Part shown: positions 1-61,917 of the stretch, piece by piece | Position numbering within the stretch: the stretch's first letter is position 1 | How the letters are laid out: the number at the start of each line of letters is the position of its first letter | Assembly: GCA_022793375.1 (NCBI GenBank) | Contig: JAAWCS010000032.1 | Location: 1 to 61,917, forward strand | Reading direction: 5' to 3' | DNA: 61,917 nucleotides | DNA from: Lachnospiraceae bacterium | GTDB lineage: Bacteria; Bacillota; Clostridia; Lachnospirales; Lachnospiraceae | Made by a program: the position numbers and the translations under genes | Notes under the pieces: model-generated | Database searches by the model: none | The model's input: the letters and a program-made list of their open reading frames with translations, nothing else | What the model was told of the DNA's origin: nothing

Positions 1-357
1 GGTATCCGATATGCCATTTTGGGAAGCAGGAATATGGACTACGGCAGAGTATATGAGAATATAGTCTGTATTGAACTGATCCGCCGGGGATATGATGTGT
101 ATGTCGGAAAATTGTATCAGAAGGAAATTGATTTTGTAGCGCAAAAAGGGAGCGAGAAAATCTATATCCAGGTCAGTGACAATATTTCGGATCAAAATAC
201 TCTTGAAAGAGAATGTTTGCCATTACTGCAAATCCGAGATGCTTATCCCAAAAAGGTCATTGCCAGGACCAGGCACCCGAAATATGATTATGAAGGTATT
301 GAGATTTACAATATAGTTGATTGGCTATTGCAGGAAGAGGAAAACGGCGCGCAATAA
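1..357 (+). CDS. DUF4143 ATPase, C-terminal part (5' end outside window)
   Basis: The frame is open from base 1 and ends at TAA 355-357. The visible 118 residues match the C-terminal DUF4143 region of P-loop ATPases (often called AAA ATPases): a [10 protein letters not shown] helix, an [10 protein letters not shown] segment, then a nuclease-like core with E-I-D-F and I-Q-V-S strands as in restriction-endonuclease folds. The end, [14 protein letters not shown], is the usual family end, so the 3' end is intact. The ATPase domain would lie to the left of the window. Cellular role is unclear for the family; many copies occur in gut Clostridia and archaea. An ATG at 34 is internal, not the start. 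Confidence 0.8.
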
Positions 358-386
358 ACATAACCTCCCCCCCCGGGAATTATTAA

Positions 387-530
387 GGATCCGTTTTGGC
401 GGATAACGGCGATTCTTTTAAGAACATCATCGTGCTCAGGGACCGGATTAAATTATGGCGAAATGACGAAGGAATTGTGGTTATGGGGATTATGGATTTC
501 CTCTTGAAACCAAATAGCCTCGAACTGTGA
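387..530 (+). pseudogene. Orphan C-terminal tail of a second DUF4143-type ATPase
   Basis: A short frame open after TAA 384-386 and ending at TGA 528-530 reads GSVLADNGDSFKNIIVLRDR then a segment ending KPNSLEL. Phrases such as KNIIVLRDRIKLW and NDEGIVVMGIMDFLL are typical of the last 40 residues of AAA/DUF4143-type ATPases as I know them. There is no start codon with a ribosome site, and the preceding ATPase already has a complete end, so this is read as the remains of a neighbouring paralogue. Identity is from recall of the family, not from a search. Confidence 0.55.
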
Positions 531-585
531 TGTCCGTATCCGCGACAGGAGGCCGTTTGCCCGCAAAAGATTGTAAAATAATACA

Positions 586-631
586 ACCGTCTGTTTTCCC
601 GATGGCGTCACCCCTCGGAAATACAGACGGT
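586..631. terminator. Bidirectional terminator hairpin downstream of metG
   Basis: Perfect 9-bp outer arms (ACCGTCTGT and ACAGACGGT) with further inner pairing enclose a GC-rich loop. On the plus side it is followed by CATTTTT, on the minus side by a T-rich run (TTGTATTATTTT). It sits 38 bases past the metG stop and probably ends metG transcripts on the minus strand. Confidence 0.75.
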
Positions 632-668
632 CATTTTTACGGCAGAACTTTCAGACAGGCATTTATTG

Positions 669-2696
669 TCAGCCGATCTCCGCTCCGGCCGGCATCTCTT
701 TCTCCGGCGTCATCAGCGCCAGGTTCCCCTCGGCATCTTCGGCGCACAGAAGCATTCCCTCCGATACGAGTCCGGCCATCTTTGCCGGCTTTAAGTTGAC
801 CAGCACCATGACTTTTTTACCCACCATTTCCTGCGGTGTGTAATGGGCTTTAATGCCGGAAAGGATCTGCTTTACCTGGGAGCCGATTTTTACCTGGGAG
901 CAAAGAAGTTTCTTTGATTTCTTTACCTCCTCGCAGGCGATGATTTCGCCGACCTGGAACTGCAGTTTGGCAAAATCGTCATAGGCGATCTCTTCTTTTG
1001 CTCCTATATCTATGGCTTCCTGCGATGCTTTGCCGGAACCGGCTTCCTGCGCCGCGCTGTCCGGCGCGGCGGATGCCGCGTCGCTCTCTGCCGCTTTATT
1101 TTCTCTGGCCGCTTCGGCCATCTGCGCATCCTGCAGTGCTTCCACCTTTTCCAACACCTCCTTGACATCCAGGCGGGCAAAGAGGATCTCGGGCTTCTCT
1201 GTCACTTTTCCTTCGCCGTAAAGGCCAAACTGCGTCAGCTGCGCGAGCGTGCGCTTCTTACCGCCCACTTGTTTGAGGATCGCCGCGCTGGTTTTTGGCA
1301 TAAAGGATTCCAGAAGGCTTGCGCCCATGCAGATGCTTTCCACCAGGTTGTAAAGCACGGTCGCCAGGCGGTCTTTCTTTGTCTCGTCTTTTGCCAGGGC
1401 CCAGGGCATCGTCTCGTCGATATATTTGTTGCAGCGCTTGAAGAGGGCGAAAATTTCGCTGATGGCGTCGGCCACCCGCAATTCGTCCATTTTGGCGCTC
1501 ACCTTTGTCACGGTTTCCACAGCGGTCGCTTTCAGATCCGCGTCCACCGCTTCCGCCGCGCCGGCGTCGCGTACCTGGCCGCCAAAATACTTGTTGGACA
1601 TGGAAACGGTACGGTTTACCAGGTTGCCTAGGACGTTCGCCAGGTCGGAATTCAGACGTTCGACCAGAAGTTCCCAGGTAATAATGCCGTCGTTGTCAAA
1701 GGGCATCTCGTGCAGGACAAAATAGCGCACCGCGTCCACGCCAAAGAATTCTACCAGGTCGTCGGCGTAAATGACGTTGCCGACCGATTTGCTCATCTTG
1801 CCTTCGCCGCGCAGGAGCCAGGGGTGTCCGAAAATCTGCTTGGGCAGCGGCAGGCCGAGCGCCATCAAGAAGATCGGCCAGTAAATCGTGTGGAAACGGA
1901 TGATGTCTTTGCCGATCAGATGCAGGTCGGCCGGCCAGTATTTTTCAAACAGTTCGCCGTGGTTTCCGTCGCAGTCGTAGCCCAGGCCCGTGATATAGTT
2001 GGTCAGCGCGTCGAGCCACACGTATACGACATGGCGGTCGTCAAAATCGACCGGAATGCCCCATTTGAAGGAGGTGCGGGATACGCACAGATCCTGCAGG
2101 CCCGGAAGCAGGAAATTGTTCATCATCTCATTTTTGCGCGATACCGGCTGAATAAATTCCGGGTGCTCGTTGATATGCTGAATCAGGCGGTCGGCGTATT
2201 TGCTCATTTTAAAGAAGTACGCTTCTTCTTTGGCCGGCTGCACCGGGCGGCCGCAGTCGGGGCATTTTCCGTCCACCAGCTGCGATTCGGTGAAAAAGGA
2301 TTCGCAGGGCGTGCAGTACATTCCTTCGTAATAGCCTTTGTAAATGTCGCCCTGGTCGTACATTTTTTTAAATACTTTCTGAATCTGTTTCTCGTGGTCG
2401 GGATCGGTGGTACGGATAAACTTGTCGTAGGAGGTATCCATCAGATCCCAGATGCGTTTGATTTCTGCCGCCACGTTGTCGACAAACTGCTGCGGCGTTA
2501 CGCCGGCGGCTTCGGCTTTCTGCTCGATCTTCTGCCCGTGCTCGTCGGTGCCGGTCTGGAAACGGACGTCGTAGCCCTGCTCGCGTTTGTAGCGGGCGAT
2601 GCTGTCGGCCAGCACGATTTCGTAGGTGTTGCCGATATGCGGCTTGCCTGAGGTGTAGGCAATGGCCGTGGTGATGTAGTAGGGTTTTTTGCTCAT
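669..2696 (-). CDS. metG: Methionyl-tRNA synthetase
   Basis: This 675-residue class I synthetase charges tRNA-Met. The HIGH-type signature is PHIGN near residue 20. A zinc knuckle CTPC...CPDC follows near 130-150, and the KMSKS loop reads GKMSKSVGN near 300. An acidic Ala-rich linker then leads to a C-terminal EMAP/Arc1-type tRNA-binding domain (about 570-675, FQVGEIIACEEV), giving the usual bacterial dimer form. I chose ATG at 2696 because ACGGAGGAAT stands just upstream. The frame stays open upstream to 2939 only because it runs through the leader. A T-box and terminator precede the gene on the same strand, so expression should rise when tRNA-Met is uncharged. Confidence 0.97.
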   Translation of the reverse strand: MSKKPYYITTAIAYTSGKPHIGNTYEIVLADSIARYKREQGYDVRFQTGTDEHGQKIEQKAEAAGVTPQQFVDNVAAEIKRIWDLMDTSYDKFIRTTDPDHEKQIQKVFKKMYDQGDIYKGYYEGMYCTPCESFFTESQLVDGKCPDCGRPVQPAKEEAYFFKMSKYADRLIQHINEHPEFIQPVSRKNEMMNNFLLPGLQDLCVSRTSFKWGIPVDFDDRHVVYVWLDALTNYITGLGYDCDGNHGELFEKYWPADLHLIGKDIIRFHTIYWPIFLMALGLPLPKQIFGHPWLLRGEGKMSKSVGNVIYADDLVEFFGVDAVRYFVLHEMPFDNDGIITWELLVERLNSDLANVLGNLVNRTVSMSNKYFGGQVRDAGAAEAVDADLKATAVETVTKVSAKMDELRVADAISEIFALFKRCNKYIDETMPWALAKDETKKDRLATVLYNLVESICMGASLLESFMPKTSAAILKQVGGKKRTLAQLTQFGLYGEGKVTEKPEILFARLDVKEVLEKVEALQDAQMAEAARENKAAESDAASAAPDSAAQEAGSGKASQEAIDIGAKEEIAYDDFAKLQFQVGEIIACEEVKKSKKLLCSQVKIGSQVKQILSGIKAHYTPQEMVGKKVMVLVNLKPAKMAGLVSEGMLLCAEDAEGNLALMTPEKEMPAGAEIG

Positions 2697-2822
2697 AATG
2701 ATTCCTCCGTGGTTTTTGGGGGCGTGTTGTTGTTGGGGCTTGCACCGTGGGTCGCAGTGCCGTTCGACTTCGCTTCGCTCCGTCTCACTCACGGGCTTCG
2801 CCCTATGCATGCGCTGAAATCC

Positions 2823-2852
2823 AGGTTTGCGTGCATATATGCACGCAAACCT
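2823..2852. repeat. 30-bp perfect palindrome in metG leader
   Basis: Bases 2823-2837 are the exact reverse complement of 2838-2852 (arm AGGTTTGCGTGCATA). It lies between the T-box terminator and the metG start, where the leader keeps about 190 nt after the terminator. In RNA it would form a stable stem. It may be a palindromic repeat, a second regulatory hairpin or a protein site; nothing in the sequence decides between these. Confidence 0.8.
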
Positions 2853-2892
2853 TCCTTTCATCTCATGCGCACTGCTCTTGCCAACGTGCAAA

Positions 2893-3180
2893 ATGTCCCT
2901 GGTCTGAAAGACCAGGGACGAATTTCTTCGTGTTACCACCGCTGTTTATCTGCGTCTCACGGCGCAGACCTCATGGAGTGCGGGGCCGCGGCCCGATACT
3001 CCGGCGCTGTAATGGGCGTACCCATCGCGGCCTGTCAATCCGAAACCGGATTGAGTCGGCGGCGCTGCTCTGAGACCATCTTCGGCGGGACTTCCATGCT
3101 TTTTCTCAGCATCCAAAGCTCTCTGTGATTTCTGTCTGCGCTTACTCTTCTCTTCGCTGCATGTATGCGTGTTTGTTTTC
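2893..3180 (-). ncRNA. T-box leader (tRNA-Met responsive) with terminator
   Basis: On the minus strand the T-box core AGCGGTGGTAACACG (2929-2943) is followed by a strong terminator hairpin, 2895-2919, with 11-bp arms GTCCCTGGTCT and AGACCAGGGAC. The UGGU in the core would pair with the ACCA end of a tRNA with discriminator A, as tRNA-Met has. An apical GCTGAGAAAAAGC hairpin and a following GAAGATGGTCTCAG stretch look like stem I with ATG as specifier. The core has AAC where ACC is usual. Promoter and metG position support the assignment. Confidence 0.85.
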
Positions 3181-3187
3181 TTTCTGT

Positions 3188-3216
3188 ATCATACCGAATC
3201 AAAAAGCTCTTGTCAA
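3188..3216 (-). promoter_or_regulatory. metG T-box promoter
   Basis: TTGACA (3211-3216) and TATGAT (3188-3193), read on the minus strand, are 17 bp apart. The start point would fall just before the T-box leader and only about 40 bp after the udp-like stop codon. Confidence 0.85.
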
Positions 3217-3252
3217 GAGGGGGTGGAAAAATTCCCATTCTGATTCCTTCGC

Positions 3253-4047
3253 TCATTCCTCCATTCCGTCCACGATTTCCAGCGCCCGCAGCGTGATCTG
3301 CGTCATCGTTTCCACACGCCCGGCATACTCCGGCGTATTGGCTGTCGCCATCCGGCCATGGCCTTCATAAAGATTTCTGCCGACCAGCAAGATCGTCCCG
3401 GCCTTCAAACCGCCCAAAAGCGACGAGACAACAAAGAGCGCGGAACTCTCGTTGTCAAGCGCCAGCACGCCGGCCTCCGACCACGGCCGGATCCGTTCTT
3501 CCCAGCCTTCATGCGCGCCCGGGCTTTCCCGATAAAATGCGTCGTGGCTGCGGACAATGCCCAGGTACGGCTTTACGCCGAATTCCCGGCAGGCCTGGCG
3601 CAGGGCGTTTACCACGTCAAGATCGGCGATCGCCGGATATTCCGGAGCGATATACTCCGCCGTTGTCCCTTCGCCGCGGACAGCGCCGGTGCAGATCACA
3701 AAAGAACCCTCCGGGATGTCTTTTTGCAAATTCCCGCCCGTCCCCATTCGGATTAGCGTCCTGGCGCCGATCTGCTTCAGTTCTTCTACGCAGATCGCCA
3801 CCGCCATGCTCCCCATGCCGGTGGACATGACCGAAATTTCCGTCTCATGGTACTTTCCGGTATAAGCCGGATTGCCCCGTGATACTGTTTTCAGCCGGGA
3901 CTCTCTCAGCTGCCCGGCAATCATCTCGCACCGCGCCGGATCGCCCGGAAGGATCACATGCTTTGCGATGTCCGCTTCATTTAAACCGATGTGCCATAGT
4001 TTACCCGCGTTATTTTCCAATCTCGCCGCCTGATATTTCATCCGCAT
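3253..4047 (-). CDS. Nucleoside phosphorylase (uridine phosphorylase family)
   Basis: This 264-residue PNP_UDP_1 protein would cleave a nucleoside with phosphate to base and ribose-1-phosphate in the cytoplasm. Visible family features are the N-terminal HIGLNEADIAKHVILPGDP segment, the GMGSMAVAICVEEL and RMGTGGNLQ phosphate/base loops, and a DNESSALF helix in the place of the usual EMES ribose-binding motif. The start is ambiguous: ATG 4047 (MRMKYQ) or ATG 4041 (MKYQ), with an AAAGGAAAGGA ribosome site that fits 4041 better. It ends the operon with the GntR regulator and amidohydrolase upstream, suggesting nucleoside breakdown. A copy of the dispersed hairpin repeat lies directly upstream. 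Substrate is not fixed by sequence. Confidence 0.88.
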   Translation of the reverse strand: MRMKYQAARLENNAGKLWHIGLNEADIAKHVILPGDPARCEMIAGQLRESRLKTVSRGNPAYTGKYHETEISVMSTGMGSMAVAICVEELKQIGARTLIRMGTGGNLQKDIPEGSFVICTGAVRGEGTTAEYIAPEYPAIADLDVVNALRQACREFGVKPYLGIVRSHDAFYRESPGAHEGWEERIRPWSEAGVLALDNESSALFVVSSLLGGLKAGTILLVGRNLYEGHGRMATANTPEYAGRVETMTQITLRALEIVDGMEE

Positions 4048-4049
4048 TC

Positions 4050-4090
4050 CTTTCCTTTATATGCCCGTGTTCTCAGGGTATTTTCCGTAC
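4050..4090 (-). repeat. Dispersed SD-hairpin repeat, udp copy
   Basis: On the minus strand the core CCCTGAGAACACGGG forms a CCC/GGG stem around a 9-nt loop and is followed by AAAGGAAAGGA, the ribosome site of the phosphorylase gene. The same core lies in front of lacZ and trxA and inside a tailocin gene. Confidence 0.7.
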
Positions 4091-4100
4091 TTTTAGTATC

Positions 4101-4147
4101 TCTTCTCCCGCCGTGCTCCCATAGCATAAGGTTGCGCCTTTGCGGTG
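4101..4147 (-). repeat. Degenerate tandem copy of the SD-hairpin repeat
   Basis: Read on the minus strand, CACCGCAAAGG, ACCTTATG and GAGCACGGCGGGAG align in order with the lacZ-copy landmarks CACCGCAGGGG, ACCATTATG and AAACACGGACAGC. It appears to be an older, decayed unit next to the better udp copy. Confidence 0.5.
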
Positions 4148-4188
4148 TTACCTCCGCCCGCCCATGTTTGCACGGCATTTTATGTCCT

Positions 4189-4977
4189 CTACTTTTTACT
4201 CCCCATCGTAAACCGTATCACCTCGTCGTTGTAGTAATCCTTGCAAAACCCAACCACCTGGTTGTCGCGGTCCACATAGGTCGTCGCCGCCAGCGTGTGA
4301 TACGTGCCGGCGAATTCACAGGGCAGTTCCATTTCCCGCACTACCTCGCCCGGAACCGCCAGGCATTCGTATTCCGCTACCGCCGCCCGATCGGCGATGC
4401 GTGAAAAAATACGTTCTTCCATCGCATCGATATCGTCCAATATTTCACAGTCAACAAGATCCGAACGGAAATAACAGGTCGCGTAAATCGCATCCGCCCC
4501 GTTCAGCCTGTATACACGGGCAAAAAGCAAAATTTCCTGCCCGGGCCCGGGTGCAAATTTTTCCGATAAAAATCCGTCCTCGCCGACTGCGCCCAACACG
4601 CCCCGGCTCTTTGTCATCTCCCCTCTAAGAGCGATGCGTTGCGGCGGAAAGACAAAGCCCATGGGCGTTTTACGGCGGTATTTCTCCCGGCGGCCGTCAA
4701 AACTTACATAGCTTCCCTTCCCCTGCCGCGTCTTGATATATCCGTCCTCATACAACAACGAAAGGGCTGTGCGCAGTGACGTTCGCCCGATTCCCATATA
4801 GGCCGCCAGTTCCGTTTCCCCGGGAAGCGCGTCGCCAAACTGCCAGATATCTTCTTTAATCAGCCGGCGGATCCGCCGATAGGCTTCGATATAGACCGGC
4901 GTGTTTTTTTCAATGGTCGTGATTTTCAACCGTGCCCGGATTTCCGGGCCGGTCGGTGCTGTTTTGTCCTGCGCCAT
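4189..4977 (-). CDS. GntR-family regulator with UTRA domain
   Basis: This 262-residue protein has an N-terminal GntR winged helix (about 30-90: LIKEDIWQFGDALPGETELA, then IGRTSLRTALSLLYEDGYI and RQGKGSYV), followed by a UTRA-type ligand domain. It lies between the amidohydrolase (58 bp upstream) and nucleoside phosphorylase genes on the same strand. The likely job is ligand-controlled repression of its own operon, with a nucleoside or purine-like effector. A dyad directly after the operon promoter (6434-6447) is the best candidate operator. The ligand is inferred from neighbours only. Confidence 0.9.
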   Translation of the reverse strand: MAQDKTAPTGPEIRARLKITTIEKNTPVYIEAYRRIRRLIKEDIWQFGDALPGETELAAYMGIGRTSLRTALSLLYEDGYIKTRQGKGSYVSFDGRREKYRRKTPMGFVFPPQRIALRGEMTKSRGVLGAVGEDGFLSEKFAPGPGQEILLFARVYRLNGADAIYATCYFRSDLVDCEILDDIDAMEERIFSRIADRAAVAEYECLAVPGEVVREMELPCEFAGTYHTLAATTYVDRDNQVVGFCKDYYNDEVIRFTMGSKK

Positions 4978-5035
4978 ATTCGTTCTCCCTGTTTTCCTTA
5001 ATCATCGTGCCGGCCCGGCGGCCGCCGGAGGCGCC

Positions 5036-6358
5036 CTACAGCCGCGCGATCTTTCGATTGAGGCTTTCGACGGCTCTTCTGGCCCCTGCCATCACCGCTT
5101 CCTCGTCCACAAACGTAAAGCGGCCCTTTCGTACCAGCAGCTCCCCGTCCAAGAAAACGCTGTCCACCGCCTGTCCGTTCGCCGCGTAGAGGAAATTGTT
5201 CAGCCGGTAGGACGGGTTGAGAAGCGAAAGGTCGTGATCCATATCCACCAGGATCAAATCCGCAGTATACCCCTCCCGCAGTTCGCCCAAGTCCTCATAA
5301 CCCAGCGCCCGCATGCCGTTTATCGTCATCATCCGGTATACCTCCGCGGCCGGAAGGACGGCCGCGTCAAGCGTCCTGCCTTTTTGAAGATAGGCGGCCA
5401 GACGACCCTCGCGGATCATATCGCGGTTGGAACTGGAGGCTTCGCCATCACAGCCTAACGTGACCGCGATCCCTTTTTTCACCATCTCGGCAATCGGCGG
5501 CATGCCGTCGCTGATCTTTAAATTCGTGCTCGGGCAGTGGACCGGATGCGCCCCGGTCTCCCGAAGCAAATCCAACTCGTGGTCGGAAAGCCATATACTG
5601 TGCGCCAGCAGCGTATTCGGATCCAGCGCCCCGCATTCGTACAACGCCTCGGCTTCTCCCGCCAGACCAAACCGTTTTCGCACCATTTCCGTTTCTTTTC
5701 GTCCCTCGGCCAGATGCGTGTGAAGGATCAGTCCCTTTTCCTTTGCAAAAAGCTTTAGGCTGCGCACCATTTCCCCGGAGCAGGCCGGAAGCCCTACCGG
5801 CGCGGCGGAGGCGCGCAGACGCCCCCGGTCCTGGCGGACCCGGTCGCAGACGGCTTCGGTGCGCCTGAGAGCCTCGTCGATGCTCACCAGCGGCATTGCT
5901 TCATTCTCGGCCACATCGGCGATCGTCACCCCGATGGTCGCGCGAATCCGGCTGTCCCGTACTGCCTCGATCGTCGAATCCAGAAGCGGCCATTTTGCCA
6001 TATCGTTGATTGCCGTCGTGCCGCAGCGCAGCGCCGTCAAACACCCAAGCAGGCAGGAATAGTAATTCTCCTCCTCGCTCATAATTCCCTCGACGGCAAA
6101 GAGCTTCACCAGCCATGAAGTGATCGGGTAATCGTCCAGCGGTCCCTTCATAAATGTCTGCGTCAAGTGACTGTGACAGTCGGCAAACGACGGCAGCGCC
6201 AGCATCCCCTGCGCTTCTATTATCTCGCAGCCAGGCGGCGGCATCAGCGTCTTTCCTATTTTTTCAATTCGATTTCCGCCGATCAAAATCTGCGCGCGTC
6301 TCGTCGTAAATGTCTCCAGATCCGCCAGTTCACAGTCCCGGATCAGGTAATGTCCCAT
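5036..6358 (-). CDS. Amidohydrolase, TRZ/ATZ (SAH/MTA deaminase-like) family
   Basis: This 440-residue metal-dependent hydrolase of the amidohydrolase superfamily has the metal ligands in order: HSH at 62-64 after SFADC, HTH in LILHTHLAEG near 215, H in LLAHSIWLS near 248, and D in TLGCDGEASSSN near 300. This pattern fits deaminases of S-adenosylhomocysteine, methylthioadenosine, guanine or cytosine. It opens an operon with a GntR regulator and a nucleoside phosphorylase, which favours a nucleoside or base as substrate. ATG 6358 gives the expected family N-terminus. Exact substrate is not visible. Confidence 0.88.
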   Translation of the reverse strand: MGHYLIRDCELADLETFTTRRAQILIGGNRIEKIGKTLMPPPGCEIIEAQGMLALPSFADCHSHLTQTFMKGPLDDYPITSWLVKLFAVEGIMSEEENYYSCLLGCLTALRCGTTAINDMAKWPLLDSTIEAVRDSRIRATIGVTIADVAENEAMPLVSIDEALRRTEAVCDRVRQDRGRLRASAAPVGLPACSGEMVRSLKLFAKEKGLILHTHLAEGRKETEMVRKRFGLAGEAEALYECGALDPNTLLAHSIWLSDHELDLLRETGAHPVHCPSTNLKISDGMPPIAEMVKKGIAVTLGCDGEASSSNRDMIREGRLAAYLQKGRTLDAAVLPAAEVYRMMTINGMRALGYEDLGELREGYTADLILVDMDHDLSLLNPSYRLNNFLYAANGQAVDSVFLDGELLVRKGRFTFVDEEAVMAGARRAVESLNRKIARL

Positions 6359-6433
6359 CGCCCCGTATCCCCCTCTCTTCTTTGTGCCGGCTTTTGGTCA
6401 AAAGCGTGCCGCATTCGTGTACACATATAACAT

Positions 6434-6447
6434 GTCACACAAGTGAC
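6434..6447. promoter_or_regulatory. Candidate GntR operator
   Basis: A perfect dyad, GTCAC-ACAA-GTGAC, begins 8 bp beyond the -10 box of the operon promoter and would cover the transcription start. Position and symmetry suit repression by the GntR protein encoded in the operon. This is inferred; no second copy was found. Confidence 0.6.
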
Positions 6448-6455
6448 TTAATGCT

Positions 6456-6484
6456 ATCGTATCAGCTTTTTTACTTTCCGTCAA
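6456..6484 (-). promoter_or_regulatory. Promoter of amidohydrolase-GntR-phosphorylase operon
   Basis: Minus-strand TTGACG (6479-6484) and TACGAT (6456-6461) with a 17-bp spacer. Start would be near 6449, about 90 bases before the amidohydrolase ATG. Confidence 0.7.
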
Positions 6485-6533
6485 GTTCTCCCATCGAAAA
6501 TCCTCTTTTTCGGGGGCCGATTTTCTGCCTTTT

Positions 6534-7373
6534 TTACAGGGTACCGCCTTCTCTCTGGCACACCGGGCAATATACGCTGCTCCGGCCGCCGATCACCCGT
6601 CTGCGCAGGAGTTCGCCGCAGACCGGGCAGGGTTCGCCCGCGTGCCCGTACACCTGCAAAAAGGGCGTGTTCCGATAATCTTTCCCTTTGGTTAAAAAGT
6701 ATTCCTCCGGTGAAATTTTGTTTTTTTCAATGAAATATGCCAGGCGCTCGGGAATTGCGGCGGCCAGGCGTTCCCATTCTTTGTCCTGCAGGCCGCAGGC
6801 CGGACGCGCCGGGTCGATCCTTGCCGCAAATAAAATTTCGTCTGAGTAGATATTGCCGATGCCGGCGACAATGTTCTGCTCCAGTAAGCATTCTTTGACG
6901 GCCTTTCTCCGTTTTCCCAGGCAGTCCTTCAGATATTTTGCCGTAAGGCCCGGATCAAACGGTTCAAGGCCCAATTTCGCCCGTCCGCTTCGCAGATCGG
7001 CCTCCCCTTTTTGGAACAGCCAGAAGCGCCCGAAACGGCGGGAATCCGAAAACCGCAGTTCCCGGCCGTTCTCCAGCCGCAGGACAATATGGGTATGTTT
7101 TTCCTCCGGAGTCCCGGCCGGAGCCACCAGCAGACAGCCGGTCATGCGCAGATGCAGGACCATCTGCGCCCCGCTCTCCAATACGACTGCCAGAAATTTC
7201 CCCCGGCGCTCCATCCCGCAAACCGTCTGGCCTGCCAGCCCTTCACAGAACCGTTCCGCCGCCGGATACGCCGTAACCTCCGGCCGCCTTACCGTTACGC
7301 TTTCAATGATATGTCCTCGAATCTGCGGTTCGATCACCCGCCGAACCGTCTCTACTTCCGGCAATTCCGGCAT
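6534..7373 (-). CDS. mutM: Formamidopyrimidine-DNA glycosylase
   Basis: This 279-residue Fpg/MutM base-excision repair enzyme removes 8-oxoguanine and related lesions and nicks the strand. It begins MPELPEVETV, with the catalytic proline exposed after Met removal, and the conserved Glu residues and Lys59 (RRGKF) follow. The C-terminal zinc finger is C-x2-C-x16-C-x2-C (CPVC...CPVC). Length is normal for the family. It stands between the nucleoside operon and the radical SAM gene on the same strand. The 110 bp before it hold no gene. Confidence 0.97.
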   Translation of the reverse strand: MPELPEVETVRRVIEPQIRGHIIESVTVRRPEVTAYPAAERFCEGLAGQTVCGMERRGKFLAVVLESGAQMVLHLRMTGCLLVAPAGTPEEKHTHIVLRLENGRELRFSDSRRFGRFWLFQKGEADLRSGRAKLGLEPFDPGLTAKYLKDCLGKRRKAVKECLLEQNIVAGIGNIYSDEILFAARIDPARPACGLQDKEWERLAAAIPERLAYFIEKNKISPEEYFLTKGKDYRNTPFLQVYGHAGEPCPVCGELLRRRVIGGRSSVYCPVCQREGGTL

Positions 7374-7483
7374 CGCTCTTTTGTCCTTTCTTCAATCCTT
7401 TTGCAGCCAGCCTGCCGCCTGGCGAAAATTTTCAAACCGCGCCTGCAGGCCGCCGGGCAAAGAACCTTCAAACGGTCCCTCCG

Positions 7484-8086
7484 TCAGCTCTCAAACGGAC
7501 GAATACGCAGCACGGCCCCGATCGAGTCGCAGATTTCACGGCAGCGTTCTTGTTCCTCCACAGACGTCACCTGATCCACCACCGTCATCACCACCTCCGG
7601 CACGTAAGCGACGCAGTCCTGCGCAAACCGCAGCATCGCCTGGTACGAGCCTGTCCCAAAACGAGGACGCACGAGCCTGCAATATTCCTCTTCATTCGTG
7701 GCGTTCAAGCTGATGGACACCGTGTCAATCAGACCCTGCAGCTTAGGCGCTGTCCGCTCGCCGCAGATTTGATCGGCCAGGCCGTTTGTATTGATGCGGA
7801 TTTTAATCTTGCTCCTGGCCCGGATGTGGGCCGCCACCTGCAAAAGATCCTCCAGACGTTCCGTCGGTTCCCCGTATCCGCAGAAAACAACCTCGTCGTA
7901 CTTTTCCAGGTCCCGCAAGTCCAAATCCGCGCAGACCTCCTCCACCGAAGGTTCCCGCTCCAGCCACAAAGAATCCGAACCGTAAACGCCGTCGCCGTTA
8001 TGGCGCAGGCAAAACGTGCAGGCGCAGGGACAGCGGTTTGTCATGTTTACATACATTCCGTTTTTTACCGGATAAGTGATCGTCAT
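7484..8086 (-). CDS. TatD-associated radical SAM protein
   Basis: This 200-residue short radical SAM protein has the CxxxCxxC cluster as C-P-C-A-C-T-F-C near residues 19-26 after YVNMTNR, and a GYGEPTER segment for SAM binding. It matches the small family usually annotated as TatD nuclease-associated radical SAM protein; no TatD gene is present here. It follows the pyridoxal kinase with a 2-bp gap, so the two are co-transcribed. The reaction is unknown for the family. Confidence 0.85.
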   Translation of the reverse strand: MTITYPVKNGMYVNMTNRCPCACTFCLRHNGDGVYGSDSLWLEREPSVEEVCADLDLRDLEKYDEVVFCGYGEPTERLEDLLQVAAHIRARSKIKIRINTNGLADQICGERTAPKLQGLIDTVSISLNATNEEEYCRLVRPRFGTGSYQAMLRFAQDCVAYVPEVVMTVVDQVTSVEEQERCREICDSIGAVLRIRPFES

Positions 8087-8088
8087 CC

Positions 8089-8937
8089 TTACTTTTCCTC
8101 CTCCCCGATTGTACGAATGGTTGGTAAAAATTCTTCAAAGCAGATGCCGTCTGTTTTCGGCGCCTCCAGCTCCAGCGTGCGGCGAAGCGTTTTGGCAATA
8201 AACGACGACGCGTGCCTTACGGACTGCGTAAAATCGATCCCGTTTACCGCGTCGGCCGCCAGCATTGACGAAAAAACGTCGCCGGTCCCGGAACGGAACG
8301 CGCCCACCTTGTGCTCTAAAATCCGTACCGGCTCCTTTCCGGCTTCGTATACAAAATTTTCCAGGCTTTCTCCCCGCTCCAGCCCCGAGACGACGATTTT
8401 GCGCGGCCCCATTGCGCTAAGCTCCCGGCACAGCGCCAGAAGATCGTCCTCGTCCAAGTCCGCGCGGTACTCCGTTTCCGTCAGGATACAGGCCTCCGTA
8501 AGATTGGGCGTTAAAATATCCGCATACGGCACAAGATCCTTCATCTTTTTGGAAAGCCGGGGAGAATACGTCGAATACAGCGAACCGTAGTCCCCCATGA
8601 CCGGATCCACGACCGCCGTCGTGCCTGTCTGCTTAAAGCGCTCCAAAAACCGCTTTACGATCTCCACCTGCTCTTCGGAGCCTAAAAAGCCGGTGAGGAT
8701 GCCGTCGAAGCGCAGATCCAGCCTGGCCCATTCCGCGATATACGCGTCCATATGCTCCGTGAAATCGGTGCAGTAAAAACTCTGAAAGCCCGTATGGTTG
8801 GAAAAGACGGAAGTCGGCAGGGGACAGCACTGGATCCCCAGAGCCGAGATGACCGGCAGCGACACCGTCAGGGAACAGCGGCCGAAACCGCAGAAATCGT
8901 TGACCACGGCAATTTTTTTTTGATGATTATGCGACAC
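8089..8937 (-). CDS. Pyridoxal/pyridoxamine kinase
   Basis: This 282-residue ribokinase-fold enzyme would phosphorylate vitamin B6 forms in salvage of PLP. Visible are the N-terminal VVNDFCGFGRCSL loop, DPVMGDYG in the middle, LTPNLTEA, and the C-terminal anion-hole motif FRSGTGDVFSS with the catalytic Asp. I prefer GTG at 8937 because AAGGAGG lies 9 bases upstream. It is divergent from a MocR/PdxR-type gene, with shared direct repeats between them, which supports B6 function. PdxK-like rather than ThiD by overall pattern. Confidence 0.92.
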   Translation of the reverse strand: MSHNHQKKIAVVNDFCGFGRCSLTVSLPVISALGIQCCPLPTSVFSNHTGFQSFYCTDFTEHMDAYIAEWARLDLRFDGILTGFLGSEEQVEIVKRFLERFKQTGTTAVVDPVMGDYGSLYSTYSPRLSKKMKDLVPYADILTPNLTEACILTETEYRADLDEDDLLALCRELSAMGPRKIVVSGLERGESLENFVYEAGKEPVRILEHKVGAFRSGTGDVFSSMLAADAVNGIDFTQSVRHASSFIAKTLRRTLELEAPKTDGICFEEFLPTIRTIGEEEK

Positions 8938-8951
8938 TTCGTTTTGCCTCC

Positions 8952-8980
8952 TTGCTTTACGCTGTCACATACTATATAAT
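8952..8980 (+). promoter_or_regulatory. Promoter of MocR-type regulator
   Basis: TTGCTT (8952-8957) and TATAAT (8975-8980) with a 17-bp spacer, reading toward the regulator. The first TCACATA repeat lies inside the spacer, so the regulator could control itself. Confidence 0.65.
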
Positions 8981-8995
8981 AAATTTGGTCACATA
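8965..8995. promoter_or_regulatory. Direct repeats, candidate PdxR/MocR operator
   Basis: Two direct copies of TCACATA (8965-8971 and 8989-8995) start 24 bp apart between the divergent pyridoxal kinase and regulator genes. MocR/PdxR proteins of Firmicutes are known to bind direct repeats in such intergenic regions. A minus-strand -10-like TATAGT (8971-8976) overlaps the site. Confidence 0.55.
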
Positions 8996-9030
8996 AAAAT
9001 AACCAGAACAGGAGAATTTTATATAGCCAG

Positions 9031-10128
9031 ATGAGATATACGATCCACAAAGAGGCGGCTGTTCCCGCCTATTTGCAGCTTTACCGGCAGATTCGGGACG
9101 ATATTACAAACGAAATCTATCCTTGTGGAAGCAAGCTTCCCTCCAAGCGGCTTGTCGCGGACGAAACCGGACTCAGCACGGTGACCGTCGAGCATGCCTA
9201 TTCGCTTCTCTGCGACGAAGGGTACGCGCAGGCCAGGCAGCGCTGCGGTTACTTTGTCGCCTTTCGCCCGGACGACGGGTTTGCCGTCGCCTCCGGCCGG
9301 GAAGCCGGGCGGCCGCCGGCTGCTTTTTCCGTCTGCCACGCGGGGACGGCTTCGGAATTTCCGTTTTCCGTGCTCACAAAAACCATGCGGCGGGTGATGA
9401 GCGAGTACGCCGAAGCGATCCTCGACCGCTCGCCGAACGCCGGCTGCCTGCCCCTGCGCGAAGCAATCCGGCAGTATCTGGCCAGAAGCCGCGGAATCCG
9501 CGCCGAAACCGCGCAGATCGTCATTGGTTCCGGCGCGGAGTATTTGTACGGCCTGATTGTCGAATTGATGGGGCGGGAGCGGGTCTACGCGATCGAGTCG
9601 CCCTCCTATCAAAAGATCGAGCAGGTCTATCGGGCCGGCGAGGTGCGCTGTGAAATGCTGCCGCTTGGACAGGACGGAATCGAAAGCCGGGCTTTGTGGG
9701 CTTCGCAGGCCACGGTCCTGCACATCACGCCGTACCGCAGTTTTCCAAGCGGAGTAACGGCTTCCGCCTCCAAGCGCCATGAATATCTGCGCTGGGCGGC
9801 CAAAAACCGCCGCTATCTTGTGGAGGATGATTACGAATCCGAATTTTCCGTCTCCCGCAAGCCGGAGGAAACGTTATTTTCCTATACCGACGACGACAAT
9901 GTCATCTACATGAATACCTTTTCCCAGACCGTTTCCCCGTCGCTGCGCGCCGGCTATATGGTACTGCCGGCCCATCTGGTTTCCGTATTTGAGCAGAAGC
10001 TGGGCTTTTATTCCTGTACGGTCCCGACCTATATTCAGCTTGTCCTCGCCGAATTGATCGTGGGCGGCGATTTTGAGCGCCATATCAATCGCGTCCGCCG
10101 CAGAAAACGACGGGAGCTGCGGCCGTAA
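9031..10128 (+). CDS. MocR/PdxR-type regulator, truncated and lacking PLP lysine
   Basis: The N-terminal GntR winged helix (about 10-75, IRDDITNEIYPCGSKLPSKR) is joined to a class I aminotransferase-like domain (EYLYGLIVELMG, AIESPSYQ, LVEDDYESEFS). Two oddities are visible. At the PLP-binding site the motif is TFSQTVSPSLRAGYMVLP, with Gln where family members have Lys. The protein also stops at 365 residues in FERHINRVRRRKRRELRP, about 100 short of the usual length, losing the C-terminal small domain. Its place opposite a pyridoxal kinase suggests B6 control. It may sense without a Schiff base, or be decaying. The upstream AGGAG is rather far (16 nt) from ATG. Confidence 0.8.
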   Translation: MRYTIHKEAAVPAYLQLYRQIRDDITNEIYPCGSKLPSKRLVADETGLSTVTVEHAYSLLCDEGYAQARQRCGYFVAFRPDDGFAVASGREAGRPPAAFSVCHAGTASEFPFSVLTKTMRRVMSEYAEAILDRSPNAGCLPLREAIRQYLARSRGIRAETAQIVIGSGAEYLYGLIVELMGRERVYAIESPSYQKIEQVYRAGEVRCEMLPLGQDGIESRALWASQATVLHITPYRSFPSGVTASASKRHEYLRWAAKNRRYLVEDDYESEFSVSRKPEETLFSYTDDDNVIYMNTFSQTVSPSLRAGYMVLPAHLVSVFEQKLGFYSCTVPTYIQLVLAELIVGGDFERHINRVRRRKRRELRP

Positions 10129-10257
10129 CCGCCCAGGCGGCCCCATGAGCCGCCCCAATCGCCGGGCCGCATGGGCCGCCGCAGCCGCTGCGCTTTTATG
10201 AGCCGCCGCTGCCGCCCAGCGCCCGCTGCCTTCTCTGCTGCCGAACGTTTTGATCCT
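10129..10257. other. GC-rich repetitive gap after truncated regulator
   Basis: Short near-repeats such as ATGAGCCGCC and ATGGGCCGCCGCAGCCGC recur. No frame continues the aminotransferase fold in any reading I tried. It may mark the deletion that removed the regulator's end. Confidence 0.4.
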
Positions 10258-11271
10258 TTATCGCGACCAGGACGACAGCAATACATAGTCGACATCTATA
10301 AAAACCGCCCCTACCTCCTCCAGGTAGCGAAGAAGGTCCTGTTTACGCCCCGAAACGCTTACGATGCGCGTGCGCACCGCCTCCTGCGCGGCTACGTCGT
10401 CCCGCACCTCCTCCAGCAGCGTTCCCGGATACATGAGGATTCCCCCTGCGGCTTCCTCCCCGATTCCGCGGCTTACATATATGCCATGGGCCGTAAGCAG
10501 CTCCCGGTCGCTTAACAGGATATCCAGGTCGGCCAGAAATTCTTCTTTCAACTGCGCCCCGTTCATCCCCGACCGGTCGGTCTGTGTGCTCTGGAAATAA
10601 TCGAGCGAAATCCCGGCCTGCACGTCGTTTGCGTTCTGCTCCACCTGCAGCCAGTGAAGGTTGATTTCTTCCCGGTACAGTTCCTGCGGCTCTGCGGGCG
10701 TCTCCAGGGCCAGTGTGCAGTAAATCAGACAGGAGTCCGGCAAGAGCGTCAGTTCCGGCAGTATTGTCTCGGTTTCCTTCATCATCTGGAGGCGGTTTAC
10801 CGGCGCCTGAAAACGGTCGGTGTTTTTTTGGCCGTACCACCGGCCCCACCGCACTTCGTAGACCACCTCCATCTCCGACGACCAGAGAACCGCTTTGCCG
10901 ACTGCCGGTTCCGGCATCATCAGCGTTACTTCATAGACGCCGAATCCTTTGTTCTTAACCTGTGTCCCATACACCGACCGGTAGGGCAGGAATACGCTGG
11001 CATAGGCCCGCATATATTGTGCCAGTTCATTATCGGTATCGCCGATCAGAGCCTTCTGCTTTTTCAGCGGATTATAGCAAAACAGGCCCACAAGAGGACT
11101 CACCACCAGCAAAAGCCCCAAAATCCCGGCCAGCACAGACAGCACGGTCCTCACCGCGACGGCCTTCAGCCGGCGGTTGATCTGCCGCTCCAGCTCTTTG
11201 CCGTACAGATCCTCATTCGGCAGTTCGGCCGCCATGTCTTTTAACATCGCATCCAGCTTTTTTTCATCCAT
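10258..11271 (-). CDS. Putative anti-sigma factor, single-pass membrane protein
   Basis: This 337-residue protein starts at ATG 11271, overlapping the ECF sigma stop by 8 bases, which implies translational coupling. Residues 1-35 are charged and cytoplasmic. One transmembrane segment (VRTVLSVLAGILGLLLVVSP, about 38-62) follows, then a large outer domain of about 270 residues. This layout with a sigma gene just upstream is that of a membrane anti-sigma factor; the outer domain would be the sensor. No zinc-binding HxxxCxxC anti-sigma motif is seen. Signal unknown. Confidence 0.7.
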   Translation of the reverse strand: MDEKKLDAMLKDMAAELPNEDLYGKELERQINRRLKAVAVRTVLSVLAGILGLLLVVSPLVGLFCYNPLKKQKALIGDTDNELAQYMRAYASVFLPYRSVYGTQVKNKGFGVYEVTLMMPEPAVGKAVLWSSEMEVVYEVRWGRWYGQKNTDRFQAPVNRLQMMKETETILPELTLLPDSCLIYCTLALETPAEPQELYREEINLHWLQVEQNANDVQAGISLDYFQSTQTDRSGMNGAQLKEEFLADLDILLSDRELLTAHGIYVSRGIGEEAAGGILMYPGTLLEEVRDDVAAQEAVRTRIVSVSGRKQDLLRYLEEVGAVFIDVDYVLLSSWSR

Positions 11272-11758
11272 ACCGCTCCTCCATCTTTCTGCGAATCCGT
11301 TTCCTGGCCCGGCTGCGCAGCTGGCGCACATTGTCCCGGCTCAGCTGCAGCTGCCGCCCCAGTTCGTCGTCGCTAAGACCGAAATATATGCTCCCCAGCA
11401 AAACCGCTTTCTGGGCGTCCCCCAGTTCCAGGATGCATTCAAACAGATACCGTTTCTCCTCCTCCTGAATCAGGTATTCCAGCACGCCGGGCCCCTGATC
11501 CGCCAGCTGCTCCCAGCATACTTCGCCCTCCGAAAGCAGCTTTTTTCGCCGGCGGCAGAGGTTGTAGTATTCATTTTGCAGCACTTTTGTCAGCCAATAG
11601 CCGATGCTGCCGCCCTCTTTATAACTCAAAAAGGCTTTCAGGAACGTGCTCTGCACCAGGTCGTCCGCGTCGGCCGCGTTTTTGCACAGGGACAGGGCGT
11701 ACAGGTACAGGGGGCGGTAATACTTTTCATAAATGCTCTGAAAGATATCGTTTTCCAT
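11264..11758 (-). CDS. ECF-type RNA polymerase sigma factor
   Basis: This 164-residue sigma-70 family ECF protein has region 2 at about 8-70 (YEKYYRPLYLYALSLCKNAADADDLVQSTFLKAF) and region 4 at about 110-160 (LGDAQKAVLLGSIYFGLSDDELGRQLQLSRDNVRQLRSRARKRI). GGGGGAC precedes ATG 11758. It is followed by the membrane anti-sigma candidate in an overlapping pair, and preceded at 55 bp by the DUF2812 gene. Target promoters cannot be read from the window. Confidence 0.9.
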   Translation of the reverse strand: MENDIFQSIYEKYYRPLYLYALSLCKNAADADDLVQSTFLKAFLSYKEGGSIGYWLTKVLQNEYYNLCRRRKKLLSEGEVCWEQLADQGPGVLEYLIQEEEKRYLFECILELGDAQKAVLLGSIYFGLSDDELGRQLQLSRDNVRQLRSRARKRIRRKMEERYG

Positions 11759-11813
11759 GCGCCGTCCCCCTTCCTGTTATTAAAACAACGCAGGGAGCGG
11801 TTTGTGACACTTT

Positions 11814-13127
11814 TTACGGCGCAGATTCACACATTTTTTTCGCCGCCATTGCCAGCTGTTCCTCGCTCAAGGCCTGAGCGGTCATCAGGTATAAGACCTG
11901 ATTTTCTGCGCGAAGCAGGTAATGCCATCGTTCGCTTCCGGTGCGCCACGCCATGCCCTCTTCGATTCCCAGCCTTTCGGCCGCCAGCTGTATCCGCTCC
12001 CAAACCTCCTGTCTCTGATTCCACCAGTCGTCGTAAATCGGCCCTCTTTTGTAAAAAGAATCCAACAGCGCCCCGATCTTGCTTGTGTAAAGGATTGACC
12101 GCAGCTGCTCTTTGCCCTCTCCCTCCCACATTTCGCAGGATTGTGCGCAAACGCTGCTTTCGTAATGCAGTATCGTCACCTCGCCTTCCCAGCCGAAATC
12201 CTCCGCTTCAACGACCGGCCGCCAGCCGGCGGGCGGCTGATTCGGCGAATCCGCAAGTCCTCTCCCCGGCCCCGGGAAAAACGGCGTCAAGCCCATTCCC
12301 AGACTAAAGAGAAAAATAGGAAGCCTTCCCAGCCAGTCAGCGCCCTCTTTGGAAAAATGAAGGGTATTCCACCCCAGCTTTTGCAGCCCCTCCTGCAGCA
12401 AAGGCAGCAGCAAAAATGGCAGCAGAAATCCCGGCACACCCAGCCAGATGCGAAGCCCCCTTATCTGGCACAAAGCCGTTGCCATCAGCAAAACCATACC
12501 TGCTTCCAAGATAAAGATAAGCCAAACCATCCGCCGGCCATACGCCTCCTCCGGTATTTTTCCCAGAGATAATTCCTTATGTTCGCGCGTCAGCGTCCAC
12601 GCCACATACCCTGCGCGCAGAAGAATATCTCCCAGTATCAGCACGCTTTCCAGCCACAGGGACAGCCCCCACTTCCGCGTCAGATAGCGGTGCGGGTTCC
12701 ACAATACGTTCCCCACAACCACCAAAAGCAAAACAAACGACAGCAAAAGCTGTAAAAGCTTTCCCTTGCGAAACGAAAAGACCGCCTTCTCGTAGGCCGC
12801 CGGATCGGTCTGCATCGGCACCGCTTTCTCATGTTTTGCCGCAAACACATACAAGGCGCCTGCATTATCCAAAAACTGCCAGCCGCTTTCCTCGCAGAGC
12901 CGGAGGTATTCCCGGATATGCGGGCTGTCCGGCTTTTCATCTATTTTCCGGTGCTCTTGATCCATTACGTCAACCGCGTACCGCAGATTCCCCGGCACGC
13001 CCTTTTTAAATAAGACCACATTAAAGCCCAGCCTTCGGAAATACCATCCCTTCGCGGCCATGTCCGAAAGATAGGCGGCGGAAATCCCGTTTCCATATAA
13101 ACGCGGCCGCATTGTCCATCCAAACAT
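11814..13127 (-). CDS. DUF2812 membrane protein
   Basis: This 437-residue protein has an N-terminal DUF2812 domain (about 1-105: LSDMAAKGWYFRRLGFNVVLFKKG, then RYAVDVMD and LCEESGWQFL), several hydrophobic segments between about 125 and 300, and a soluble C-terminal part. DUF2812 genes commonly follow PadR regulators in Firmicutes, and here a PadR gene ends 13 bp upstream on the same strand. The function of the family is unknown; a membrane effector or signalling partner of the PadR unit is an inference. Confidence 0.85.
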   Translation of the reverse strand: MFGWTMRPRLYGNGISAAYLSDMAAKGWYFRRLGFNVVLFKKGVPGNLRYAVDVMDQEHRKIDEKPDSPHIREYLRLCEESGWQFLDNAGALYVFAAKHEKAVPMQTDPAAYEKAVFSFRKGKLLQLLLSFVLLLVVVGNVLWNPHRYLTRKWGLSLWLESVLILGDILLRAGYVAWTLTREHKELSLGKIPEEAYGRRMVWLIFILEAGMVLLMATALCQIRGLRIWLGVPGFLLPFLLLPLLQEGLQKLGWNTLHFSKEGADWLGRLPIFLFSLGMGLTPFFPGPGRGLADSPNQPPAGWRPVVEAEDFGWEGEVTILHYESSVCAQSCEMWEGEGKEQLRSILYTSKIGALLDSFYKRGPIYDDWWNQRQEVWERIQLAAERLGIEEGMAWRTGSERWHYLLRAENQVLYLMTAQALSEEQLAMAAKKMCESAP

Positions 13128-13140
13128 CCTGCTCCCCCCT

Positions 13141-13461
13141 TCACTGCCCTGGCTGCTCCAGATAAGCCCGGCCTTCTTCTAGCAGCAGCTGCAAACGTTC
13201 ATATTCCTTCTGCAGCATATCCCGACCTTTCTGCGTGATCTGATAATAACGCCGCCGCCCCTCGCTGTGGACCTCCCGGATCATTCCTTCTCCTTCAAAT
13301 TTTCCCAGCAGCGTGTAAAGGGTTCCCGGCCCGATCTGAATCCTTCCGCGGGATATCTGCTCTGCACTGACCGAGATGTCCACCCCGCAGCGAGGCTCTA
13401 GCAGCGCCAGCAGAATGTAATACATCTGCTCGGTCAGGCTCTGGTATTGCTCTCGTGCCAT
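13141..13461 (-). CDS. PadR-family transcriptional regulator
   Basis: This 106-residue winged-helix protein has the PadR pattern: ILLALLEPRCGVDISVSAEQ, then IQIGPGTLYTLLGKFEGEGMI, REVHSEGRRRYYQITQKGRD and a short C-terminal dimer helix. It heads an operon with the DUF2812 gene. The promoter directly upstream is covered by two related dyads, so it very likely represses its own operon. Confidence 0.93.
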   Translation of the reverse strand: MAREQYQSLTEQMYYILLALLEPRCGVDISVSAEQISRGRIQIGPGTLYTLLGKFEGEGMIREVHSEGRRRYYQITQKGRDMLQKEYERLQLLLEEGRAYLEQPGQ

Positions 13462-13483
13462 TGCTTTTCCCTCCTTGGTTTTT

Positions 13484-13508
13484 ATAAATATCGAATATCG
13501 ATATTTAT
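13484..13508. promoter_or_regulatory. 25-bp palindrome, candidate PadR operator
   Basis: Perfect 11-bp arms (ATAAATATCGA and TCGATATTTAT) flank a 3-bp centre, between the padR promoter and its ribosome site. A second, shorter dyad of the same core (ATCGA-TAT-TCGAT, 13523-13535) sits inside the promoter spacer. Confidence 0.75.
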
Positions 13509-13514
13509 GGTTTC

Positions 13515-13543
13515 AGTTTATCATCGATATTCGATATTGTCAA
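13515..13543 (-). promoter_or_regulatory. padR-DUF2812 promoter
   Basis: Minus-strand TTGACA (13538-13543) and TAAACT (13515-13520) with a 17-bp spacer that itself contains one operator-like dyad. Confidence 0.75.
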
Positions 13544-13577
13544 GATGGGCAGATTGCTGCGCCATGTGCAGCAATTT

Positions 13578-13790
13578 TTAGTGTTTTTCCTTATATTCCT
13601 GCTCCAGCTCTTTTGCCAGGTACGCATCGCTCATACAGTGCATATCGGAAACGCCGTCCCGGACCAGCAGATATACCTCGGAATGGTAGAAAAAGTCCAG
13701 TGCCGCATCCAGTGAGATGCCCTGCCGTCCGGCAAAACACTCAATGACACGACTATACTTTTTTTGAAGTAAAATCGGATTTGCGTTCAT
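13578..13790 (-). CDS. Small DUF3791-like protein
   Basis: This 70-residue protein runs YSRVIECFAGRQGISLDAAL then DFFYHSEVYLLVRDGVSDMH. Small proteins of this type regularly follow DUF3990 genes in Clostridia and are usually grouped with DUF3791. Its ATG at 13790 lies 38 bp inside the end of the truncated DUF3990 frame. With the upstream DUF3791 gene it would form the non-toxin part of a toxin-antitoxin-like module. Function is inferred from arrangement only. Confidence 0.65.
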   Translation of the reverse strand: MNANPILLQKKYSRVIECFAGRQGISLDAALDFFYHSEVYLLVRDGVSDMHCMSDAYLAKELEQEYKEKH

Positions 13791-13914
13791 ACCTTCTTAC
13801 TCCCTGCTCATACAACGGCGTGACATAAAAGCCGCGCCCAAAATCCACATTGGGGCGGGAATGGAGCAAATCCGGCTCTGCAATTTCCAGATAGGAACCA
13901 TGATAGAGAATCAT
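13753..13914 (-). pseudogene. Truncated DUF3990 (ADP-ribosyltransferase-like) gene
   Basis: This 53-codon frame starts at ATG 13914 with GGAGGT upstream and overlaps the stop of the preceding gene as ATGA. It opens MILYHGSYLEIAEPDLLHS, then NVDFGRGFYVTPLYEQ, which is the characteristic beginning of DUF3990 proteins, thought to have an ADP-ribosyltransferase-like fold. Family members run to about 150 or more residues, whereas this one ends at TAG 13753 after a short unrelated tail. The toxin-like domain has therefore been lost by an internal deletion. Confidence 0.8.
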
Positions 13915-14150
13915 ACCTCCACACCCCTTTCTTTCATCACCTCAAGGAGGTCGTCTACGATATATTCCCGGCTCTGGGTGTGCAGGACTTCGTATTCCGG
14001 CACAATATAACCATACAGAATATCGCTTTTCCTGGTAAATGCCTGATATACCCGTTGCGCCTCTACGCCAAGCTTTGCGGCAACATTTTCAATGCAAAAA
14101 ACGACAAATTCCAGCTCCCCGGCATTTTTAATCTTCTCGCCCGGTATCAT
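13911..14150 (-). CDS. DUF3791 protein
   Basis: This 79-residue protein reads ELEFVVFCIENVAAKLGVEA, then VYQAFTRKSDILYGYIVPEY and LHTQSREYIVDDLLEVM. The LHTxSxEYIVDDL ending is the DUF3791 hallmark. It overlaps the following DUF3990 remnant by 4 bases (ATGA). DUF3791 and DUF3990 genes are common neighbours, and an antitoxin-like role has been suspected for the small partner; that is inference here. Confidence 0.8.
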   Translation of the reverse strand: MIPGEKIKNAGELEFVVFCIENVAAKLGVEAQRVYQAFTRKSDILYGYIVPEYEVLHTQSREYIVDDLLEVMKERGVEV

Positions 14151-14206
14151 AAATCATTCCTCCTCTATTTTAGCCAAAACATTCCGGAAAATACATTCTG
14201 CCGCGC

Positions 14207-15100
14207 TTATTGCCGCGCCTGCCACACTTTTGCCAGCTCCTGCTCCCATGGCAGCAGATACGTCGTATCCTCTGTCCTCAGCAGCAAAAACGGCCCCTCC
14301 TGGGATTGCAGGTACAGCATACAGTCTCCGTAGCCCTCGACCCGGAATTTTCCCTTGCGCACTTCGCCTATGCTGCTGCCCCAGACACGCCGCAGCGCCG
14401 GCAGTTCACAGAGCACCTGCATCTCCTCAATTTCGGAAAGCGGAATCCGGCATTCCTGCCACACATGGCGCACCGTTATTGTCTCGTTCTCCAGACGACA
14501 GGTGAGGGGCATAAACTCTTCGCCGACCATATACAGGCTCGAAAAGGGGAGTATCAGGAGTCCGACCAGGCCGAACACGGCGAGTACCTTGCCCAGCGGG
14601 CGTGCCAGATTTACCGTGGAATTGAAGGCACTGCCGCGGCCGGGACCCTTGAGTATGTAAGGGTCGTCGGGATTATAATAAAAAATGCCACCGATCCAGC
14701 AGAGATCCTCATCCTGCGGGTCACCGGGCCGGTCGGACGCCAGTTCCCGCTTGCGCGCCAGCAGTTTTTTGCGGCAGCGGACGCAGAGAAAGCCGGGCCA
14801 CAGCAAAACCGGAATCAGCCAGTTGAGCAAAACGGCGGCCGCCAGTGACACATGCGTGAGAAAAAGGCCGGGAAGCGGCAAGGCGGCGAGAATCCAAAGC
14901 GCGCGTTTCAGCTTTTTCTTAAACGTCCCGCAGATTTGCCGAAGCTGCGGGTCCGCCAGATCCGCGTATGAAAAAGTCACATGCAATATCACGTTTTTTC
15001 CCGGCTTTACCTCGTTTTCCAGGATGAAATACATAACAAAAAGCACCGGGTACAGGCACAAGAGCAGAATCGCGCCCGTCCAATTCCACGAACCAAACAT
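14207..15100 (-). CDS. Membrane protein with bacterial PH-like domain
   Basis: This 297-residue protein starts at ATG 15100 with GGGGGAAGGA upstream, 4 bp after the trmO stop. Predicted transmembrane stretches: about 7-27 (GAILLLCLYPVLFVMYFIL), a pair near 65-105, and near 185-205. The C-terminal part (VGEEFMPLTCRLENETITVR, then IPLSEIEEMQVL) resembles bacterial pleckstrin-homology-like domains (PF10882 type). It also has DUF5808-like phrases (IGGIFYYNPDDP). Role unknown. A longer frame to 15184 overlaps trmO and lacks a ribosome site. Confidence 0.7.
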   Translation of the reverse strand: MFGSWNWTGAILLLCLYPVLFVMYFILENEVKPGKNVILHVTFSYADLADPQLRQICGTFKKKLKRALWILAALPLPGLFLTHVSLAAAVLLNWLIPVLLWPGFLCVRCRKKLLARKRELASDRPGDPQDEDLCWIGGIFYYNPDDPYILKGPGRGSAFNSTVNLARPLGKVLAVFGLVGLLILPFSSLYMVGEEFMPLTCRLENETITVRHVWQECRIPLSEIEEMQVLCELPALRRVWGSSIGEVRKGKFRVEGYGDCMLYLQSQEGPFLLLRTEDTTYLLPWEQELAKVWQARQ

Positions 15101-15104
15101 TTCG

Positions 15105-15833
15105 TCATCCTTCCCCCGGCTTAAACCGGCCGTCCTTTTCACGCGCACCCGTATATTCCTGCACTTCACACACCGTGAGCACACTGCCGCTCACGCGAAA
15201 ACGAATATTCTGCCGGCCAAACGCCACGCCGTATATCCGTTCGGGATCGTTCTGGTACGACGGGCGGGGGTCCTGCGCCAGAATTCCCCGCAAAGCCTCG
15301 CGCTTTGCGGCCGGAACCTGCGCCAGCAGTTCTTCGGCAAACACTACCTCCAGACCATATCCGGCGCTCGCTTCCCCAAATCCGCCCGACGCTTCCGGGT
15401 GGCTGTCCGTATAAGGCAGGTACGGCTTAATATCATAAATCGGCGTTCCGTCCATCAGATCGGCGCCCGCCACCCGCAAAAAAACGCCCCACTGCGTATT
15501 TTTTTCAATCCCCAAAAGCCGCACCGAAGAAAGCCCCAGCGGGTTTGGCCGAAACGGGGAGCGCGTCGCGAATACGCCCATGTGTCTATTGCCGCCCAGC
15601 CGCGGCGGATGCACCGTCGGCGACCAGGTATCGCGCACTGCTTGTGAAAACTGCCACAAAAGCCAGATATGGGAGTACCCCTCCAGACCGCACAGCGCCG
15701 CCGGATTGCGGTATTCCGGCTCGAATACCACGCTGGCCTCCAGTACTTCCACCAAGCCGCTTTGGCGCGGTATGCCAAACTTCTCCGGAAAATCGCTGTG
15801 GATCCGGGCAATCGTTTTCATAGAAATGTCCAT
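15105..15833 (-). CDS. trmO: tRNA (N6-threonylcarbamoyladenosine(37)-N6)-methyltransferase TrmO
   Basis: This 242-residue TsaA/TrmO-fold SAM enzyme methylates t6A at position 37 of some tRNAs. Family motifs are EYRNPAALCGLEGYSHIWLL, HPPRLGGNRHMGVFATRSPF, RPNPLGLSSV and LMDGTPIYDIKPYLPYTDS. I chose ATG 15833 because GGGAGGAAAG stands just upstream; the open frame to 15893 has no ribosome site. A TTGTAT-17-TATACT promoter lies before it. Confidence 0.93.
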   Translation of the reverse strand: MDISMKTIARIHSDFPEKFGIPRQSGLVEVLEASVVFEPEYRNPAALCGLEGYSHIWLLWQFSQAVRDTWSPTVHPPRLGGNRHMGVFATRSPFRPNPLGLSSVRLLGIEKNTQWGVFLRVAGADLMDGTPIYDIKPYLPYTDSHPEASGGFGEASAGYGLEVVFAEELLAQVPAAKREALRGILAQDPRPSYQNDPERIYGVAFGRQNIRFRVSGSVLTVCEVQEYTGAREKDGRFKPGEG

Positions 15834-15864
15834 GGCCTTTCCTCCCGGCAGATTACTCCTTGAC

Positions 15865-15893
15865 AGTATAACATGTTTCCCCACGGTATACAA
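15865..15893 (-). promoter_or_regulatory. trmO promoter
   Basis: Minus-strand TTGTAT (15888-15893) and TATACT (15865-15870) with a 17-bp spacer, ending about 32 bp before the trmO start. Confidence 0.55.
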
Positions 15894-15987
15894 CCGCCGC
15901 TTCCTTCATAGACTATAAGAAAACACTTCCGTGCGCCCTTGAAAACACAGACAACAACCGGGAAATACCGCACAGAAAGAGGTTTCT

Positions 15988-17886
15988 ATGACGTTTTCTC
16001 TGCTCCCCCCGCCGGGCCGTCCCGCGCCGCCCAAACAGCGGCCGGCTTCCCGCCGCTCTCCTCTGGCCGCCCTCCTTCTCTGTCTGCTGCTTGGCCTGAC
16101 CGCAGGCGCCCCCGCCGGTCTGACCGCCTGCCAGGCCCCGCCGGCCGAAAGCACGGACGCCTCTCTCCTGCCCGCGGCCGCAGAACTCCGGCAATCCTAT
16201 GAAACATATCAGGCCGGCGGACCTTCTCAGGCGTCTTTTGCCGAGCTGGCTCGTACTGTTTTTATCAGGGAAGTCTCCTCCGATACACTTACGCTTCATT
16301 ATCATCTGGCCGTTCCCTCTGATTTCGGGATTGACGGCTACGCGGTGACTTTGGGGGATTTTTCCGCCGACGCCTACCGGCAGAGCGTACAGTATGCACA
16401 GGCCTGTCTTGAACAGCTGCAGAAAATCCCCCGCGAAAATGTGGCCGACACCCAGCGGCTGACCTATGATATCCTTGCCGGCTCTCTGGAACTTTCCGTG
16501 CGTCTGGGCGGCTTTTATTATTATCAGGAGCCGTTAAAGCCGACCAGCGGAATCCAGGCCCAGCTGCCGGTCCTGCTTGCTGAGTATCATTTCCGTTCCG
16601 ACGCGGATATTGAGGATTATCTTGCGCTCTGCGCCGATTTGCCCCGGTATTTCGGACAGATTCTGGCCTTTGAGCAGGAAAAGGCCCAGGCCGGGCTTTT
16701 TATGTGCGACGACGTCCTGGAACAGATTTTGGCCCAGTGCCGAGACTTCTGCAATCAGCCGGAAGCAAATTTTATGCTGGAAGCATTTGACGAAGCTATA
16801 GAAAGCCTTGGATGGCTCAGCGAAGAGCAGAAACGTTCCTATCAGGCCCAAAACCGCGAGACTCTTCTTTCCAAGGTGATCCCGGCCTACGAGACTCTTA
16901 TTCAGGGGCTTACCGCTCTGGAGGGAAGCGGCCGCAATAGCGGCGGGCTCTGCCGGCTTGAGCAGGGCAGCGACTATTACCGCCTGCTGGTGCGCCAGGC
17001 GACCGGTTCCTCCCGCACGGTTGAGGAATTGATTCAACTCGTCAGCGAACGCATGTTAAACGATCTGCGCGCCATGTCGCAGATCTACGAGACAACCGCC
17101 GACCTGGGACAGCAGCTTACGCAGACTTTTTCTCTCACCGATCCGCAGATGATTCTTATGGATCTGCAAAGCCAGATGCGAAACGATTTCCCGGCGCCGC
17201 CCGACACCTCCTGCCAGGTCAAATACGTTCCCGGAGCGCTGGAAACACATTTGAGCCCTGCGTTTTACCTTGTGCCGCCGCTTGATGCCCTTACGGAAAA
17301 CTGCATCTATGTCAATCGGGCGGCCACCGACACGTCCCGGCTCTATACGACGCTGGCCCACGAGGGATATCCCGGCCATCTGTACCAGACCGTTTACTCT
17401 GCTTCCTGCCAGTCGGAACCACTGCGCAGTCTGCTGAATTTCAAGGGCTTTACCGAGGGTTGGGCCACCTATGCGGAGCGGCTTTCCTATGGCTACGAAG
17501 CGAATTTTTCGCCGGAACTGAAAGAATTTCTCGCCCGTAACGCCTCCGCTACCTTAGCGCTCTATGCGCTGTGCGACATGAATATTCACTTAAACGGCTG
17601 GGATTTGGAGCAGACCGGACAATTTCTGGGCACTTTCATCAGCGGCTTGGATGAAAAGGCCGTCTCCGAAATCTATCTGGCAATCGTTGCCAATCCGGCC
17701 AATTATTTAAGCTACCATGTCGGGGCGATGGAATTTGAACTGCTGCGGGAGGAGGCCGAAAGCCGGCTTGGAGATGCCTTTGACCTGCGGGAATTTCACA
17801 CAGTGATTTTGGAAACCGGGGCCTGCCCGTTTGATGTGCTGGCAAAAGAGATCGGGGACTGGATGGCGACGGCGGCCGCATCGTAA
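15988..17886 (+). CDS. DUF885 lipoprotein (putative metallopeptidase)
   Basis: This 632-residue protein has a long N-region, then a hydrophobic signal (PLAALLLCLLLGLTAGAPAG) ending LTAC, a lipobox, so it should be an exported lipoprotein. The body is DUF885; the C-terminal half has YTTLAHEGYPGHLYQTVY, the conserved histidine/glutamate motif expected of a zinc peptidase, then GFTEGWATYAERL. AGAAAGAGG precedes ATG 15988. It is a single gene read opposite to its neighbours. Substrate unknown. Confidence 0.88.
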   Translation: MTFSLLPPPGRPAPPKQRPASRRSPLAALLLCLLLGLTAGAPAGLTACQAPPAESTDASLLPAAAELRQSYETYQAGGPSQASFAELARTVFIREVSSDTLTLHYHLAVPSDFGIDGYAVTLGDFSADAYRQSVQYAQACLEQLQKIPRENVADTQRLTYDILAGSLELSVRLGGFYYYQEPLKPTSGIQAQLPVLLAEYHFRSDADIEDYLALCADLPRYFGQILAFEQEKAQAGLFMCDDVLEQILAQCRDFCNQPEANFMLEAFDEAIESLGWLSEEQKRSYQAQNRETLLSKVIPAYETLIQGLTALEGSGRNSGGLCRLEQGSDYYRLLVRQATGSSRTVEELIQLVSERMLNDLRAMSQIYETTADLGQQLTQTFSLTDPQMILMDLQSQMRNDFPAPPDTSCQVKYVPGALETHLSPAFYLVPPLDALTENCIYVNRAATDTSRLYTTLAHEGYPGHLYQTVYSASCQSEPLRSLLNFKGFTEGWATYAERLSYGYEANFSPELKEFLARNASATLALYALCDMNIHLNGWDLEQTGQFLGTFISGLDEKAVSEIYLAIVANPANYLSYHVGAMEFELLREEAESRLGDAFDLREFHTVILETGACPFDVLAKEIGDWMATAAAS

Positions 17887-17905
17887 AGCGGCCGCCGTCT
17901 ATTCC

Positions 17906-18376
17906 CTACAAGTGATTCGGATTGTTCTTTACGTATTTTTGATTTCGATGTCTGGGTGTTTGCGGGATCGTCATTTGCAGCTCTCCCTCGTCAATCAAAG
18001 GTTTTAAATATCGTGACGTTAAATTTCTCAAATCCTTATATCCGGTATACTCTGCAATTTCCCGCTTGCTCCTGGCCGTGCCGCAGAAAAACAGGATTCG
18101 CTCCCTCACTTGTTCTTGGTGGGTTTCTTGGTGGGTTTCTGCTTTTTCCTGATAATTAGCGTTTTTTAATATCGCTGTAAAAGATGTTGGCGAAGAATAA
18201 AACTCCGGCTTTTTATTCTCCGCATATCCGGGCAGCTTTTTTGTTTCGTTAATTACCTTTCTCAGTCCGCTCCCTCTCCGCTCCATATATTTCATACGGT
18301 GAAACAAGTCGGCGATGATCGGATTTCTTCGATCGGACTTAATCTGGTCAATGGGCTGTTCCTGGATCGGAACGCC
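17906..18376 (-). pseudogene. 3' remnant of AlbA_2/RecG-like ATP-binding protein
   Basis: The frame begins inside the end of lacZ and reads GVPIQEQPIDQIKSDRRNPI, then IADLFHRMKYMERRGSGLRK, the well-known C-terminal ATPase motif of AlbA_2/HATPase_c_4 proteins (often annotated as RecG-like). The end is a winged-helix region (SKREIAEYTGYKDLRNLTSR). The N-terminal Alba_2 domain is missing and no start is available, so only the last 150 or so codons survive. The lacZ stop (18379) abuts the break. Confidence 0.75.
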
Positions 18377-18378
18377 GC

Positions 18379-21267
18379 CTACCGTTCTTTCCCCTGCTCA
18401 CCCCATCTGAAACAAACCCGGAACCGAATATCCTCCTCCGAACGCACCTGGTACGTCTCCTCCACGTCGCTGCCCCAGCTGTCAATCCCGCCCACGCCCC
18501 GCATAGCGCCGCAGAGCGTCACCACGGTACGCACAGGCTTTGGCAGTTCCTCCCGATGGGCCGCCTGCTCCAGCTGCTGCGGCGTGTAGGGAATCGCCGA
18601 AAAAGCAAACGGGCTTTCGCACATCTCGATCCGCAGGGCCGCCCCGCCGGCCCGCAATACGGCCTGCATCGTATCCGTATGACAGCCGCATTCCTGCGGC
18701 GCCAGATAGGCGGGGATATGGGGCTCCTCCTCATGCCAGCCAAATAATCCGCCTTTTTTGCGGTCGGGATACGTCTCGCCGGACAGGCCCAGCCAGCCGA
18801 CGCTCTCCACCGGCTGCGGCGTCGCAAAACGCAGGCCGAATAAAGGCAGCTGCGGCCGCCCGCTTTGGCCGTGATAATGGCTCTCCACCGCCATACCGCC
18901 GTCCGCCGTCACCGTATATGTCACCTCGGTACACAAGCCCGGTACTGCCGCGGCCGTGTATGTATAGCAAATCCGGACGCATTCCTCATTTTCTTCCGCA
19001 ATGCGGATATCCGTACACGACTGCCAGCTGTCGGCGGCAGCCCACACGGAACTTTTAGCGGCAAAACCGTTCCCCAAATCGTTTTCGGTCGCCGCCCGCC
19101 AATACGCCGGACGGGGCGCCCGCCAAAGCCATTCCCGGCCGCCTGCCTTTAAAGATACCGGCCCGCCTTCGGAATAGGAAAAAAGAATTTCAAAGTCACT
19201 GCCCCGCACTCCCAGCGCCCCGTCGCCGTGAACGATCCGCAGAGACGTCCCCTCTGCCTGTTCCCCGCGCATTTGCCTGCATGATGCCTGCTCTTCCAGC
19301 ATTTTTCTGCGTGCCGCCTGCTCTGCCCGGCGGTTCTTCGCCTCCTGCGCCGCCCGCTCGCCCGGCGTCATATACCAGTAACGCACCTCCTGCATGGCCG
19401 GCTTCTCCGTCCCGTCGGCAAAGAGAATGCCGTTGCCGCTGAACGCATAATCGCTCTGTCGATCGCCGAAATCGCCGCCGTATCCCAGCGTCCGCCGCCC
19501 CCGCGCATCCGTGCGCCACAGCGCCTGATCCATATAATCCCAGATGAAACCGCCCTGATACCCGGCAAATTCCTCCCCCAGGCGGATATAACTCTCCATC
19601 CCGCCCAGCGAATTTCCCATATCGTGCATATACTCGCAGAGCATAAACGGCTTTTGGGCCCCGCTCTCCAGATACGCCCGAATCTCGGCCGGCGGCGCGT
19701 ACATGCGGCTTTCCACATCGGAAATCCGGTCATATTCACGGTTGTGGAATACTCCCTCGTAGTGTACCAGCCGGCCGTCCTCCTGCGCACGGAAAAACCC
19801 GGCCATGGCCAGAATATCCTCGCCCGCGTAGGACTCGTTGCCGCACGACCAAAAGAGGATCGACACATGGTTTTTGTCCCGCTCAAACATCGAACGCGCC
19901 CGGTCCACGACGCATTCCCGCCACTCCGCACGGTTTCCCGGCACGTTCCAGCTCGGTTCCACGGCCCCCCGTTTCTGCCAGGAACCGTGACTTTCCAGAT
20001 TGGCCTCGTCCATCATGTAAACGCCTTCCCGGTCGCACATTTGATACCACAAGGTCTGATTCGGGTAATGGCTGGTGCGCACCGCATTGATATGGTTGCG
20101 CTTGAAAACCGCCATCGCCGCTTCCATATCCTCCCGGCCGATCGCCCGGCCTTTTTCCGGACTCCATTCGTGACGGTTTACGCCGTTTAAAAGCAGTCGT
20201 TCGCCGTTCAGGCAAATCACGCCGTCTTTTATTTCCAGGCTCCGAAAGCCGATCTCATACGGCACGACCTCCGCCACCCGGCCGTCGGCCGTACAAAGCG
20301 TCAGCACTACCTCGTACAGCCGCGGCGTTTCGTGACTCCAGGGGCGGACCCCGGCCAGTCTGAGCGTGCGCGCCCAGACGTATCCGTCTTTTTCATACAG
20401 TTCCAGCGGTCCGTCAAAAAGCGTCCCATGCCCCTTCAGGGAAAGGCGGCACCGGATACGAATGCCCTCCGTCTCCCCGCTCAGACGCATGCGGATCGCC
20501 AATAGCCCCAGCGGCCGGCCGGCCGGCGCGCCGCTTTTTTTGCGCGAATCGGGCCGGGCTCCCGCTGTCTCGGGCTCGCGGCGAAGGCTCGTTTTGAGCC
20601 ACAGATCTTCCAGATGCGTCTCCGGCATCGCATAGAGAAATACCGAACGGAAGATTCCGCCAAAACGGAAGAAATCCTGATCCTCAATCCAGGCCGCGCT
20701 GCTGCGCTTGTAGACCTCCACGCAGAGACGGTTGCCCGTCTCGCGGACGCAGGACGTTATGTCAAAGTCGGAAGGCGTAAAGCTATCCTCCGCATAGCCC
20801 ACAAATTGACCGTTCAGCCAGACATACAGCGCCTGCTCCACTCCCTGAAAACTGATGCAAACGCGCTTTCCGGCAAGCCCCGGCTCCAGGTCAAACTCAC
20901 GCACATAGCTGCCCACCGGCGTATCGTCCAGGTCAATCTCAGGCGGGCGCAGTTCGCTGTGGCCGTCCCACGGATACAGCGTGTTGATATACTGAATCTG
21001 TCCGTATCCCTGTAATTCCATGTGCCCCGGCACCTCGATTGTGCCAAACGCCGATTCGTCGCCGCCCTCCTGCCAAAAATCCGCCGGACGGCAGGAGGGG
21101 GCCTTGCTCCAGGCAAAACGCCAGGTTCCGTCCAGCGACTGGCGCAGAGACGTCTCCCCCTGTTCACATTCCTCCGCGGATGCATAACATACATGATCCG
21201 AGTGAGCAGCCAGGCGGTTTACCTGAAATATCGTGGGGTCTGTCAGCCAATTCAGGTCTGCGTTCAT
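18379..21267 (-). CDS. lacZ: Beta-galactosidase, glycoside hydrolase family 2
   Basis: This 962-residue GH2 enzyme hydrolyses terminal beta-galactosides in the cytoplasm (no signal peptide). Domains in order are the sugar-binding jelly roll, Ig-like domain, TIM barrel and C-terminal Bgal_small domain. The acid/base Glu lies in ILFWSCGNESYAG (near 475) and the nucleophile Glu in FMLCEYMHDMGNS (near 545); NGVNRHEWSPEKG is also present. ATG 21267 follows TAAGGAGGAAAA. A longer frame to 21363 only reads through the repeat leader. Three tandem 52-bp repeats stand between promoter and start. An Ala/Arg/Glu-rich insertion near 660-690 is unusual. Confidence 0.95.
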   Translation of the reverse strand: MNADLNWLTDPTIFQVNRLAAHSDHVCYASAEECEQGETSLRQSLDGTWRFAWSKAPSCRPADFWQEGGDESAFGTIEVPGHMELQGYGQIQYINTLYPWDGHSELRPPEIDLDDTPVGSYVREFDLEPGLAGKRVCISFQGVEQALYVWLNGQFVGYAEDSFTPSDFDITSCVRETGNRLCVEVYKRSSAAWIEDQDFFRFGGIFRSVFLYAMPETHLEDLWLKTSLRREPETAGARPDSRKKSGAPAGRPLGLLAIRMRLSGETEGIRIRCRLSLKGHGTLFDGPLELYEKDGYVWARTLRLAGVRPWSHETPRLYEVVLTLCTADGRVAEVVPYEIGFRSLEIKDGVICLNGERLLLNGVNRHEWSPEKGRAIGREDMEAAMAVFKRNHINAVRTSHYPNQTLWYQMCDREGVYMMDEANLESHGSWQKRGAVEPSWNVPGNRAEWRECVVDRARSMFERDKNHVSILFWSCGNESYAGEDILAMAGFFRAQEDGRLVHYEGVFHNREYDRISDVESRMYAPPAEIRAYLESGAQKPFMLCEYMHDMGNSLGGMESYIRLGEEFAGYQGGFIWDYMDQALWRTDARGRRTLGYGGDFGDRQSDYAFSGNGILFADGTEKPAMQEVRYWYMTPGERAAQEAKNRRAEQAARRKMLEEQASCRQMRGEQAEGTSLRIVHGDGALGVRGSDFEILFSYSEGGPVSLKAGGREWLWRAPRPAYWRAATENDLGNGFAAKSSVWAAADSWQSCTDIRIAEENEECVRICYTYTAAAVPGLCTEVTYTVTADGGMAVESHYHGQSGRPQLPLFGLRFATPQPVESVGWLGLSGETYPDRKKGGLFGWHEEEPHIPAYLAPQECGCHTDTMQAVLRAGGAALRIEMCESPFAFSAIPYTPQQLEQAAHREELPKPVRTVVTLCGAMRGVGGIDSWGSDVEETYQVRSEEDIRFRVCFRWGEQGKER

Positions 21268-21425
21268 TTTTTCCTCCTTACTGTCCGTGTTTTCAGGACA
21301 TAATGGTACACCCCTGCGGTGTTTCCTCTTTGCTGTCCGTGTTTTCAGGACATAATGGTACACCCCTGCGGTGTTTCCTCTTTGCTGTCCGTGTTTTCAG
21401 GACATAATGGTACACCCCTGCGGTG
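21268..21425 (-). repeat. Three tandem 52-bp SD-hairpin repeats before lacZ
   Basis: Units start at exact 52-bp intervals (the core CTGTCCGTGT on the plus strand at 21281, 21333 and 21385). Read on the minus strand, each unit has CACCGCAGGGGTG, GTACCATT, the two-codon frame ATG-TCC-TGA, a GTCC/GGAC stem around TGAAAACAC, and AGAGGAAA or AAGGAGGAAAA. Only the last unit carries the full ribosome site used by lacZ. Confidence 0.9.
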
Positions 21426-21475
21426 CCTGCTTCTTCCTTTCGCCAACGAAACGGACACCATAGTAAGATACTGAA

Positions 21476-21504
21476 ATTGTCTCATAATACCGACGGCGTG
21501 TCAA
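21476..21504 (-). promoter_or_regulatory. Candidate lacZ promoter
   Basis: Minus-strand TTGACA (21499-21504) and GACAAT (21476-21481) with a 17-bp spacer, directly after the reductase terminator and before the triple repeat. The -10 box is weak. Confidence 0.5.
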
Positions 21505-21508
21505 CATC

Positions 21509-21558
21509 AAAAAGCGCTGTCCGGACTGGCTTTTGGCCGTCCGGGCAGCGCTTTTTTT
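21509..21558. terminator. Strong bidirectional terminator
   Basis: Arms 21513-21526 and 21539-21552 pair over 14 bp with one G-T pair (AGCGCTGTCCGGAC with GTCCGGGCAGCGCT). T-runs lie on both sides. It ends the minus-strand reductase gene at 21590. Confidence 0.9.
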
Positions 21559-21589
21559 GCGTTTAATAATGCGCCTTTTAATTCGCTTT

Positions 21590-23680
21590 TTATGCTTCTT
21601 CGCCGGAAGCGATCTTGATGGCCTTGATGGCAAAAGTCATGGTGCGGCCCATGGCTACGCCGGGCATCAGACAGGGATAGTTGTCGACAAAGAAACCGCC
21701 GGCATTGTCGCCGCAGACGAACAGGCCTTCGATCGCGTTGCCGGCTTCGTCGACAACCTGGGCTTTTTCGTTGCAGAGGATGCCCTGCTCGGTGGTCAAA
21801 ATGCAGGCGCCCATCCAGAATCCGTAGAACGGCGCCGTTTTCAGCGCGCTTAAACGGTAAGCGGGCTTACCAAAATCCTCGTCCTCCTGCTTGTCGAAAA
21901 GTTCGTTGTAACGGGCGCAGGTCGCCAGGAAATTTTCTTTGCTTTCGCCGCTAAAACCCATCAAATCCGCGAGTTCCTCCAGGGTGTCGGCCTTGAACGC
22001 ATTGCCCTTCTCGATCTGCTTTTCAAAGGCGTCCAGCTGGCCCTGCGGATTCTTTCTCGTGGCGGCGGAGCAGCCCAGGGTATGGAAGCGCTGTACGTCG
22101 TCGGGCATGCCCGCGTCAAAGACAGAAGCATACACATGGCCGGGCTGGTTGTAGGCCGCGTAGGGCATCATGTCGTAGGTGCCGGATTCGTTGGTAAAGC
22201 GCAGACCGTGACGGTTCACTTTGAGGAACGGCTGTGTTCCCAGGTTGAACTGCCCTTCGGTGGCGCGGAACACCTTGTCGCCGGCCGCCGTCGTCTCATA
22301 GCCGGCATCCACGCCGGGAGCCACGATCCCGCGGTCAAACAGCATCGGAGCGGCTTCGGCCTGCATGGCCGCGCCGAGCCACTTGGCGGCTTTGATGCCG
22401 TCGCCGGTGTCGGTAGGCCAGGATACGTTGGAGGTGGTGACGGCCGTGCCCAGCGGATCAAGCTGTTCCATCATCGCGCTGTTGTGAGGGTATCCGCCGG
22501 CTGCCAGCAGGACGCCCTGGGCCGCGTTAATGCGGATATAAGCGCCGGTCGCCAGGTTGCAGGCGATCGCCCCGCTTACACGGTCGCCGTTTTTCTCCAG
22601 CTTCACAAGCGTGGTCTGGAAATCAATGGGAACGCCGGCCTCCTGCTCCACAATCTGGCGGAATACATCCTGGCGGTCTACCCGTCCCCCGTCCGGCAGG
22701 CTCCAGTAATGTTCGCAGACCGGGAAGTAAAATCCCTGGGCTTCGGGCCATACGGCTTCCTCGCCGGCCGTAACCTCTACGGTTGCGTCGGGCAGGTACT
22801 GCGCAAAGCAGTCTTTGATGAATTTATGCATGGCGGCGGATTCGTTGATCCAGGTATTCCACACACGCAGGTTGCACTTGCCGGAAGCATAACGCTTGAG
22901 TTCGTTGCGCAGGGCGGCACGATCGACCGGCGGCTCATTGACGGCCGCGGCGTCCTCGGAATCGATGGCTCCGTACCAGCCGCGCACGCGGGCCGGATCG
23001 GTTCCTTTTTCGATCACGCGGAAATTCAGGCCCTTTTTCGCCGCATAGGCTGCGGCGCACAGGCCGCCGTTGCCGGCGCCTACGATCAGAATATCGGTAT
23101 CCCAGGTCTCCGTGATCTCGCTCTCGGCAATTTCAGGCGCCGTGCCCAGCCAGTCGGCCGCGGCTGCTTCGGTATCGCCGGCCGTCGGCAGCGTCTCTAC
23201 CGGAATCTCGCCTTTTGCCTGGGCAATGCATTTCGCGGCCGCCTGCTTGACGGCATTGCTGGTGATCGACGCACCGGCCACATCGTCGACCTCGGCGCTC
23301 TGTGCGCTCATCAGCGCTTCGCGCAGGGGTTCGGCCGCTGCCTGGCCATAGTTTGCGCCGGCCGTTTCTCCGGATACGTCGAGGACGACATCGGTAATCG
23401 TTTCTTCGTCAAACGTCATGGTAACAAGAACGGTGCCGATGCCCTGGGCGGTGGCACTGTACGTTCCGGGAATATATGTACCGGTTTTGGCCGCGGCTGT
23501 CTCGGCGGCGGTCTGTCCGGCCGTCGTCGGTTCGCCGGCCGTTGTGCCGGCAGGTTCGCTCGCGGCGGCCGTGGTCGCATCGGTGCCGCTGCAGGCGCCC
23601 AGCACGCCCATGGCGGCGATCCCGGCTACGCCGGCGGCGGCTCCCTTTAAGAAATCTCTGCGGCTTAATGTTTTACTCAT
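21590..23680 (-). CDS. Tat-exported FMN/FAD-dependent extracellular reductase (fumarate/urocanate reductase family)
   Basis: This 696-residue flavoprotein carries a Tat signal (SRRDFLKGAAAGVAGIAAMG) ending LGAC, a lipobox. An FMN_bind domain follows (about 60-150), with VAGASITSN as the ApbE-type flavinylation site (Thr near 138), then a FAD_binding_2 domain (DILIVGAGNGGLCAAAYAAK) and an LFVCGDNAGG close. Proteins of this kind reduce fumarate, urocanate or other acceptors outside the membrane, fed by flavin-based electron transfer. Acceptor is not fixed by sequence. The response regulator upstream on the same strand may control it. No ApbE gene is in view. Confidence 0.9.
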   Translation of the reverse strand: MSKTLSRRDFLKGAAAGVAGIAAMGVLGACSGTDATTAAASEPAGTTAGEPTTAGQTAAETAAAKTGTYIPGTYSATAQGIGTVLVTMTFDEETITDVVLDVSGETAGANYGQAAAEPLREALMSAQSAEVDDVAGASITSNAVKQAAAKCIAQAKGEIPVETLPTAGDTEAAAADWLGTAPEIAESEITETWDTDILIVGAGNGGLCAAAYAAKKGLNFRVIEKGTDPARVRGWYGAIDSEDAAAVNEPPVDRAALRNELKRYASGKCNLRVWNTWINESAAMHKFIKDCFAQYLPDATVEVTAGEEAVWPEAQGFYFPVCEHYWSLPDGGRVDRQDVFRQIVEQEAGVPIDFQTTLVKLEKNGDRVSGAIACNLATGAYIRINAAQGVLLAAGGYPHNSAMMEQLDPLGTAVTTSNVSWPTDTGDGIKAAKWLGAAMQAEAAPMLFDRGIVAPGVDAGYETTAAGDKVFRATEGQFNLGTQPFLKVNRHGLRFTNESGTYDMMPYAAYNQPGHVYASVFDAGMPDDVQRFHTLGCSAATRKNPQGQLDAFEKQIEKGNAFKADTLEELADLMGFSGESKENFLATCARYNELFDKQEDEDFGKPAYRLSALKTAPFYGFWMGACILTTEQGILCNEKAQVVDEAGNAIEGLFVCGDNAGGFFVDNYPCLMPGVAMGRTMTFAIKAIKIASGEEA

Positions 23681-24039
23681 TTTTTCATTCTCCCCTTGTT
23701 TATCCTAGTGAATGGAACTGCTGCAAAACTCAGATAAAACGCAGACCGTGGTTGTGCCGGTTTACGCATGAACGTCCTATACCGTATGAAATCGTTGCTT
23801 TGCGACAGCTCCTTGTTTCCGCTGCCTACTATAATATATTTTCGCATGTCTCTCCACCTAAGATATTGTTAAGGAGCTGCCTTTTATTTCGGCAATATAT
23901 ACAAAAAAAGAAAAGACTTTTTAGTAAAGCTTTCCTTTTCCGGTGCAAGAATATTAAGATTTCTTAATAAAGCGGGCCAACCTGTTAAGAAAAAAATTAA
24001 GATGTTATTCCCTTCACATATATGCGGCCGCCAAACAAA
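23681..24039. other. Regulatory gap upstream of reductase
   Basis: This 360-bp gap contains no credible gene. A 9-bp inverted pair, CAGCTCCTT (23806-23814) and AAGGAGCTG (23871-23879), encloses an AT-rich stretch with a TATTATAGT-like -10 on the minus strand. This suggests a promoter with a looped or paired control site for the reductase. Near 23950-23990 there are repeated TTAAGA stretches of unknown meaning. Confidence 0.4.
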
Positions 24040-24053
24040 AGCCGTTTCCGGCT
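24040..24053 (-). terminator. Terminator of response regulator gene
   Basis: Minus-strand AGCCG-GAAA-CGGCT, a 5-bp stem with a stable tetraloop, is followed by TTTGTTT 18 bases after the stop codon. Confidence 0.65.
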
Positions 24054-24071
24054 TCGGCGCGGCCCGCGTTT

Positions 24072-24761
24072 TTATTCGCCGCTGTTGAAATAATAGCCTT
24101 TTCCCCATACGCTTTTTAAATATACCGGGTTGGCGGGATCGGCTTCGATTTTTTTGCGCAGGTTGTGGATATGCACCTGCACCGTGCGCGTATCGCCGAG
24201 AGGATCTTTGCCCCAAAGCGCCTGATAAATCTGCTGGCCGGACAGGTATACGCCCGGATGATGCACAAGATAGGAGAGGATGCGGTACTCGATCTGCGAC
24301 AGTTTGACGCTGCGCCCTTCGACCGTCGCCTGATGCGTCTGCGGATGCAGGCAAAAGGCGCCAAAGAAGCCGCTTTCGTCGCGTTCGCGGCGGGTATCCA
24401 TATGTACACGGCGCAGGTTTGCCTGGATTTTGGCAAGAAGGACTTTGTTGTCAAACGGTTTGGCAATGAAGTCGTCGCCGCCCATTTCCAGGGCGCGTAC
24501 CATGGTATCGGCATCGTCTAAACAGCTGCTAAAGAGAATCGGGCAGCGCTGCCACTTGCGCAGGGCGCGGCAAAGGTCAATGCCGTTGGTATCGGGCAGA
24601 AGGATATCCATAATAATCAGGTCGAACGGCTCCCTGGCGTAGGCCATGGCCTGTCCGCCCGTGCGGGCACAGGTTACTTGATATTGTTTTTGTCCTTCGA
24701 GAAAATAGCGGGTGATATCGCAGATTACCTTATCGTCCTCGACCAGCAAAATCTGTGTCAT
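24072..24761 (-). CDS. OmpR/PhoB-family response regulator
   Basis: This 229-residue protein has a receiver domain at 1-118 with acidic pocket E8-D9-D10, phospho-acceptor Asp52 (LIIMDILLPD), switch Ser (LFSSC) and Lys in AKPFDN. A winged-helix DNA-binding domain follows at about 130-227 (LSQIEYRILSYLVHHPGVYL, TVQVHIHNLRKKIE, VWGKGYYF). No kinase is adjacent on this strand. The nearest, at 26662 on the plus strand, lies beyond an AT-rich mobile scar and may be its partner. Confidence 0.95.
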   Translation of the reverse strand: MTQILLVEDDKVICDITRYFLEGQKQYQVTCARTGGQAMAYAREPFDLIIMDILLPDTNGIDLCRALRKWQRCPILFSSCLDDADTMVRALEMGGDDFIAKPFDNKVLLAKIQANLRRVHMDTRRERDESGFFGAFCLHPQTHQATVEGRSVKLSQIEYRILSYLVHHPGVYLSGQQIYQALWGKDPLGDTRTVQVHIHNLRKKIEADPANPVYLKSVWGKGYYFNSGE

Positions 24762-25047
24762 GACCTGATCTCCTCCTCTTTGCCCTTGTTTTGCGCCCAG
24801 AGCGTTCTTTGCTTCTTATCGGGAATGCAAGAACATGGTTTATATTTTATCATATATGGCTAAGGTCAACAACCAAAATTTTGCAAGAGCAAATTTCAGA
24901 CGATCAAAAACCATCAGAATTTTATAAAGCTTTGTTAATAAAAAGCTTCCAGGACCTTCCTGTCATGGGCATGAAGAGCAGGCGGCTCCTGGAAAAGATC
25001 ATCCATGTCTCATTTATCCCTATAATGGGAACCGCACTGCGCTATCT
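24762..25047. other. Non-coding AT-rich stretch
   Basis: This gap holds a possible minus-strand promoter for the response regulator (TTGACC with TATAAA at a long spacing) and a short CCAGGA/TCCTGG inverted pair near 24950-25000. I see no convincing gene, and no toxin partner for the antitoxin at 25048. Confidence 0.4.
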
Positions 25048-25290
25048 CTATGTTGCCGTTCCCTTGCCTGCATCGAGGTCTTGAATAGCCTTTCTCAGCC
25101 TTGTCATATTTTCTTCGGAATAGAAAGGGTCAACACTCACTTCAAAGGGAATACGCTTCTCTCTGCCTACTTTCCTTGCAAAAATAGAAAACGCCGCACT
25201 CATGGAAAGCCCTAATTCATTGCAAGCCTGCTCCATGCTCTTTTTAACATCTTCATCCAGTTTGAAATTTACATTAACTACCTGTGCCAT
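25048..25290 (-). CDS. RelB/DinJ-family antitoxin (no toxin beside it)
   Basis: This 80-residue protein from ATG 25290 (AAAGGAGTG upstream) begins MAQVVNVNFKLDEDVKKSME, a ribbon-helix-helix DNA-binding segment. A typical DinJ middle follows (CNELGLSMSAAFSIFARKVG) and then VSVDPFYSEENMTRLRKAI. Such antitoxins normally pair with a YafQ/RelE toxin immediately downstream. Here the 280 bp downstream code for no such protein, so the toxin is lost or the gene is a passenger of the mobile remnant. Confidence 0.9.
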   Translation of the reverse strand: MAQVVNVNFKLDEDVKKSMEQACNELGLSMSAAFSIFARKVGREKRIPFEVSVDPFYSEENMTRLRKAIQDLDAGKGTAT

Positions 25291-25599
25291 AACCAACACT
25301 CCTTTCATGCTTTATTATATGCCGAAGGTTGGCAAAACACCCTTCGACGTTGACTGAAACAGAAAAGCCGCCATCAGATGACAGCGGCAATTCCTGTAGT
25401 GTGCGGGCGTTGCCCACGCCCTGCGCTTCGTGGACAACGATTCTGTCCACAAGCTCACGGAACATCGTATCGCTTATCTCATCGGGAGACTTGAATCTGC
25501 GTATCAAGGCGATGAAATGCTCGATGTCAAGGGGTTTCTGGTTCTTTCCAATGTTAATTGAAAACAGATGATTTTTCTGGATAAATGTGGTATACCCTC

Positions 25600-25628
25600 T
25601 TGACATATTTTGTTTTGGCGTGTAACAT
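25600..25628 (+). promoter_or_regulatory. Promoter of TetR gene
   Basis: TTGACA (25600-25605) and TAACAT (25623-25628) with a 17-bp spacer and a TG before the -10. It reads toward the TetR gene. Confidence 0.75.
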
Positions 25629-25629
25629 T

Positions 25630-25650
25630 TGTTGCATAACTTATGTAACA
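25630..25650. promoter_or_regulatory. Candidate TetR operator
   Basis: A 21-bp near-perfect dyad, TGTTGCATAA-C-TTATGTAACA (9 of 10 pairs), starts one base after the -10 box and ends 27 bp before the TetR start. A further TGTAACA half-site overlaps the -10. Autorepression is likely. Confidence 0.7.
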
Positions 25651-25677
25651 TAATTATTTTTGCAAAGAGGGAATCAC

Positions 25678-26235
25678 ATGCCGCCCAAAGTCAAAATAAC
25701 AAAAACCATGATTTTGAACGCTGTTTTGGCGATTACGCGGGAAACAGGATTTGAAAGTGTAAACGCAAGGAGTATCGCCAATAAACTGCAATGCTCCACG
25801 CGCCCCCTGTTTACCTGCTATGAAAACATGGAGGAATTGAAAAAAGATTTTCTTGATTTTGCGTTTGAATACTACAATCAATATGCTGCGAATTACGATA
25901 TATCCACAAAAATAAAGCCTTGCCTGCTTCTGCCGCTTTCCTATATAGCGTTTGCCCAAGAAGAAACATATTTGTTCAAGCTTCTGTTTATAGAAGATAT
26001 GGATTTAGATATGGCAATCGCAAATGATTTTTATAAAGAAATCGGTAATGTGGAAAAGGCAAACCTGTTTTCGGAAAGGATCGGGGTAGAGTTAGAGCGT
26101 GCAAAGAAGATATTTTTAGATTTATTTCTTTATTCTCACGGTATCGCTGTCTTGACTGCAACAGGGAAAATATCCTTGGATCATAAGGATATAGAAAAAA
26201 TGCTGTTAAACTTTTTATCTGCGTTTACAAAATAA
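25678..26235 (+). CDS. TetR/AcrR-family regulator
   Basis: This 185-residue protein from ATG 25678 (AGAGGGA upstream) has an N-terminal TetR helix-turn-helix (ITKTMILNAVLAITRETGFE then VNARSIANKLQCSTRPLFTC) and an all-helical ligand domain. It is AT-rich compared with the chromosome around it and stands in the mobile scar. Its promoter carries a strong dyad. Target besides itself is unknown; only a broken methyltransferase gene follows. Confidence 0.9.
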   Translation: MPPKVKITKTMILNAVLAITRETGFESVNARSIANKLQCSTRPLFTCYENMEELKKDFLDFAFEYYNQYAANYDISTKIKPCLLLPLSYIAFAQEETYLFKLLFIEDMDLDMAIANDFYKEIGNVEKANLFSERIGVELERAKKIFLDLFLYSHGIAVLTATGKISLDHKDIEKMLLNFLSAFTK

Positions 26236-26329
26236 ACAGCCGCATTTGTCCATACCAGAAACAGGCAGATAACGCGGACGACCGGCTAAAAAATCCTTAA
26301 AAATTTTCAAGAAAAGGCAGGCATTCAAA

Positions 26330-26545
26330 ATGAAAACGAACCAATATTTAATCGATTTCTATAATACCTATGATGAGGACAGCCGTCTTGAGCAAAAGCA
26401 TGGCGCCGTTGAATTTCTTACCGCCATGCGATATATACGGAAGTATTTAAAGCCTGGTGATCGTGTGCTTGAAATTGGCGCCGATACGGGACGGTATTCT
26501 CACACGCTGGCACGCGGGGGCCATGCGGTTGCTATTTTAAAAAAA
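26330..26545 (+). pseudogene. Truncated SAM-dependent methyltransferase
   Basis: From ATG 26330 (AAAAGGCAGG upstream) about 68 codons match a class I methyltransferase: YNTYDEDSRLEQKHGAVEFL, then motif I VLEIGADTGRYSHTLARGGH. At about codon 70 the homology stops and an unrelated frame continues to 26665. The rest of the enzyme is gone. The break probably marks the right edge of the mobile scar against the histidine kinase gene. Confidence 0.85.
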
Positions 26546-26661
26546 CAGCCTGCATGCGCCGCTGGCCCTACGCATCACCAGGGCACGAAAACCGGTCACA
26601 ACGCGGCTTTTGCCAAAGACAATATCCAGAGTGGGATGCCGCATTCCGGAAAGGAGCGCCC

Positions 26662-28500
26662 ATGAAACGCCGGACCGGAACGATCTTTCTTCTCAGCTGC
26701 CTTTGCGTGGCCGCTTTGTGGGTCACTTTTTTCGTTCTGAACGCAGCACAGCCCGTGCTTGAAAACGGGCAGGTACTCTCGCGCGAACTTTACTGGGGCA
26801 GCCGTCTGAACGGCTGGCAAGAGGCAGAAGGCGGATGGTCTTTTACGCTGTCCGTGGAACGCGCCCCGGAGACAGAAACCTCCTTCTCTCTGTGGGTTTC
26901 CCGCCTTACCCAGGCTCCGCAGATTTTCTGCAACGGTATCCCTTTGAAACCGGCCGCCGACTGCCCGCAGGAATATCCGCTGCCGGACCAGGAGGACAGT
27001 CTGCATCTCTTTCTTGCAGGCCCTTCGTGTAACGTATACATTGCAAACCGCGCCCATCTGGCACAATGGCTGCGCCTGAAAGGACAGGCAACCTGGGCTA
27101 CGGTTGCGGCCATGGTGGTGTTGGCGGTATACGCGCTTGTGCTCTATGGCAGCAAGCCCTCAGAAAAATATCTTTTGGACTTCCTGCTTTATCAGTCGCT
27201 TCTGCTTTTGTGGGAGGTTTTCCGCGTAATGCCGGAGGTCTGGCAGAATTCGTACCTGGGCCTTGTCATTGGCCGCAGTTTTACTCCGCTGGTTGCCATT
27301 GCCAGCCTGAAATATTGCCTGCGTCTGTCGGAACGCTCTTTGCCGCCCCCGCTGGAAGCCTGCCTGCGCTGGTCGTGCCTGCCTTTGTGGGCGGCCGCCG
27401 CCTACATAATCTCCCAGACCGTCCCGCCCCTGCGCGCCGTTGCCAATGTACTGCTTTATTCGCTGTGCATTGGTGCCCTTTCCTATACGGCGGCCAAAAA
27501 GATCCGCGGCGCGCTGTGGCCGCTCAGCGGCATGATACTGCGGGTCGGGCTCTCGCCCAGCATTCTGCTGCTGCCCTTTTCGTTCGTGTCCACCCGGGAA
27601 AGCCTGCTGTTTTACTTTCTGCGCAATGTCCATTTTATTGATATTCCGCTCTCCCTGGCGATCATGGTGTTCGTCAACCAGAAATTTGCCCGGCAGTTTG
27701 ACGAAAGCGAACGCCTGGCGCGCCATCTGGATGAGCTGGCGGCTCAGCGGACCGAACGGTTAAAACAGCTGCAGGCCGAGCGCCAAAGTATGATAATGAA
27801 TATTACCCATGATCTGCGCACGCCGCTTTTCGTGATGCGCAGCTGTCTGGAAACGCTGGAGGCAAACGCAGATTCCCTGCCGGCGATGCTTCCTATTCTC
27901 AAGGAACGGAGTTCTTTTGTCTCCAGCCTTACGGAGGATTTATTTCTCTTAGTCAAATTACAGGAGGGAAAGCTGATCCTCAGTTTTCAGCGCGAATGCC
28001 TGTCGGAGGTTCTGCAAAAACTTGTAACTTCCCTGGAATTGCAGGCGCGGCAAAAGGGAATTCGTCTCTCGGCCGAGGTGATCCCTCAGCTGTATGTATG
28101 GGGCGACGAAATCCGGCTACAGCAAATTTTTCAGAACCTGATCTCCAACGCCCTGCATTATACGCCGGAGGACGGGACGGTTTCGGTCCAAATGCGGGTG
28201 GAGGGACGGCCGGACGGCGCGGAGGCCGTTCGCTCGGCTTCCCGGACGGACGCTTCGGAGGAGGTCCCTGGCTTTGTCATCGTCTCGGTGTGCGACAGCG
28301 GCAAGGGCATCAGCGACGCCGATGCGGAGCATATTTTTGATCGTTATTTTTATACGAAATCCGATAACAAGCATGATTCCAGCGGACTCGGGCTCTCGAT
28401 CGCCAGAGAACTTACGCTTTTGCATCACGGCGATATCCGCGTCCGCAGCGAGCCGGGACAAGGCAGCGAATTTTTGGTGCGGCTTCCGTTGGTGGATTAA
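26662..28500 (+). CDS. Sensor histidine kinase, 7TM-type
   Basis: This 612-residue protein from ATG 26662 (GGAAAGGAG upstream) has an N-terminal membrane anchor (about 8-28), an outer region of about 100 residues, and roughly seven transmembrane segments between about 135 and 350. It then has a coiled linker and HisKA with the phospho-acceptor His383 (NITHDLRTPLF). HATPase_c follows with N, G1 (VCDSGKGI), F (FDRYF) and G2 (SSGLGLSIA) boxes. Layout resembles 7TMR-DISM kinases. Likely partner is the response regulator at 24072-24761, now separated by the mobile scar. Ligand unknown. Confidence 0.92.
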   Translation: MKRRTGTIFLLSCLCVAALWVTFFVLNAAQPVLENGQVLSRELYWGSRLNGWQEAEGGWSFTLSVERAPETETSFSLWVSRLTQAPQIFCNGIPLKPAADCPQEYPLPDQEDSLHLFLAGPSCNVYIANRAHLAQWLRLKGQATWATVAAMVVLAVYALVLYGSKPSEKYLLDFLLYQSLLLLWEVFRVMPEVWQNSYLGLVIGRSFTPLVAIASLKYCLRLSERSLPPPLEACLRWSCLPLWAAAAYIISQTVPPLRAVANVLLYSLCIGALSYTAAKKIRGALWPLSGMILRVGLSPSILLLPFSFVSTRESLLFYFLRNVHFIDIPLSLAIMVFVNQKFARQFDESERLARHLDELAAQRTERLKQLQAERQSMIMNITHDLRTPLFVMRSCLETLEANADSLPAMLPILKERSSFVSSLTEDLFLLVKLQEGKLILSFQRECLSEVLQKLVTSLELQARQKGIRLSAEVIPQLYVWGDEIRLQQIFQNLISNALHYTPEDGTVSVQMRVEGRPDGAEAVRSASRTDASEEVPGFVIVSVCDSGKGISDADAEHIFDRYFYTKSDNKHDSSGLGLSIARELTLLHHGDIRVRSEPGQGSEFLVRLPLVD

Positions 28501-28549
28501 AAGCGCCCCTTCATGCCGCTTTGCCCATGAGCCGTTCAAAGGGCTTTAT

Positions 28550-30085
28550 TTACGGCAAAATCAGGCTCTGCCCTTCTTTGATTAAATCTGCGTTGCTCAG
28601 CCCGTTCAGCTCTTGTATTTTGGATACCATAGCCTCCGTTCCGTAAAATTTGCGGCTGATCGAGTAAAGGGAATCCCCTGGCTCTACCACATACGTTACC
28701 CCGGTAGAGACCGCCGTTTCCGCCGGGGGCGGGGCCGCCGTCTCCGCGCTTTGCGGCACGGTCGGCTCAGGGCTCTGCCCGTCCGGTATCTGTTCGGCCG
28801 GGGGCTGTCCGGTCGGGTTCTGCCCGTCCGGCGTCTGTCCTTCGGGAGGTTGTCCCGCTGGTGGGTCCGTTCCTGCCTGCGCGGGCGTTTCCGTACCCGG
28901 GTCCTGCATGGCCGGGGTCTCCCCGTCGGCCGCTCCGGGCACGGCCGCCGATTCTGACGGCGCACCCTCGCCGGCCGGTATCGATTCCTGTGAGACGCCG
29001 GGGTCCGCTGCCGGATCCCCTGCGGCCGTTTCCTCCGGCTGGCCGCCGGAGGGCTCGGCGATCGGCTTGTCCCCCTGCGTAGGGTACACATTTCCGGGGA
29101 CTTCCTCTACCACAACCGGACGCGACTGCTCCAGCACTTCTTCCGTATCGCTTTCCGGCTGGCCGGAGACAGGCAGCAGCTGGGACGGATCGATTTGCAG
29201 CTGCTGCAAAATGTCCGCGATTCGGATCCCGCCCTGCTCCCGCTGCATGAGCAGAAAACCGCTCACAAACACGACGGCCGCCATCACCGCGCACAAGCCA
29301 AACAAGCCGCGCCCGCCCCCTTTGGAGGCGTTTTTTTGCTGCTCTTTCTGCGCTTTTTCCTCCTGCTGCCGCTGCATGCGTTCCCGGAAGCTCTCAACCG
29401 GGTCGCCGGCCGCCCCGCCTTTGTTCACCGCGCCGCCGTTTTCAAACGCGCCGTCGCTGCTCCTGGCCGCCGTCTCGGGCTTGTCCGGCCGCCAGGCCGC
29501 TTCCCGCCCGTTTCGGCGTGCCGGCAACTCCTCCTTTTCAATCTGCCGGCGGCTTAAATGGTCCATCATGTATTCCTGCATGGCTTCATTGCGTTCAAAA
29601 TAACACAGATACCCCTGCAGGCGCTCTTCCTCCCGCTGGGTAATCCAGTAGACAATCTCCTCCCCCTCCTCCGTCAGCACAAACAAGAGCGAGCGGGCGC
29701 TGTCCGGGAAAATCTCGCGCGCCGCGGCAAACAGCGCCTGGCGGCGGAACCGGCGGCATGTCCCCTCACACACAAAAATTCCGCACAGTTCCTGCCCGGA
29801 AAAATACGTTCCCAAGGAGCCGTAGGCATCATCCCACGCCTCGTCCGTCATGCGCAGCCGGCCGCCGTCCGTATGGGCCCCCGACATTTCGAGCGCGCCG
29901 CTTATAAAGACGCAGTCGTTACCGCCCTCTTTTTGCCAGCTCCCCACGAGCATGCCGACCGCCCCGTCCTCTTCCCGCTCCTCCTGCAATTTTCTCAAAT
30001 ATGTACCGACATAATCCTCCACATAGGTTTTCAGCCGTTCCTCCCGTCCGCCGATCTGCCGGATGTTTTTGGGGATACGTTCCAT
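28550..30085 (-). CDS. Membrane-anchored LysM protein with proline-rich stalk
   Basis: This 511-residue protein starts at ATG 30085 (GGAAAGGAGAGAG upstream). Residues 1-170 form a soluble cytoplasmic domain of a kind seen in Lachnospiraceae (VGMLVGSWQKEGGNDCVFIS, CGIFVCEGTCRRFR). A charged segment leads to one transmembrane helix (about 262-284, GLFGLCAVMAAVVFVSGFLL). After it come about 180 residues rich in Pro, Gly, Glu and Thr with PPxGQxPxGQ repeats, then a single LysM at about 465-511 (YVVEPGDSLYSISRKFYGTE). It would tether the membrane to peptidoglycan. Function of the inner domain is unknown. Confidence 0.8.
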   Translation of the reverse strand: MERIPKNIRQIGGREERLKTYVEDYVGTYLRKLQEEREEDGAVGMLVGSWQKEGGNDCVFISGALEMSGAHTDGGRLRMTDEAWDDAYGSLGTYFSGQELCGIFVCEGTCRRFRRQALFAAAREIFPDSARSLLFVLTEEGEEIVYWITQREEERLQGYLCYFERNEAMQEYMMDHLSRRQIEKEELPARRNGREAAWRPDKPETAARSSDGAFENGGAVNKGGAAGDPVESFRERMQRQQEEKAQKEQQKNASKGGGRGLFGLCAVMAAVVFVSGFLLMQREQGGIRIADILQQLQIDPSQLLPVSGQPESDTEEVLEQSRPVVVEEVPGNVYPTQGDKPIAEPSGGQPEETAAGDPAADPGVSQESIPAGEGAPSESAAVPGAADGETPAMQDPGTETPAQAGTDPPAGQPPEGQTPDGQNPTGQPPAEQIPDGQSPEPTVPQSAETAAPPPAETAVSTGVTYVVEPGDSLYSISRKFYGTEAMVSKIQELNGLSNADLIKEGQSLILP

Positions 30086-30151
30086 CTTGGCTCTCTCCTT
30101 TCCATTGGGGGCCTCTGCAAGGACGGCAGAAAGCCCCTTCTTTTCAATCCT

Positions 30152-30748
30152 TTAATCCAGGCCTGCCGCCTGTTTCCCCAGCGAATCATACGCGCAGATC
30201 CCCTCGCAGATGCAGTCCGCCAGTTCCATGACCACCGACAGGCGCGTATTCTGCAACAGCAATGGCTCCCAGACGCTGCCGCTTCCTACGATTCCCGTAA
30301 TAAAGACATCGCCTACCGCGCCCAAATTTTTCCGCACGCCCAGCCCCGGCTTCAGGGAGCCAAGACCGACCGTTATATAGCCTACGTGCTCATGGCGGCC
30401 GATCGAAGCGTCGATGGCCACAATCACATGATCTTTGTATTCTTCTTCAATCCGCCCCATCGTCTCTTCCAGGTTGATTGCGTGAACCGGCTGCTCCAGC
30501 GTCCCCAAAAGACAGTTGCTGTCGCCCTGGCGCTCCAGTTTATAGCCTACCAGGGGGCCTAAGCTGTCCCCGGTCGAGCGGTCGCTGCCGATACATAAAA
30601 ACAAAACATCCTTTTTTTCCTGTTCCATCCGTACTTTTTCTACAAAGGCCGCCAGCTGCCGGCCAAACAGCTGCGGTGAAAACCGCGTTCCCGCCTCGTG
30701 ATAATAAGCCAGCCTCTCCTGTGCCAGCTGTCTTGCCTCACTCCACAT
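30152..30748 (-). CDS. yyaC: Sporulation-associated protein YyaC (DUF1256)
   Basis: This 198-residue protein from ATG 30748 (AAGGTG upstream) has DUF1256/YyaC motifs: DVLFLCIGSDRSTGDSLGPL, VHAINLEE, IVAIDASIGRHEHVGYITVG and a C-terminal SVVMELADCICEG. YyaC is structurally related to the germination protease Gpr and is found in spore formers. The open frame to 30934 overlaps the next gene and has no ribosome site. It supports a sporulating host. Confidence 0.9.
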   Translation of the reverse strand: MWSEARQLAQERLAYYHEAGTRFSPQLFGRQLAAFVEKVRMEQEKKDVLFLCIGSDRSTGDSLGPLVGYKLERQGDSNCLLGTLEQPVHAINLEETMGRIEEEYKDHVIVAIDASIGRHEHVGYITVGLGSLKPGLGVRKNLGAVGDVFITGIVGSGSVWEPLLLQNTRLSVVMELADCICEGICAYDSLGKQAAGLD

Positions 30749-30897
30749 ATAATCACACCTTACCATTCGACATTGTCGTTTTATTCTGCCGGCGTTTTCC
30801 CGCCTTCTAACATTCTTTCCATATTTTTCAGAATCAAACGCGGGATTTAGAAGTTCCTCCCCGCCGCCAGATAAAAAAGCCGCCGAATTGTCTTTGG

Positions 30898-31827
30898 TTA
30901 TCGTTCCGGCTCCAGTGTGATCGGCGTGTACCAATACCCGTCCGGCGCATTTCCTCCCAGGGCCAAAAAATACTCAAAGCCAAACAGGCCGGCCGAGAAG
31001 CTTTCCCGTTTCTCTTTTTTTCCCCGCACTCCCAGTATGTACTCCTTTTTCCCGCCCCGCGAGATTCGCCCCAGAATCAGATGTCGGTAATGGTAATAAC
31101 CGTGAAGCAAAAAGCTGTTGCTGCCGTAATGCCACAGCCGCCGCGGCAGATAGCGAATGTCCGCCGGGCGAATCTGCAAAAGCTCGATCCCCCTTTCCAA
31201 AAGTTCGGCCCCGGTTTTCGGATAATACCGGCACAGGCTTTCCCACAAATCCGGTTCCGGCAATCGCGCCACGTCAATGACCTGCAGCTGCCCGCCGTCG
31301 GCCGAAGCGGACTGCGGCGGGCTCATCGGCGCCGCGACGCCGGCAGCCATATCTGCGGAAACGATGCCGGCCGCCGCGCTCTCAGCGGCCGCGCTCACCG
31401 ACGCCGCCGAGACATACACCGGCTTTTCCCGTACCTGCGTGAGAAAATCTCTTATATCCAACTCCTCTTTATCCCAAGCCGCCAAATGGACCGCGTCCGC
31501 CTGCGGCCCTGTCAGCCACAGCCCGCCGCTTTTTTCCAGGCTTATGCCGGAGTCAAACAGGTTGTCTGTCTTTGTGACGGCCGTATACTCTCCCGCGCCG
31601 CCGCGAATGTACAGTTTTCCGACCGAAGCCCTCTGGGGGCCGTCCGGGCCCCAGCTGTAAATCCCCACGTCCAGCTTGCGGCCGTCGCTGCCGTAAATCC
31701 CGCGGACGCAGATCTGCAGACGGCATTTTCCCTCCCTGGCGTCGACCTTGGCAAAGCCTATGTTCCTCCTTCTGCCCCCCGTATCATAAGAAAAAATATA
31801 CGAAAACCAACGCTTAAAGTCTGACAT
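30898..31827 (-). CDS. DUF6128-type hypothetical protein
   Basis: This 309-residue protein starts at ATG 31827 (AGGAGAG upstream). It begins MSDFKRWFSYIFSYDTGGRR, and residues 1-130 form a beta-rich domain (KCRLQICVRGIYGSDGRKLD). An Ala-rich linker (about 135-170) joins it to a C-terminal domain with WHYGSNSFLLHGYYHYRHLI and YFLALGGNAPDGYWYTPITL. This architecture is common in Lachnospiraceae and is annotated DUF6128 as I recall. No function is known. It precedes yyaC on the same strand. Confidence 0.65.
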   Translation of the reverse strand: MSDFKRWFSYIFSYDTGGRRRNIGFAKVDAREGKCRLQICVRGIYGSDGRKLDVGIYSWGPDGPQRASVGKLYIRGGAGEYTAVTKTDNLFDSGISLEKSGGLWLTGPQADAVHLAAWDKEELDIRDFLTQVREKPVYVSAASVSAAAESAAAGIVSADMAAGVAAPMSPPQSASADGGQLQVIDVARLPEPDLWESLCRYYPKTGAELLERGIELLQIRPADIRYLPRRLWHYGSNSFLLHGYYHYRHLILGRISRGGKKEYILGVRGKKEKRESFSAGLFGFEYFLALGGNAPDGYWYTPITLEPER

Positions 31828-32020
31828 ACTCTCACTCTCCTACAAGCTATCTTATGAAAAAAGTGGGACAAATATGAGTAAAAGCCTTGTATTTTTTGCC
31901 GGCATCCCCTAAAATGGTCAGGAGAACGGCGTCCGGGAAATCTTTTCCCGGAAAATACCGTGTAAACTTTCCCGTGCCGCCGGCGCGGCGCACCGACAAG
32001 CCATGAAAAGGACTGGTTCC

Positions 32021-32881
32021 ATGAAGCTTTCCAAAAAAATATATCCTCTTTTGCTGATTCTCCTGGGCAATACCATGTACTGCCTGGGGATTGTGTTTTT
32101 CGTCCTGCCGGCCGGCCTGATTACGGGCGGAACCACTGGTTTGGGACTGTTTTTTTCCCATTTTCTGAAAGTCCCGCTGGGCTTGTTCATCCCTGTATTT
32201 AATATTTTGATGTTTTTAGCCGGGACCTTCATTCTCGGCCGTTCGTTTGCCTTGACGACGATCCTCAGTACGTTTTACTACCCGGTTATTTTTCAGATTT
32301 TACAGACGATTTCCGGCGGCGCTCCTCTTACGTCCGATCCCATGCTCGCTACCGTGTGCGCCGGGCTCCTAGTCGGAGCCGGCATCGGCCTGGTCATCCA
32401 CGCCGGCGCTTCTACCGGCGGTATGGACATCCCGCCCCTGATTTTAAACCGCCTTTTAGGCCTGCCGGTGTCCATCGGGCTGTACGCGTTCGATTTTCTG
32501 ATCCTGATCCTGCAAATGTTTTTTTCCAATACCGAGCAGGTGCTCTACGGCATTGTGATGGTCCTGATCTATACCGCCACGCTCGACCGCATGCTGTTAT
32601 TCGGCAAGGGGCGGGTGCAGGTTACGATCATCAGCCCGCATTATGAAAAAATCAACCGTGCCGTTCAGGATGTCCTCGACCGCGGCGCTACTTTATTTGA
32701 AGTCGAAGGCGGCCACACGCGCACGGAATCCTACGCCGTGCTGACCGTTCTCTCCAAGCGCGAGCTTGTCAGCCTTAAAAACCTGGTGGCCGGAATCGAT
32801 CCGGACGCGTTCTTGATCGTCGGCCAGGTCAACGAGGTCCGCGGGCGCGGCTTTACGATGGATAAGAAATACCGGCGATAA
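32021..32881 (+). CDS. YitT-family membrane protein (DUF2179)
   Basis: This 286-residue protein from ATG 32021 (AAAAGGA upstream) has about five transmembrane segments (GNTMYCLGIVFFVLPAGLIT, GMDIPPLILNRLLGLPVSIG) and a C-terminal soluble DUF2179 domain (about 205-286: QVTIISPHYEKINRAVQDVL, GGHTRTESYAVLTVL, DAFLIVGQVNEVRGRGF). An upstream in-frame ATG at 32003 lacks a ribosome site. Transport role is suspected for the family but not settled. The next gene, plsC, follows at 35 bp. Confidence 0.93.
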   Translation: MKLSKKIYPLLLILLGNTMYCLGIVFFVLPAGLITGGTTGLGLFFSHFLKVPLGLFIPVFNILMFLAGTFILGRSFALTTILSTFYYPVIFQILQTISGGAPLTSDPMLATVCAGLLVGAGIGLVIHAGASTGGMDIPPLILNRLLGLPVSIGLYAFDFLILILQMFFSNTEQVLYGIVMVLIYTATLDRMLLFGKGRVQVTIISPHYEKINRAVQDVLDRGATLFEVEGGHTRTESYAVLTVLSKRELVSLKNLVAGIDPDAFLIVGQVNEVRGRGFTMDKKYRR

Positions 32882-32916
32882 AGATTATTTTATTTTTAAC
32901 CAAGGAGATTTTTGCG

Positions 32917-33624
32917 ATGGAACGAATCCTGCTGATGGTTCTGCGTCTGCTGCCTTTTGTCCCCGGCTGGGCTTTCAAAGTCTGGACCTGGCCCTACAGC
33001 GACAAGCATTCGCTAAACGAAAAGTATGCGCTGCTGCAGCATATCACCCGCCGGGCCTGTCAGGCCGGACGCGTAACCCTCGACGTGCACGGACTGGAAA
33101 ACATTCCCAAACAGTCCGGATTTATCTTTTTTCCGAACCATCAGGGTTTTTTTGACAGCCTGACCTTCCTTGCCACCTGCCCGCAGCCCTTTGGCATCGT
33201 TATGAAAAAAGAAACCGCCAATTGGGTGCTGGTCAAACAGGTACGTCTGCTGTTAAATGCCATTCTGCTGGATCGAAGCAGTCTCAAAAACGCCGTCGAG
33301 GTCATCAGTGAAATGACCGCGCGGGTGAAAAACGGCGAGAACTTTTTGATTTTTCCGGAGGGCACCCGCTCACACCGGGGCAACGAAATCGGCGAGTTTA
33401 AGGGCGGTACGTTTAAAAGCGCCCTCGGCAGCCGCTGCCCGATCGTGCCGGTCGCTCTGATCGACTGCTTTAAGCCGTTTGACATCCACAGCATCAAACC
33501 GGTAACAGTTCAGATTCATTATCTTCCGCCAATCCCTTACGAGGAATACCAGGGGATGCGGACAAAAGAAATTGCCCACATGGTACGCGGGCGGATCGAA
33601 GCCGTGATTAAAGAAAACGCCTGA
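32917..33624 (+). CDS. plsC: 1-acyl-sn-glycerol-3-phosphate acyltransferase
   Basis: This 235-residue PlsC-family enzyme makes phosphatidic acid at the membrane. The catalytic HxxxxD reads NHQGFFDS near residues 71-76, and the substrate motif FPEGTRSHRGNE lies near 147. PIVPVALIDCF is the third block. CAAGGAGAT precedes ATG 32917. It stands in a plus-strand run with yitT and the FNT transporter. Confidence 0.92.
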   Translation: MERILLMVLRLLPFVPGWAFKVWTWPYSDKHSLNEKYALLQHITRRACQAGRVTLDVHGLENIPKQSGFIFFPNHQGFFDSLTFLATCPQPFGIVMKKETANWVLVKQVRLLLNAILLDRSSLKNAVEVISEMTARVKNGENFLIFPEGTRSHRGNEIGEFKGGTFKSALGSRCPIVPVALIDCFKPFDIHSIKPVTVQIHYLPPIPYEEYQGMRTKEIAHMVRGRIEAVIKENA

Positions 33625-33650
33625 TTGACCAGCCGCATAAGGAGTCCTCT

Positions 33651-34466
33651 ATGAATACGCCTGCTGAAATTGCTGCAAACTACCTGGCCGTCGGCAAAGT
33701 AAAGGTTTCCCTTTCTCCCGGACGGATGTTTCTTCTGGCTGTCATGGCCGGCATTTATATCGCTCTGGCCGGCGTGGGCGCTTCGGTGGCCCCCGTTTCG
33801 ATTGAGCCGGCCTCGGTCGCCAAGCTGGTCGGAGCCTGCCTGTTCCCGGCCGGGCTTACGTTTGTCCTCTTAGCCGGCAGCGAACTTTTTACCGGAAACT
33901 GCCTGCTGGTCCTCCCGCTTTTGCAAAAGGAAATCCGCCCCGGCGCTATGCTTCGCAGCTGGATAATCGTCTATGCGGGAAATTTTCTCGGAAGCCTCCT
34001 GATCGCCTGGGCCGTGACGGCCGGTCACACCTTCAGTCTCTTTGACAACGGCCTGGCCGTCTCTGCAATCCGCACCGCCGCCGCCAAATGCAGCCTGGCT
34101 TTTACCGACGCGTTCCTGCGCGGTGTCCTCTGCAACCTGCTGGTGTGCCTGGCTGTCTGGATTTCCTTTGCCGCCCGCGACGTGACCGGCAAGATCGCCG
34201 GCCTGTATTTTCCGATTCTGTTGTTCGTGCTCTGCGGTTACGAGCACTGCGTCGCCAATATGTACTATATTCCGGCCGGCCTCTTTTCCCTGGCCGACAG
34301 CGGCTATGCCCAGGCGGCGGCCGCCGCCGGCGTCGACACGGCCGCCCTTTCCTGGGCAAATTTTCTGCTTTGCCATCTGCTGCCGGTTACCCTGGGAAAT
34401 ATTGTCGGCGGAACCGCGCTGGGAGCGGTGTACTGGCGGGTGTATCTTTGCAAAGACCGCCGCTAA
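33651..34466 (+). CDS. Formate/nitrite (FNT) transporter family protein
   Basis: This 271-residue protein has six transmembrane segments and the FNT pattern: MAGIYIALAGVGAS, FPAGLTFVLLAGSELFTGNC, AFLRGVLCNLLVCLAVWISF, CGYEHCVANMYYIPAGL and LLPVTLGNIVGGTALGAVYW. FocA/NirC-type channels pass formate or nitrite. AAGGAGTCC precedes ATG 33651. It is the last host gene before the tailocin block. Formate export would suit a fermenter, but the substrate is inferred. Confidence 0.93.
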   Translation: MNTPAEIAANYLAVGKVKVSLSPGRMFLLAVMAGIYIALAGVGASVAPVSIEPASVAKLVGACLFPAGLTFVLLAGSELFTGNCLLVLPLLQKEIRPGAMLRSWIIVYAGNFLGSLLIAWAVTAGHTFSLFDNGLAVSAIRTAAAKCSLAFTDAFLRGVLCNLLVCLAVWISFAARDVTGKIAGLYFPILLFVLCGYEHCVANMYYIPAGLFSLADSGYAQAAAAAGVDTAALSWANFLLCHLLPVTLGNIVGGTALGAVYWRVYLCKDRR

Positions 34467-34531
34467 CCGGCCGCGTGGCTTGCGCCGGCGGTCATATCCG
34501 CCCTGTTTTTAGAACCGCTTGTTCTGTCGGC

Positions 34532-35644
34532 CTATCTTTGCTTCAAATATCCGCCGTACACCCATCCGATATACACGCCGGCAATCCGCAGCCGATACCA
34601 CAGCCGGCCGTTAGGCGCCGGCGCTTCGCCGATCACCTCTACCTCATTGCCGACGCCTAGCATCGGCCAGTCTGCCAAAATCTCTTTATCCACGCCGGGG
34701 CCGGTACGCACATTGGTGGCAGGCTCGCTGCAGATGGCCGGCCATTCCCGGTAAGCCGACGTGATCCCGTCGATCTGGCTTTCGTCTTTGCCGGGTACGA
34801 TCTGTAAATCTTCCGCCTTTGCCCAGCCCTGCCGGACGCCGCCCGGTGTTTTGGCCACTCCCCAGCAGTAGGGATAACGGTCGCCGGCATAGTCCGCAAT
34901 GTACATCGTGGCGCCGATTTTGGGAATCCCGGTCCCTTTGCCTGTCCCGGCGCCATAGATGGTACCATTCACCTGCACCTTCGTGCCGACGGACAGGTCG
35001 GCCGGATCAGTGTCCGCATTGAGAGCGTTGTCCTCTGCCGGTTCCTCTCCGACCGCCGGCTTCTTGGAGGTCAGACCGCAGTCCTGCCTGAGCCAGTTCA
35101 GAATTCCCTGAACCGTTTTCTTTGCATGTGCGTCGGTAATGATAATCGGCGTATCGGACGCGCTGTCCATAAAGCCGTTTTCGACCAGGTAGGCCCGCAT
35201 TTTTGTATTTGCCAGCACATAATATGCTTTTCGGACTACTTTGCTGCTGCGGTTGCCGGTCCGCTGCGTCTTGGCCACAATCTGCTCATAAAGGCGTTCG
35301 GCCAGCTTTCGGCCGGTTTCCGTCGTACAGTCGTGGTATACGACCGTCCCCCCGCCAGTGCCGCCGCCAATGCCGGCGTTATGGTGCATGCTCAGATACA
35401 AGTCTGCGCCCCAGCCGTTGGCCTGCGCCACCCGGATCCCCAGACCAACGTCCTGGGCACCGGTCGTATCGTCGACGCGCAGAACTTCGCAATCGTAATT
35501 CCGCAGCTCCTTCTCCAGCTTGTCCATAATCCGATCGTTCAGCTGCCATTCCCGGGTCTGTGCCGGGTCAAACGTTTCCAGGCAGCGCCGGCCCGCGGTG
35601 TGCAGGCCGTGGCCGGCGTCTAATGCGATTTTCATTTTACTCAT
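34532..35644 (-). CDS. N-acetylmuramoyl-L-alanine amidase (tailocin endolysin) with SH3 domains
   Basis: This 370-residue lysin has an N-terminal Amidase_3 domain (IALDAGHGLHTAGRR, DLYLSMHHNAGIGG, VENGFMDSASDTP; about 1-175) with the zinc His/Glu residues. A middle SH3-like cell-wall domain follows (about 205-290), and a C-terminal SH3b has VRTGPGVDKEILADWPMLG. It overlaps the holin gene by 8 bases, so the two form the lysis pair that would release the tail particles. Confidence 0.92.
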   Translation of the reverse strand: MSKMKIALDAGHGLHTAGRRCLETFDPAQTREWQLNDRIMDKLEKELRNYDCEVLRVDDTTGAQDVGLGIRVAQANGWGADLYLSMHHNAGIGGGTGGGTVVYHDCTTETGRKLAERLYEQIVAKTQRTGNRSSKVVRKAYYVLANTKMRAYLVENGFMDSASDTPIIITDAHAKKTVQGILNWLRQDCGLTSKKPAVGEEPAEDNALNADTDPADLSVGTKVQVNGTIYGAGTGKGTGIPKIGATMYIADYAGDRYPYCWGVAKTPGGVRQGWAKAEDLQIVPGKDESQIDGITSAYREWPAICSEPATNVRTGPGVDKEILADWPMLGVGNEVEVIGEAPAPNGRLWYRLRIAGVYIGWVYGGYLKQR

Positions 35645-35867
35645 CGTCGTCTCCCTCCTCTTCTCCTACTTCCGGCAGACCAGTAGCCACCGACGTAAGT
35701 AGCGATAAAATCCCGGACAACACTGACGCCGATACTACCATCCGCACATCCACAGCGCTCAATACTACTGCTGTCCCAATTGTGGCGACAGCTGTCTGTG
35801 CTACCGTCCTTACTGCCCGCACTCCCGCTGCCTGTGCCCAGGTTGTCCAATACTTCTTATCTTTCAT
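35637..35867 (-). CDS. Holin
   Basis: This 76-residue protein from ATG 35867 (AAAGAGGAAAGAG upstream) begins MKDKKYWTTWAQAAGVRAVR. Two hydrophobic stretches follow (TAVATIGTAVVLSAV and MVVSASVLSGILSLLTSVAT), and the tail is acidic (EVGEEEGDDDE). Size, topology and its place directly before the amidase identify a phage holin of the type found in Clostridia. Confidence 0.85.
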   Translation of the reverse strand: MKDKKYWTTWAQAAGVRAVRTVAQTAVATIGTAVVLSAVDVRMVVSASVLSGILSLLTSVATGLPEVGEEEGDDDE

Positions 35868-36123
35868 GCTCTTTCCTCTCTTTCTCCAGATCTGCGATCC
35901 GGTGATTAGCAACGTTGATTTTTTCTTCCATTACTGCCTGCTTTTCTTCCAATCTGTCCACGCGAACATCCATAACGGCGCAGTTATCGCACTGTTTTTT
36001 GAGTTTTTCTTCCAACTGCGCAACACGATATGTAAGAACCCTCGCGCTGCCAACAACTCCGATAACGGAGCCGCAAAGACTTCCAATCAGGCCAACAAAA
36101 GCAACTAGCAATTCGTTTGACAT
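35857..36123 (-). CDS. Small XhlA-like membrane/coiled-coil protein
   Basis: This 88-residue protein has an N-terminal transmembrane segment (LLVAFVGLIGSLCGSVIGVV) and then a long charged coiled coil (AQLEEKLKKQCDNCAV, DRLEEKQAVMEEKI). It overlaps the holin start by 11 bases. Similar small proteins accompany holins in PBSX-type lysis cassettes (XhlA), although there the membrane segment is at the other end. Role in lysis is inferred from position. Confidence 0.65.
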   Translation of the reverse strand: MSNELLVAFVGLIGSLCGSVIGVVGSARVLTYRVAQLEEKLKKQCDNCAVMDVRVDRLEEKQAVMEEKINVANHRIADLEKERKEHER

Positions 36124-36158
36124 GATGTCACCTCCAGAAACTTAATCAGTTAATGTTT

Positions 36159-38105
36159 TTAGTAAGAAACGGTTACAATCTTATCAATTGTTATTTGTCC
36201 TCCCGAGTAGTTGTTTCCGGATACAGTAAACGAAGAAAATCTTACACCCAAATTCGCGCTTCCAACCCAAGGCTGTATATAGCTATCGTTATTGATCGAA
36301 AGCAAGGGATTTGTAAATACATATATTCCAAGCCTAGCATACCCGTTTGCTGTCGGGATTTTGAAACGCCACCATCCGATTCCTGTTATTTGCCCGATTA
36401 CTGGGTGAGGAACGCCTCCTAAAGTACTAGAAGGAGTCATTTGCCCTTTGTTCATCACGACCTTACATATAACAGCACTAAATAATGTTACATGGATATA
36501 TACATACTGAGAGCCAGTTATATAATATTCTGTATGGGATTCTGGAATTTGTACGATACCCGTACTCCAAGAATTGCTGGTATTATACCCATCCTTTGCC
36601 ACCCCTTTTACATATACTGGAATAACTATATCGCTGTCTTTGAACATATACACAACCGTTCTTGTAACTGTCGTCGTCCGGCCAGCGTTGTCAGTTACGA
36701 TTACTGTAATGGTGTTTGCACCAGTTCCTCCAAGCGTAATCGTCCGGCTCCAAGTTCCATTTGCCGCCACTGAAACCGCCACGCCATTTACAGTTAAAGA
36801 CCGCAGGCCGGATGCGTCCGACGCTGTACCAGACACCGTAACATTGGCGCTTGTTACAACTGCGTTATTTGCCGGCGCCGTCACCGCCAAACTCGGCGCC
36901 GCGCTGTCATAACGCACATACCGGGTTACCGTTGTCGTCCGCCCCGCATTATCGGTCGCCACCACCGTTACCGTCGTCGTGGTATTGGCTGTAAGCGAGA
37001 TGGCTTTGCTCCACTTCCCGCTGCTTACACTGGCCGCCGAGCCGTTGACCGTCACCGATTTAATCCCCGACGCATCCGACACCGTTCCGCTCACCGTATA
37101 GGAGGCCCCTGTCGTATAGGTCGGCGATCCGCTGGCCGTACCAGTAGGCGCCGTCACCGCCAAACTCGGCGCCGCGCTGTCATAGCGTACATACCGGGTT
37201 ACCGTCGTCGTCCGCCCGGCATTATCGGTCGCCACCACCGTTACCGTCGTCGTCGTGTTGGCTGTGAGCGAGATGGCTTTACTCCACTTCCCGCTGCTTA
37301 CGCTGGCCGCCGAACCGTTGACGGTCACCGACCTAATCCCCGACGCATCCGACACCGTGCCGCTCACCGTATAAGACGCTCCTGTCGTATAGGTCGGCGC
37401 ACTGCTTGAAGTGCCGGTCGGCCCCGTCACCGCCAGGCTGGGGGCCGCGCTGTCATAGCGCACATAGCGGGTTACCGTCGTCGTCCGGCCGGCGTTGTCC
37501 GTCGCCACTACCGTTACCGTTGTCGTGGTATTGGCTGTGAGCGATAGTGTCTTACTCCACTTCCCGCTGCTTACGCTGGCCGCCGAGCCGTTGACGGTCA
37601 CGGACCGGATCCCCGACGCATCCGATACCGTGCCGCTTACCGTATAGGAGGCCCCTGTCGTATAGGTCGGCGAACCGCTGGCCGTACCTGCCGGCGCCGT
37701 CACCGCCAGGCTCGGCGCCGCGCTGTCGTAGCGCACATAGCGGGTAATGGCATCGGTCCGATTCCCTGCCTTGTCCGCCGCATACACCTGCACTGTCGCC
37801 GTCGTGTTTGCCGCCACCGTAATATCCTTGTACCAGGTATTCCCGCTGAGCACGGCCGCCGAATCATTTACATATACCGCCGCCACACCGCTTTCGGCAT
37901 CCGACACGGTCCCCTGCACGCGATACGTTGTCCCGGAGGTATAATAGGTGGGAGCCCCGCCGGCCGTACCGGTCGGGGCCGCAACGGTCAGCGCCGGCGC
38001 GGTGCTGTCATATTGATAGAGCAGACGCCCCTCACTCCAAACCTCTGAGATAATATTCCCTTCAAATAAAATGCATTCTAAATCGTCGCACACGATCCCT
38101 GCCAT
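36159..38105 (-). CDS. Tail fibre / receptor-binding protein with Ig-like repeats
   Basis: This 648-residue protein has a 31-residue N-terminal segment, then five Ig-like domains (about 32-480), each starting YDSxAPxLxV. Domains 2-4 are nearly identical 91-residue units. The last 170 residues (from MFKDSDIVIPVYVKG to the end) are unrelated and AT-rich. It lies between the small tail protein and the lysis genes, where tailocin fibres are coded. The tip probably binds the target cell surface and so sets killing range; this is inferred. Start ATG shares one base with the previous stop. Confidence 0.75.
   Translation of the reverse strand: MAGIVCDDLECILFEGNIISEVWSEGRLLYQYDSTAPALTVAAPTGTAGGAPTYYTSGTTYRVQGTVSDAESGVAAVYVNDSAAVLSGNTWYKDITVAANTTATVQVYAADKAGNRTDAITRYVRYDSAAPSLAVTAPAGTASGSPTYTTGASYTVSGTVSDASGIRSVTVNGSAASVSSGKWSKTLSLTANTTTTVTVVATDNAGRTTTVTRYVRYDSAAPSLAVTGPTGTSSSAPTYTTGASYTVSGTVSDASGIRSVTVNGSAASVSSGKWSKAISLTANTTTTVTVVATDNAGRTTTVTRYVRYDSAAPSLAVTAPTGTASGSPTYTTGASYTVSGTVSDASGIKSVTVNGSAASVSSGKWSKAISLTANTTTTVTVVATDNAGRTTTVTRYVRYDSAAPSLAVTAPANNAVVTSANVTVSGTASDASGLRSLTVNGVAVSVAANGTWSRTITLGGTGANTITVIVTDNAGRTTTVTRTVVYMFKDSDIVIPVYVKGVAKDGYNTSNSWSTGIVQIPESHTEYYITGSQYVYIHVTLFSAVICKVVMNKGQMTPSSTLGGVPHPVIGQITGIGWWRFKIPTANGYARLGIYVFTNPLLSINNDSYIQPWVGSANLGVRFSSFTVSGNNYSGGQITIDKIVTVSY
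36912..37730 (-). repeat. Three near-identical 273-bp tandem repeats in fibre gene
   Basis: Units at about 37458-37730, 37185-37457 and 36912-37184 code for Ig-like domains with only a few amino acid differences (for example TLS/AIS and IRS/IKS). Such repeats can expand or contract by recombination and are also a risk for short-read misassembly. Confidence 0.9.
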
Positions 38106-38332
38106 CAGCTTCCCGCCTTCCGTACAAAATAAATCACGCCTTCTTCCGGTTCTGCCGGTCTTTCGTCCACAATCCGCAGACTGCAGCCACTTAGCGCCGC
38201 GTGCAGTACCAGCGTATTCTCCAACAACTGCTTAGGCGCTGCATTGATAATGTCGGCATGTGCCGGATCGGAGGTTTCCGTAATGCGGATTGTCTCCGAA
38301 AATTCCGGTGCGCTGCTTGTATAATCCTTCAT
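38105..38332 (-). CDS. Small tail-associated protein
   Basis: This 75-residue protein contains ITETSDPAHADIINAAPKQL and ends PAEPEEGVIYFVRKAG. The DPAHADxxNxxxKQL phrase is common in small phage proteins encoded beside tail fibres in Firmicutes. It may link fibre and baseplate. Its stop overlaps the fibre gene start by one base. Confidence 0.6.
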   Translation of the reverse strand: MKDYTSSAPEFSETIRITETSDPAHADIINAAPKQLLENTLVLHAALSGCSLRIVDERPAEPEEGVIYFVRKAGS

Positions 38333-38349
38333 AATAATTCCCCTTCTCT

Positions 38350-38739
38350 CTAAAATACATCGTCCAGGACAAAGGTCATTTCCAAGTCCTCGTCCTTACC
38401 CTTGGCCTTAAACGTTTTAATGCACACCATATCTCCATCTGCGTCATATAAACCGATTTCGCTGATCTCCTGGTTTGCAAGTTCTGTTTTCTGCAGGGTA
38501 CATTCATACCGCACCGTTGCCGGCTCATTTTCCAGCAGGGAATAGAACTCAATTTCTTTACGGCCTAATTCCGAAAGCAACTGCTCCTGATCTTCTGTGG
38601 GCGCGATGACTTCCCCGGATTCGTCCACGCCGCCAGAGCCAAACGCCATTCCCGCAATCGGCGGAAGATTCGCCGCCCCCGCTCTTGCCAATACCAATTT
38701 CCTTCTTGCCTTCTTTGTTATTACAACGTTACTCGCCAT
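38350..38739 (-). CDS. Phage tail-collar/fibre-type protein
   Basis: This 129-residue protein begins MASNVVITKKARRKLVLARA and has an IAGMAFGSGGVDESGEVIAP motif, then ELANQEISEIGLYDADGDMV. This pattern matches the N-terminal domain of phage tail-collar fibre proteins, which attach to the baseplate. It starts directly after the YmfQ-like gene. Confidence 0.7.
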   Translation of the reverse strand: MASNVVITKKARRKLVLARAGAANLPPIAGMAFGSGGVDESGEVIAPTEDQEQLLSELGRKEIEFYSLLENEPATVRYECTLQKTELANQEISEIGLYDADGDMVCIKTFKAKGKDEDLEMTFVLDDVF

Positions 38740-39675
38740 TTATAATTCCTCCTTTTTGATTTCGGCGTTTAAAAGTTCCGTTTCGTCCAACCGCTTTGCT
38801 CCGTTAAGATACCACAGATTTTTCCGTATGATTAGGCCGGAGCGTATTCCTGGCGTCGCCGCCGATTGTCCGGCGTAAATCCTTATCGTTCCTCCTCCCT
38901 CTGTTTCTGCCGCCTTCCAAAACCGGAGCAGAAACCGGCAGATTCTCAAATTTCCCTTTGCCGCTCCCTTTAAACAACGGCCGGCATACAAACGCATCCT
39001 TTCAACCGCCGGTTCGTTGTTTTTTGCAAAATGCCACCCCGCCAATATCAGACGCGGATGCAGGGATTGGCCCCGATTGGCATCTAACAGCTTTTTCCCA
39101 TTTAACGCCCAGGCGCCATCCAGAAAATGACATAACCACCAAAACGTCAATGCCGTACCTATGCGCATCCGTGAGCCGCGAAACCGCTCCAGCCGAGAAT
39201 GGTCCAGTTTTGCTACCTTTGTCTTGATTACCGCCGTCAAATTGCAGGGAAGCATATCGCTTATTATTTTTTTCACTTCCCAGGCCAGATTAAATACGTC
39301 CCAGACAATCCCGATCTCAAGCTGATACTCCGCGTATCTTTTCGTAAACCAAAAATGATTCTCACCGCACAGAAGCGTCAATTTTTCAAAGAGCATTCTT
39401 TCGGTATACGGCGGGCTGGCAAACCATTTGCCGAGGATTCTTTTTCTCCGTTCCTCAAGGGTATCCTTCTGTGACGGGCAAAGTCTCAGCAGCTTCTCAA
39501 ACCTTGAAATCCCATATTCATCTGCCGTGGCAATAAATTCATTTGACAGCGCCCGGTCGGCAGCCCTCCACACAAGGGCAAATTCCGGATCCTCCGCTTC
39601 CAGAGCGGCTTTGAGCTCCCTGTACTCTGCCAGGAAAGGAGGCAGATAAGAGACAAGGTCGACCTCTCTTATCAT
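38740..39675 (-). CDS. Baseplate wedge protein, YmfQ/XkdU (DUF2313) family
   Basis: This 311-residue protein has residues 1-155 matching the DUF2313/YmfQ family (SYLPPFLAEYRELKAALEAE, TADEYGISRFEKLLRLCPSQ, ERRKRILGKWFASPPYTERM). The last 130 residues carry repeated LxxxxWHFxKNNE and INRxLxR-like strands, perhaps fibre-attachment. It overlaps the baseplate J gene by 4 bases and follows the PBSX order XkdT-XkdU. Confidence 0.85.
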   Translation of the reverse strand: MIREVDLVSYLPPFLAEYRELKAALEAEDPEFALVWRAADRALSNEFIATADEYGISRFEKLLRLCPSQKDTLEERRKRILGKWFASPPYTERMLFEKLTLLCGENHFWFTKRYAEYQLEIGIVWDVFNLAWEVKKIISDMLPCNLTAVIKTKVAKLDHSRLERFRGSRMRIGTALTFWWLCHFLDGAWALNGKKLLDANRGQSLHPRLILAGWHFAKNNEPAVERMRLYAGRCLKGAAKGNLRICRFLLRFWKAAETEGGGTIRIYAGQSAATPGIRSGLIIRKNLWYLNGAKRLDETELLNAEIKKEEL

Positions 39676-40874
39676 TCGTTCACACCCCCAAATACCGGAA
39701 TTTCATATTCCCCCAAATATAAATTCTCGCTCATTCCATTGATGGAAGTCCCCCGCACATCTACCACGCCAGGGACGTTCAATAAGCGATTCTCAACCTG
39801 GCTTACTCTTACAATCAGGCAAGAAGAATCCGCCCACTCTTTTCTTAACTCCAAAAGATAGTCGCAAACGGCTTCTTCCAGCAAACCTTGAAGGTTTCCC
39901 CACCCGTACCCTTCCTCAAACGTCAGCGTTGATTGTATGTCAATCCGTTTCTCCTTTGCGCTTTTCACCTTCACCACATGGCCGATCGGGGCCAGTCCAT
40001 AACCGTCCCCCGCTCCCTCCTCCGGATCAATGGCCGTCTGGACTGCCTGCACAAGCGTCTCCGATGCCCTTCCGAATTCAGAGTTAAGGATCGTCAAAAG
40101 CACCGTGCCGCCGGTTGTCAGCTTCTTCTCCTTTGCGGCATGAAAAACGGCCTCCAACCAATCTCGTACTTCTTTTGGCGCCGTATCCTTAATGCTTTCA
40201 TACCACTTACAGACGTTTTCCTTTGGTATCATGTCGGCCGGACGGATATCTGCGTTCCAAACCCTTGTTACCTTCGTCCTGCCCACGCCGGGGATCGCAT
40301 TCACCTTTTCCAGATAATCCGCCCGGTTCCCGCCAAAAGCGCTTTCGCTGAAAGAGTCAAAATATCGCTTCCGCAAATCCTCCGTATCCTCTTCATCTTC
40401 TCCCGGAATCAGGATTTCCGTCAGCTGCGCGCTTTGCAGTCCCTTGATATATTCCATCGGGATCATGCTTCCCATATACTGGTTTCCCGCAATTCCGGGC
40501 GATTCGCACATCACCCGGTATTCCCCGTCCGCAATCTTTTCCTGCACCGTATAGTTCATCTCGCCGATATTGAACCGCCGCCCGGAAACGTCTATATTGG
40601 CCGGCGCAAATACCCCTTTTAATATCGCATGTGCGGCCGGATAAGGAGAAATCCCCCGTTCCCTGCACCGCAGAACCAGGAATTCCCGCGAAGCCGTATC
40701 GCCATAGCCCTCCTTTAAAATCGTATCCAGTTCCAGATACAAAATCTGCAGTTCAATCGCTGTGGGCGAATGTGTGTCCCAGATTACCGATCCTTCCCTC
40801 TTGTCAAATTTATCCGCCACACGGGCAAGCATCCGGTCGCGGATTGCTTCATACGTGGTATCCTCGTACATCAA
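39672..40874 (-). CDS. Baseplate J-like protein (XkdT)
   Basis: This 400-residue gpJ-family protein has IWDTHSPTAIELQILYLELD, the DRMLARVADKFDKREGSV start, and the FAPANIDVSGRRF, IPGEDEEDTEDLRKRYFDSF and FGGNRADYLEKVNAIPGVGR blocks of the family. It builds the contractile tail baseplate. Genes overlap by 4 bases on both sides, so the baseplate genes are translationally coupled. Confidence 0.93.
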   Translation of the reverse strand: MMYEDTTYEAIRDRMLARVADKFDKREGSVIWDTHSPTAIELQILYLELDTILKEGYGDTASREFLVLRCRERGISPYPAAHAILKGVFAPANIDVSGRRFNIGEMNYTVQEKIADGEYRVMCESPGIAGNQYMGSMIPMEYIKGLQSAQLTEILIPGEDEEDTEDLRKRYFDSFSESAFGGNRADYLEKVNAIPGVGRTKVTRVWNADIRPADMIPKENVCKWYESIKDTAPKEVRDWLEAVFHAAKEKKLTTGGTVLLTILNSEFGRASETLVQAVQTAIDPEEGAGDGYGLAPIGHVVKVKSAKEKRIDIQSTLTFEEGYGWGNLQGLLEEAVCDYLLELRKEWADSSCLIVRVSQVENRLLNVPGVVDVRGTSINGMSENLYLGEYEIPVFGGVNE

Positions 40875-41275
40875 AAATTCACCTCTCTTCCGGCCTGCAC
40901 ATCCCCAAAAACGGTATGCGCGGTAAATGTCACAAAGACGACGCCTTTTTGCGGGAAATCAAATTCAAAGGAATCGACGCTCCGGATCCGGCTGTCCGAC
41001 AATAATGCTTCTGAAATCCGCCGTTTTAATTCCGGGCATACATATGTCACAGGCTCGCCAAAAAGGTCCGCCAATTCAATCCCGTAATTCCAGCTGTACA
41101 AAAGGTACTGGTAGCGTTCGGTCATAATGGCTTTATATATGGCCTGCTTTACCGCTTCCAGCCCGTCTGCATACCCGCGGATATGCCCCTCCTCCCCCTG
41201 CATCTTGTAGGTAAGGCTCGGCTGTTCCTCGATTTCAAAATCCTGATCTAAAAATCCAACGGTTGAAGGTATCAT
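40871..41275 (-). CDS. DUF2634 baseplate protein (XkdS / gp25-like)
   Basis: This 134-residue protein reads YKMQGEEGHIRGYADGLEAV, then QAIYKAIMTERYQYLLYSWN and YGIELADLFG, the DUF2634/XkdS pattern. XkdS is the equivalent of T4 gp25, at the hub end of the sheath. Overlaps with both neighbours are 4 bases. Confidence 0.92.
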   Translation of the reverse strand: MIPSTVGFLDQDFEIEEQPSLTYKMQGEEGHIRGYADGLEAVKQAIYKAIMTERYQYLLYSWNYGIELADLFGEPVTYVCPELKRRISEALLSDSRIRSVDSFEFDFPQKGVVFVTFTAHTVFGDVQAGREVNF

Positions 41276-41673
41276 TTTTTCCCTCCGATCCGGTCCAATA
41301 CGATAAATTTCTGGCCCTCCTGCTGTCGTATAAGAATCACCTCATCTCCTGTTTCGGGGGCATTATGGACAACGATCTGCTTTTGCCCTGAAATCCGATG
41401 TCTATGCGTTTCAGATGCCGTCCCCTCCTCACCGCCCTCTTTATCCTCCGTTTCCCAGCTTACGCTTATCATCGTAACGAAATCCGTAACGTTTCTTGTC
41501 AAAATAAGCTGGTTTTCGCCGAGGACCATCTTCTGTTCTACGTTAATGTTCAGCGGTGATTTCGAGATAACCTCCCCAAAATACACCTGAACAGGCTTTG
41601 ATGCTTCCCGCTCCTCCCGCGAAGCTTTTTTCATCGCTTCCACAAGCGCATTTGCATCAGCCAACAAACTCAC
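41272..41673 (-). CDS. DUF2577 tail protein (XkdR)
   Basis: This 133-residue protein starts MSLLADANALVEAMKKASRE and has VQVYFGEVISKSPLNINVEQ and EVILIRQQEGQKFIVLDRIG, the DUF2577/XkdR type. It is a small beta-rich baseplate component of PBSX-type tails. It overlaps the XkdQ-like gene by 17 bases. Confidence 0.9.
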   Translation of the reverse strand: MSLLADANALVEAMKKASREEREASKPVQVYFGEVISKSPLNINVEQKMVLGENQLILTRNVTDFVTMISVSWETEDKEGGEEGTASETHRHRISGQKQIVVHNAPETGDEVILIRQQEGQKFIVLDRIGGKK

Positions 41674-42637
41674 CTCCCCGAAGCGTCAGCTCCATCTGGT
41701 GCCCGCTTTCCTTGTATGTATGCCTGCAGCTCTCCACAAGCATGAAATTTCTAAGTTTCATATCCCCCAGATTCAGGTTCACTAAAATCCTGCTGCCGGC
41801 CCTCACCCGGTTATCTCCTAACACATTGCTAAGTTTCAGTTTGCGGGTTTTCTTATTGTAGAGTTTCAGAAGGGCGTCTGCTTTCGCCTGGCCGTTCTCT
41901 CCTTTTTTCAAGGTATCAAAGTATTGCAGGATTCCCCACTTGTTGATATTGGCCGGATCCTGCGCAAGGTAGACTTCCCGGAACCCGTTCTCCTCATTGT
42001 CGTAAGTCAGCTTTATCTTGTTGTAGGCGCCATCGTCAATCGAGGACGTATATTCAAAGTTTTCGCCCGTTTCTTCATCTACCATCAGATAGGCGCCCGG
42101 AGCTCCTACTGCCATCGAGGAAATATTCTTTAATGTAAGCCTGCCAAAATCGTCATACATCACAAACATCTCACCTGTATTCTGCAGCGTTAAGTCAAGG
42201 GCGTTTTGTACCATTTCAAAAAGAGATGTGTTTTCCTCCACCCTCGATTCAATGACATATCCCGTATGCTCCAGCAGCCCCGCATTCAGGGCATAGTCCG
42301 CGGCAATCATCCTTAAAAGCTGATCCGCCGTCTTATTCTCGTACACGAGGGTATCCTTGTTTTTCAGATACCGCAGCTGATCGTAAGCAGTAACCGTGAT
42401 GATCTGTTCCCTGTCCCTTTTCTGTTGGAACACAAAACCGAAAAATATCTCCTCCCCGTTTTCCTTCATCCTCACCGCGCTGCCCTCCGAGAAGTCAAGC
42501 GCATCGTCCCTCAACACCTTAAAAACCAGCTTCCCGGGCGTATTCTTCCTTTCTGTCGTCCACTCAACCCCTTCCTCCAATGCCGGAAGGCAGACCGACG
42601 TCCCGGTTTCATTTCCAATCAAAAGCTCAACACCCAT
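41657..42637 (-). CDS. XkdQ/YqbQ-like tail hub protein
   Basis: This 326-residue protein has LEEGVEWTTERKNTPGKLVF, FVFQQKRDREQIITVTAYDQ, LRYLKNKDTLVY and a C-terminal GSRILVNLNLGDMKLRNFML, as in XkdQ/YqbQ proteins. These are related to the gpD/gp27 hub ring at the end of the tube. Next upstream gene is the LysM XkdP homologue at 14 bp. Confidence 0.9.
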   Translation of the reverse strand: MGVELLIGNETGTSVCLPALEEGVEWTTERKNTPGKLVFKVLRDDALDFSEGSAVRMKENGEEIFFGFVFQQKRDREQIITVTAYDQLRYLKNKDTLVYENKTADQLLRMIAADYALNAGLLEHTGYVIESRVEENTSLFEMVQNALDLTLQNTGEMFVMYDDFGRLTLKNISSMAVGAPGAYLMVDEETGENFEYTSSIDDGAYNKIKLTYDNEENGFREVYLAQDPANINKWGILQYFDTLKKGENGQAKADALLKLYNKKTRKLKLSNVLGDNRVRAGSRILVNLNLGDMKLRNFMLVESCRHTYKESGHQMELTLRGGEFVG

Positions 42638-42651
42638 CCGAATGCCCCCTC

Positions 42652-43341
42652 TTAAACAGCCGGGATTGTAAGCACCTGTCCCGGATAAATCCGGTTCGGG
42701 TTGCCCCCGATCACGTCTCTGTTCGCATTATAAATAACCGAATACTTTGAGCCGTTCCCGTAAAACCTTTTTGCAATGTTCCAAAGGCAGTCGCCTTTTA
42801 CTACTGTGTAACTCTGCGCCTCAGCCGGCGCCGGAGAGCCGGTTGTCTCCCTCTGCGGATCCACACTCGCCTTCGGCTTTCCCGCGTTAAAAGCGATGCT
42901 TACCGTTTTTGTCCCGTAATCCCGCCATTGTTTCAGCTTTATATCGATCAGAAGATCAAATCCGTTCTTCGCATCTTCTGAAATTTTGTATTCCTCCATA
43001 GATACCTTGATATTGGTATCAAAAAGCTTCTTCCCCGTTGGCTTTTTCCGACATACAATGAACTGGAACGGTTTTTTGCCTGTTTTCAAAGACTCAAAGT
43101 AATCCAGAAAATACTCCGCCTCCTTAAACCCCGCTTTATAAACCGCAAACGGGTACTTCTCCTGCGGGATTCTGCATTCAAATTCAATGTCGGTTAGGCC
43201 CGCCTTTTTCAGGATATTGATTTCCCCTTCGTTCATCAGCGTGACCGTCTCATTCGCATTGTTGATTTTCAGCGTAAGTTTAGAAGGGGAGATCGGCAGC
43301 AAGCATTTCCCCAGATAAAAATCGTATCCGCTTTGTCCCAT
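42652..43341 (-). CDS. LysM tail protein (XkdP)
   Basis: This 229-residue protein has an N-terminal phage domain ([20 protein letters not shown]; about 1-160), a short linker, then a LysM module (about 178-229: [30 protein letters not shown]). In PBSX-type tails XkdP is thought to sit at the baseplate or spike, with LysM touching peptidoglycan. Its start abuts the tape measure stop. Confidence 0.92.
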
Positions 43342-45801
43342 CTAATCATGCACTCCTTCCGTTGAAACAGCAATCGCCTCATTTACAGCCTCCGTCATTC
43401 CGGAAATCACGCCGTCTAAATCCATCCCTTTGCTGATATTATTGTTGTTTGTCTGTTCAATCGTAATTTCAGCCGTTGTAAAGCGGTTGATCGTCTCCTG
43501 CTCCGCAAGGTCCCGCAGGTATTTTAATTCTTCTCCCGTTATTTCCATGCTGTCAGCCATCCTTCCGGTATTCCCGGAAATATCGCCAACTCCGCTCCCG
43601 ATCTCTTCAAGTCCCGTCTCGTAATTACTCAAATCCGTATAATCTTCGGCCTTAGGAAGGGCGCCGTTAAATAAAGACATCAGATCGAGGTTTGCTATAC
43701 TTTCATCGATCCCTTCGCCGAAGGAATACCCGGCCTCCCACGCCTCTTTATACTCAAAACGATCTACGTGAAAGCCGGAGGGGTCTATTTTATCCATAAT
43801 TTCTTCACCTTGCCCGAAGGTTTCATCCACCCACCCGGACAAGGAGCCGCGCCATCCGGAGACGGCGCCGGCAAGGTTTGAGCCAAAAATCGCATCGATC
43901 GCACCCGCAAGGGATTCTAACAGAGCAAGGACCGTGTCAACCAGGTCGAAAAACAAGCGGGCAATCGCCCCCACCGGATCATAAAATACATTTCCAAAAA
44001 AATTTACAAAGGCGGCTATAAAATTCCAAAGCACTGCGAAAAGGTCTATCGCAAAGTTAATTAACGCGACAAACAGATTTCCGATCCGGGCTGCCACCCC
44101 CATAAACACGCCGCAAATAATACCTGTCGCGGAAACCGATGTCCCCGCAAACTTATTTACCGCCGCTACCGCCGCATAAAACACAGCGATCAGCGCAATG
44201 ATTGAGATAATAATCCAGACAATCGGGCAGGCAAACATAGCGGAATTCAATCCCCATTGTGCCGCCGTGTCCGCCATCGTCGCACCGCTTAACAGCGCGT
44301 ACACGGGCACCGCCATCATCTTTGCAAAGCTCAGCGCTCCCTGTGCCGCCGCTGCGGCCAGCGCCGCCCCTTTTGTCAGCAGCAGCCAGCCATAATAAAC
44401 GGCCAGCGCACCGGCGACGCCGTAAACAAGGGGGGACAGCCACGACCAGTTTTCTTCTAAAAGCCCGGCTCCGGCAGACAGCAGATCAAAAATCTGCAGC
44501 GCCATGCCCGCGGCAATCGCCAGGACCTCCATTGCGCCATTTACAAGCTGCTGAAACGCTTCGCTGTTTGCGATCTCATTTAACCGCTCCAGAATCGGCT
44601 GAAATGCTACCAGCGCCGCATTCTGAAACGAGGTCCCGATCTGCTCAAATGTTTTCGGCATACTTTCAAGTTTTGCATTTGTCTCGTCCGCCGCCGCAAA
44701 CAGGGCGGCTTTCACAATATCCGCAGAAATCTGTCCTTTTGCCGCCATGTCCTCCAATTCCGCTTTCGGCACTTCCAGATAATCGGCAATCGCCTGAATA
44801 ATGTTCGGGGCTTTCTCCAGAATGCTATTGTATTCTTCACCTTGCAGAACCCCCGAAGCCATCGCCTGCGTCAGCTGCTGCATAGCCGCGTCCATGTCCG
44901 CCGTCTCTGTCCCGGCAATCACGAACTGCTTATTCACCTGTTCCGTAAAGGCAATGATTTCTTCCGAACTGCCAAACGCGTCCCCTGCCGTAAGTCCTAA
45001 CTGTGAGACCGCGTCAGCCGTTGCCTGATAGGAACCCCTCGCCCTTTCCGCAGAAAGGAAAATCATGTTCTGCAAATCCCCCGTTGTTTGCAGCCCGTCA
45101 TTCATTGAATCCAGACGCGCAGAGGCGGCAGTCAGCTGATCGGATAAGTTCAAAACATTTGAAAGCGTTTCCGGCGTCACATAATCGGCAGCTATCCCGC
45201 CAATTATACGCATCGGACTATTCGCCCCGCCCTCGATCGCCTGGTTCAGCCGCCCTTGTTCATCCACATTGTCCCGAATATATCGTTCCGTGCCGCCGAT
45301 TGTTTGCTGCAGCCGTAAATAAGCCTCATTTGCTGCCTGAATGTCCCATGCATCCATCGCCTGATTCAGTTTCTGCTGTTCCCGGACAGCCTGATCCAGC
45401 TGCCCGCGCAGCATTTCCAATCCCGTATTGGCAGCGTCCGTCCCCATATTTAACGGATTGCTCTCAAACTGCTGAATCCGGTTTCTTACAAGGTCGATCC
45501 TCACAGCCATTCGGTTTAGCTCCTGAAACGCCTCCGGCGGCAAAACATGGGTGTTATATGCCCGCTTTGCGATCGCATCCTGCGCCGCGCTTAGCCTCTT
45601 TAGCAGGGCATTTGTACTCTGCACCTCCTGTTCAAACCGTTCCACGCCCGAATTCGTGAAAACCTCCGGACCGCCGGATTGCCATTGAACCGGAAGCACG
45701 ATCGGCGCCGGGCTCCAGGAATCTATTATCTGATATAAGGCACCCGTAAAATTGTCTTGTAATTCTATAGCCGCCTGAATGCTCTCCACGCGATCACCCA
45801 C
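43342..45801 (-). CDS. Tape measure protein (XkdO)
   Basis: This 819-residue protein has the tape measure domain near 210-420 (LSNVLNLSDQLTAASARLDS, GYN-type EEYNSILEKAPNIIQAIADY) and several hydrophobic segments near 430-640. It also has a C-terminal helical region. It sets tail length, and the modest size implies a short tail. Start is GTG 45801 or, 4 codons in, GTG 45789, which AAAGGTGG fits better. Either way it overlaps or abuts the frameshifted chaperone end (45794). Confidence 0.93.
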   Translation of the reverse strand: MGDRVESIQAAIELQDNFTGALYQIIDSWSPAPIVLPVQWQSGGPEVFTNSGVERFEQEVQSTNALLKRLSAAQDAIAKRAYNTHVLPPEAFQELNRMAVRIDLVRNRIQQFESNPLNMGTDAANTGLEMLRGQLDQAVREQQKLNQAMDAWDIQAANEAYLRLQQTIGGTERYIRDNVDEQGRLNQAIEGGANSPMRIIGGIAADYVTPETLSNVLNLSDQLTAASARLDSMNDGLQTTGDLQNMIFLSAERARGSYQATADAVSQLGLTAGDAFGSSEEIIAFTEQVNKQFVIAGTETADMDAAMQQLTQAMASGVLQGEEYNSILEKAPNIIQAIADYLEVPKAELEDMAAKGQISADIVKAALFAAADETNAKLESMPKTFEQIGTSFQNAALVAFQPILERLNEIANSEAFQQLVNGAMEVLAIAAGMALQIFDLLSAGAGLLEENWSWLSPLVYGVAGALAVYYGWLLLTKGAALAAAAAQGALSFAKMMAVPVYALLSGATMADTAAQWGLNSAMFACPIVWIIISIIALIAVFYAAVAAVNKFAGTSVSATGIICGVFMGVAARIGNLFVALINFAIDLFAVLWNFIAAFVNFFGNVFYDPVGAIARLFFDLVDTVLALLESLAGAIDAIFGSNLAGAVSGWRGSLSGWVDETFGQGEEIMDKIDPSGFHVDRFEYKEAWEAGYSFGEGIDESIANLDLMSLFNGALPKAEDYTDLSNYETGLEEIGSGVGDISGNTGRMADSMEITGEELKYLRDLAEQETINRFTTAEITIEQTNNNNISKGMDLDGVISGMTEAVNEAIAVSTEGVHD

Positions 45802-46422
45802 CTTTCTTTCCCTTTTTAGCCTTGCGTTTCATCTCTTTTTTCTGTTCCTTATCGCTCTTAATTTTTACTTTGATCGCCGCTACGACAAAGGCTTTTTCCT
45901 GTTCCTCCATTTCCAGAAAAACGGACGGAAGGATATGTAATTTCAGAAGAGCATAGTAAGCAAAATTCGCTTCCCAATCCCCTTCCTCAATTAGTTTTTT
46001 GCTTCGTCCACCTTATCCGAGAAGGAAACATCAAATCCCTGGAACTTCTGCACAAAGGAAGCCAGATCGTTGTATTCGCCCGGATTGTCGACCATGGCAA
46101 GCAATAAATCCTCCGGCGTCATAACGCCATACGAATCCTGCAGCTCCTTATCGTACAAGTCCGGAACAACCACCGACGCAACGATCATCTTCTGGGCATA
46201 AAGACCGGACTTTAATTTCTGCCGGAACATATTCGGCTTACCGGTAATGGGAACCTCTACCGTGCAGTCCTCGCGGATCGCTTCGTTCTCCTTTGATGTA
46301 ATGTGCCGAAACTCCCATTTAAGGGCCGTCCCGTTCTCGTCCACAAGGGACTTTGTGGCCGGGTAAAAACCGTTCTCCTTCTTAATTTTATTTGCCTTCA
46401 TAAATCTGCTGAATTTAGACAT
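45794..46422 (-). CDS. Frameshifted long tail assembly chaperone (GT form)
   Basis: A -1 ribosomal shift at A-AAA-AAC (minus strand, 45994-46000), directly before the zero-frame TAA, would join the 143-residue XkdN-like protein to a second frame. That frame reads LIEEGDWEANFAYYALLKLH, ILPSVFLEMEEQEKAFVVAA and a lysine-rich end, stopping at TGA 45794-45796. The product has 209 residues. Paired short and long tail chaperones made by a -1 slip between tube and tape measure genes are a conserved feature of long-tailed phages. The second frame has no start codon of its own. Confidence 0.85.
45991..46422 (-). CDS. Tail assembly chaperone, short form (XkdN)
   Basis: This 143-residue protein of the XkdN/YqbN type (SKFSRFMKANKIKKENGFYP, LKWEFRHITSKENEAIREDC, YGVMTPEDLLLAMVDNPGEY) ends DKVDEAKN at TAA 45991. 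The last codons GCA-AAA-AAC form a canonical slippery heptamer. It binds the tape measure during assembly. The gene lies between the tube gene and tape measure, as expected. Confidence 0.9.
   Translation of the reverse strand: MSKFSRFMKANKIKKENGFYPATKSLVDENGTALKWEFRHITSKENEAIREDCTVEVPITGKPNMFRQKLKSGLYAQKMIVASVVVPDLYDKELQDSYGVMTPEDLLLAMVDNPGEYNDLASFVQKFQGFDVSFSDKVDEAKN
45994..46000 (-). promoter_or_regulatory. -1 programmed frameshift slippery site
   Basis: Minus-strand A-AAA-AAC, in the correct phase (codons GCA AAA AAC TAA). After a -1 slip the next codon is CTA and the frame stays open for 66 codons. Confidence 0.85.
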
Positions 46423-46502
46423 TTTTTCATTCTCCTTACTTTTTTCTCATGTCCCCCCCCCATAAAGCCTTATCACGATGCCTTACAAGGGGGTGACGAT
46501 TT

Positions 46503-46982
46503 TTAGTTGGTTAGAAACCCTTCCAGGTCTTTAAAGGCTTCCGGCATTTTGAAATCTTCAAACGTAAATTCCATCTCTTCCTCCAAATACTCGCCGTCGG
46601 CGTCAAATTTTGCCAGTATGCCGCCGTTGATGTTGCAGTCCATCAAGATCATCGTCTGCCGGCCGGCCGCGGAAGTCTTATCTTCGTTGGAAATCTGTAT
46701 CTCAAAATACATATCCTCCCCGGTATCCTTATACTGGATCATCATCTGCCGGAAGATCGAAGTATTGTAGTGGAAAGTCGCACTGCCGGTCCCCTTCCAC
46801 CCGGAGGCCTTGTTCCCCCTCCCGGTTTTGCCCAAAATAGGGACCTCCGTCTTATTCTTCTCGAATTTTGCTTCCAGGTTGATCGCCTGCATGAAATTGT
46901 ACCGGCGCGCCCCGATCGTGATAAAACACTCTGCCAGCGCCGCAAATACGGTATCCTTGGCTTTCATTGTCACATTCGACAT
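46503..46982 (-). CDS. Tail tube protein (XkdM)
   Basis: This 159-residue protein of the phage tail tube XkdM/YqbM family has AKDTVFAALAECFITIGARR, NFMQAINLEAKFEKNKTEVP and GKTGRGNKASGWKGTGSATF motifs. It forms the inner tube of the contractile tail. It follows the sheath gene by 17 bp in the usual order. Confidence 0.94.
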   Translation of the reverse strand: MSNVTMKAKDTVFAALAECFITIGARRYNFMQAINLEAKFEKNKTEVPILGKTGRGNKASGWKGTGSATFHYNTSIFRQMMIQYKDTGEDMYFEIQISNEDKTSAAGRQTMILMDCNINGGILAKFDADGEYLEEEMEFTFEDFKMPEAFKDLEGFLTN

Positions 46983-46999
46983 ATCCTCTCACTCCTTTT

Positions 47000-48310
47000 C
47001 TACGCTACTGTGCAAACCATATATAATTGGCTCATAGCATTCACTACCGTTACAAAGTCCGATACCACCACGGACTTCTTTGTATCCCCCTGCTCTACCG
47101 TCACATCGGCATCCGAGAAATTTTCAATCGCCCGGATCGCCTGCAGCTGTTCGTGGTGCTTCACGATATCCGACCAAAGGGAAATACGCCCCGCCGCATC
47201 GTTCGGAACAACCCCAAGGTACTTTGTGTTAAAAAGCACCGCAATATCGTTCCCGATCTGGTCGATCACACGGACCGTCTGATTTTCTCTAAATGCGGCC
47301 CCGATCGTCTCCAAGGTCGTGACCATCGTATTGATGTCCTCCAGTACCCGGATGTCCGTTCCCACTTTATGGAAGGTAAACTTCCCTTCCCGGATCGCTG
47401 CTTTCAGCTGGTTCTGCGTATACGGGGTATCGACCTTGAAGTTTCCGTCATACTTTTTATTCTGGTTGCTTTTATTGACCGCGCATCCGCAGGAAGCCCC
47501 CGTCACCCAATAAACAAGGCCCGCTTCTCCAAAGCCTTCGTCCAGAGTCTTATTATTGACGCTGATTACGCCCATGTAATCCGCTTTCGCGTAATCGTAA
47601 AGGACAAGCTGGAACTTCACGCCCATTTCATCGCGCATGCGCTTTACAAAAGCGGCAAAAAGGGCTTTTGTCGTATCGTCCGTTACCGCAGCGCCCATCG
47701 TATGAAACGTATATGACTCAATCTTATCCAGATAGGCCTGGTAGTCCGCTCCGCTTACCTCTCCGTTTTCACCCCCTGTCAGGGGAGCCGCCGCTGTCGC
47801 TTCGAGGACGATTCCATCTTTCCACCGCACGTATTTGTTCGCTGTCAATTCGTCTGCCGCTGAAACGGTCTGTTCGTCCACAACGACTGTTCCCAAAATG
47901 GTTTTCACATCAAACAGACTTTCATTGTCCGCATTGATCTGAATGGAAATTTTCAGATCATTCCCGCGCACTCCGGAGTAAAGCGCTTGTGCGAAAGCGT
48001 TGCCGGCCTTCTTCCCTTCTCCATTCAGCCGATACCCATAAAGTGTATTCGCGTTCAAAAACAAGTCCCTGAGCCCTTTTAATTTGTCGCTTTCATACTC
48101 ATATCCGAAAATCTCTCTGCTGTTCTCCCGAAACTCCCAGCTTGTCACCTCAAAAATCTCTCCGGAAACTCCCCAGTCCAATTCCAGAGGCATCGTCGCA
48201 ATCCCTCTCTCGGAAAGCCTCCCGCTTGCCGCCGTCTTTGAAACAAAATTGACATAAGCACCCGGCAATTCCTTATTCTGCGCCAAAAAAGTACCTCCGC
48301 CTAAAGCCAT
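47000..48310 (-). CDS. Tail sheath protein (XkdK)
   Basis: This 436-residue contractile sheath subunit starts MALGGGTFLAQNKELPGAYV and contains GVSGEIFEVTSWEFRENSRE, GYRLNGEGKKAGNAFAQALY and the C-terminal polymerising domain (LEDINTMVTTLETIGAAFRE, VLFNTKYLGVVPNDAAGRIS). Its presence identifies a contractile (R-type) tail. AAGGTGAAGTAGG precedes ATG 48310. Confidence 0.95.
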   Translation of the reverse strand: MALGGGTFLAQNKELPGAYVNFVSKTAASGRLSERGIATMPLELDWGVSGEIFEVTSWEFRENSREIFGYEYESDKLKGLRDLFLNANTLYGYRLNGEGKKAGNAFAQALYSGVRGNDLKISIQINADNESLFDVKTILGTVVVDEQTVSAADELTANKYVRWKDGIVLEATAAAPLTGGENGEVSGADYQAYLDKIESYTFHTMGAAVTDDTTKALFAAFVKRMRDEMGVKFQLVLYDYAKADYMGVISVNNKTLDEGFGEAGLVYWVTGASCGCAVNKSNQNKKYDGNFKVDTPYTQNQLKAAIREGKFTFHKVGTDIRVLEDINTMVTTLETIGAAFRENQTVRVIDQIGNDIAVLFNTKYLGVVPNDAAGRISLWSDIVKHHEQLQAIRAIENFSDADVTVEQGDTKKSVVVSDFVTVVNAMSQLYMVCTVA

Positions 48311-48311
48311 C

Positions 48312-48998
48312 CTACTTCACCTTACCTTTCATATAATTTTCCATTTTTTCCTCCGCGGTTTTGATCGTGTAAGTCTCGCTTTCATCAAGAAGAGCCTCCA
48401 GGATATCCTTCCTTTCCCGAAAACGCTCCGAGGAAACCAGCTGTTCTTTTGAAAATAAAAGTCCGCTTTCTCCTGTATCCGGCGCTCCCTGCGTTTTGCT
48501 TTTTCCCACCGTTCTTTCACCTGTCCTTTCTTCATATTTTCTCGTGTTCTCAGGGCATAAAGGCATGCCCTCGCCATGTTTCAACTGGGTTTTGGAAGAA
48601 ACCTCCTCTAAAAGCGGAATTGGCTCGCTCACCCTGCAAACAAACAGATCGTAATTCACAAAAAAGTGAAGGATCCCATCAACTATTTCATACTCCATTT
48701 TTGTCCCCATCACCGGATCGCCGCCCACATCCAGCCATTCAAGGCAGGAGAAAAGCCGTTCTGCCACCGCATGGCATTCCTCTCTTTTTCCCGAACCGCC
48801 CGGGAAATAGTGGATGCAAAAGGGATTTTTTCTGAAATACCGCTTATTTAAAAACAGCCGGCTTGCGGGGGTGAGGCAAAGCACCCAAAAACAAGGCTCT
48901 GTCAATTCCTGCTTCTTTTCTTCCCTGTGGATTTGATATGCCCCGCCAAACTCAGTCTCCAGAGAAACACAAATCGCTTCCAAGATCGAATTTATCAT
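48312..48998 (-). CDS. Tail terminator-like DUF6838 protein fused in frame to a YqzN/YkzM-type domain
   Basis: This is a 228-residue frame. Residues 1-135 (INSILEAICVSLETEFGGAY, YFPGGSGKREECHAVAERLF) are of the DUF6838 tail-terminator type. Residues 165-228 (FSKEQLVSSERFRERKDILE, then MENYMKGKVK) are of the small YqzN/YkzM type that normally forms a separate gene before the sheath. The joint (about 138-165) is coded by a copy of the dispersed repeat (GMPLCPENTRK). An internal GTG at 48509 with AGGTG upstream could start a separate 65-residue YkzM-like protein. Whether one or two proteins are made is open. First gene after the tailocin promoter. Confidence 0.75.
   Translation of the reverse strand: MINSILEAICVSLETEFGGAYQIHREEKKQELTEPCFWVLCLTPASRLFLNKRYFRKNPFCIHYFPGGSGKREECHAVAERLFSCLEWLDVGGDPVMGTKMEYEIVDGILHFFVNYDLFVCRVSEPIPLLEEVSSKTQLKHGEGMPLCPENTRKYEERTGERTVGKSKTQGAPDTGESGLLFSKEQLVSSERFRERKDILEALLDESETYTIKTAEEKMENYMKGKVK
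48535..48581 (-). repeat. Dispersed SD-hairpin repeat inside tail gene
   Basis: Minus-strand GCCCTGAGAACACGAG matches the repeat core but has lost the second arm (CGAG for GGGC). ATG-CCC-TGA is present out of frame. It lies just upstream of the possible internal start at 48509, in the same relation to a gene start as the other copies. Confidence 0.7.
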
Positions 48999-49011
48999 TC
49001 CATGTACCTCG

Positions 49012-49077
49012 CTAAAAATTAAAAACGCTACACATGGCCTTCGCCTGTTACTGTCTCTCGTTCGGCGCTCTTGCCAT
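49012..49077 (-). pseudogene. Relic of terminase small subunit start
   Basis: With a very strong ribosome site (AAGGAGGTGA) 7 bases before ATG 49077, the frame reads MARAPNERQ, stop (TAA 49048-49050), then QAKAMCSVFNF, stop. MARxPxER(x)QAKAM is, as I recall, how small terminase subunits of Firmicute phages begin. The gene is cut off here and the next gene is the tail terminator, so all packaging and head genes are missing between them. Confidence 0.5.
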
Positions 49078-49156
49078 GTCGGGTCACCTCCTTATTTCCA
49101 ATGATCCTGAACGTTTCGTCCAAGATGTCAAACCTGCGGTTTTTCTCTTTATGATG

Positions 49157-49185
49157 TTGACAGGAAGGAGAAAATATTCTATCAT
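49157..49185 (+). promoter_or_regulatory. Promoter toward ImmR repressor
   Basis: TTGACA (49157-49162) and TATCAT (49180-49185) with a 17-bp spacer on the plus strand, about 165 bases before the repressor start. Its spacer and -10 are covered by an operator-like dyad. Confidence 0.65.
49167..49182. promoter_or_regulatory. ImmR operator candidate 4
   Basis: GGAGAA-AATA-TTCTAT is the same dyad type as the three sites at the tail promoter, and lies within the repressor promoter. Confidence 0.6.
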
Positions 49186-49260
49186 AGTAACAAGCAACAC
49201 GAAAGTATTCTTTTACAGCCGCTTATATTGGCTTTTCCCTGGCTGGGTTTGTGATGTTTA

Positions 49261-49276
49261 CGAGATTTTTTTCTCC
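49261..49276. promoter_or_regulatory. ImmR operator candidate 3
   Basis: CGAGATTTTTTTCTCC is a dyad with 15 of 16 bases shared with the site at 49325. It lies just downstream of the minus-strand -10 box of the tail promoter. Confidence 0.7.
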
Positions 49277-49287
49277 TTACATCCTCT

Positions 49288-49316
49288 ACTATACGAGAAT
49301 ATTTTCTTATTGTCAA
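49288..49316 (-). promoter_or_regulatory. Main tailocin promoter
   Basis: Minus-strand TTGACA (49311-49316) and TATAGT (49288-49293) with a 17-bp spacer. It reads into the terminase relic and all tail genes, and is flanked and overlapped by operator dyads. Confidence 0.85.
49294..49309. promoter_or_regulatory. ImmR operator candidate 2
   Basis: CGAGAATATTTTCTTA occupies the spacer between the -35 and -10 boxes of the tail promoter. Its centre is 33 bp from site 3 and 31 bp from site 1, about three helical turns each. Confidence 0.7.
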
Positions 49317-49324
49317 GTCTTTTT

Positions 49325-49340
49325 CGAGATTTTTTTCTCG
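49325..49340. promoter_or_regulatory. ImmR operator candidate 1
   Basis: CGAGA-TTTTTT-TCTCG is a perfect dyad just upstream of the tail promoter -35 box and 18 bp before the repressor start codon. Confidence 0.75.
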
Positions 49341-49358
49341 TATTGAAAGGAAAATGGT

Positions 49359-49769
49359 ATGACGCTAAAAGATCGCATCAAGGCACTTGCAAAAAAACGC
49401 GGAATAAGCCTGCCTGTTTTAGAAGCTGAATTGGGATTTGGCAACAGCACTATAGTCAAATGGGATAAGTCCGTACCAAACGCAGAAAAATTAAATTCGG
49501 TAGCAAAATATTTTGATGTGAGCATGGATTATTTGCTTAACGGGACCGATAAAGATGGGCTTAACGAAAAAGACAACAAAGACATTGCAAAGGATTTAGA
49601 AAACATTATGTCTAAGCTGTCCGCCGGTGAAGATGGTCCCGCCAGTTTCGAGGGAACCGATATTCCCGAAGAGGATCTGGAGCTTTTTGCCGGGCAGGTT
49701 GAACTTATGCTCCGCAGGCTGAAAGCGATCAACAAAGAAAAATATAATCCGCATAAAAACAAAAAGTAG
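49359..49769 (+). CDS. ImmR/Cro-CI-type repressor
   Basis: This 136-residue protein has an N-terminal XRE helix-turn-helix (LKDRIKALAKKRGISLPVLE, FGNSTIVKWDKSVPNAEKLN, YFDVSMDYLLNG) and a C-terminal helical part. It has no LexA-type protease domain, so it is not self-cleaving. The next gene encodes an ImmA/IrrE protease, the pairing known from ICEBs1 and many prophages, where the protease removes the repressor on induction. It faces away from the tail genes across a region with four dyads. ATTGAAAGGAAA precedes ATG 49359. Confidence 0.9.
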   Translation: MTLKDRIKALAKKRGISLPVLEAELGFGNSTIVKWDKSVPNAEKLNSVAKYFDVSMDYLLNGTDKDGLNEKDNKDIAKDLENIMSKLSAGEDGPASFEGTDIPEEDLELFAGQVELMLRRLKAINKEKYNPHKNKK

Positions 49770-49778
49770 GTGTGATAT

Positions 49779-50222
49779 TTGAGACGAGATATTCACAGTA
49801 TAGTCAATCAGTATATAAAACGCTTTAACAGCCGGAATCCCTTTGATATCGCTAAATATCTAAACATTCAAATTCAGATCGGCCCTCTTGGATCGCGATG
49901 TGGATATTATATGTATTTGAAGAAACATCGCTGTATCTTTTTGAATGAAGATCTCTCGGAAGAAGAGATGAATTTAGTAATGTCACATGAATTAGGACAT
50001 GCTGTCTTACACAGAAAGCAGAATTGCTATTTTATCCGAAACTACACCCTATTTCTGGATTCAAAAATTGAACAGGAAGCAAATATTTTTGCTGCCGATC
50101 TCCTGATAGACGATGAGCTTTTGAGAGAAGCAAAAGAACGAAATTACACCGACGCGCAGCTGGCCCGGCTAGCCTGCTGTGATCCGGCGTTGGTGAAACT
50201 GAGACTGCGGCAGAGAAGATAA
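49779..50222 (+). CDS. ImmA/IrrE-family metalloprotease
   Basis: This 147-residue protein starts at TTG 49779, 9 bp after the repressor stop. It contains the zinc motif HELGH (VMSHELGHAVLH) and the IEQEANIFAADLLI helix with the third ligand. It would cleave the ImmR-like repressor, for instance after DNA damage, to release tailocin expression. This mechanism is inferred from ICEBs1. Confidence 0.93.
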   Translation: MRRDIHSIVNQYIKRFNSRNPFDIAKYLNIQIQIGPLGSRCGYYMYLKKHRCIFLNEDLSEEEMNLVMSHELGHAVLHRKQNCYFIRNYTLFLDSKIEQEANIFAADLLIDDELLREAKERNYTDAQLARLACCDPALVKLRLRQRR

Positions 50223-50261
50223 TTTTAGAAAATAATCATTAAAAACTCAACATATGAATAC

Positions 50262-50291
50262 TTGACAAGGTTCTTAGATACACTGTATAAT
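50262..50291 (+). promoter_or_regulatory. Promoter of abi RNA and gene
   Basis: TTGACA (50262-50267) and TATAAT (50286-50291) with an 18-bp spacer and TG before the -10. Transcription would start near 50298. Confidence 0.85.
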
Positions 50292-50297
50292 GTAGCT

Positions 50298-50360
50298 ACC
50301 TAGCGAATGACTGCTGTGCGGTCGCGGAGAGTCTTGGGATTGTATTCCAGGGCTCTTTTT
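50298..50360 (+). ncRNA. abiF-type small RNA with terminator
   Basis: Between the promoter and the abi gene lie a 6-bp stem (GACTGC-TGT-GCGGTC, 50309-50323) and a 12-pair hairpin (50328-50356, arms AGAGTCTTGGGA and TTCCAGGGCTCT), then TTTT. The second hairpin is an intrinsic terminator, so most transcripts should end as an RNA of about 62 nt. A conserved RNA of this kind, the abiF motif, is known upstream of Abi_2-family genes. I did not run a covariance model. Confidence 0.75.
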
Positions 50361-50377
50361 GCATAGGAGAAATATGT

Positions 50378-51430
50378 ATGGACAAAAAAGAACTTCATTA
50401 TGCCTCACTTGACGAGCAGATTTCCAAACTCAAGTCTCACTATTTAATTATCCAAAATGAAGAACGTGCAAAAAAAGTTTTGGAGGCTATCGGATATTCT
50501 AATCTTATTAAGAGTTATCGAGAGCCTTACATTATTTCTACGGAAACCGGAAAAATGTATCGTTCAGACGTAACCTTTGAACAAATTTATTCCCTATATT
50601 TATCCTCCAAAAACTTACGGAATGCCGTAATGGCTTCTATGTTAGATTTGGAAGAACGTATAAAAGAATCTGCCGCTGATGTCATAGCACGTTCTTTTGG
50701 TATCCATCAAGATGATTATTTAGCTTTTCGAAATTATCAAAACAAGCGAAAACGAAAACAACGCTTTTCTTTATCTGGAATCCTAACAACCATGAAAGAC
50801 ACTCTGGATACTGATAAAAATCCTATCCATCACTATACAGTCCAATACGGATTTGTTCCTCCATGGATACTTTTTAAAAGTGTTTACCTCAGTACTATAA
50901 TCAACTTTATTGACTTAATGAAAAAACCTCAACAAACTCTAATGGTAAAAAAATTGTATCCTGATAACGCTAGCCATTCACCTGAAGTAATGATCAATCT
51001 GATGATGGATACCCTTTTTACCTGTTTAGAATATCGCAATATCGCCGCCCATGGCGGACGTATATACAATTATAGGTCCAATAGAAGAGTTCGTTTTTCT
51101 TCCGAAATCCCCTTTTCCATGGAGGGATTTAGCCAACTACTTCAGATTTTAAATTTTATGAAATATACTGCTCCCTATGAACATTTACAAAATGTTTTGA
51201 CTCACGAATTAAACAGACATTGCAGTAATTATCCTCAGGATGTTACCTATCTGGGGCAAATTTTAAACGTAAATATTTTTAAGCGTGAAATTGTATGGGT
51301 AACAGATAAAACCAACAAATATCATATAAACCAACATTGCAGCGGCATGCAAAATGCAAAACAAATCGATTTAACAGAGGCCATAAAACAAGGGTTTATC
51401 CAATGTAAAAGATGTTGTCAAACCTATTGA
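50378..51430 (+). CDS. AbiF/AbiD-type abortive infection protein (Abi_2) with C-terminal zinc-like motif
   Basis: This 350-residue protein from ATG 50378 (TAGGAGAA upstream) is AT-rich. Residues 1-290 match Abi_2: LDEQISKLKSHYLIIQNEER, VLEAIGYSNLIKSYREPYI, and ECRN-like CLEYRNIAAHGGRIYN, an Rx4H site of the HEPN RNase type. The last 45 residues (NKYHINQHCSGMQNAKQIDL, FIQCKRCC) resemble a small Cys/His domain found at the end of some nucleases and other proteins. It would act as an abortive-infection toxin, perhaps held by the RNA upstream. Confidence 0.85.
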   Translation: MDKKELHYASLDEQISKLKSHYLIIQNEERAKKVLEAIGYSNLIKSYREPYIISTETGKMYRSDVTFEQIYSLYLSSKNLRNAVMASMLDLEERIKESAADVIARSFGIHQDDYLAFRNYQNKRKRKQRFSLSGILTTMKDTLDTDKNPIHHYTVQYGFVPPWILFKSVYLSTIINFIDLMKKPQQTLMVKKLYPDNASHSPEVMINLMMDTLFTCLEYRNIAAHGGRIYNYRSNRRVRFSSEIPFSMEGFSQLLQILNFMKYTAPYEHLQNVLTHELNRHCSNYPQDVTYLGQILNVNIFKREIVWVTDKTNKYHINQHCSGMQNAKQIDLTEAIKQGFIQCKRCCQTY

Positions 51431-51587
51431 CAATATCACAAAGTATCAGAAACAGTCTTTAACAGCGCAGGAGAAGGATTCCGTGAATCTCTGACCACGA
51501 AACGACCACGAACACCATTTTGACCACGGGCTGACCGCGAACAGAATCACAGACTTTATGCTGCATTCGGCTGCTTTTTAAAGGCAG
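51431..51587. other. Gap with degenerate direct repeats
   Basis: Four spaced copies of a GACCACG-like word (GACCACGAA, GACCACGAA, GACCACGGG, GACCGCGAA) lie between 51492 and 51540. They stand between the abi gene and the tRNA. This could be the scar of an integrated element's end, but no att core or integrase can be shown. Confidence 0.4.
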
Positions 51588-51634
51588 TAAAAAAGCCGAA
51601 AACCATTGAAAATCAACAATTCTCGGCCTTTTTG
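51588..51634. terminator. Terminator of tRNA-Lys
   Basis: Arms GCCGAAAA (51595-51602) and TTCTCGGC (51620-51627) pair with further inner pairing. A run of six T follows on the minus strand and CTTTTTG on the plus strand. Confidence 0.75.
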
Positions 51635-51639
51635 TGATG

Positions 51640-51712
51640 TGCACCGCCAGGGGCTCGAACCCTGGACACCCTGATTAAGAGTCAGGTGCTCTACCAACTG
51701 AGCTAGCGGTGC
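51640..51712 (-). tRNA. tRNA-Lys (anticodon CTT)
   Basis: On the minus strand a 7-bp acceptor stem (GCACCGC with GCGGTGC) and D-arm AGCTCAGTTGGTAGAGC are seen. The anticodon arm has loop CTCTTAA, and the T-arm is CCAGG-GTTCGAGC-CCTGG. The anticodon is CTT and the discriminator is A; CCA is not encoded. Confidence 0.96.
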
Positions 51713-51966
51713 TTTCTGTTAAGTGTCTCTTCTGTGACGCAAGAGATATTATATACCAACGTTTCAGGAAATGCAAGTACTTTTTTTAAAAAAGTTTATT
51801 TTTTTACGGTTTTTTGCGTTGGCATTTTATGCGCTTTTTTACGGGCGATTTTTTGCGGTTTTCGGGCTTTCCCCCTTGATTGGCGATCCGCAAAGACGGC
51901 CGGGACTGCCAACGCCACAGCAGAGGACACAGGAAATCCTCTATCCGCCGAAACAAACCGCTGTTT
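51713..51966. other. T-rich non-coding gap
   Basis: Between tRNA-Lys and the cysK stop the plus strand is rich in T runs. I see no gene or clear signal beyond possible tRNA promoter elements near 51720-51760. Confidence 0.4.
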
Positions 51967-52896
51967 TTATCCGAAGAGTTCGGTTGAGTAGTAGCGGTCG
52001 GCGCTGTCGGGTAACAGCGTCACGATTGTTTTGCCGGCGTTTTCCGGCCTGGCGGCCAATCTAAGCGCGGCGTGCAGGGCCGCCCCTGAGGAGATGCCGG
52101 CCAGCACTCCTTCTGTCCTGCCCAGTTCTCGGGCGGCTGCAAAAGCGTCCTCGTCGGCCACCGTAATAATTTCATCGTACACAGTCGTATCCAGCGCCTG
52201 CGGTACAAAGCCGGCGCCGATTCCTTGTATTTTGTGGGGGCCTGCCGTTCCCTTTGACAAAACCGGCGAAGAGGCTGGCTCTACCGCCACAATTTTCACG
52301 CGGGGATTTTTTTCTTTTAGGTACGCGCCGGTTCCGCTGATCGTGCCGCCGGTCCCGACACAGGCTGCAAAAATATCTACGCCGCCGTCCGTATCCTCCC
52401 ATATTTCCGGCCCGGTTGTTCTCTGATGCGCGGCGGGATTGGCCGGGTTGACAAACTGCCCGGCCAGGAAGCTGTCCGGTATCTCTGCCGCCAGCTTTTC
52501 TGCCTGGGCGATGGCCCCTGCCATCCCCGCCGCGCCTTCTGTCAGCACGAGTTCGGCGCCGTAAGCTTTGAGAATATTGCGGCGTTCGACGCTCATGGTT
52601 TCCGGCATTGTCAAGATGATCCGGTATCCTTTGACGGCGGCAATCGCTGCCAGACCGATGCCCGTATTTCCCGAGGTCGGCTCAATGATGACCGAACCTT
52701 CTTTCAAAATTCCCCGTTTTTCGGCATCGTCTATCATCGACGCTGCCGTCCGGTCCTTGACGCTTCCGGCCGGGTTTAAATATTCGAGTTTTGCCAGCAC
52801 GCGGGCTTTTAGACGCCGTTTTTTTGCAAGGGCCCGTAACTCCAGCAATGGGGTTTTTCCAATCAGTTCCAGCATGCTTCCATAAATAGTTGCCAT
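51967..52896 (-). CDS. cysK: Cysteine synthase A (O-acetylserine sulfhydrylase)
   Basis: This 309-residue PLP enzyme makes cysteine from O-acetylserine and sulfide. The PLP lysine is in NPAGSVKDRTAASM (near 44-48), the TSGNTG substrate loop lies near 70, and GTGGTISGTG binds phosphate near 177. GISSGAALHAA and the SADRYYSTELF end are typical. GAGGGAC precedes ATG 52896. A consensus promoter lies about 110 bp upstream. Confidence 0.97.
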   Translation of the reverse strand: MATIYGSMLELIGKTPLLELRALAKKRRLKARVLAKLEYLNPAGSVKDRTAASMIDDAEKRGILKEGSVIIEPTSGNTGIGLAAIAAVKGYRIILTMPETMSVERRNILKAYGAELVLTEGAAGMAGAIAQAEKLAAEIPDSFLAGQFVNPANPAAHQRTTGPEIWEDTDGGVDIFAACVGTGGTISGTGAYLKEKNPRVKIVAVEPASSPVLSKGTAGPHKIQGIGAGFVPQALDTTVYDEIITVADEDAFAAARELGRTEGVLAGISSGAALHAALRLAARPENAGKTIVTLLPDSADRYYSTELFG

Positions 52897-53001
52897 ATTT
52901 TGTCCCTCTGCTTTCTCGGCTTTTGGCTGTCATGCATGAACCAGGCAGCGCGGCTTCAATGCCTGCATGTTTGTTACAGCGCAGAATTTCGTTTCTGTGT
53001 T

Positions 53002-53030
53002 ATTATATTCCGCGGTTTTTATTCTGTCAA
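53002..53030 (-). promoter_or_regulatory. cysK promoter (full consensus)
   Basis: Minus-strand TTGACA (53025-53030) and TATAAT (53002-53007) with a 17-bp spacer. The roughly 100-nt leader to cysK shows no clear T-box or riboswitch core. Confidence 0.9.
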
Positions 53031-53174
53031 CATGCGGCTTTCTTCCCCGCCGATGTTCCTTTTTCGTTCCTTTTTTGGCGTTCCTTTCCCGCCGATGTCA
53101 TGTCTTTTCCATAGCTGGCATTCCTATAAAAAAATTGGTTTCCGAGAAATCTTTTTTGAGGAGGGATTCCATCT

Positions 53175-54188
53175 TCAGGCGTTCTGCGGCAGGGTGAGGT
53201 TTTTCTTTTGCCAAAGGAATACGCCGATGCTTATCAAAAACGGGAAGAAATACGTGGCTATTCGATAGAGGATCAAGGCGCCGGCGGCGGTCGCCCGCCC
53301 GTTCCATGGTTCAAAGAGCAGCAGAAACGCAAATTCGGTCGGACCTGCGCCGGCCACGTTTGGCAGCGCTCCCGTAATCAGCAAAAGGATCGACGACAGA
53401 GCAAACGCCTTCCCGGCCGGCAGGCCGTGCGCGCCGGCCATTTGCAGGCACACGCAGGGGATTGTATACAGCCACGACAGCTTGACGATGCTGAACAGGA
53501 CGGCCCGGCGGCAGGCCCGGCGGTTTTTCCGCAGTTTTTCGGCTTCTTTATACAGGAATTCCAGATTCTTGTTCCACTCTTCTTTCCGTTTTTCCCAGGG
53601 GCCGTCCTTTGGCAGTTTCCCGATTCCCCATTCAAGCAGCTGCCGAACCCGGTCCCAGGTGCACAAAAGCGCCAGGGCCGCTATGATTGCGCCGCACACG
53701 GCAAAGCCGGGATAAATGTATCGCATCAGCGACGGCATTTTTTGCCGCAGCCAGCTTCCTTGTGCCAGCATCACGGCGGCCGCATAGAGCAGGACGGTTG
53801 TTTTATGAAGAATGTATTCCAGCAGCATCAGGCCGACTCCGCTGCCGGCCGACAAGCCCCGCCGATACAGGTAATAGCTCTGCAAAGGGAGACTCCCGGC
53901 GCCGGAGGTCGTCGTATTGCCAAACACGGTTAGAAACGTAAGCGTGACGGATTCCCGGTAGCGAAACGAGGGAAGGCGTCCTTGTACAAGGCTGAAAAAC
54001 ACGGCGGCATCCAGCAGCGAATACCCCAGCCCCATTGCCGGCAGCAATACAAGCTCGGCGGCCGACAGGCTGTCCAGGCAGGCCAGGATGGCCGGGAAAT
54101 CCTGGTGAAACATCCAAAACAAAAATCCGGCCATGAGCAAAAAGAGCACGGCGTTTCGGGCAAGCTTACCTGGTTTTCGGCTTTTCAT
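53175..54188 (-). CDS. Flippase-like LPG synthase-type membrane protein (UPF0104)
   Basis: This 337-residue protein has about eight transmembrane segments and UPF0104 patterns: SVTLTFLTVFGNTTTSGAGS, LMLLEYILHKTTVLLYAA, FALSSILLLITGALPNVAGA and GPTEFAFLLLF. The family covers MprF-type flippase domains and dolichol-like lipid handlers. It follows the radical SAM gene by 20 bp on the same strand, suggesting a shared lipid or envelope pathway. Confidence 0.88.
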   Translation of the reverse strand: MKSRKPGKLARNAVLFLLMAGFLFWMFHQDFPAILACLDSLSAAELVLLPAMGLGYSLLDAAVFFSLVQGRLPSFRYRESVTLTFLTVFGNTTTSGAGSLPLQSYYLYRRGLSAGSGVGLMLLEYILHKTTVLLYAAAVMLAQGSWLRQKMPSLMRYIYPGFAVCGAIIAALALLCTWDRVRQLLEWGIGKLPKDGPWEKRKEEWNKNLEFLYKEAEKLRKNRRACRRAVLFSIVKLSWLYTIPCVCLQMAGAHGLPAGKAFALSSILLLITGALPNVAGAGPTEFAFLLLFEPWNGRATAAGALILYRIATYFFPFLISIGVFLWQKKNLTLPQNA

Positions 54189-54208
54189 TCGGAACCTCTG
54201 TTTTTTGC

Positions 54209-55582
54209 CTATAGCGGCCGGTCGGCTGGTTTATTCTGCCGCGCGCTTTCCGTCTCCGCCTGCCACAATTCTTCGGCTACCGGCTGCCACTCCTTAGCAT
54301 AGCGGTCGCATTTTGCGCACAGGTGCTCGACGGACTCGGGAGAAATCAAATCGGTGGAGCGCGCGCCGGCGGCCGTTACCATGGCTCGCAGTTTCTGCGG
54401 GTTTTCCAGCATCGGGCAGGGGCGCAGCATATTTTCGTTAAACGGCTGATTGTCATGGTAAGCCATCATCATCGGCGAGCGCAGCGCTTCCAGGATTGTT
54501 TTTTGGCGGATGTTGGAATCGGAATAATGGATGAATACGCAGGGATCGATGTCGCCGTTTGCGTTAATGTGGAAATAGCGGCGTCCGCCGGCAATACACC
54601 CGCCCGTATACTCGGCGTCGTTCTGGAAGTCCATGGCAAACAGCGGCTTTTCGGCCCGGTATTTGCGGATGCGATGGTAAGTTTCGCGTCGCTGCCGCGA
54701 CGTCGGCATCAGCGCGGGCACGGCATCGTTGCCCACCGGCATATAGTGGAAATACCAGATGAAATAGGCTCCCAGCCCGATCAGGCTGTCAAAAAATTCT
54801 TCGGAGGTAATCGACTCGAAATTCGCGCTGGTGTAGCAGGCGGAAATACCGAACAGAAGCTTTTTGCGCCGCAGGAGCGTGATTGCTTCCATGACTTTTT
54901 GGTACACGCCTTCCCCGCGGCGGCCGTCCGTGGTCTCTTCAAATCCTTCGAGGGAGATCGCCGGCACAAAGTTGCCTACTCGCAGCATTTCGTCGGCAAA
55001 GGCTTCGTCGATCAGCGTAGCGTTCGTAAAGCAGAGAAATACGCAGTCGGAATGTGCTTCGCACAGGCGGATCAGATCGTTTTTGCGTACCAGCGGTTCG
55101 CCGCCGGTGTAGATGTAGAGGTACACGCCCAGTTCCTTGCCCTGGCGGATAATGTCGTCGATTTCTTCATATGTGAGGTTTAGGCGGTTGCCGTACTCGG
55201 CGGCCCAACAGCCGGCGCAGCGCAGGTTGCAGGCGCTGGTAGGGTCCAGCAGGATCGTCCAGGGGATGTTACAGCCGTATTGTCTGCGGCATTTTTCTTG
55301 TTTCGGCCAGCCCTCCAGGGCCGCGTTGATAAAAAAGTTTACCGCCGTCGTCTGCATGACATGCGGGTCAACTTCGTTGAGAAGGCGGCGGATGTAGCCG
55401 TAGTACGGGTGCTCCGGGTCGCTCATTGCTTCGCGTACCATCCGGCGCGGGGCCGCAAATTCTTCTCCTGCAAAATGATCGGCCCAGTTCATCAGTTTCA
55501 ACAAATTTTTCTCCGGGTCTTTGTACAGATACTTAAATGTCTGCTCCAGGCCAAATTTCCGAAGGGTTGTCGATACGTCCAT
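54209..55582 (-). CDS. Radical SAM protein with C-terminal cysteine cluster
   Basis: This 457-residue protein from ATG 55582 (AAGGAGGACG upstream) has an N-terminal helical part (1-110), then the radical SAM core with CNLRCAGCWAAEYG (C-x3-C-x2-C near 127-134), YTGGEPL and ISLEGFEETTDGRR. The C-terminal region has further cysteines (GGCIAGGRRYFHINANGDID, PCVF, MLRPCPMLENP, LCAKC), so extra FeS clusters are likely. The PCPMLENP phrase recalls lipid-joining radical SAM enzymes (Tes or membrane-spanning-lipid synthases), but this is unproven. Co-transcribed with a flippase-like gene. Confidence 0.85.
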   Translation of the reverse strand: MDVSTTLRKFGLEQTFKYLYKDPEKNLLKLMNWADHFAGEEFAAPRRMVREAMSDPEHPYYGYIRRLLNEVDPHVMQTTAVNFFINAALEGWPKQEKCRRQYGCNIPWTILLDPTSACNLRCAGCWAAEYGNRLNLTYEEIDDIIRQGKELGVYLYIYTGGEPLVRKNDLIRLCEAHSDCVFLCFTNATLIDEAFADEMLRVGNFVPAISLEGFEETTDGRRGEGVYQKVMEAITLLRRKKLLFGISACYTSANFESITSEEFFDSLIGLGAYFIWYFHYMPVGNDAVPALMPTSRQRRETYHRIRKYRAEKPLFAMDFQNDAEYTGGCIAGGRRYFHINANGDIDPCVFIHYSDSNIRQKTILEALRSPMMMAYHDNQPFNENMLRPCPMLENPQKLRAMVTAAGARSTDLISPESVEHLCAKCDRYAKEWQPVAEELWQAETESARQNKPADRPL

Positions 55583-55735
55583 GGCGGCGTCCTCCTTTGT
55601 ATTTGAAATAGTATGATGTTACTTTATCTGCCGCCGGGTAAATGCTCAAGAGACACTTTGCCGGTTGTGCATGAATTTTGGGCATTTGAGCGGTTTTGCC
55701 TGGGGCGCGTATCTTTTTTGAAATGTAAAAAGTTC

Positions 55736-55763
55736 TTGACTTTTCCCCTTCAAAGAGTATAAT
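55736..55763 (+). promoter_or_regulatory. Promoter of small membrane protein-XRE pair
   Basis: TTGACT (55736-55741) and TATAAT (55758-55763) with a 16-bp spacer. Flanking it are two related words, AATGTAAAAAGTT and AATGTAAAATACTTTTAAC, possible binding sites for the XRE regulator. Confidence 0.7.
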
Positions 55764-55827
55764 CAAAAATGTAAAATACTTTTAACTTTTTAATGGCGTT
55801 TTTTCGTCCGCACAAAGGAGTGGCTTT

Positions 55828-56157
55828 ATGAGAAAAATGGATGAGATGGACCGGGACATTCAACTGCGGTCCGAAGAATGGGGCTATCGGTCTGTGATGC
55901 TTTCTTTGGCGGCCTGGACCTTTTTTAATTGCTGGCAGACGCTTAGAAACGGGGCCGACTATCATCCTCTGCCCGGGCTGATTTTCTGTTTTGCTTCGTG
56001 TGTGCAGGGCTTTTCCCAGCTGGCCGTCAAACGAAAAATGGTTGCCGGGGAGGAGGAATACAAGGCGCCGAACAAGCTTCTGTGGATCGTTCTGGCGGTT
56101 GTCACAGCGGCTGTTATCATCGTGTCAATGGGCACGTTTTTTATCGTGAAAGCGTGA
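55828..56157 (+). CDS. Small membrane protein (DUF6442-like)
   Basis: This 109-residue protein from ATG 55828 (AAAGGAG upstream) has a charged N-terminus (MDEMDRDIQLRSEEWGYRSV) and three transmembrane segments (about 24-40, 48-65 and 84-106). Small proteins of this pattern often stand directly before a 65-residue XRE regulator in Firmicutes. The pair is separated by 4 bp here. Function unknown. Confidence 0.75.
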   Translation: MRKMDEMDRDIQLRSEEWGYRSVMLSLAAWTFFNCWQTLRNGADYHPLPGLIFCFASCVQGFSQLAVKRKMVAGEEEYKAPNKLLWIVLAVVTAAVIIVSMGTFFIVKA

Positions 56158-56161
56158 GACA

Positions 56162-56356
56162 ATGAAAAATACGATCAAACAGCTGCGCAAGGAGGCTGGT
56201 TTTCGGCAGGAGGATATGGCAGGGCAGCTGGGCGTGAGCCGACAGACAATCATCGCGATTGAAAATGATAAGTACAATCCGACGCTTGCGCTTGCGATGA
56301 AAATTGCCCGGCTGCTGAAGCGGCCTGTAGAGGATATTTTCTTTTTGGAAGAGTAG
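56162..56356 (+). CDS. Small XRE-family regulator
   Basis: This 64-residue single-domain helix-turn-helix protein reads IKQLRKEAGFRQEDMAGQLG, VSRQTIIAIENDKYNPTLAL and AMKIARLLKRPVEDIFFLEE. It belongs to the YgzD/small Cro-like group. It ends the two-gene operon and may repress the promoter upstream, where two related words flank the boxes. Confidence 0.93.
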   Translation: MKNTIKQLRKEAGFRQEDMAGQLGVSRQTIIAIENDKYNPTLALAMKIARLLKRPVEDIFFLEE

Positions 56357-56402
56357 CTTAAAGAGCAGCGCCTTAACACGGATCATGATTCCGGACATTT
56401 GC

Positions 56403-56447
56403 AAAAAAGAGTACCGGCCTGCCGCCCCCCGGCAACTTCCGATACTC
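56403..56447 (-). terminator. trxA terminator
   Basis: On the minus strand arms GAGTATCGG and CCGGTACTC with an inner TGCCG/CGGCA pair form a GC-rich stem, followed by TTTTTT. It lies 62 bp after the trxA stop and may also serve the plus-strand XRE gene (CCTTTTGCTTTTG on that side). Confidence 0.85.
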
Positions 56448-56509
56448 CTTTTGCTTTTGGATTATTTTGGTTTTCAGTCCCCGGGGCGCCGGGCCGGCTC
56501 CGCTTTGCC

Positions 56510-56827
56510 TTAGAGCGCGGACTCCAGCTTCTTCCATAAATCATTTTTCGGCATCGCGCCCATGACCGTTGTCACCGCCTGGCCGCCCTTGAACAGGATC
56601 ATCGTCGGGATCGACATCACGCGATATTCCCTTGCGATATCCGGGTTTTCATCGACGTTGATCTTGTAGATCGTCAGCTGGCCGCTCTTTTCTGTCGACA
56701 GCTCGTCCAGCACCGGCGCCATCATCTTGCACGGCCCGCACCAGTCCGCATAAAAGTCTACCAGCACCGGGCCGGCCGCGTTTAAAACCTTCTCACTAAA
56801 TACATCCTGTTTAATAATTTCCGCCAT
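56510..56827 (-). CDS. trxA: Thioredoxin
   Basis: This 105-residue thioredoxin from ATG 56827 (AGAAGGAGGAAACT upstream) has the active site DFYADWCGPCKMM (Cys31 and Cys34), KINVDENPDIAREY and the cis-Pro loop MSIPTMILFKGG. It reduces protein disulfides in the cytoplasm. The frame extends upstream only by reading through the dispersed repeat. A small unknown gene ends 57 bp upstream on the same strand. Confidence 0.97.
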   Translation of the reverse strand: MAEIIKQDVFSEKVLNAAGPVLVDFYADWCGPCKMMAPVLDELSTEKSGQLTIYKINVDENPDIAREYRVMSIPTMILFKGGQAVTTVMGAMPKNDLWKKLESAL

Positions 56828-56830
56828 AGT

Positions 56831-56880
56831 TTCCTCCTTCTTGCCCGTGTTCTCAGGGCATAATGGTACCGTATTGCAAA
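56831..56880 (-). repeat. Dispersed SD-hairpin repeat, trxA copy
   Basis: Read on the minus strand: GTACCATT, ATG-CCC-TGA, then GCCC-TGAGAACAC-GGGC (4-bp stem, 9-nt loop) and AAGAAGGAGGAAA, the trxA ribosome site. Compared with the lacZ copies both stem arms change together (GTCC/GGAC to GCCC/GGGC). Confidence 0.85.
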
Positions 56881-56883
56881 AGT

Positions 56884-57033
56884 CTACCTGGACTTTCCCT
56901 TCTTCTTCATACCCTTTTCCAGAAAATCGTTCAATTCCTTCCAGGATTTTTCCATCCGCAGGATCGTCCGGTTCCAATCATTGTTGCCGGACATGCTCTT
57001 ATCCATCCGATAGCGCAGGTCTTTTTTTGCCAT
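56884..57033 (-). CDS. Small basic protein of unknown function
   Basis: This 49-residue frame from ATG 57033 (GAGAGGCGG upstream) reads MAKKDLRYRMDKSMSGNNDW and ends LEKGMKKKGKSR. It is lysine-rich with a helical middle (TILRMEKSWKELNDF). It lies between trmB and trxA on the same strand. I do not recognise it; codon use and ribosome site make it plausible. Confidence 0.5.
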   Translation of the reverse strand: MAKKDLRYRMDKSMSGNNDWNRTILRMEKSWKELNDFLEKGMKKKGKSR

Positions 57034-57110
57034 GATGCCGCCTCTCATTTTGGCGCTTTGGCTTATTGTATGCACATTTTACGCCGTTTATGCCGGCAAG
57101 CGCGCTTTTG

Positions 57111-57875
57111 TCAAATCGAAGCGTCCGTTGTCTGCGCGTCCCCTTCTGCCGGCCTTTTCAGCACCATCTTGCAGATCGGATTGCCCTTTGCCGAAAATTT
57201 CTCTTCGTACTCGGTCATCACATTGCCTTCGCCGAGCGCGTCGTGATGCAGATCGCGCGTGCTGGCTGTCACCTGCCAGCCGCTCTCAGCGGCCGACGCC
57301 AGCGAGAAGTCAAACAATGCCTGATTGTCGGTCTTACATTCGATCGTCCCGCCGGGCGCGAGGATTTGTTCGTAGCGCCGTAAAAACGCCGGCGAGGTCA
57401 AACGGCGGGCCGCATGACGTTCTTTGGGCCAGGGATCGGAAAAATTGAGGTAAATCCGCTCCACTTCGCCGGGTGCAAAAAGCTCCGGCAGGCGAACCGC
57501 ATCCTCACAGAGGAAGAGAAGGTTACCCGGCATACGGCTGCTTGTTTCTTCCTGCGGGTCGCCGAATGTGCAAGTGCCGGCTTCCTTTCCCGGGACGCCG
57601 GACTCCGGCTCCCTGCCGCCCTCCTCTGCGGCCCGCCGCTCCACCGCCCGCAGAAGGACGCTGGTATAGCGCTCCAGCCCGATGTAATTGACCTGCGAAT
57701 TCTGCGCCGCCATCTCCATCAGGAAGCGGCCTTTTCCCATCCCGACTTCGATATGCAGCGGCTTTTCGCTGCCAAAACGCTGCTGCCAGCGGCCGCGCCA
57801 GGCGGCCGGCTCCTGCTCCACAAAGGGGCTCGCGGCCACCGTCTGCGCGGCCCGCGGAATATTTCGTAAACGCAT
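57111..57875 (-). CDS. trmB: tRNA (guanine-N7-)-methyltransferase TrmB
   Basis: This 254-residue SAM enzyme makes m7G46 in tRNA. Motifs are HIEVGMGKGRFLMEMA (motif I), NYIGLERYTSVLLRA, YLNFSDPWPKERHAARRLTS and the C-terminal TEYEEKFSAKGNPI. Residues of about 87-122 form an extra polar loop (GREPESGVPGKEAGT onward) not usual in the family. GAAGGGGGAAA precedes ATG 57875. Confidence 0.95.
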   Translation of the reverse strand: MRLRNIPRAAQTVAASPFVEQEPAAWRGRWQQRFGSEKPLHIEVGMGKGRFLMEMAAQNSQVNYIGLERYTSVLLRAVERRAAEEGGREPESGVPGKEAGTCTFGDPQEETSSRMPGNLLFLCEDAVRLPELFAPGEVERIYLNFSDPWPKERHAARRLTSPAFLRRYEQILAPGGTIECKTDNQALFDFSLASAAESGWQVTASTRDLHHDALGEGNVMTEYEEKFSAKGNPICKMVLKRPAEGDAQTTDASI

Positions 57876-58014
57876 CGGGTTTCCCCCTTCTTTCGGTCGC
57901 CGGCTTTATGCTGTTTTCCCTGTTTCCACCGGCTTATGCCTTATCTTACCAGAAAAACCCTTTTGGTTCAAGTAATAATTCCTGTCCCGGTCTGCGACTT
58001 TTTTCCTCTTCCCC

Positions 58015-58044
58015 TTGATTTTTACCTCGCTTTCTATATATAAT
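58015..58044 (+). promoter_or_regulatory. Promoter of DUF1461-carboxypeptidase gene
   Basis: TTGATT (58015-58020) and TATAAT (58039-58044) with an 18-bp spacer, about 40 bases before the start codon. Confidence 0.7.
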
Positions 58045-58085
58045 AGAGGACATGCGGGCGCATAACGGCCGCAAGGAGGTTTTGC

Positions 58086-60524
58086 ATGAAAATAACGCAC
58101 CGACTTTTCGGCTTTTTATATTCCATTGCCCTGATCCTGATCCTGCTCGTCACGGCTTTTGATGTGGCCTGCTACGCGGACTATGGTTTTTTTCAAAAAG
58201 AATATGAGAAATACGGCGTTCTTAATGATCTCTCGATGGAGATGGACGACGTCATGGACGTGACCAGGCATATGATGGACTACCTGCGCGGCCGCGAAGA
58301 ATCCATGCAGATCCGCACAACGGTAGACGGCCGCGAGCAGGATTTCTTCAACGACCAGGATCTGTTTCACATGGCGGAGGTAAAGGACCTCTTTCTTGGC
58401 ATGTTCCGAATCCGCACCGGCGCTGTCGTGGTTCTCGTGCTCTCCCTGCTCGTCCTTTTTGCCACAAAGGCCGACGGCCGGACAATGTTTCGCTGCTTCC
58501 AGGGAAGCCTGCTCTTCTTTTTCGCGCTGATTGCCGTCTTAGGGCTGGCGATTGCCGTCAACTTCTCGCAGGCCTTCGTCCTTTTTCACCACCTGTTTTT
58601 TGACAACGACCTTTGGCTCTTTGATCCGGCGACCGACTTAATGATTAACATGCTGCCCGAAGGTTTGTTTATGGACTTCGCCGTCCGCATCCTTGGGTTT
58701 TTCTCGCTCCTGCTGCTCCTGTGCGAAGGCGCTTTTTTCCTGGTGCGCCGGCTCTGCGCGAAAAGACACAAAAAACTCAGCTCTGCGGCCCTGATTCTGG
58801 CTGTTTTCCTGGCCTCCTTAGCTCCGGCTAAAGCCGCTTTTGCTTCCCCGGACGCAGGCGCGGCGGCCTTAACTTCCCAGACATCCCCTGGGCCGGCCAA
58901 AGCCGCTTTTACCCCCTCAGACGCAGGCACGGCGGCCTTGGCATCCCCGGCCCGGGCATCCTCCGGACCGGTTTCGGTTCCTTCTGTCTCCCCCTTGGCC
59001 GACGACCTGACGACCCAGCCCGGGTGGCCGCAGGGCCCTGAAGTGCAGGCCGATGCCGCAATCCTCATTGACGCCCGCACCGGCAATATCCTTTATGCCA
59101 AAGATATCTACACCGCCTACCCCCCGGCCAGCATTACCAAAATCCTCACGGCCCTTGTGGCCTGTGAGCAGTCCAATTTAACCGATACGATCGTCTATTC
59201 CGCCAACGCCATCAACAGCATGCCCTTAGACGCCTCGAAGGCCGGTTTCAGTGTCGACGAAGCCGTCAGCATGCGTGATTCGCTCTACGGCCTGATGTTG
59301 AAATCCGGCAACGAAGCCGCCGTGGGCATTGCCGAGCATATTTCCGGCAGCGAAGCCGCCTTCTGCGAACGCATGAACGAACGCGCCGCCCAGGCCGGCG
59401 CCACCAACTCCAACTTTTTAAACTCCAACGGGCTTCCCAACGACAACCACTACACCACCTGTTACGATATGGCGATGATTATGCGGGACGCGGTCCAAAA
59501 CGACACTTTCCTGGAAATCGCTTCCTCAACAAGCTACGAAGCCCTTCCCACCAATATTCAGCCCGACGGCTACTCCTTTTCCAATTCGCACCGCATGATG
59601 AACCAAAACCGCGACGAATACTACGAGTACGCCGTTGCCGGCAAGACCGGCTATACCTCCAAGGCAGGCAATACATTGGTTACCTACGCCAAAAACGGCG
59701 ACATGGAGCTGATCTGCGTGATCCTGCACTCTCTTCAGACACAGTACAGCGATTCGCGCACCCTCTTTGAATACGGCTTTCAGAATTTTACCTGTTACAA
59801 TACGGCTGTTGAGGATACCACTTACAACAACAACGGCATGGGGTTTTTCTCCTTTTTAAGCAGCACCTTTGACGACTCTCCCCTGTCCGTCCAGCTTGAC
59901 GACTGCTACATCCTGCTGCCGGCGTCCGTCCCCTTCTCCGCCCTCAATTCCCGCCTGGAATACGCGCAGGAGGAGGATGCCGGCTCCAACCTTCTCGGCT
60001 ATGTCCACTATGAATACCAGGGGGCGGAAGTCGGCGTAACCGCCCTCCGCCTGCTCAGCCGGCTTAACGATCCTGCCGCCGGACAGACAAATCCGGAGGG
60101 CAGCTCTGCCGCCGGCGATGGCAGCATATCCGCTTCCGAGCCGCAAACCGGCACAGACGAGACGACCGGCGCCGGTGACACTGCCGGCACCGACGACGCC
60201 TCCGGTGCGGAAGGAAACGGCGCCGCTTTCCCCGGCGGCTCCGCGGACGGGAACGGCACCTCCTTCCCCGGCGGCGCTTCCGAAAGCCAGCCTGCGCCGC
60301 TTGAAACGGCCTCCGGCACGGAATCGACCCGCAAGGTAATCACCATCAACCTCTGGAGTCTGTGCGGTTATATTTTCCTCGCCCTCCTCGCCGCCTTAGT
60401 CTGCGGGCTTCTGATCCACCATTACAGCCCCAAGCAGCGGCGGGTCCGCAAAGCCCGCGAGATGCGGCGCATTTATATGAGCGGCGAGCGCAAAAAGAAA
60501 AAAAAGCGCAAGGAACTGCGCTGA
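58086..60524 (+). CDS. DUF1461 membrane domain fused to D-alanyl-D-alanine carboxypeptidase (S11)
   Basis: This 812-residue protein from ATG 58086 (CAAGGAGG upstream) has residues 1-230 as a TIGR01906/DUF1461 integral membrane domain with about five transmembrane helices. A low-complexity Ala/Pro stretch with two AKAAF repeats follows (about 240-300). The S11 penicillin-binding domain (about 315-660) has the three serine-peptidase motifs SITK, SGN (KSGNEAA) and KTG (GKTGYTSKAGN). After a Gly/Ser/Thr-rich linker a last transmembrane helix (about 757-780) and a very basic tail end the protein. It trims peptidoglycan stem peptides outside the membrane. Both families are usually separate proteins. 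Confidence 0.92.
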   Translation: MKITHRLFGFLYSIALILILLVTAFDVACYADYGFFQKEYEKYGVLNDLSMEMDDVMDVTRHMMDYLRGREESMQIRTTVDGREQDFFNDQDLFHMAEVKDLFLGMFRIRTGAVVVLVLSLLVLFATKADGRTMFRCFQGSLLFFFALIAVLGLAIAVNFSQAFVLFHHLFFDNDLWLFDPATDLMINMLPEGLFMDFAVRILGFFSLLLLLCEGAFFLVRRLCAKRHKKLSSAALILAVFLASLAPAKAAFASPDAGAAALTSQTSPGPAKAAFTPSDAGTAALASPARASSGPVSVPSVSPLADDLTTQPGWPQGPEVQADAAILIDARTGNILYAKDIYTAYPPASITKILTALVACEQSNLTDTIVYSANAINSMPLDASKAGFSVDEAVSMRDSLYGLMLKSGNEAAVGIAEHISGSEAAFCERMNERAAQAGATNSNFLNSNGLPNDNHYTTCYDMAMIMRDAVQNDTFLEIASSTSYEALPTNIQPDGYSFSNSHRMMNQNRDEYYEYAVAGKTGYTSKAGNTLVTYAKNGDMELICVILHSLQTQYSDSRTLFEYGFQNFTCYNTAVEDTTYNNNGMGFFSFLSSTFDDSPLSVQLDDCYILLPASVPFSALNSRLEYAQEEDAGSNLLGYVHYEYQGAEVGVTALRLLSRLNDPAAGQTNPEGSSAAGDGSISASEPQTGTDETTGAGDTAGTDDASGAEGNGAAFPGGSADGNGTSFPGGASESQPAPLETASGTESTRKVITINLWSLCGYIFLALLAALVCGLLIHHYSPKQRRVRKAREMRRIYMSGERKKKKKRKELR

Positions 60525-60534
60525 CCGCCCTCCT

Positions 60535-60660
60535 ATAAGACAGGCAAAACGAAACGGCTGCCAAACGCAGATAACGGACAACCTCTAATCGTACCCCATC
60601 GTACTCAGAAACCATCTGTTGTCCTGAAATCCGTGTTTGACAGCCGTCTTGTCTGTTTTT
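60535..60660 (+). terminator. Long structured inverted repeat and terminator
   Basis: Arms ACGGCTGCCAAACG (60554-60567) and CGTGTTTGACAGCCGT (60632-60647) enclose an inner pair GGACAAC (60576-60582) and GTTGTCC (60617-60623), and TTTTT follows at 60656. It lies between convergent genes. It can act as a terminator, but its 95-nt span and nested stems also suit a small mobile repeat or a structured RNA. Confidence 0.6.
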
Positions 60661-60670
60661 CGATAAAATC

Positions 60671-61624
60671 CTATTCCGCGCCCGCTTCCTTTTCCCTGCG
60701 CCGTTTTTTCACGTTCTCGTGGTGCAGGCGCAGCTCGTCCGCTTCCTCCTCGCCGATCCTCTTCAATGTCTTTATGATAAAAACGCGGTCGTTCGGCGTC
60801 TTTTTCACCCGCAGCTTTCCCTTGACCAGGCCGTGCACCGGACACTCGTTCAACGACAAATACTGCCGGCTGCTCGCATTAAACCACGGAAGCAGCTTCC
60901 TCATCCGTGCCCCGCATTCATAGCAGCGGACGGAAAGCACCTCTTTATCCCTGAGCGCCTCCTCCCGGCTGCCAAACATCCGCGATACATACTTCCCGTA
61001 CCCGCTGAATACCAGATGGATTTCCTCCTGCCGGCAGGAGGGCAGTCGATAATAATCCACGGATTCAAATTCCTTTACCCGATCCCAGTCCATGCGCTCC
61101 ATAATCCGTGCCGTATAGCAGGTATCGTCGTATGCCCGATGAAACGGGATGTCCTTCTCAATCTGCAGCTGCTCCACCGCGTCCTCCAGCGAACGCCGGC
61201 TCTTGCCGTCCTCATACAGCAGGCTGAACAGCTTCTGCACGTCATAATACAACAGCGGCATCGGAAGCGGGTTCTTCATATGATAAAAATGCATGTTCCG
61301 CTGCAGCTCCATCAAGTCTAACGGCCCCCAGGAGCAAAAACGGCAGTCGTCGCCGCACCAGGCCCAAAAGTCCGCCAACACCTCCGGAAAGCTCCTGGCG
61401 CCCGCAAATTCCTTCATATCCAGATGGAGAAGCTCCCTCGTCCGGTAATGAAACTTACGATACACTTTCGGACGAATCATCTCGCTGAAGTAGTCGACAA
61501 TCTTCCGCTCCTCATTCAGCTTCACCGCCCCGATTTCTACAATCTCAAAGGGGAGGTTCGGATTCTCCCGGGCTTTCCCGGCCGGACACTGGTTCCACTC
61601 CAGGTCAAGCACAATGTAATGCAT
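60671..61624 (-). CDS. DEDDh 3'-5' exonuclease, KapD-like
   Basis: This 317-residue protein has a DnaQ-like exonuclease domain at 1-190: Exo I YIVLDLEWNQ with Asp and Glu, an Exo II segment with CSWGPLDLMEL, and Exo III HRAYDDTCYTARIM with the DEDDh His. The C-terminal 120 residues hold a cysteine pair CYECGARMRKLLPW and C-x-VHG, perhaps metal-binding, then a basic end. Similar proteins are annotated as KapD or sporulation inhibitors in Firmicutes. CCTTTCA-rich sequence (GAAAGGAGGGAG on the minus strand) precedes ATG 61624. Confidence 0.88.
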   Translation of the reverse strand: MHYIVLDLEWNQCPAGKARENPNLPFEIVEIGAVKLNEERKIVDYFSEMIRPKVYRKFHYRTRELLHLDMKEFAGARSFPEVLADFWAWCGDDCRFCSWGPLDLMELQRNMHFYHMKNPLPMPLLYYDVQKLFSLLYEDGKSRRSLEDAVEQLQIEKDIPFHRAYDDTCYTARIMERMDWDRVKEFESVDYYRLPSCRQEEIHLVFSGYGKYVSRMFGSREEALRDKEVLSVRCYECGARMRKLLPWFNASSRQYLSLNECPVHGLVKGKLRVKKTPNDRVFIIKTLKRIGEEEADELRLHHENVKKRRREKEAGAE

Positions 61625-61707
61625 GGGATGTTCTCCCTCCTTTCACCGTTAGAATTGTACCATAAAACAGCCTTTCCGTAAAGACGCGGATTTCAGGCAA
61701 ATATATA

Positions 61708-61736
61708 TTGTAAAACGTCTCCATTTCCTCTATAAT
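61708..61736 (+). promoter_or_regulatory. Promoter reading off the right edge
   Basis: TTGTAA (61708-61713) and TATAAT (61731-61736) with a 17-bp spacer. The following 180 bases to the window end contain no visible start codon with a ribosome site, so its target lies outside. The stretch CTTGCCCGCAAGGCC at 61766-61780 could form a small stem. Confidence 0.6.
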
Positions 61737-61917
61737 AAAACCAGAATTTAAAAAGATTTTCCGTCTTGCCCGCAAGGCCCGTCTTCCGTCGTAGTACTAG
61801 GAAAGTTCCGACGTTTTCATTTTCTTATTTTCTTCATTTGTTCCCCTGAACCTCGATTCTTCCCATATTTACAGCAAATTTTCAATGCCCCTTCGAAACT
61901 TTTTTTATTGAAAAAAA

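Follow-up and report, generated by a model that had tools for sequence, protein, structure and literature searches.

A contractile tail locus without detected head genes in a Lachnospiraceae genome is a probable R-type tailocin

INTRODUCTION

PBSX of Bacillus subtilis makes small heads that are filled with host DNA, and the gene clusters of extracellular contractile injection systems (eCIS) carry an AAA+ ATPase and effector genes. The R-type tailocins of Gram-negative bacteria are described as being without head genes, as having their specificity set by the fibre and as having several independent phage origins (PMC12090994). The diffocins of Clostridium difficile are reported to have separate receptor-binding and baseplate-attachment proteins, to vary in the receptor-binding protein from strain to strain and to be SOS inducible (PMC4453579), and their sheath is described as consisting of two domains (PMC6088184). 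According to one review, no Gram-positive R-type tailocins other than diffocins are both widely recognised and well documented; it also describes tailocins of solventogenic Clostridium with a Myovirus-type tail and a lysis cassette, and states that the capsid genes of Gram-positive tailocins appear to be highly conserved (PMC10538166).

The locus reported here lies in a 61,917-nt stretch of Lachnospiraceae DNA (the window). Judged from its genes, it is neither a diffocin nor PBSX and probably belongs to a known kind, the R-type tailocins. It resembles the diffocins in being a contractile tail cluster of a clostridial host. However, its sheath matches the diffocin sheath CD1363 only at E 1.2e-5 and over residues 188-407, its 436 residues include extra domain II/III models rather than the compact two-domain CD1363 type, and, set against diffocins, it carries its own lysis genes. 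With PBSX it shares tail gene types that bear Xkd names, and XkdM is the best solved-structure match of its tube (E 1e-26); PBSX had been named as a comparator but is a poor one, since PBSX builds heads, whereas no head gene was detected in the window locus. R-pyocins and other Gram-negative R-type tailocins are alike in lacking head genes and in placing specificity in the fibre; they have a different phage ancestry, and pyocins are also regulated differently. The tailocins of solventogenic Clostridium share the combination, within the Clostridia, of a Myovirus-type tail and a lysis cassette. Unlike the Gram-positive tailocins of the review, the headless Lachnospiraceae loci yielded no capsid genes.

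RESULTS

The original prediction described a headless contractile tail locus spanning 34532..50222, with its genes on one strand behind one promoter. We found that 34532-48998 is indeed a unit on one strand, an intact minus-strand operon of 17 genes running from 48998 to 34532, whereas 49359-50222 holds two plus-strand regulator genes that had gone unmentioned. All 17 reading frames are open, and the gaps between genes range from -17 to 80 nt when a frameshift extension is counted. Every tail part named earlier, from the sheath through to the amidase, has a profile match, although that of the XhlA-like protein falls below its cut-off.

The first gene of the operon, which was missing from the earlier gene list, encodes a tail terminator (48312..48998; PF20765, E 5.7e-35), the end of which (residues 181-228) matches a separate small phage family, phrog_966. 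Downstream on the same minus strand lie the genes for the 436-residue sheath (47000..48310; PF04984, PF17482, PF17481 and PF22671; phrog_279, E 1.5e-128), the XkdM-type tube (46503..46982; PF09393, E 4.8e-54; PDB 2guj) and an XkdN-type tail assembly chaperone (45991..46422; PF08890, E 3.1e-46). The chaperone gene carries the slippery heptamer A_AAA_AAC directly before its stop codon, and the -1 frame stays open past it, giving a predicted frameshift extension of 66 aa (45794..45994, minus strand). Such a slippery site lies no more than 10 nt from the chaperone stop in all 23 loci with a chaperone match. The remaining minus-strand structural genes encode an 819-aa tape measure (43342..45801; PF20155, E 4.9e-40; phrog_1068, E 2.8e-215), an XkdP-like LysM baseplate protein (42652..43341; PF01476; phrog_380, E 3e-77), an XkdQ/YqbQ-like protein (41657..42637; PF24032, E 6.3e-110), XkdR/DUF2577 (41272..41673; PF10844, E 9.6e-25), an XkdS/sheath initiator (40871..41275; PF10934, E 4.8e-31), baseplate J (39672..40874; PF04865, E 2.1e-45) and a baseplate Gp48/YmfQ-like protein (38740..39675; PF10076, E 1.5e-20). 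When searched at near-identity in 50,697 phage records, the locus as a whole had no match.

The operon ends, still on the minus strand, with genes for an XhlA-like lysis protein (35857..36123; PF10779, E 6.5e-5), a holin (35637..35867; PF16945, E 2e-10) and an Amidase_3 endolysin (34532..35644; PF01520, E 4.2e-27) with an SH3-like end, for which the SH3_3 match is below its cut-off. Open reading frames at 49034-49429, which has no profile match, and at 35641-35850 were rejected as genes; the latter, of 69 aa, is spurious, the holin being read in another frame. Between the terminator and tRNA-Lys only four minus-strand frames of at least 60 aa occur (61-77 aa), and three of them overlap the regulator genes.

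The original prediction had also held that portal, capsid and terminase genes are absent, and that finding any of them elsewhere would speak against a tailocin. Profiles for TerL (A1), portal (A2) and major capsid protein (A3), together with PF05065 and PF03354, gave no match in the window or anywhere in its genome (G000; 3.42 Mb, 92.6% complete). Profile A3 is blind to at least one type of capsid, the one in genome G227; among 14 control genomes, PF05065 matched in 4 and PF03354 matched in 3. The claim that integrase and replication genes are lacking agrees with the annotation of the 20 proteins of the locus. With a capped contractile tail, its own lysis genes and no head gene detected, the gene content supports the R-type tailocin reading well.

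What most sets the locus apart is its fibre. Two small minus-strand genes precede it: a tail-collar fibre N-terminal domain encoded as a separate 129-aa protein, a likely adaptor (38350..38739; PF12571, E 4.6e-8), and a second likely adaptor of 75 aa (38105..38332), which has no profile match but over residues 1-43 shares 63% identity with a 74-aa frame in the fibre region of G227. The fibre itself, the likely receptor-binding protein, has 648 aa (36159..38105, minus strand; PF09136 in five stretches), laid out as a short N-terminus, Ig repeats over residues ~34-486 and a variable tip (~487-648). The Ig repeats are spaced 273 nt apart in the gene, with one step of 261. Four database proteins (P0004-P0007) share 326-328 identities with the first 330 residues of the fibre, but their tips are dissimilar, with only 28-33 identities over 100-135 aligned positions of the last 150 residues. 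Three others (P0001-P0003) have the tip in common with the fibre but not the number of 91-residue Ig repeats, and so not the length; they come from contigs of 2.6-8.0 kb, such that the differences in repeat number could partly reflect assembly collapse. The variation of the tip is of the kind seen in receptor-binding proteins.

Searched alone in 397 genomes of the family, the tip was found in its own genome only. The Ig fibre had no confirmed relative among viral contigs, and a search of 17 genomes or records (its own and 16 relatives, mostly headless) returned its own and one weak match of 25%. No convincing inverted repeats able to switch the fibre were seen at its gene. The predicted fibre structure had a mean pLDDT of 70.8 as a whole; the tip was mostly below 50 and reached 45.9 when modelled alone, and we drew nothing from it. 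Foldseek with the whole model returned Ig arrays of titin, adhesins and other proteins at low TM-scores.

Control genes were likewise missing from the original prediction. Divergently from the tail operon, on the plus strand, a gene for an XRE-type HTH protein, the predicted repressor (49359..49769; PF12844, E 1.1e-7; PADLOC capH, E 2e-5), adjoins one for an M78 (ImmA/IrrE-like) metalloprotease with the motif HELGH (49779..50222; PF06114, E 8.5e-22; PADLOC capP, E 7.5e-14); this pairing of an HTH gene with an HExxH-bearing M78 gene is that of ImmR/ImmA-type systems. Four GAGA-W5-TTCT palindromes, predicted operators, lie at 49168, 49262, 49295 and 49326 (49168..49338). They are the only exact matches in the window, where 0.04 are expected, and all four sit at two predicted face-to-face promoters. 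The array was equalled in none of 60 random sequences, and the whole genome contains 11 matches vs 4 for a reversed control pattern. The putative tail-operon promoter (TTGACA-17-TATAGT; 49288..49316, minus strand) is an 11/12 match with palindrome 49295 inside its spacer; the putative regulator promoter (TTGACA-17-TATCAT; 49157..49185, plus strand), also 11/12, has palindrome 49168 in its spacer, touching the first base of the second hexamer. With one 11/12 minus-strand match before the operon, and with a scan of 33500-51800 that gave 29 promoter-like sites vs 20.4 (sd 4.1) in shuffles, the earlier claim of one promoter is plausible only.

None of 16 other headless loci scanned had a comparable array: the palindrome occurs once in 12 and twice in 4, counts matched by 2 to 13 of 60 random sequences. 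The palindrome part of the switch may therefore be peculiar to the window locus. The M78 gene was undetected in 5 of 20 headless loci (one further locus was not assessable), 2 of these 5 having an S24-type repressor instead, and EELGH replaces HExxH in 2 of the 7 M78 proteins read.

Beyond the regulators lie an AbiD-like abortive-infection gene, a likely passenger (50378..51430, plus strand; PF07751, E 4.4e-26; PADLOC AbiD, E 6.7e-34; GC 0.344), and tRNA-Lys(CTT) (51639..51712, minus strand), which borders the locus. A 20-nt piece of the tRNA had no second copy in the window at up to 3 mismatches, and the ends of the element were not found. The original prediction would have been contradicted by a complete prophage at this site in sister strains; no sheath was found in the 6 other genomes of the genus, so possession of the locus is not fixed among its members. 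The flanking genes FNT and cysK occur in 3 and 7, respectively, of the 7 genomes of the genus, its own included. The two sisters with FNT have it on a different contig from cysK, and tRNA-Lys adjoins cysK in 1 of 6 sister loci, where the contig ends, so that the contigs of these sisters do not span the site.

Across the family, a sheath was found in 26 of 397 genomes, and the 20 sheath loci that we read comprised 8 headless and 12 headed ones. On a sheath tree of 72 rows the headless state is scattered, with at least 13 changes, and the sheath of the window falls among those of headed phages. Of the 20 headless loci in the tree, 19 have kept the tail terminator. Pooled tail-gene dN/dS values for three pairs of headless loci were 0.126, 0.110 and 0.172; the tail genes of related headless loci are under purifying selection. 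The description of the locus as domesticated is thus supported for its relatives, to which these figures belong, rather than for the window's own lineage. Headless loci G063 and G199 retain scaffold-protein-like pieces, and the start of a TerL (residues 9-79) runs into a weak MuF-like match in L115; these leftovers are apparent scars of head-gene deletion.

DISCUSSION

The intact tail and lysis gene set, together with the lack of any TerL, portal or capsid match in the genome, makes it highly probable that the locus is an R-type tailocin, one that would be made after stress, be released by lysis and kill related cells. At rest, the XRE protein is predicted to bind the four palindromes and thereby silence both its own promoter and that of the tail operon. 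Upon DNA damage or comparable stress, the M78 protease would become active and, to go by its family, would cut the repressor in the way known from ImmA/ImmR, IrrE/DdrO and CapP/CapH. A single transcript would then supply tube, sheath, baseplate and tape measure, with the chaperone made in two lengths if the slippery site works as predicted. Tape measures correspond to 0.15 nm of tail per residue, such that 819 residues would give a tail of ~120 nm, capped by the terminator. The holin and amidase would lyse the producer. The 648-aa fibre, with its Ig shaft mounted on the likely adaptors of 129 and 75 aa, may bind a surface ligand through its exchangeable tip, and contraction would push the tube through the envelope and depolarise the target, if diffocins and pyocins are a guide.

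Were the locus instead a prophage in decay, stripped of its head genes by chance and now without a function, the scatter of headless loci among headed prophages and the scars in some of them would be explained. We consider this improbable, because all 17 operon genes are open, neither the regulators and lysis genes nor the palindromes and frameshift site are damaged, the terminator is so widely kept, and dN/dS in the tail genes of headless pairs is only 0.11-0.17. Still less credible is a module that supplies tails to another element in the same cell, either a helper prophage or a satellite with its own capsid. Satellites that encode only a capsid and take their tails from others do exist elsewhere, and the intermingling of the sheath with those of headed phages would fit, but capsid, portal and terminase are without a match in a 92.6%-complete genome. 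An eCIS that delivers a protein effector is similarly very improbable: a contractile tail without a head, with LysM and Ig domains, would suit one, yet neither an AAA+ ATPase nor a clear effector was found among the 20 proteins searched, the genes are of the types found in PBSX-like phage tails, holin and amidase included, and XhlA is a phage lysis protein despite its haemolysin label in Pfam.

As to how such R-type tailocins arise, we tentatively propose that those of Lachnospiraceae come from repeated beheading of prophages, each time at one position immediately upstream of the tail terminator, with the tail then under a divergent repressor–protease switch; in the window's lineage, the Ig shaft might also provide the recombination homology for tip swaps and for steps of 91 residues in arm length. 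We regard this scheme as possible rather than probable.

Lachnospiraceae are a major gut family, and their headless loci would be narrow-spectrum commensal weapons with specificity in one exchangeable protein. A large serine recombinase lies upstream in headless loci L122 and L176; loss of the integration gene is therefore not universal among headless loci. For at least one related headless locus, L122, the genome record names the strain (Eubacterium sp. 14-2), which makes induction and killing directly testable.

A contractile tail operon without detected head genes

Open reading frames (ORFs) and profile searches of the window gave 17 tightly packed genes on the minus strand, running from 48998 to 34532 and all open. 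The operon starts with genes for a tail terminator, sheath, tube, chaperone, and tape measure, continues with six baseplate-type genes (XkdP, XkdQ, XkdR, XkdS, J, and Gp48) and three fibre-region genes, and ends with genes for an XhlA-like protein, a holin, and an amidase. A canonical slippery heptamer (A_AAA_AAC) lies at the chaperone end, where the −1 frame would add 66 aa. Such a heptamer was found ≤10 nt from the chaperone stop in all 23 loci with a chaperone match, the window included and G398, which had no such match, left out (AAAAAAC in 22, AAAAAAT in one; extensions of 48 to 67 aa). The terminator gene (48312-48998) is long, at 228 aa, and residues 181 to 228 match the small phage family phrog_966; in several relatives the phrog_966-like piece is a separate gene of ~61 to 84 aa between terminator and sheath.

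We searched the window's genome, which is 92.58% complete, for head genes with TerL, portal, and capsid profiles built from headed relatives of the same tail lineage, and found no match to any of them or to PF05065 and PF03354. The capsid profile is blind to some capsid types, as it gave no match in G227, a family genome whose capsid-like gene came from reading frames. From the terminator to tRNA-Lys, the minus strand of the window holds only four ORFs of 61 to 77 aa, three of them overlapping regulators. The original prediction of a headless contractile tail locus is thus borne out, with tail and lysis genes all open and no capsid, portal, or terminase match to these profiles anywhere in the genome.

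Headless relatives and their origin

Matches to the window sheath at E values up to 1e-30 came from 26 family genomes out of 397, the window's own included, and from none of the 6 other genomes of the genus. We read the neighbourhood of 20 of these sheaths (the other six, in G030, G076, G084, G161, G280, and G374, were partial or weaker matches), which gave 8 headless loci (G000, the window's genome, and G409, G393, G350, G390, G063, G173, and G199) and 12 headed ones, G227 and G232 being classed as headed from their capsid-like genes rather than from a TerL or portal match there. Neither the TerL nor the capsid profile matched in any of the eight headless genomes (0/8 each); the portal profile was positive in one, G173, on a different contig. 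In a named genome collection, 61 sheath loci yielded 12 classed as headless, 40 headed, and 9 dropped for short or unclear upstream sequence. Locus L111 is the same as that of G393, and the headless state of L150 we infer, because its upstream sequence spans just 1.8 kb. Viral contigs held at least 80 loci, of which L176 alone entered the tree. Two headless loci encode a large serine recombinase upstream of M78 (L122:5217-6818 and L176:1-1506), so some of the headless set may still be able to move.

The sheath tree had 72 rows, 20 of them headless and 52 headed, after one duplicate and one short row were excluded; on it the headless label requires 14 changes, at least 13 of them forced by well-supported branches. 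Shuffled labels gave a mean of 17.7 changes, and a value as low as the observed one came up in 12 of 500 shuffles, implying some clustering of the headless state. Being built from one gene, the tree does not distinguish recurrent loss of heads from swapping of tail modules. Apparent scars of head genes favour loss: in comparisons whose E values come from tiny databases, a 71-aa ORF in G063 is 50% identical over 46 aa to the scaffold-like protein of G227, a 186-aa ORF in G199 is 28% identical to that protein over 120 aa, and L115, a locus dropped from the tree, has TerL residues 9 to 79 about 1.7 kb ahead of its sheath, continuing into a weak MuF-like match, apparently a head deletion caught midway. 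The tail terminator was kept in 19 of the 20 headless loci (the exception being L121), a count in which G350 was judged by eye and some of the loci had served to build the profile; this retention is consistent with selection for headless tails that can still be capped. Pooled tail genes from three sister pairs of headless loci gave dN/dS ratios of 0.126 (3,221 codons), 0.110 (2,689 codons), and 0.172 (2,973 codons), the third pair diverging little, with single genes up to 0.63.

The control region

Upstream of the operon lie two genes divergent from it, one for an XRE-type HTH protein (49359-49769; Pfam HTH_19) and one for an M78 metalloprotease with the motif HELGH (49779-50222; Pfam Peptidase_M78), for which CapH and CapP were the best PADLOC profiles. 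Two 11/12 promoter-like sites face each other (49316-49288, minus; 49157-49185, plus) and are two of the region's three strongest. Four copies of the palindrome GAGA-W5-TTCT are present in the window, where 0.04 would be expected, and all of them fall within 49168-49338; genome-wide there are 11, compared with 4 for a reversed control pattern. Of the four window copies, two lie in the spacers of the two predicted promoters. The predicted repressor would shut both promoters, and under stress the M78 protease would reopen them, as is described for PprI/IrrE and DdrO (PMC10904395).

A divergent upstream M78 gene was found in 14 of the 20 headless loci, seven of which also built the M78 profile; it was undetected in five (G199, L114, L106, L130, and L131), and L150 was not assessable. 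G199 and L114 carry S24-type repressors. None of 16 other headless loci scanned had a comparable palindrome array (one copy in 12, two in 4); the gene pair is therefore widely shared and the operator layout is not. Upstream of the sheath in headless G409 and G350, the M78 proteins read EELGH, as against HExxH in the window and four others, and may lack catalytic activity or rely on a different ligand.

The third of the strongest promoter-like sites, a perfect 12/12 match at 50262-50291, precedes an AbiD-like abortive-infection gene (50378-51430) between the regulators and tRNA-Lys, with a GC content (0.344) far below that of the tail genes.

A fibre with an Ig-repeat shaft and variable tips

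The fibre region between Gp48 and the lysis genes encodes a collar domain of 129 aa, a protein of 75 aa, and an Ig-repeat fibre of 648 aa, whose repeats are spaced by 273 nt, with one step of 261. An AlphaFold2 model had mostly confident Ig domains at residues 34 to 486; residues 1 to 32 and the greater part of the tip scored below 50. Residues 480 to 648 retrieved three proteins (P0001-P0003) with 96% identity in this segment. They measure 375, 466, and 557 aa, and the window fibre 648 aa, giving 91-aa steps equal to one repeat. The first 60 residues retrieved nine proteins. Four of these (P0004-P0007) share 326 to 328 of the first 330 residues with the window fibre but show 28 to 33 identities in 100 to 135 aligned positions in their last 150 residues; P0003 has the opposite pattern, with 143/150 at the tip against 286/330 at the front (70% over the first 60 residues). 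Such tip variation is also seen in tailocin receptor-binding proteins. The tip may bind a receptor, and the Ig repeats may serve recombination.

Comparison with known systems

Where sequence can test it, the reading of the locus as a likely R-type tailocin held and is well supported, and the control region and fibre are now better resolved than in the original prediction. The locus is neither of the two comparators named there: the window sheath is of another type than that of diffocins, and PBSX is set apart by the window's lack of a detected head. A review of solventogenic clostridia describes the capsid genes of Gram-positive tailocins as apparently highly conserved (PMC10538166); the headless loci described here depart from that. 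Our searches of openly available papers brought up no report of headless Lachnospiraceae tailocins. The kind of system is already known, and independent tailocin origins are on record in Pseudomonas (PMC12090994); what makes this case interesting is its host family, the apparently recurrent loss of heads, and a fibre that combines an Ig shaft with exchangeable tips.

Other observations

Elsewhere in the window, 58086-60524 encodes a single 812-aa protein fusing a Lit-type lipoprotein transacylase domain (residues 11 to 195) to a D-Ala-D-Ala carboxypeptidase S11 domain (residues 316 to 548). A low-GC stretch at 24072-28500 carries response regulator and histidine kinase genes on opposite strands, with a fragment of DUF4368, a domain known from the ends of serine recombinases, between them.

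Three relatives have further genes near the fibre. A reverse transcriptase (PF00078; L067:14047-15171) directly downstream of the fibre genes of headed G227 is possibly part of a diversity-generating retroelement, and a tyrosine recombinase (PF00589; L072:11461-12444) that separates the fibre from the lysis genes in headless G409 may invert fibre parts. Downstream of the G393 fibre gene, opposite-strand ORFs resembling spare tips (L074:3563-7321) are accompanied by a 20-nt inverted repeat with arms 3.7 kb apart, an arrangement that might allow fibre switching.
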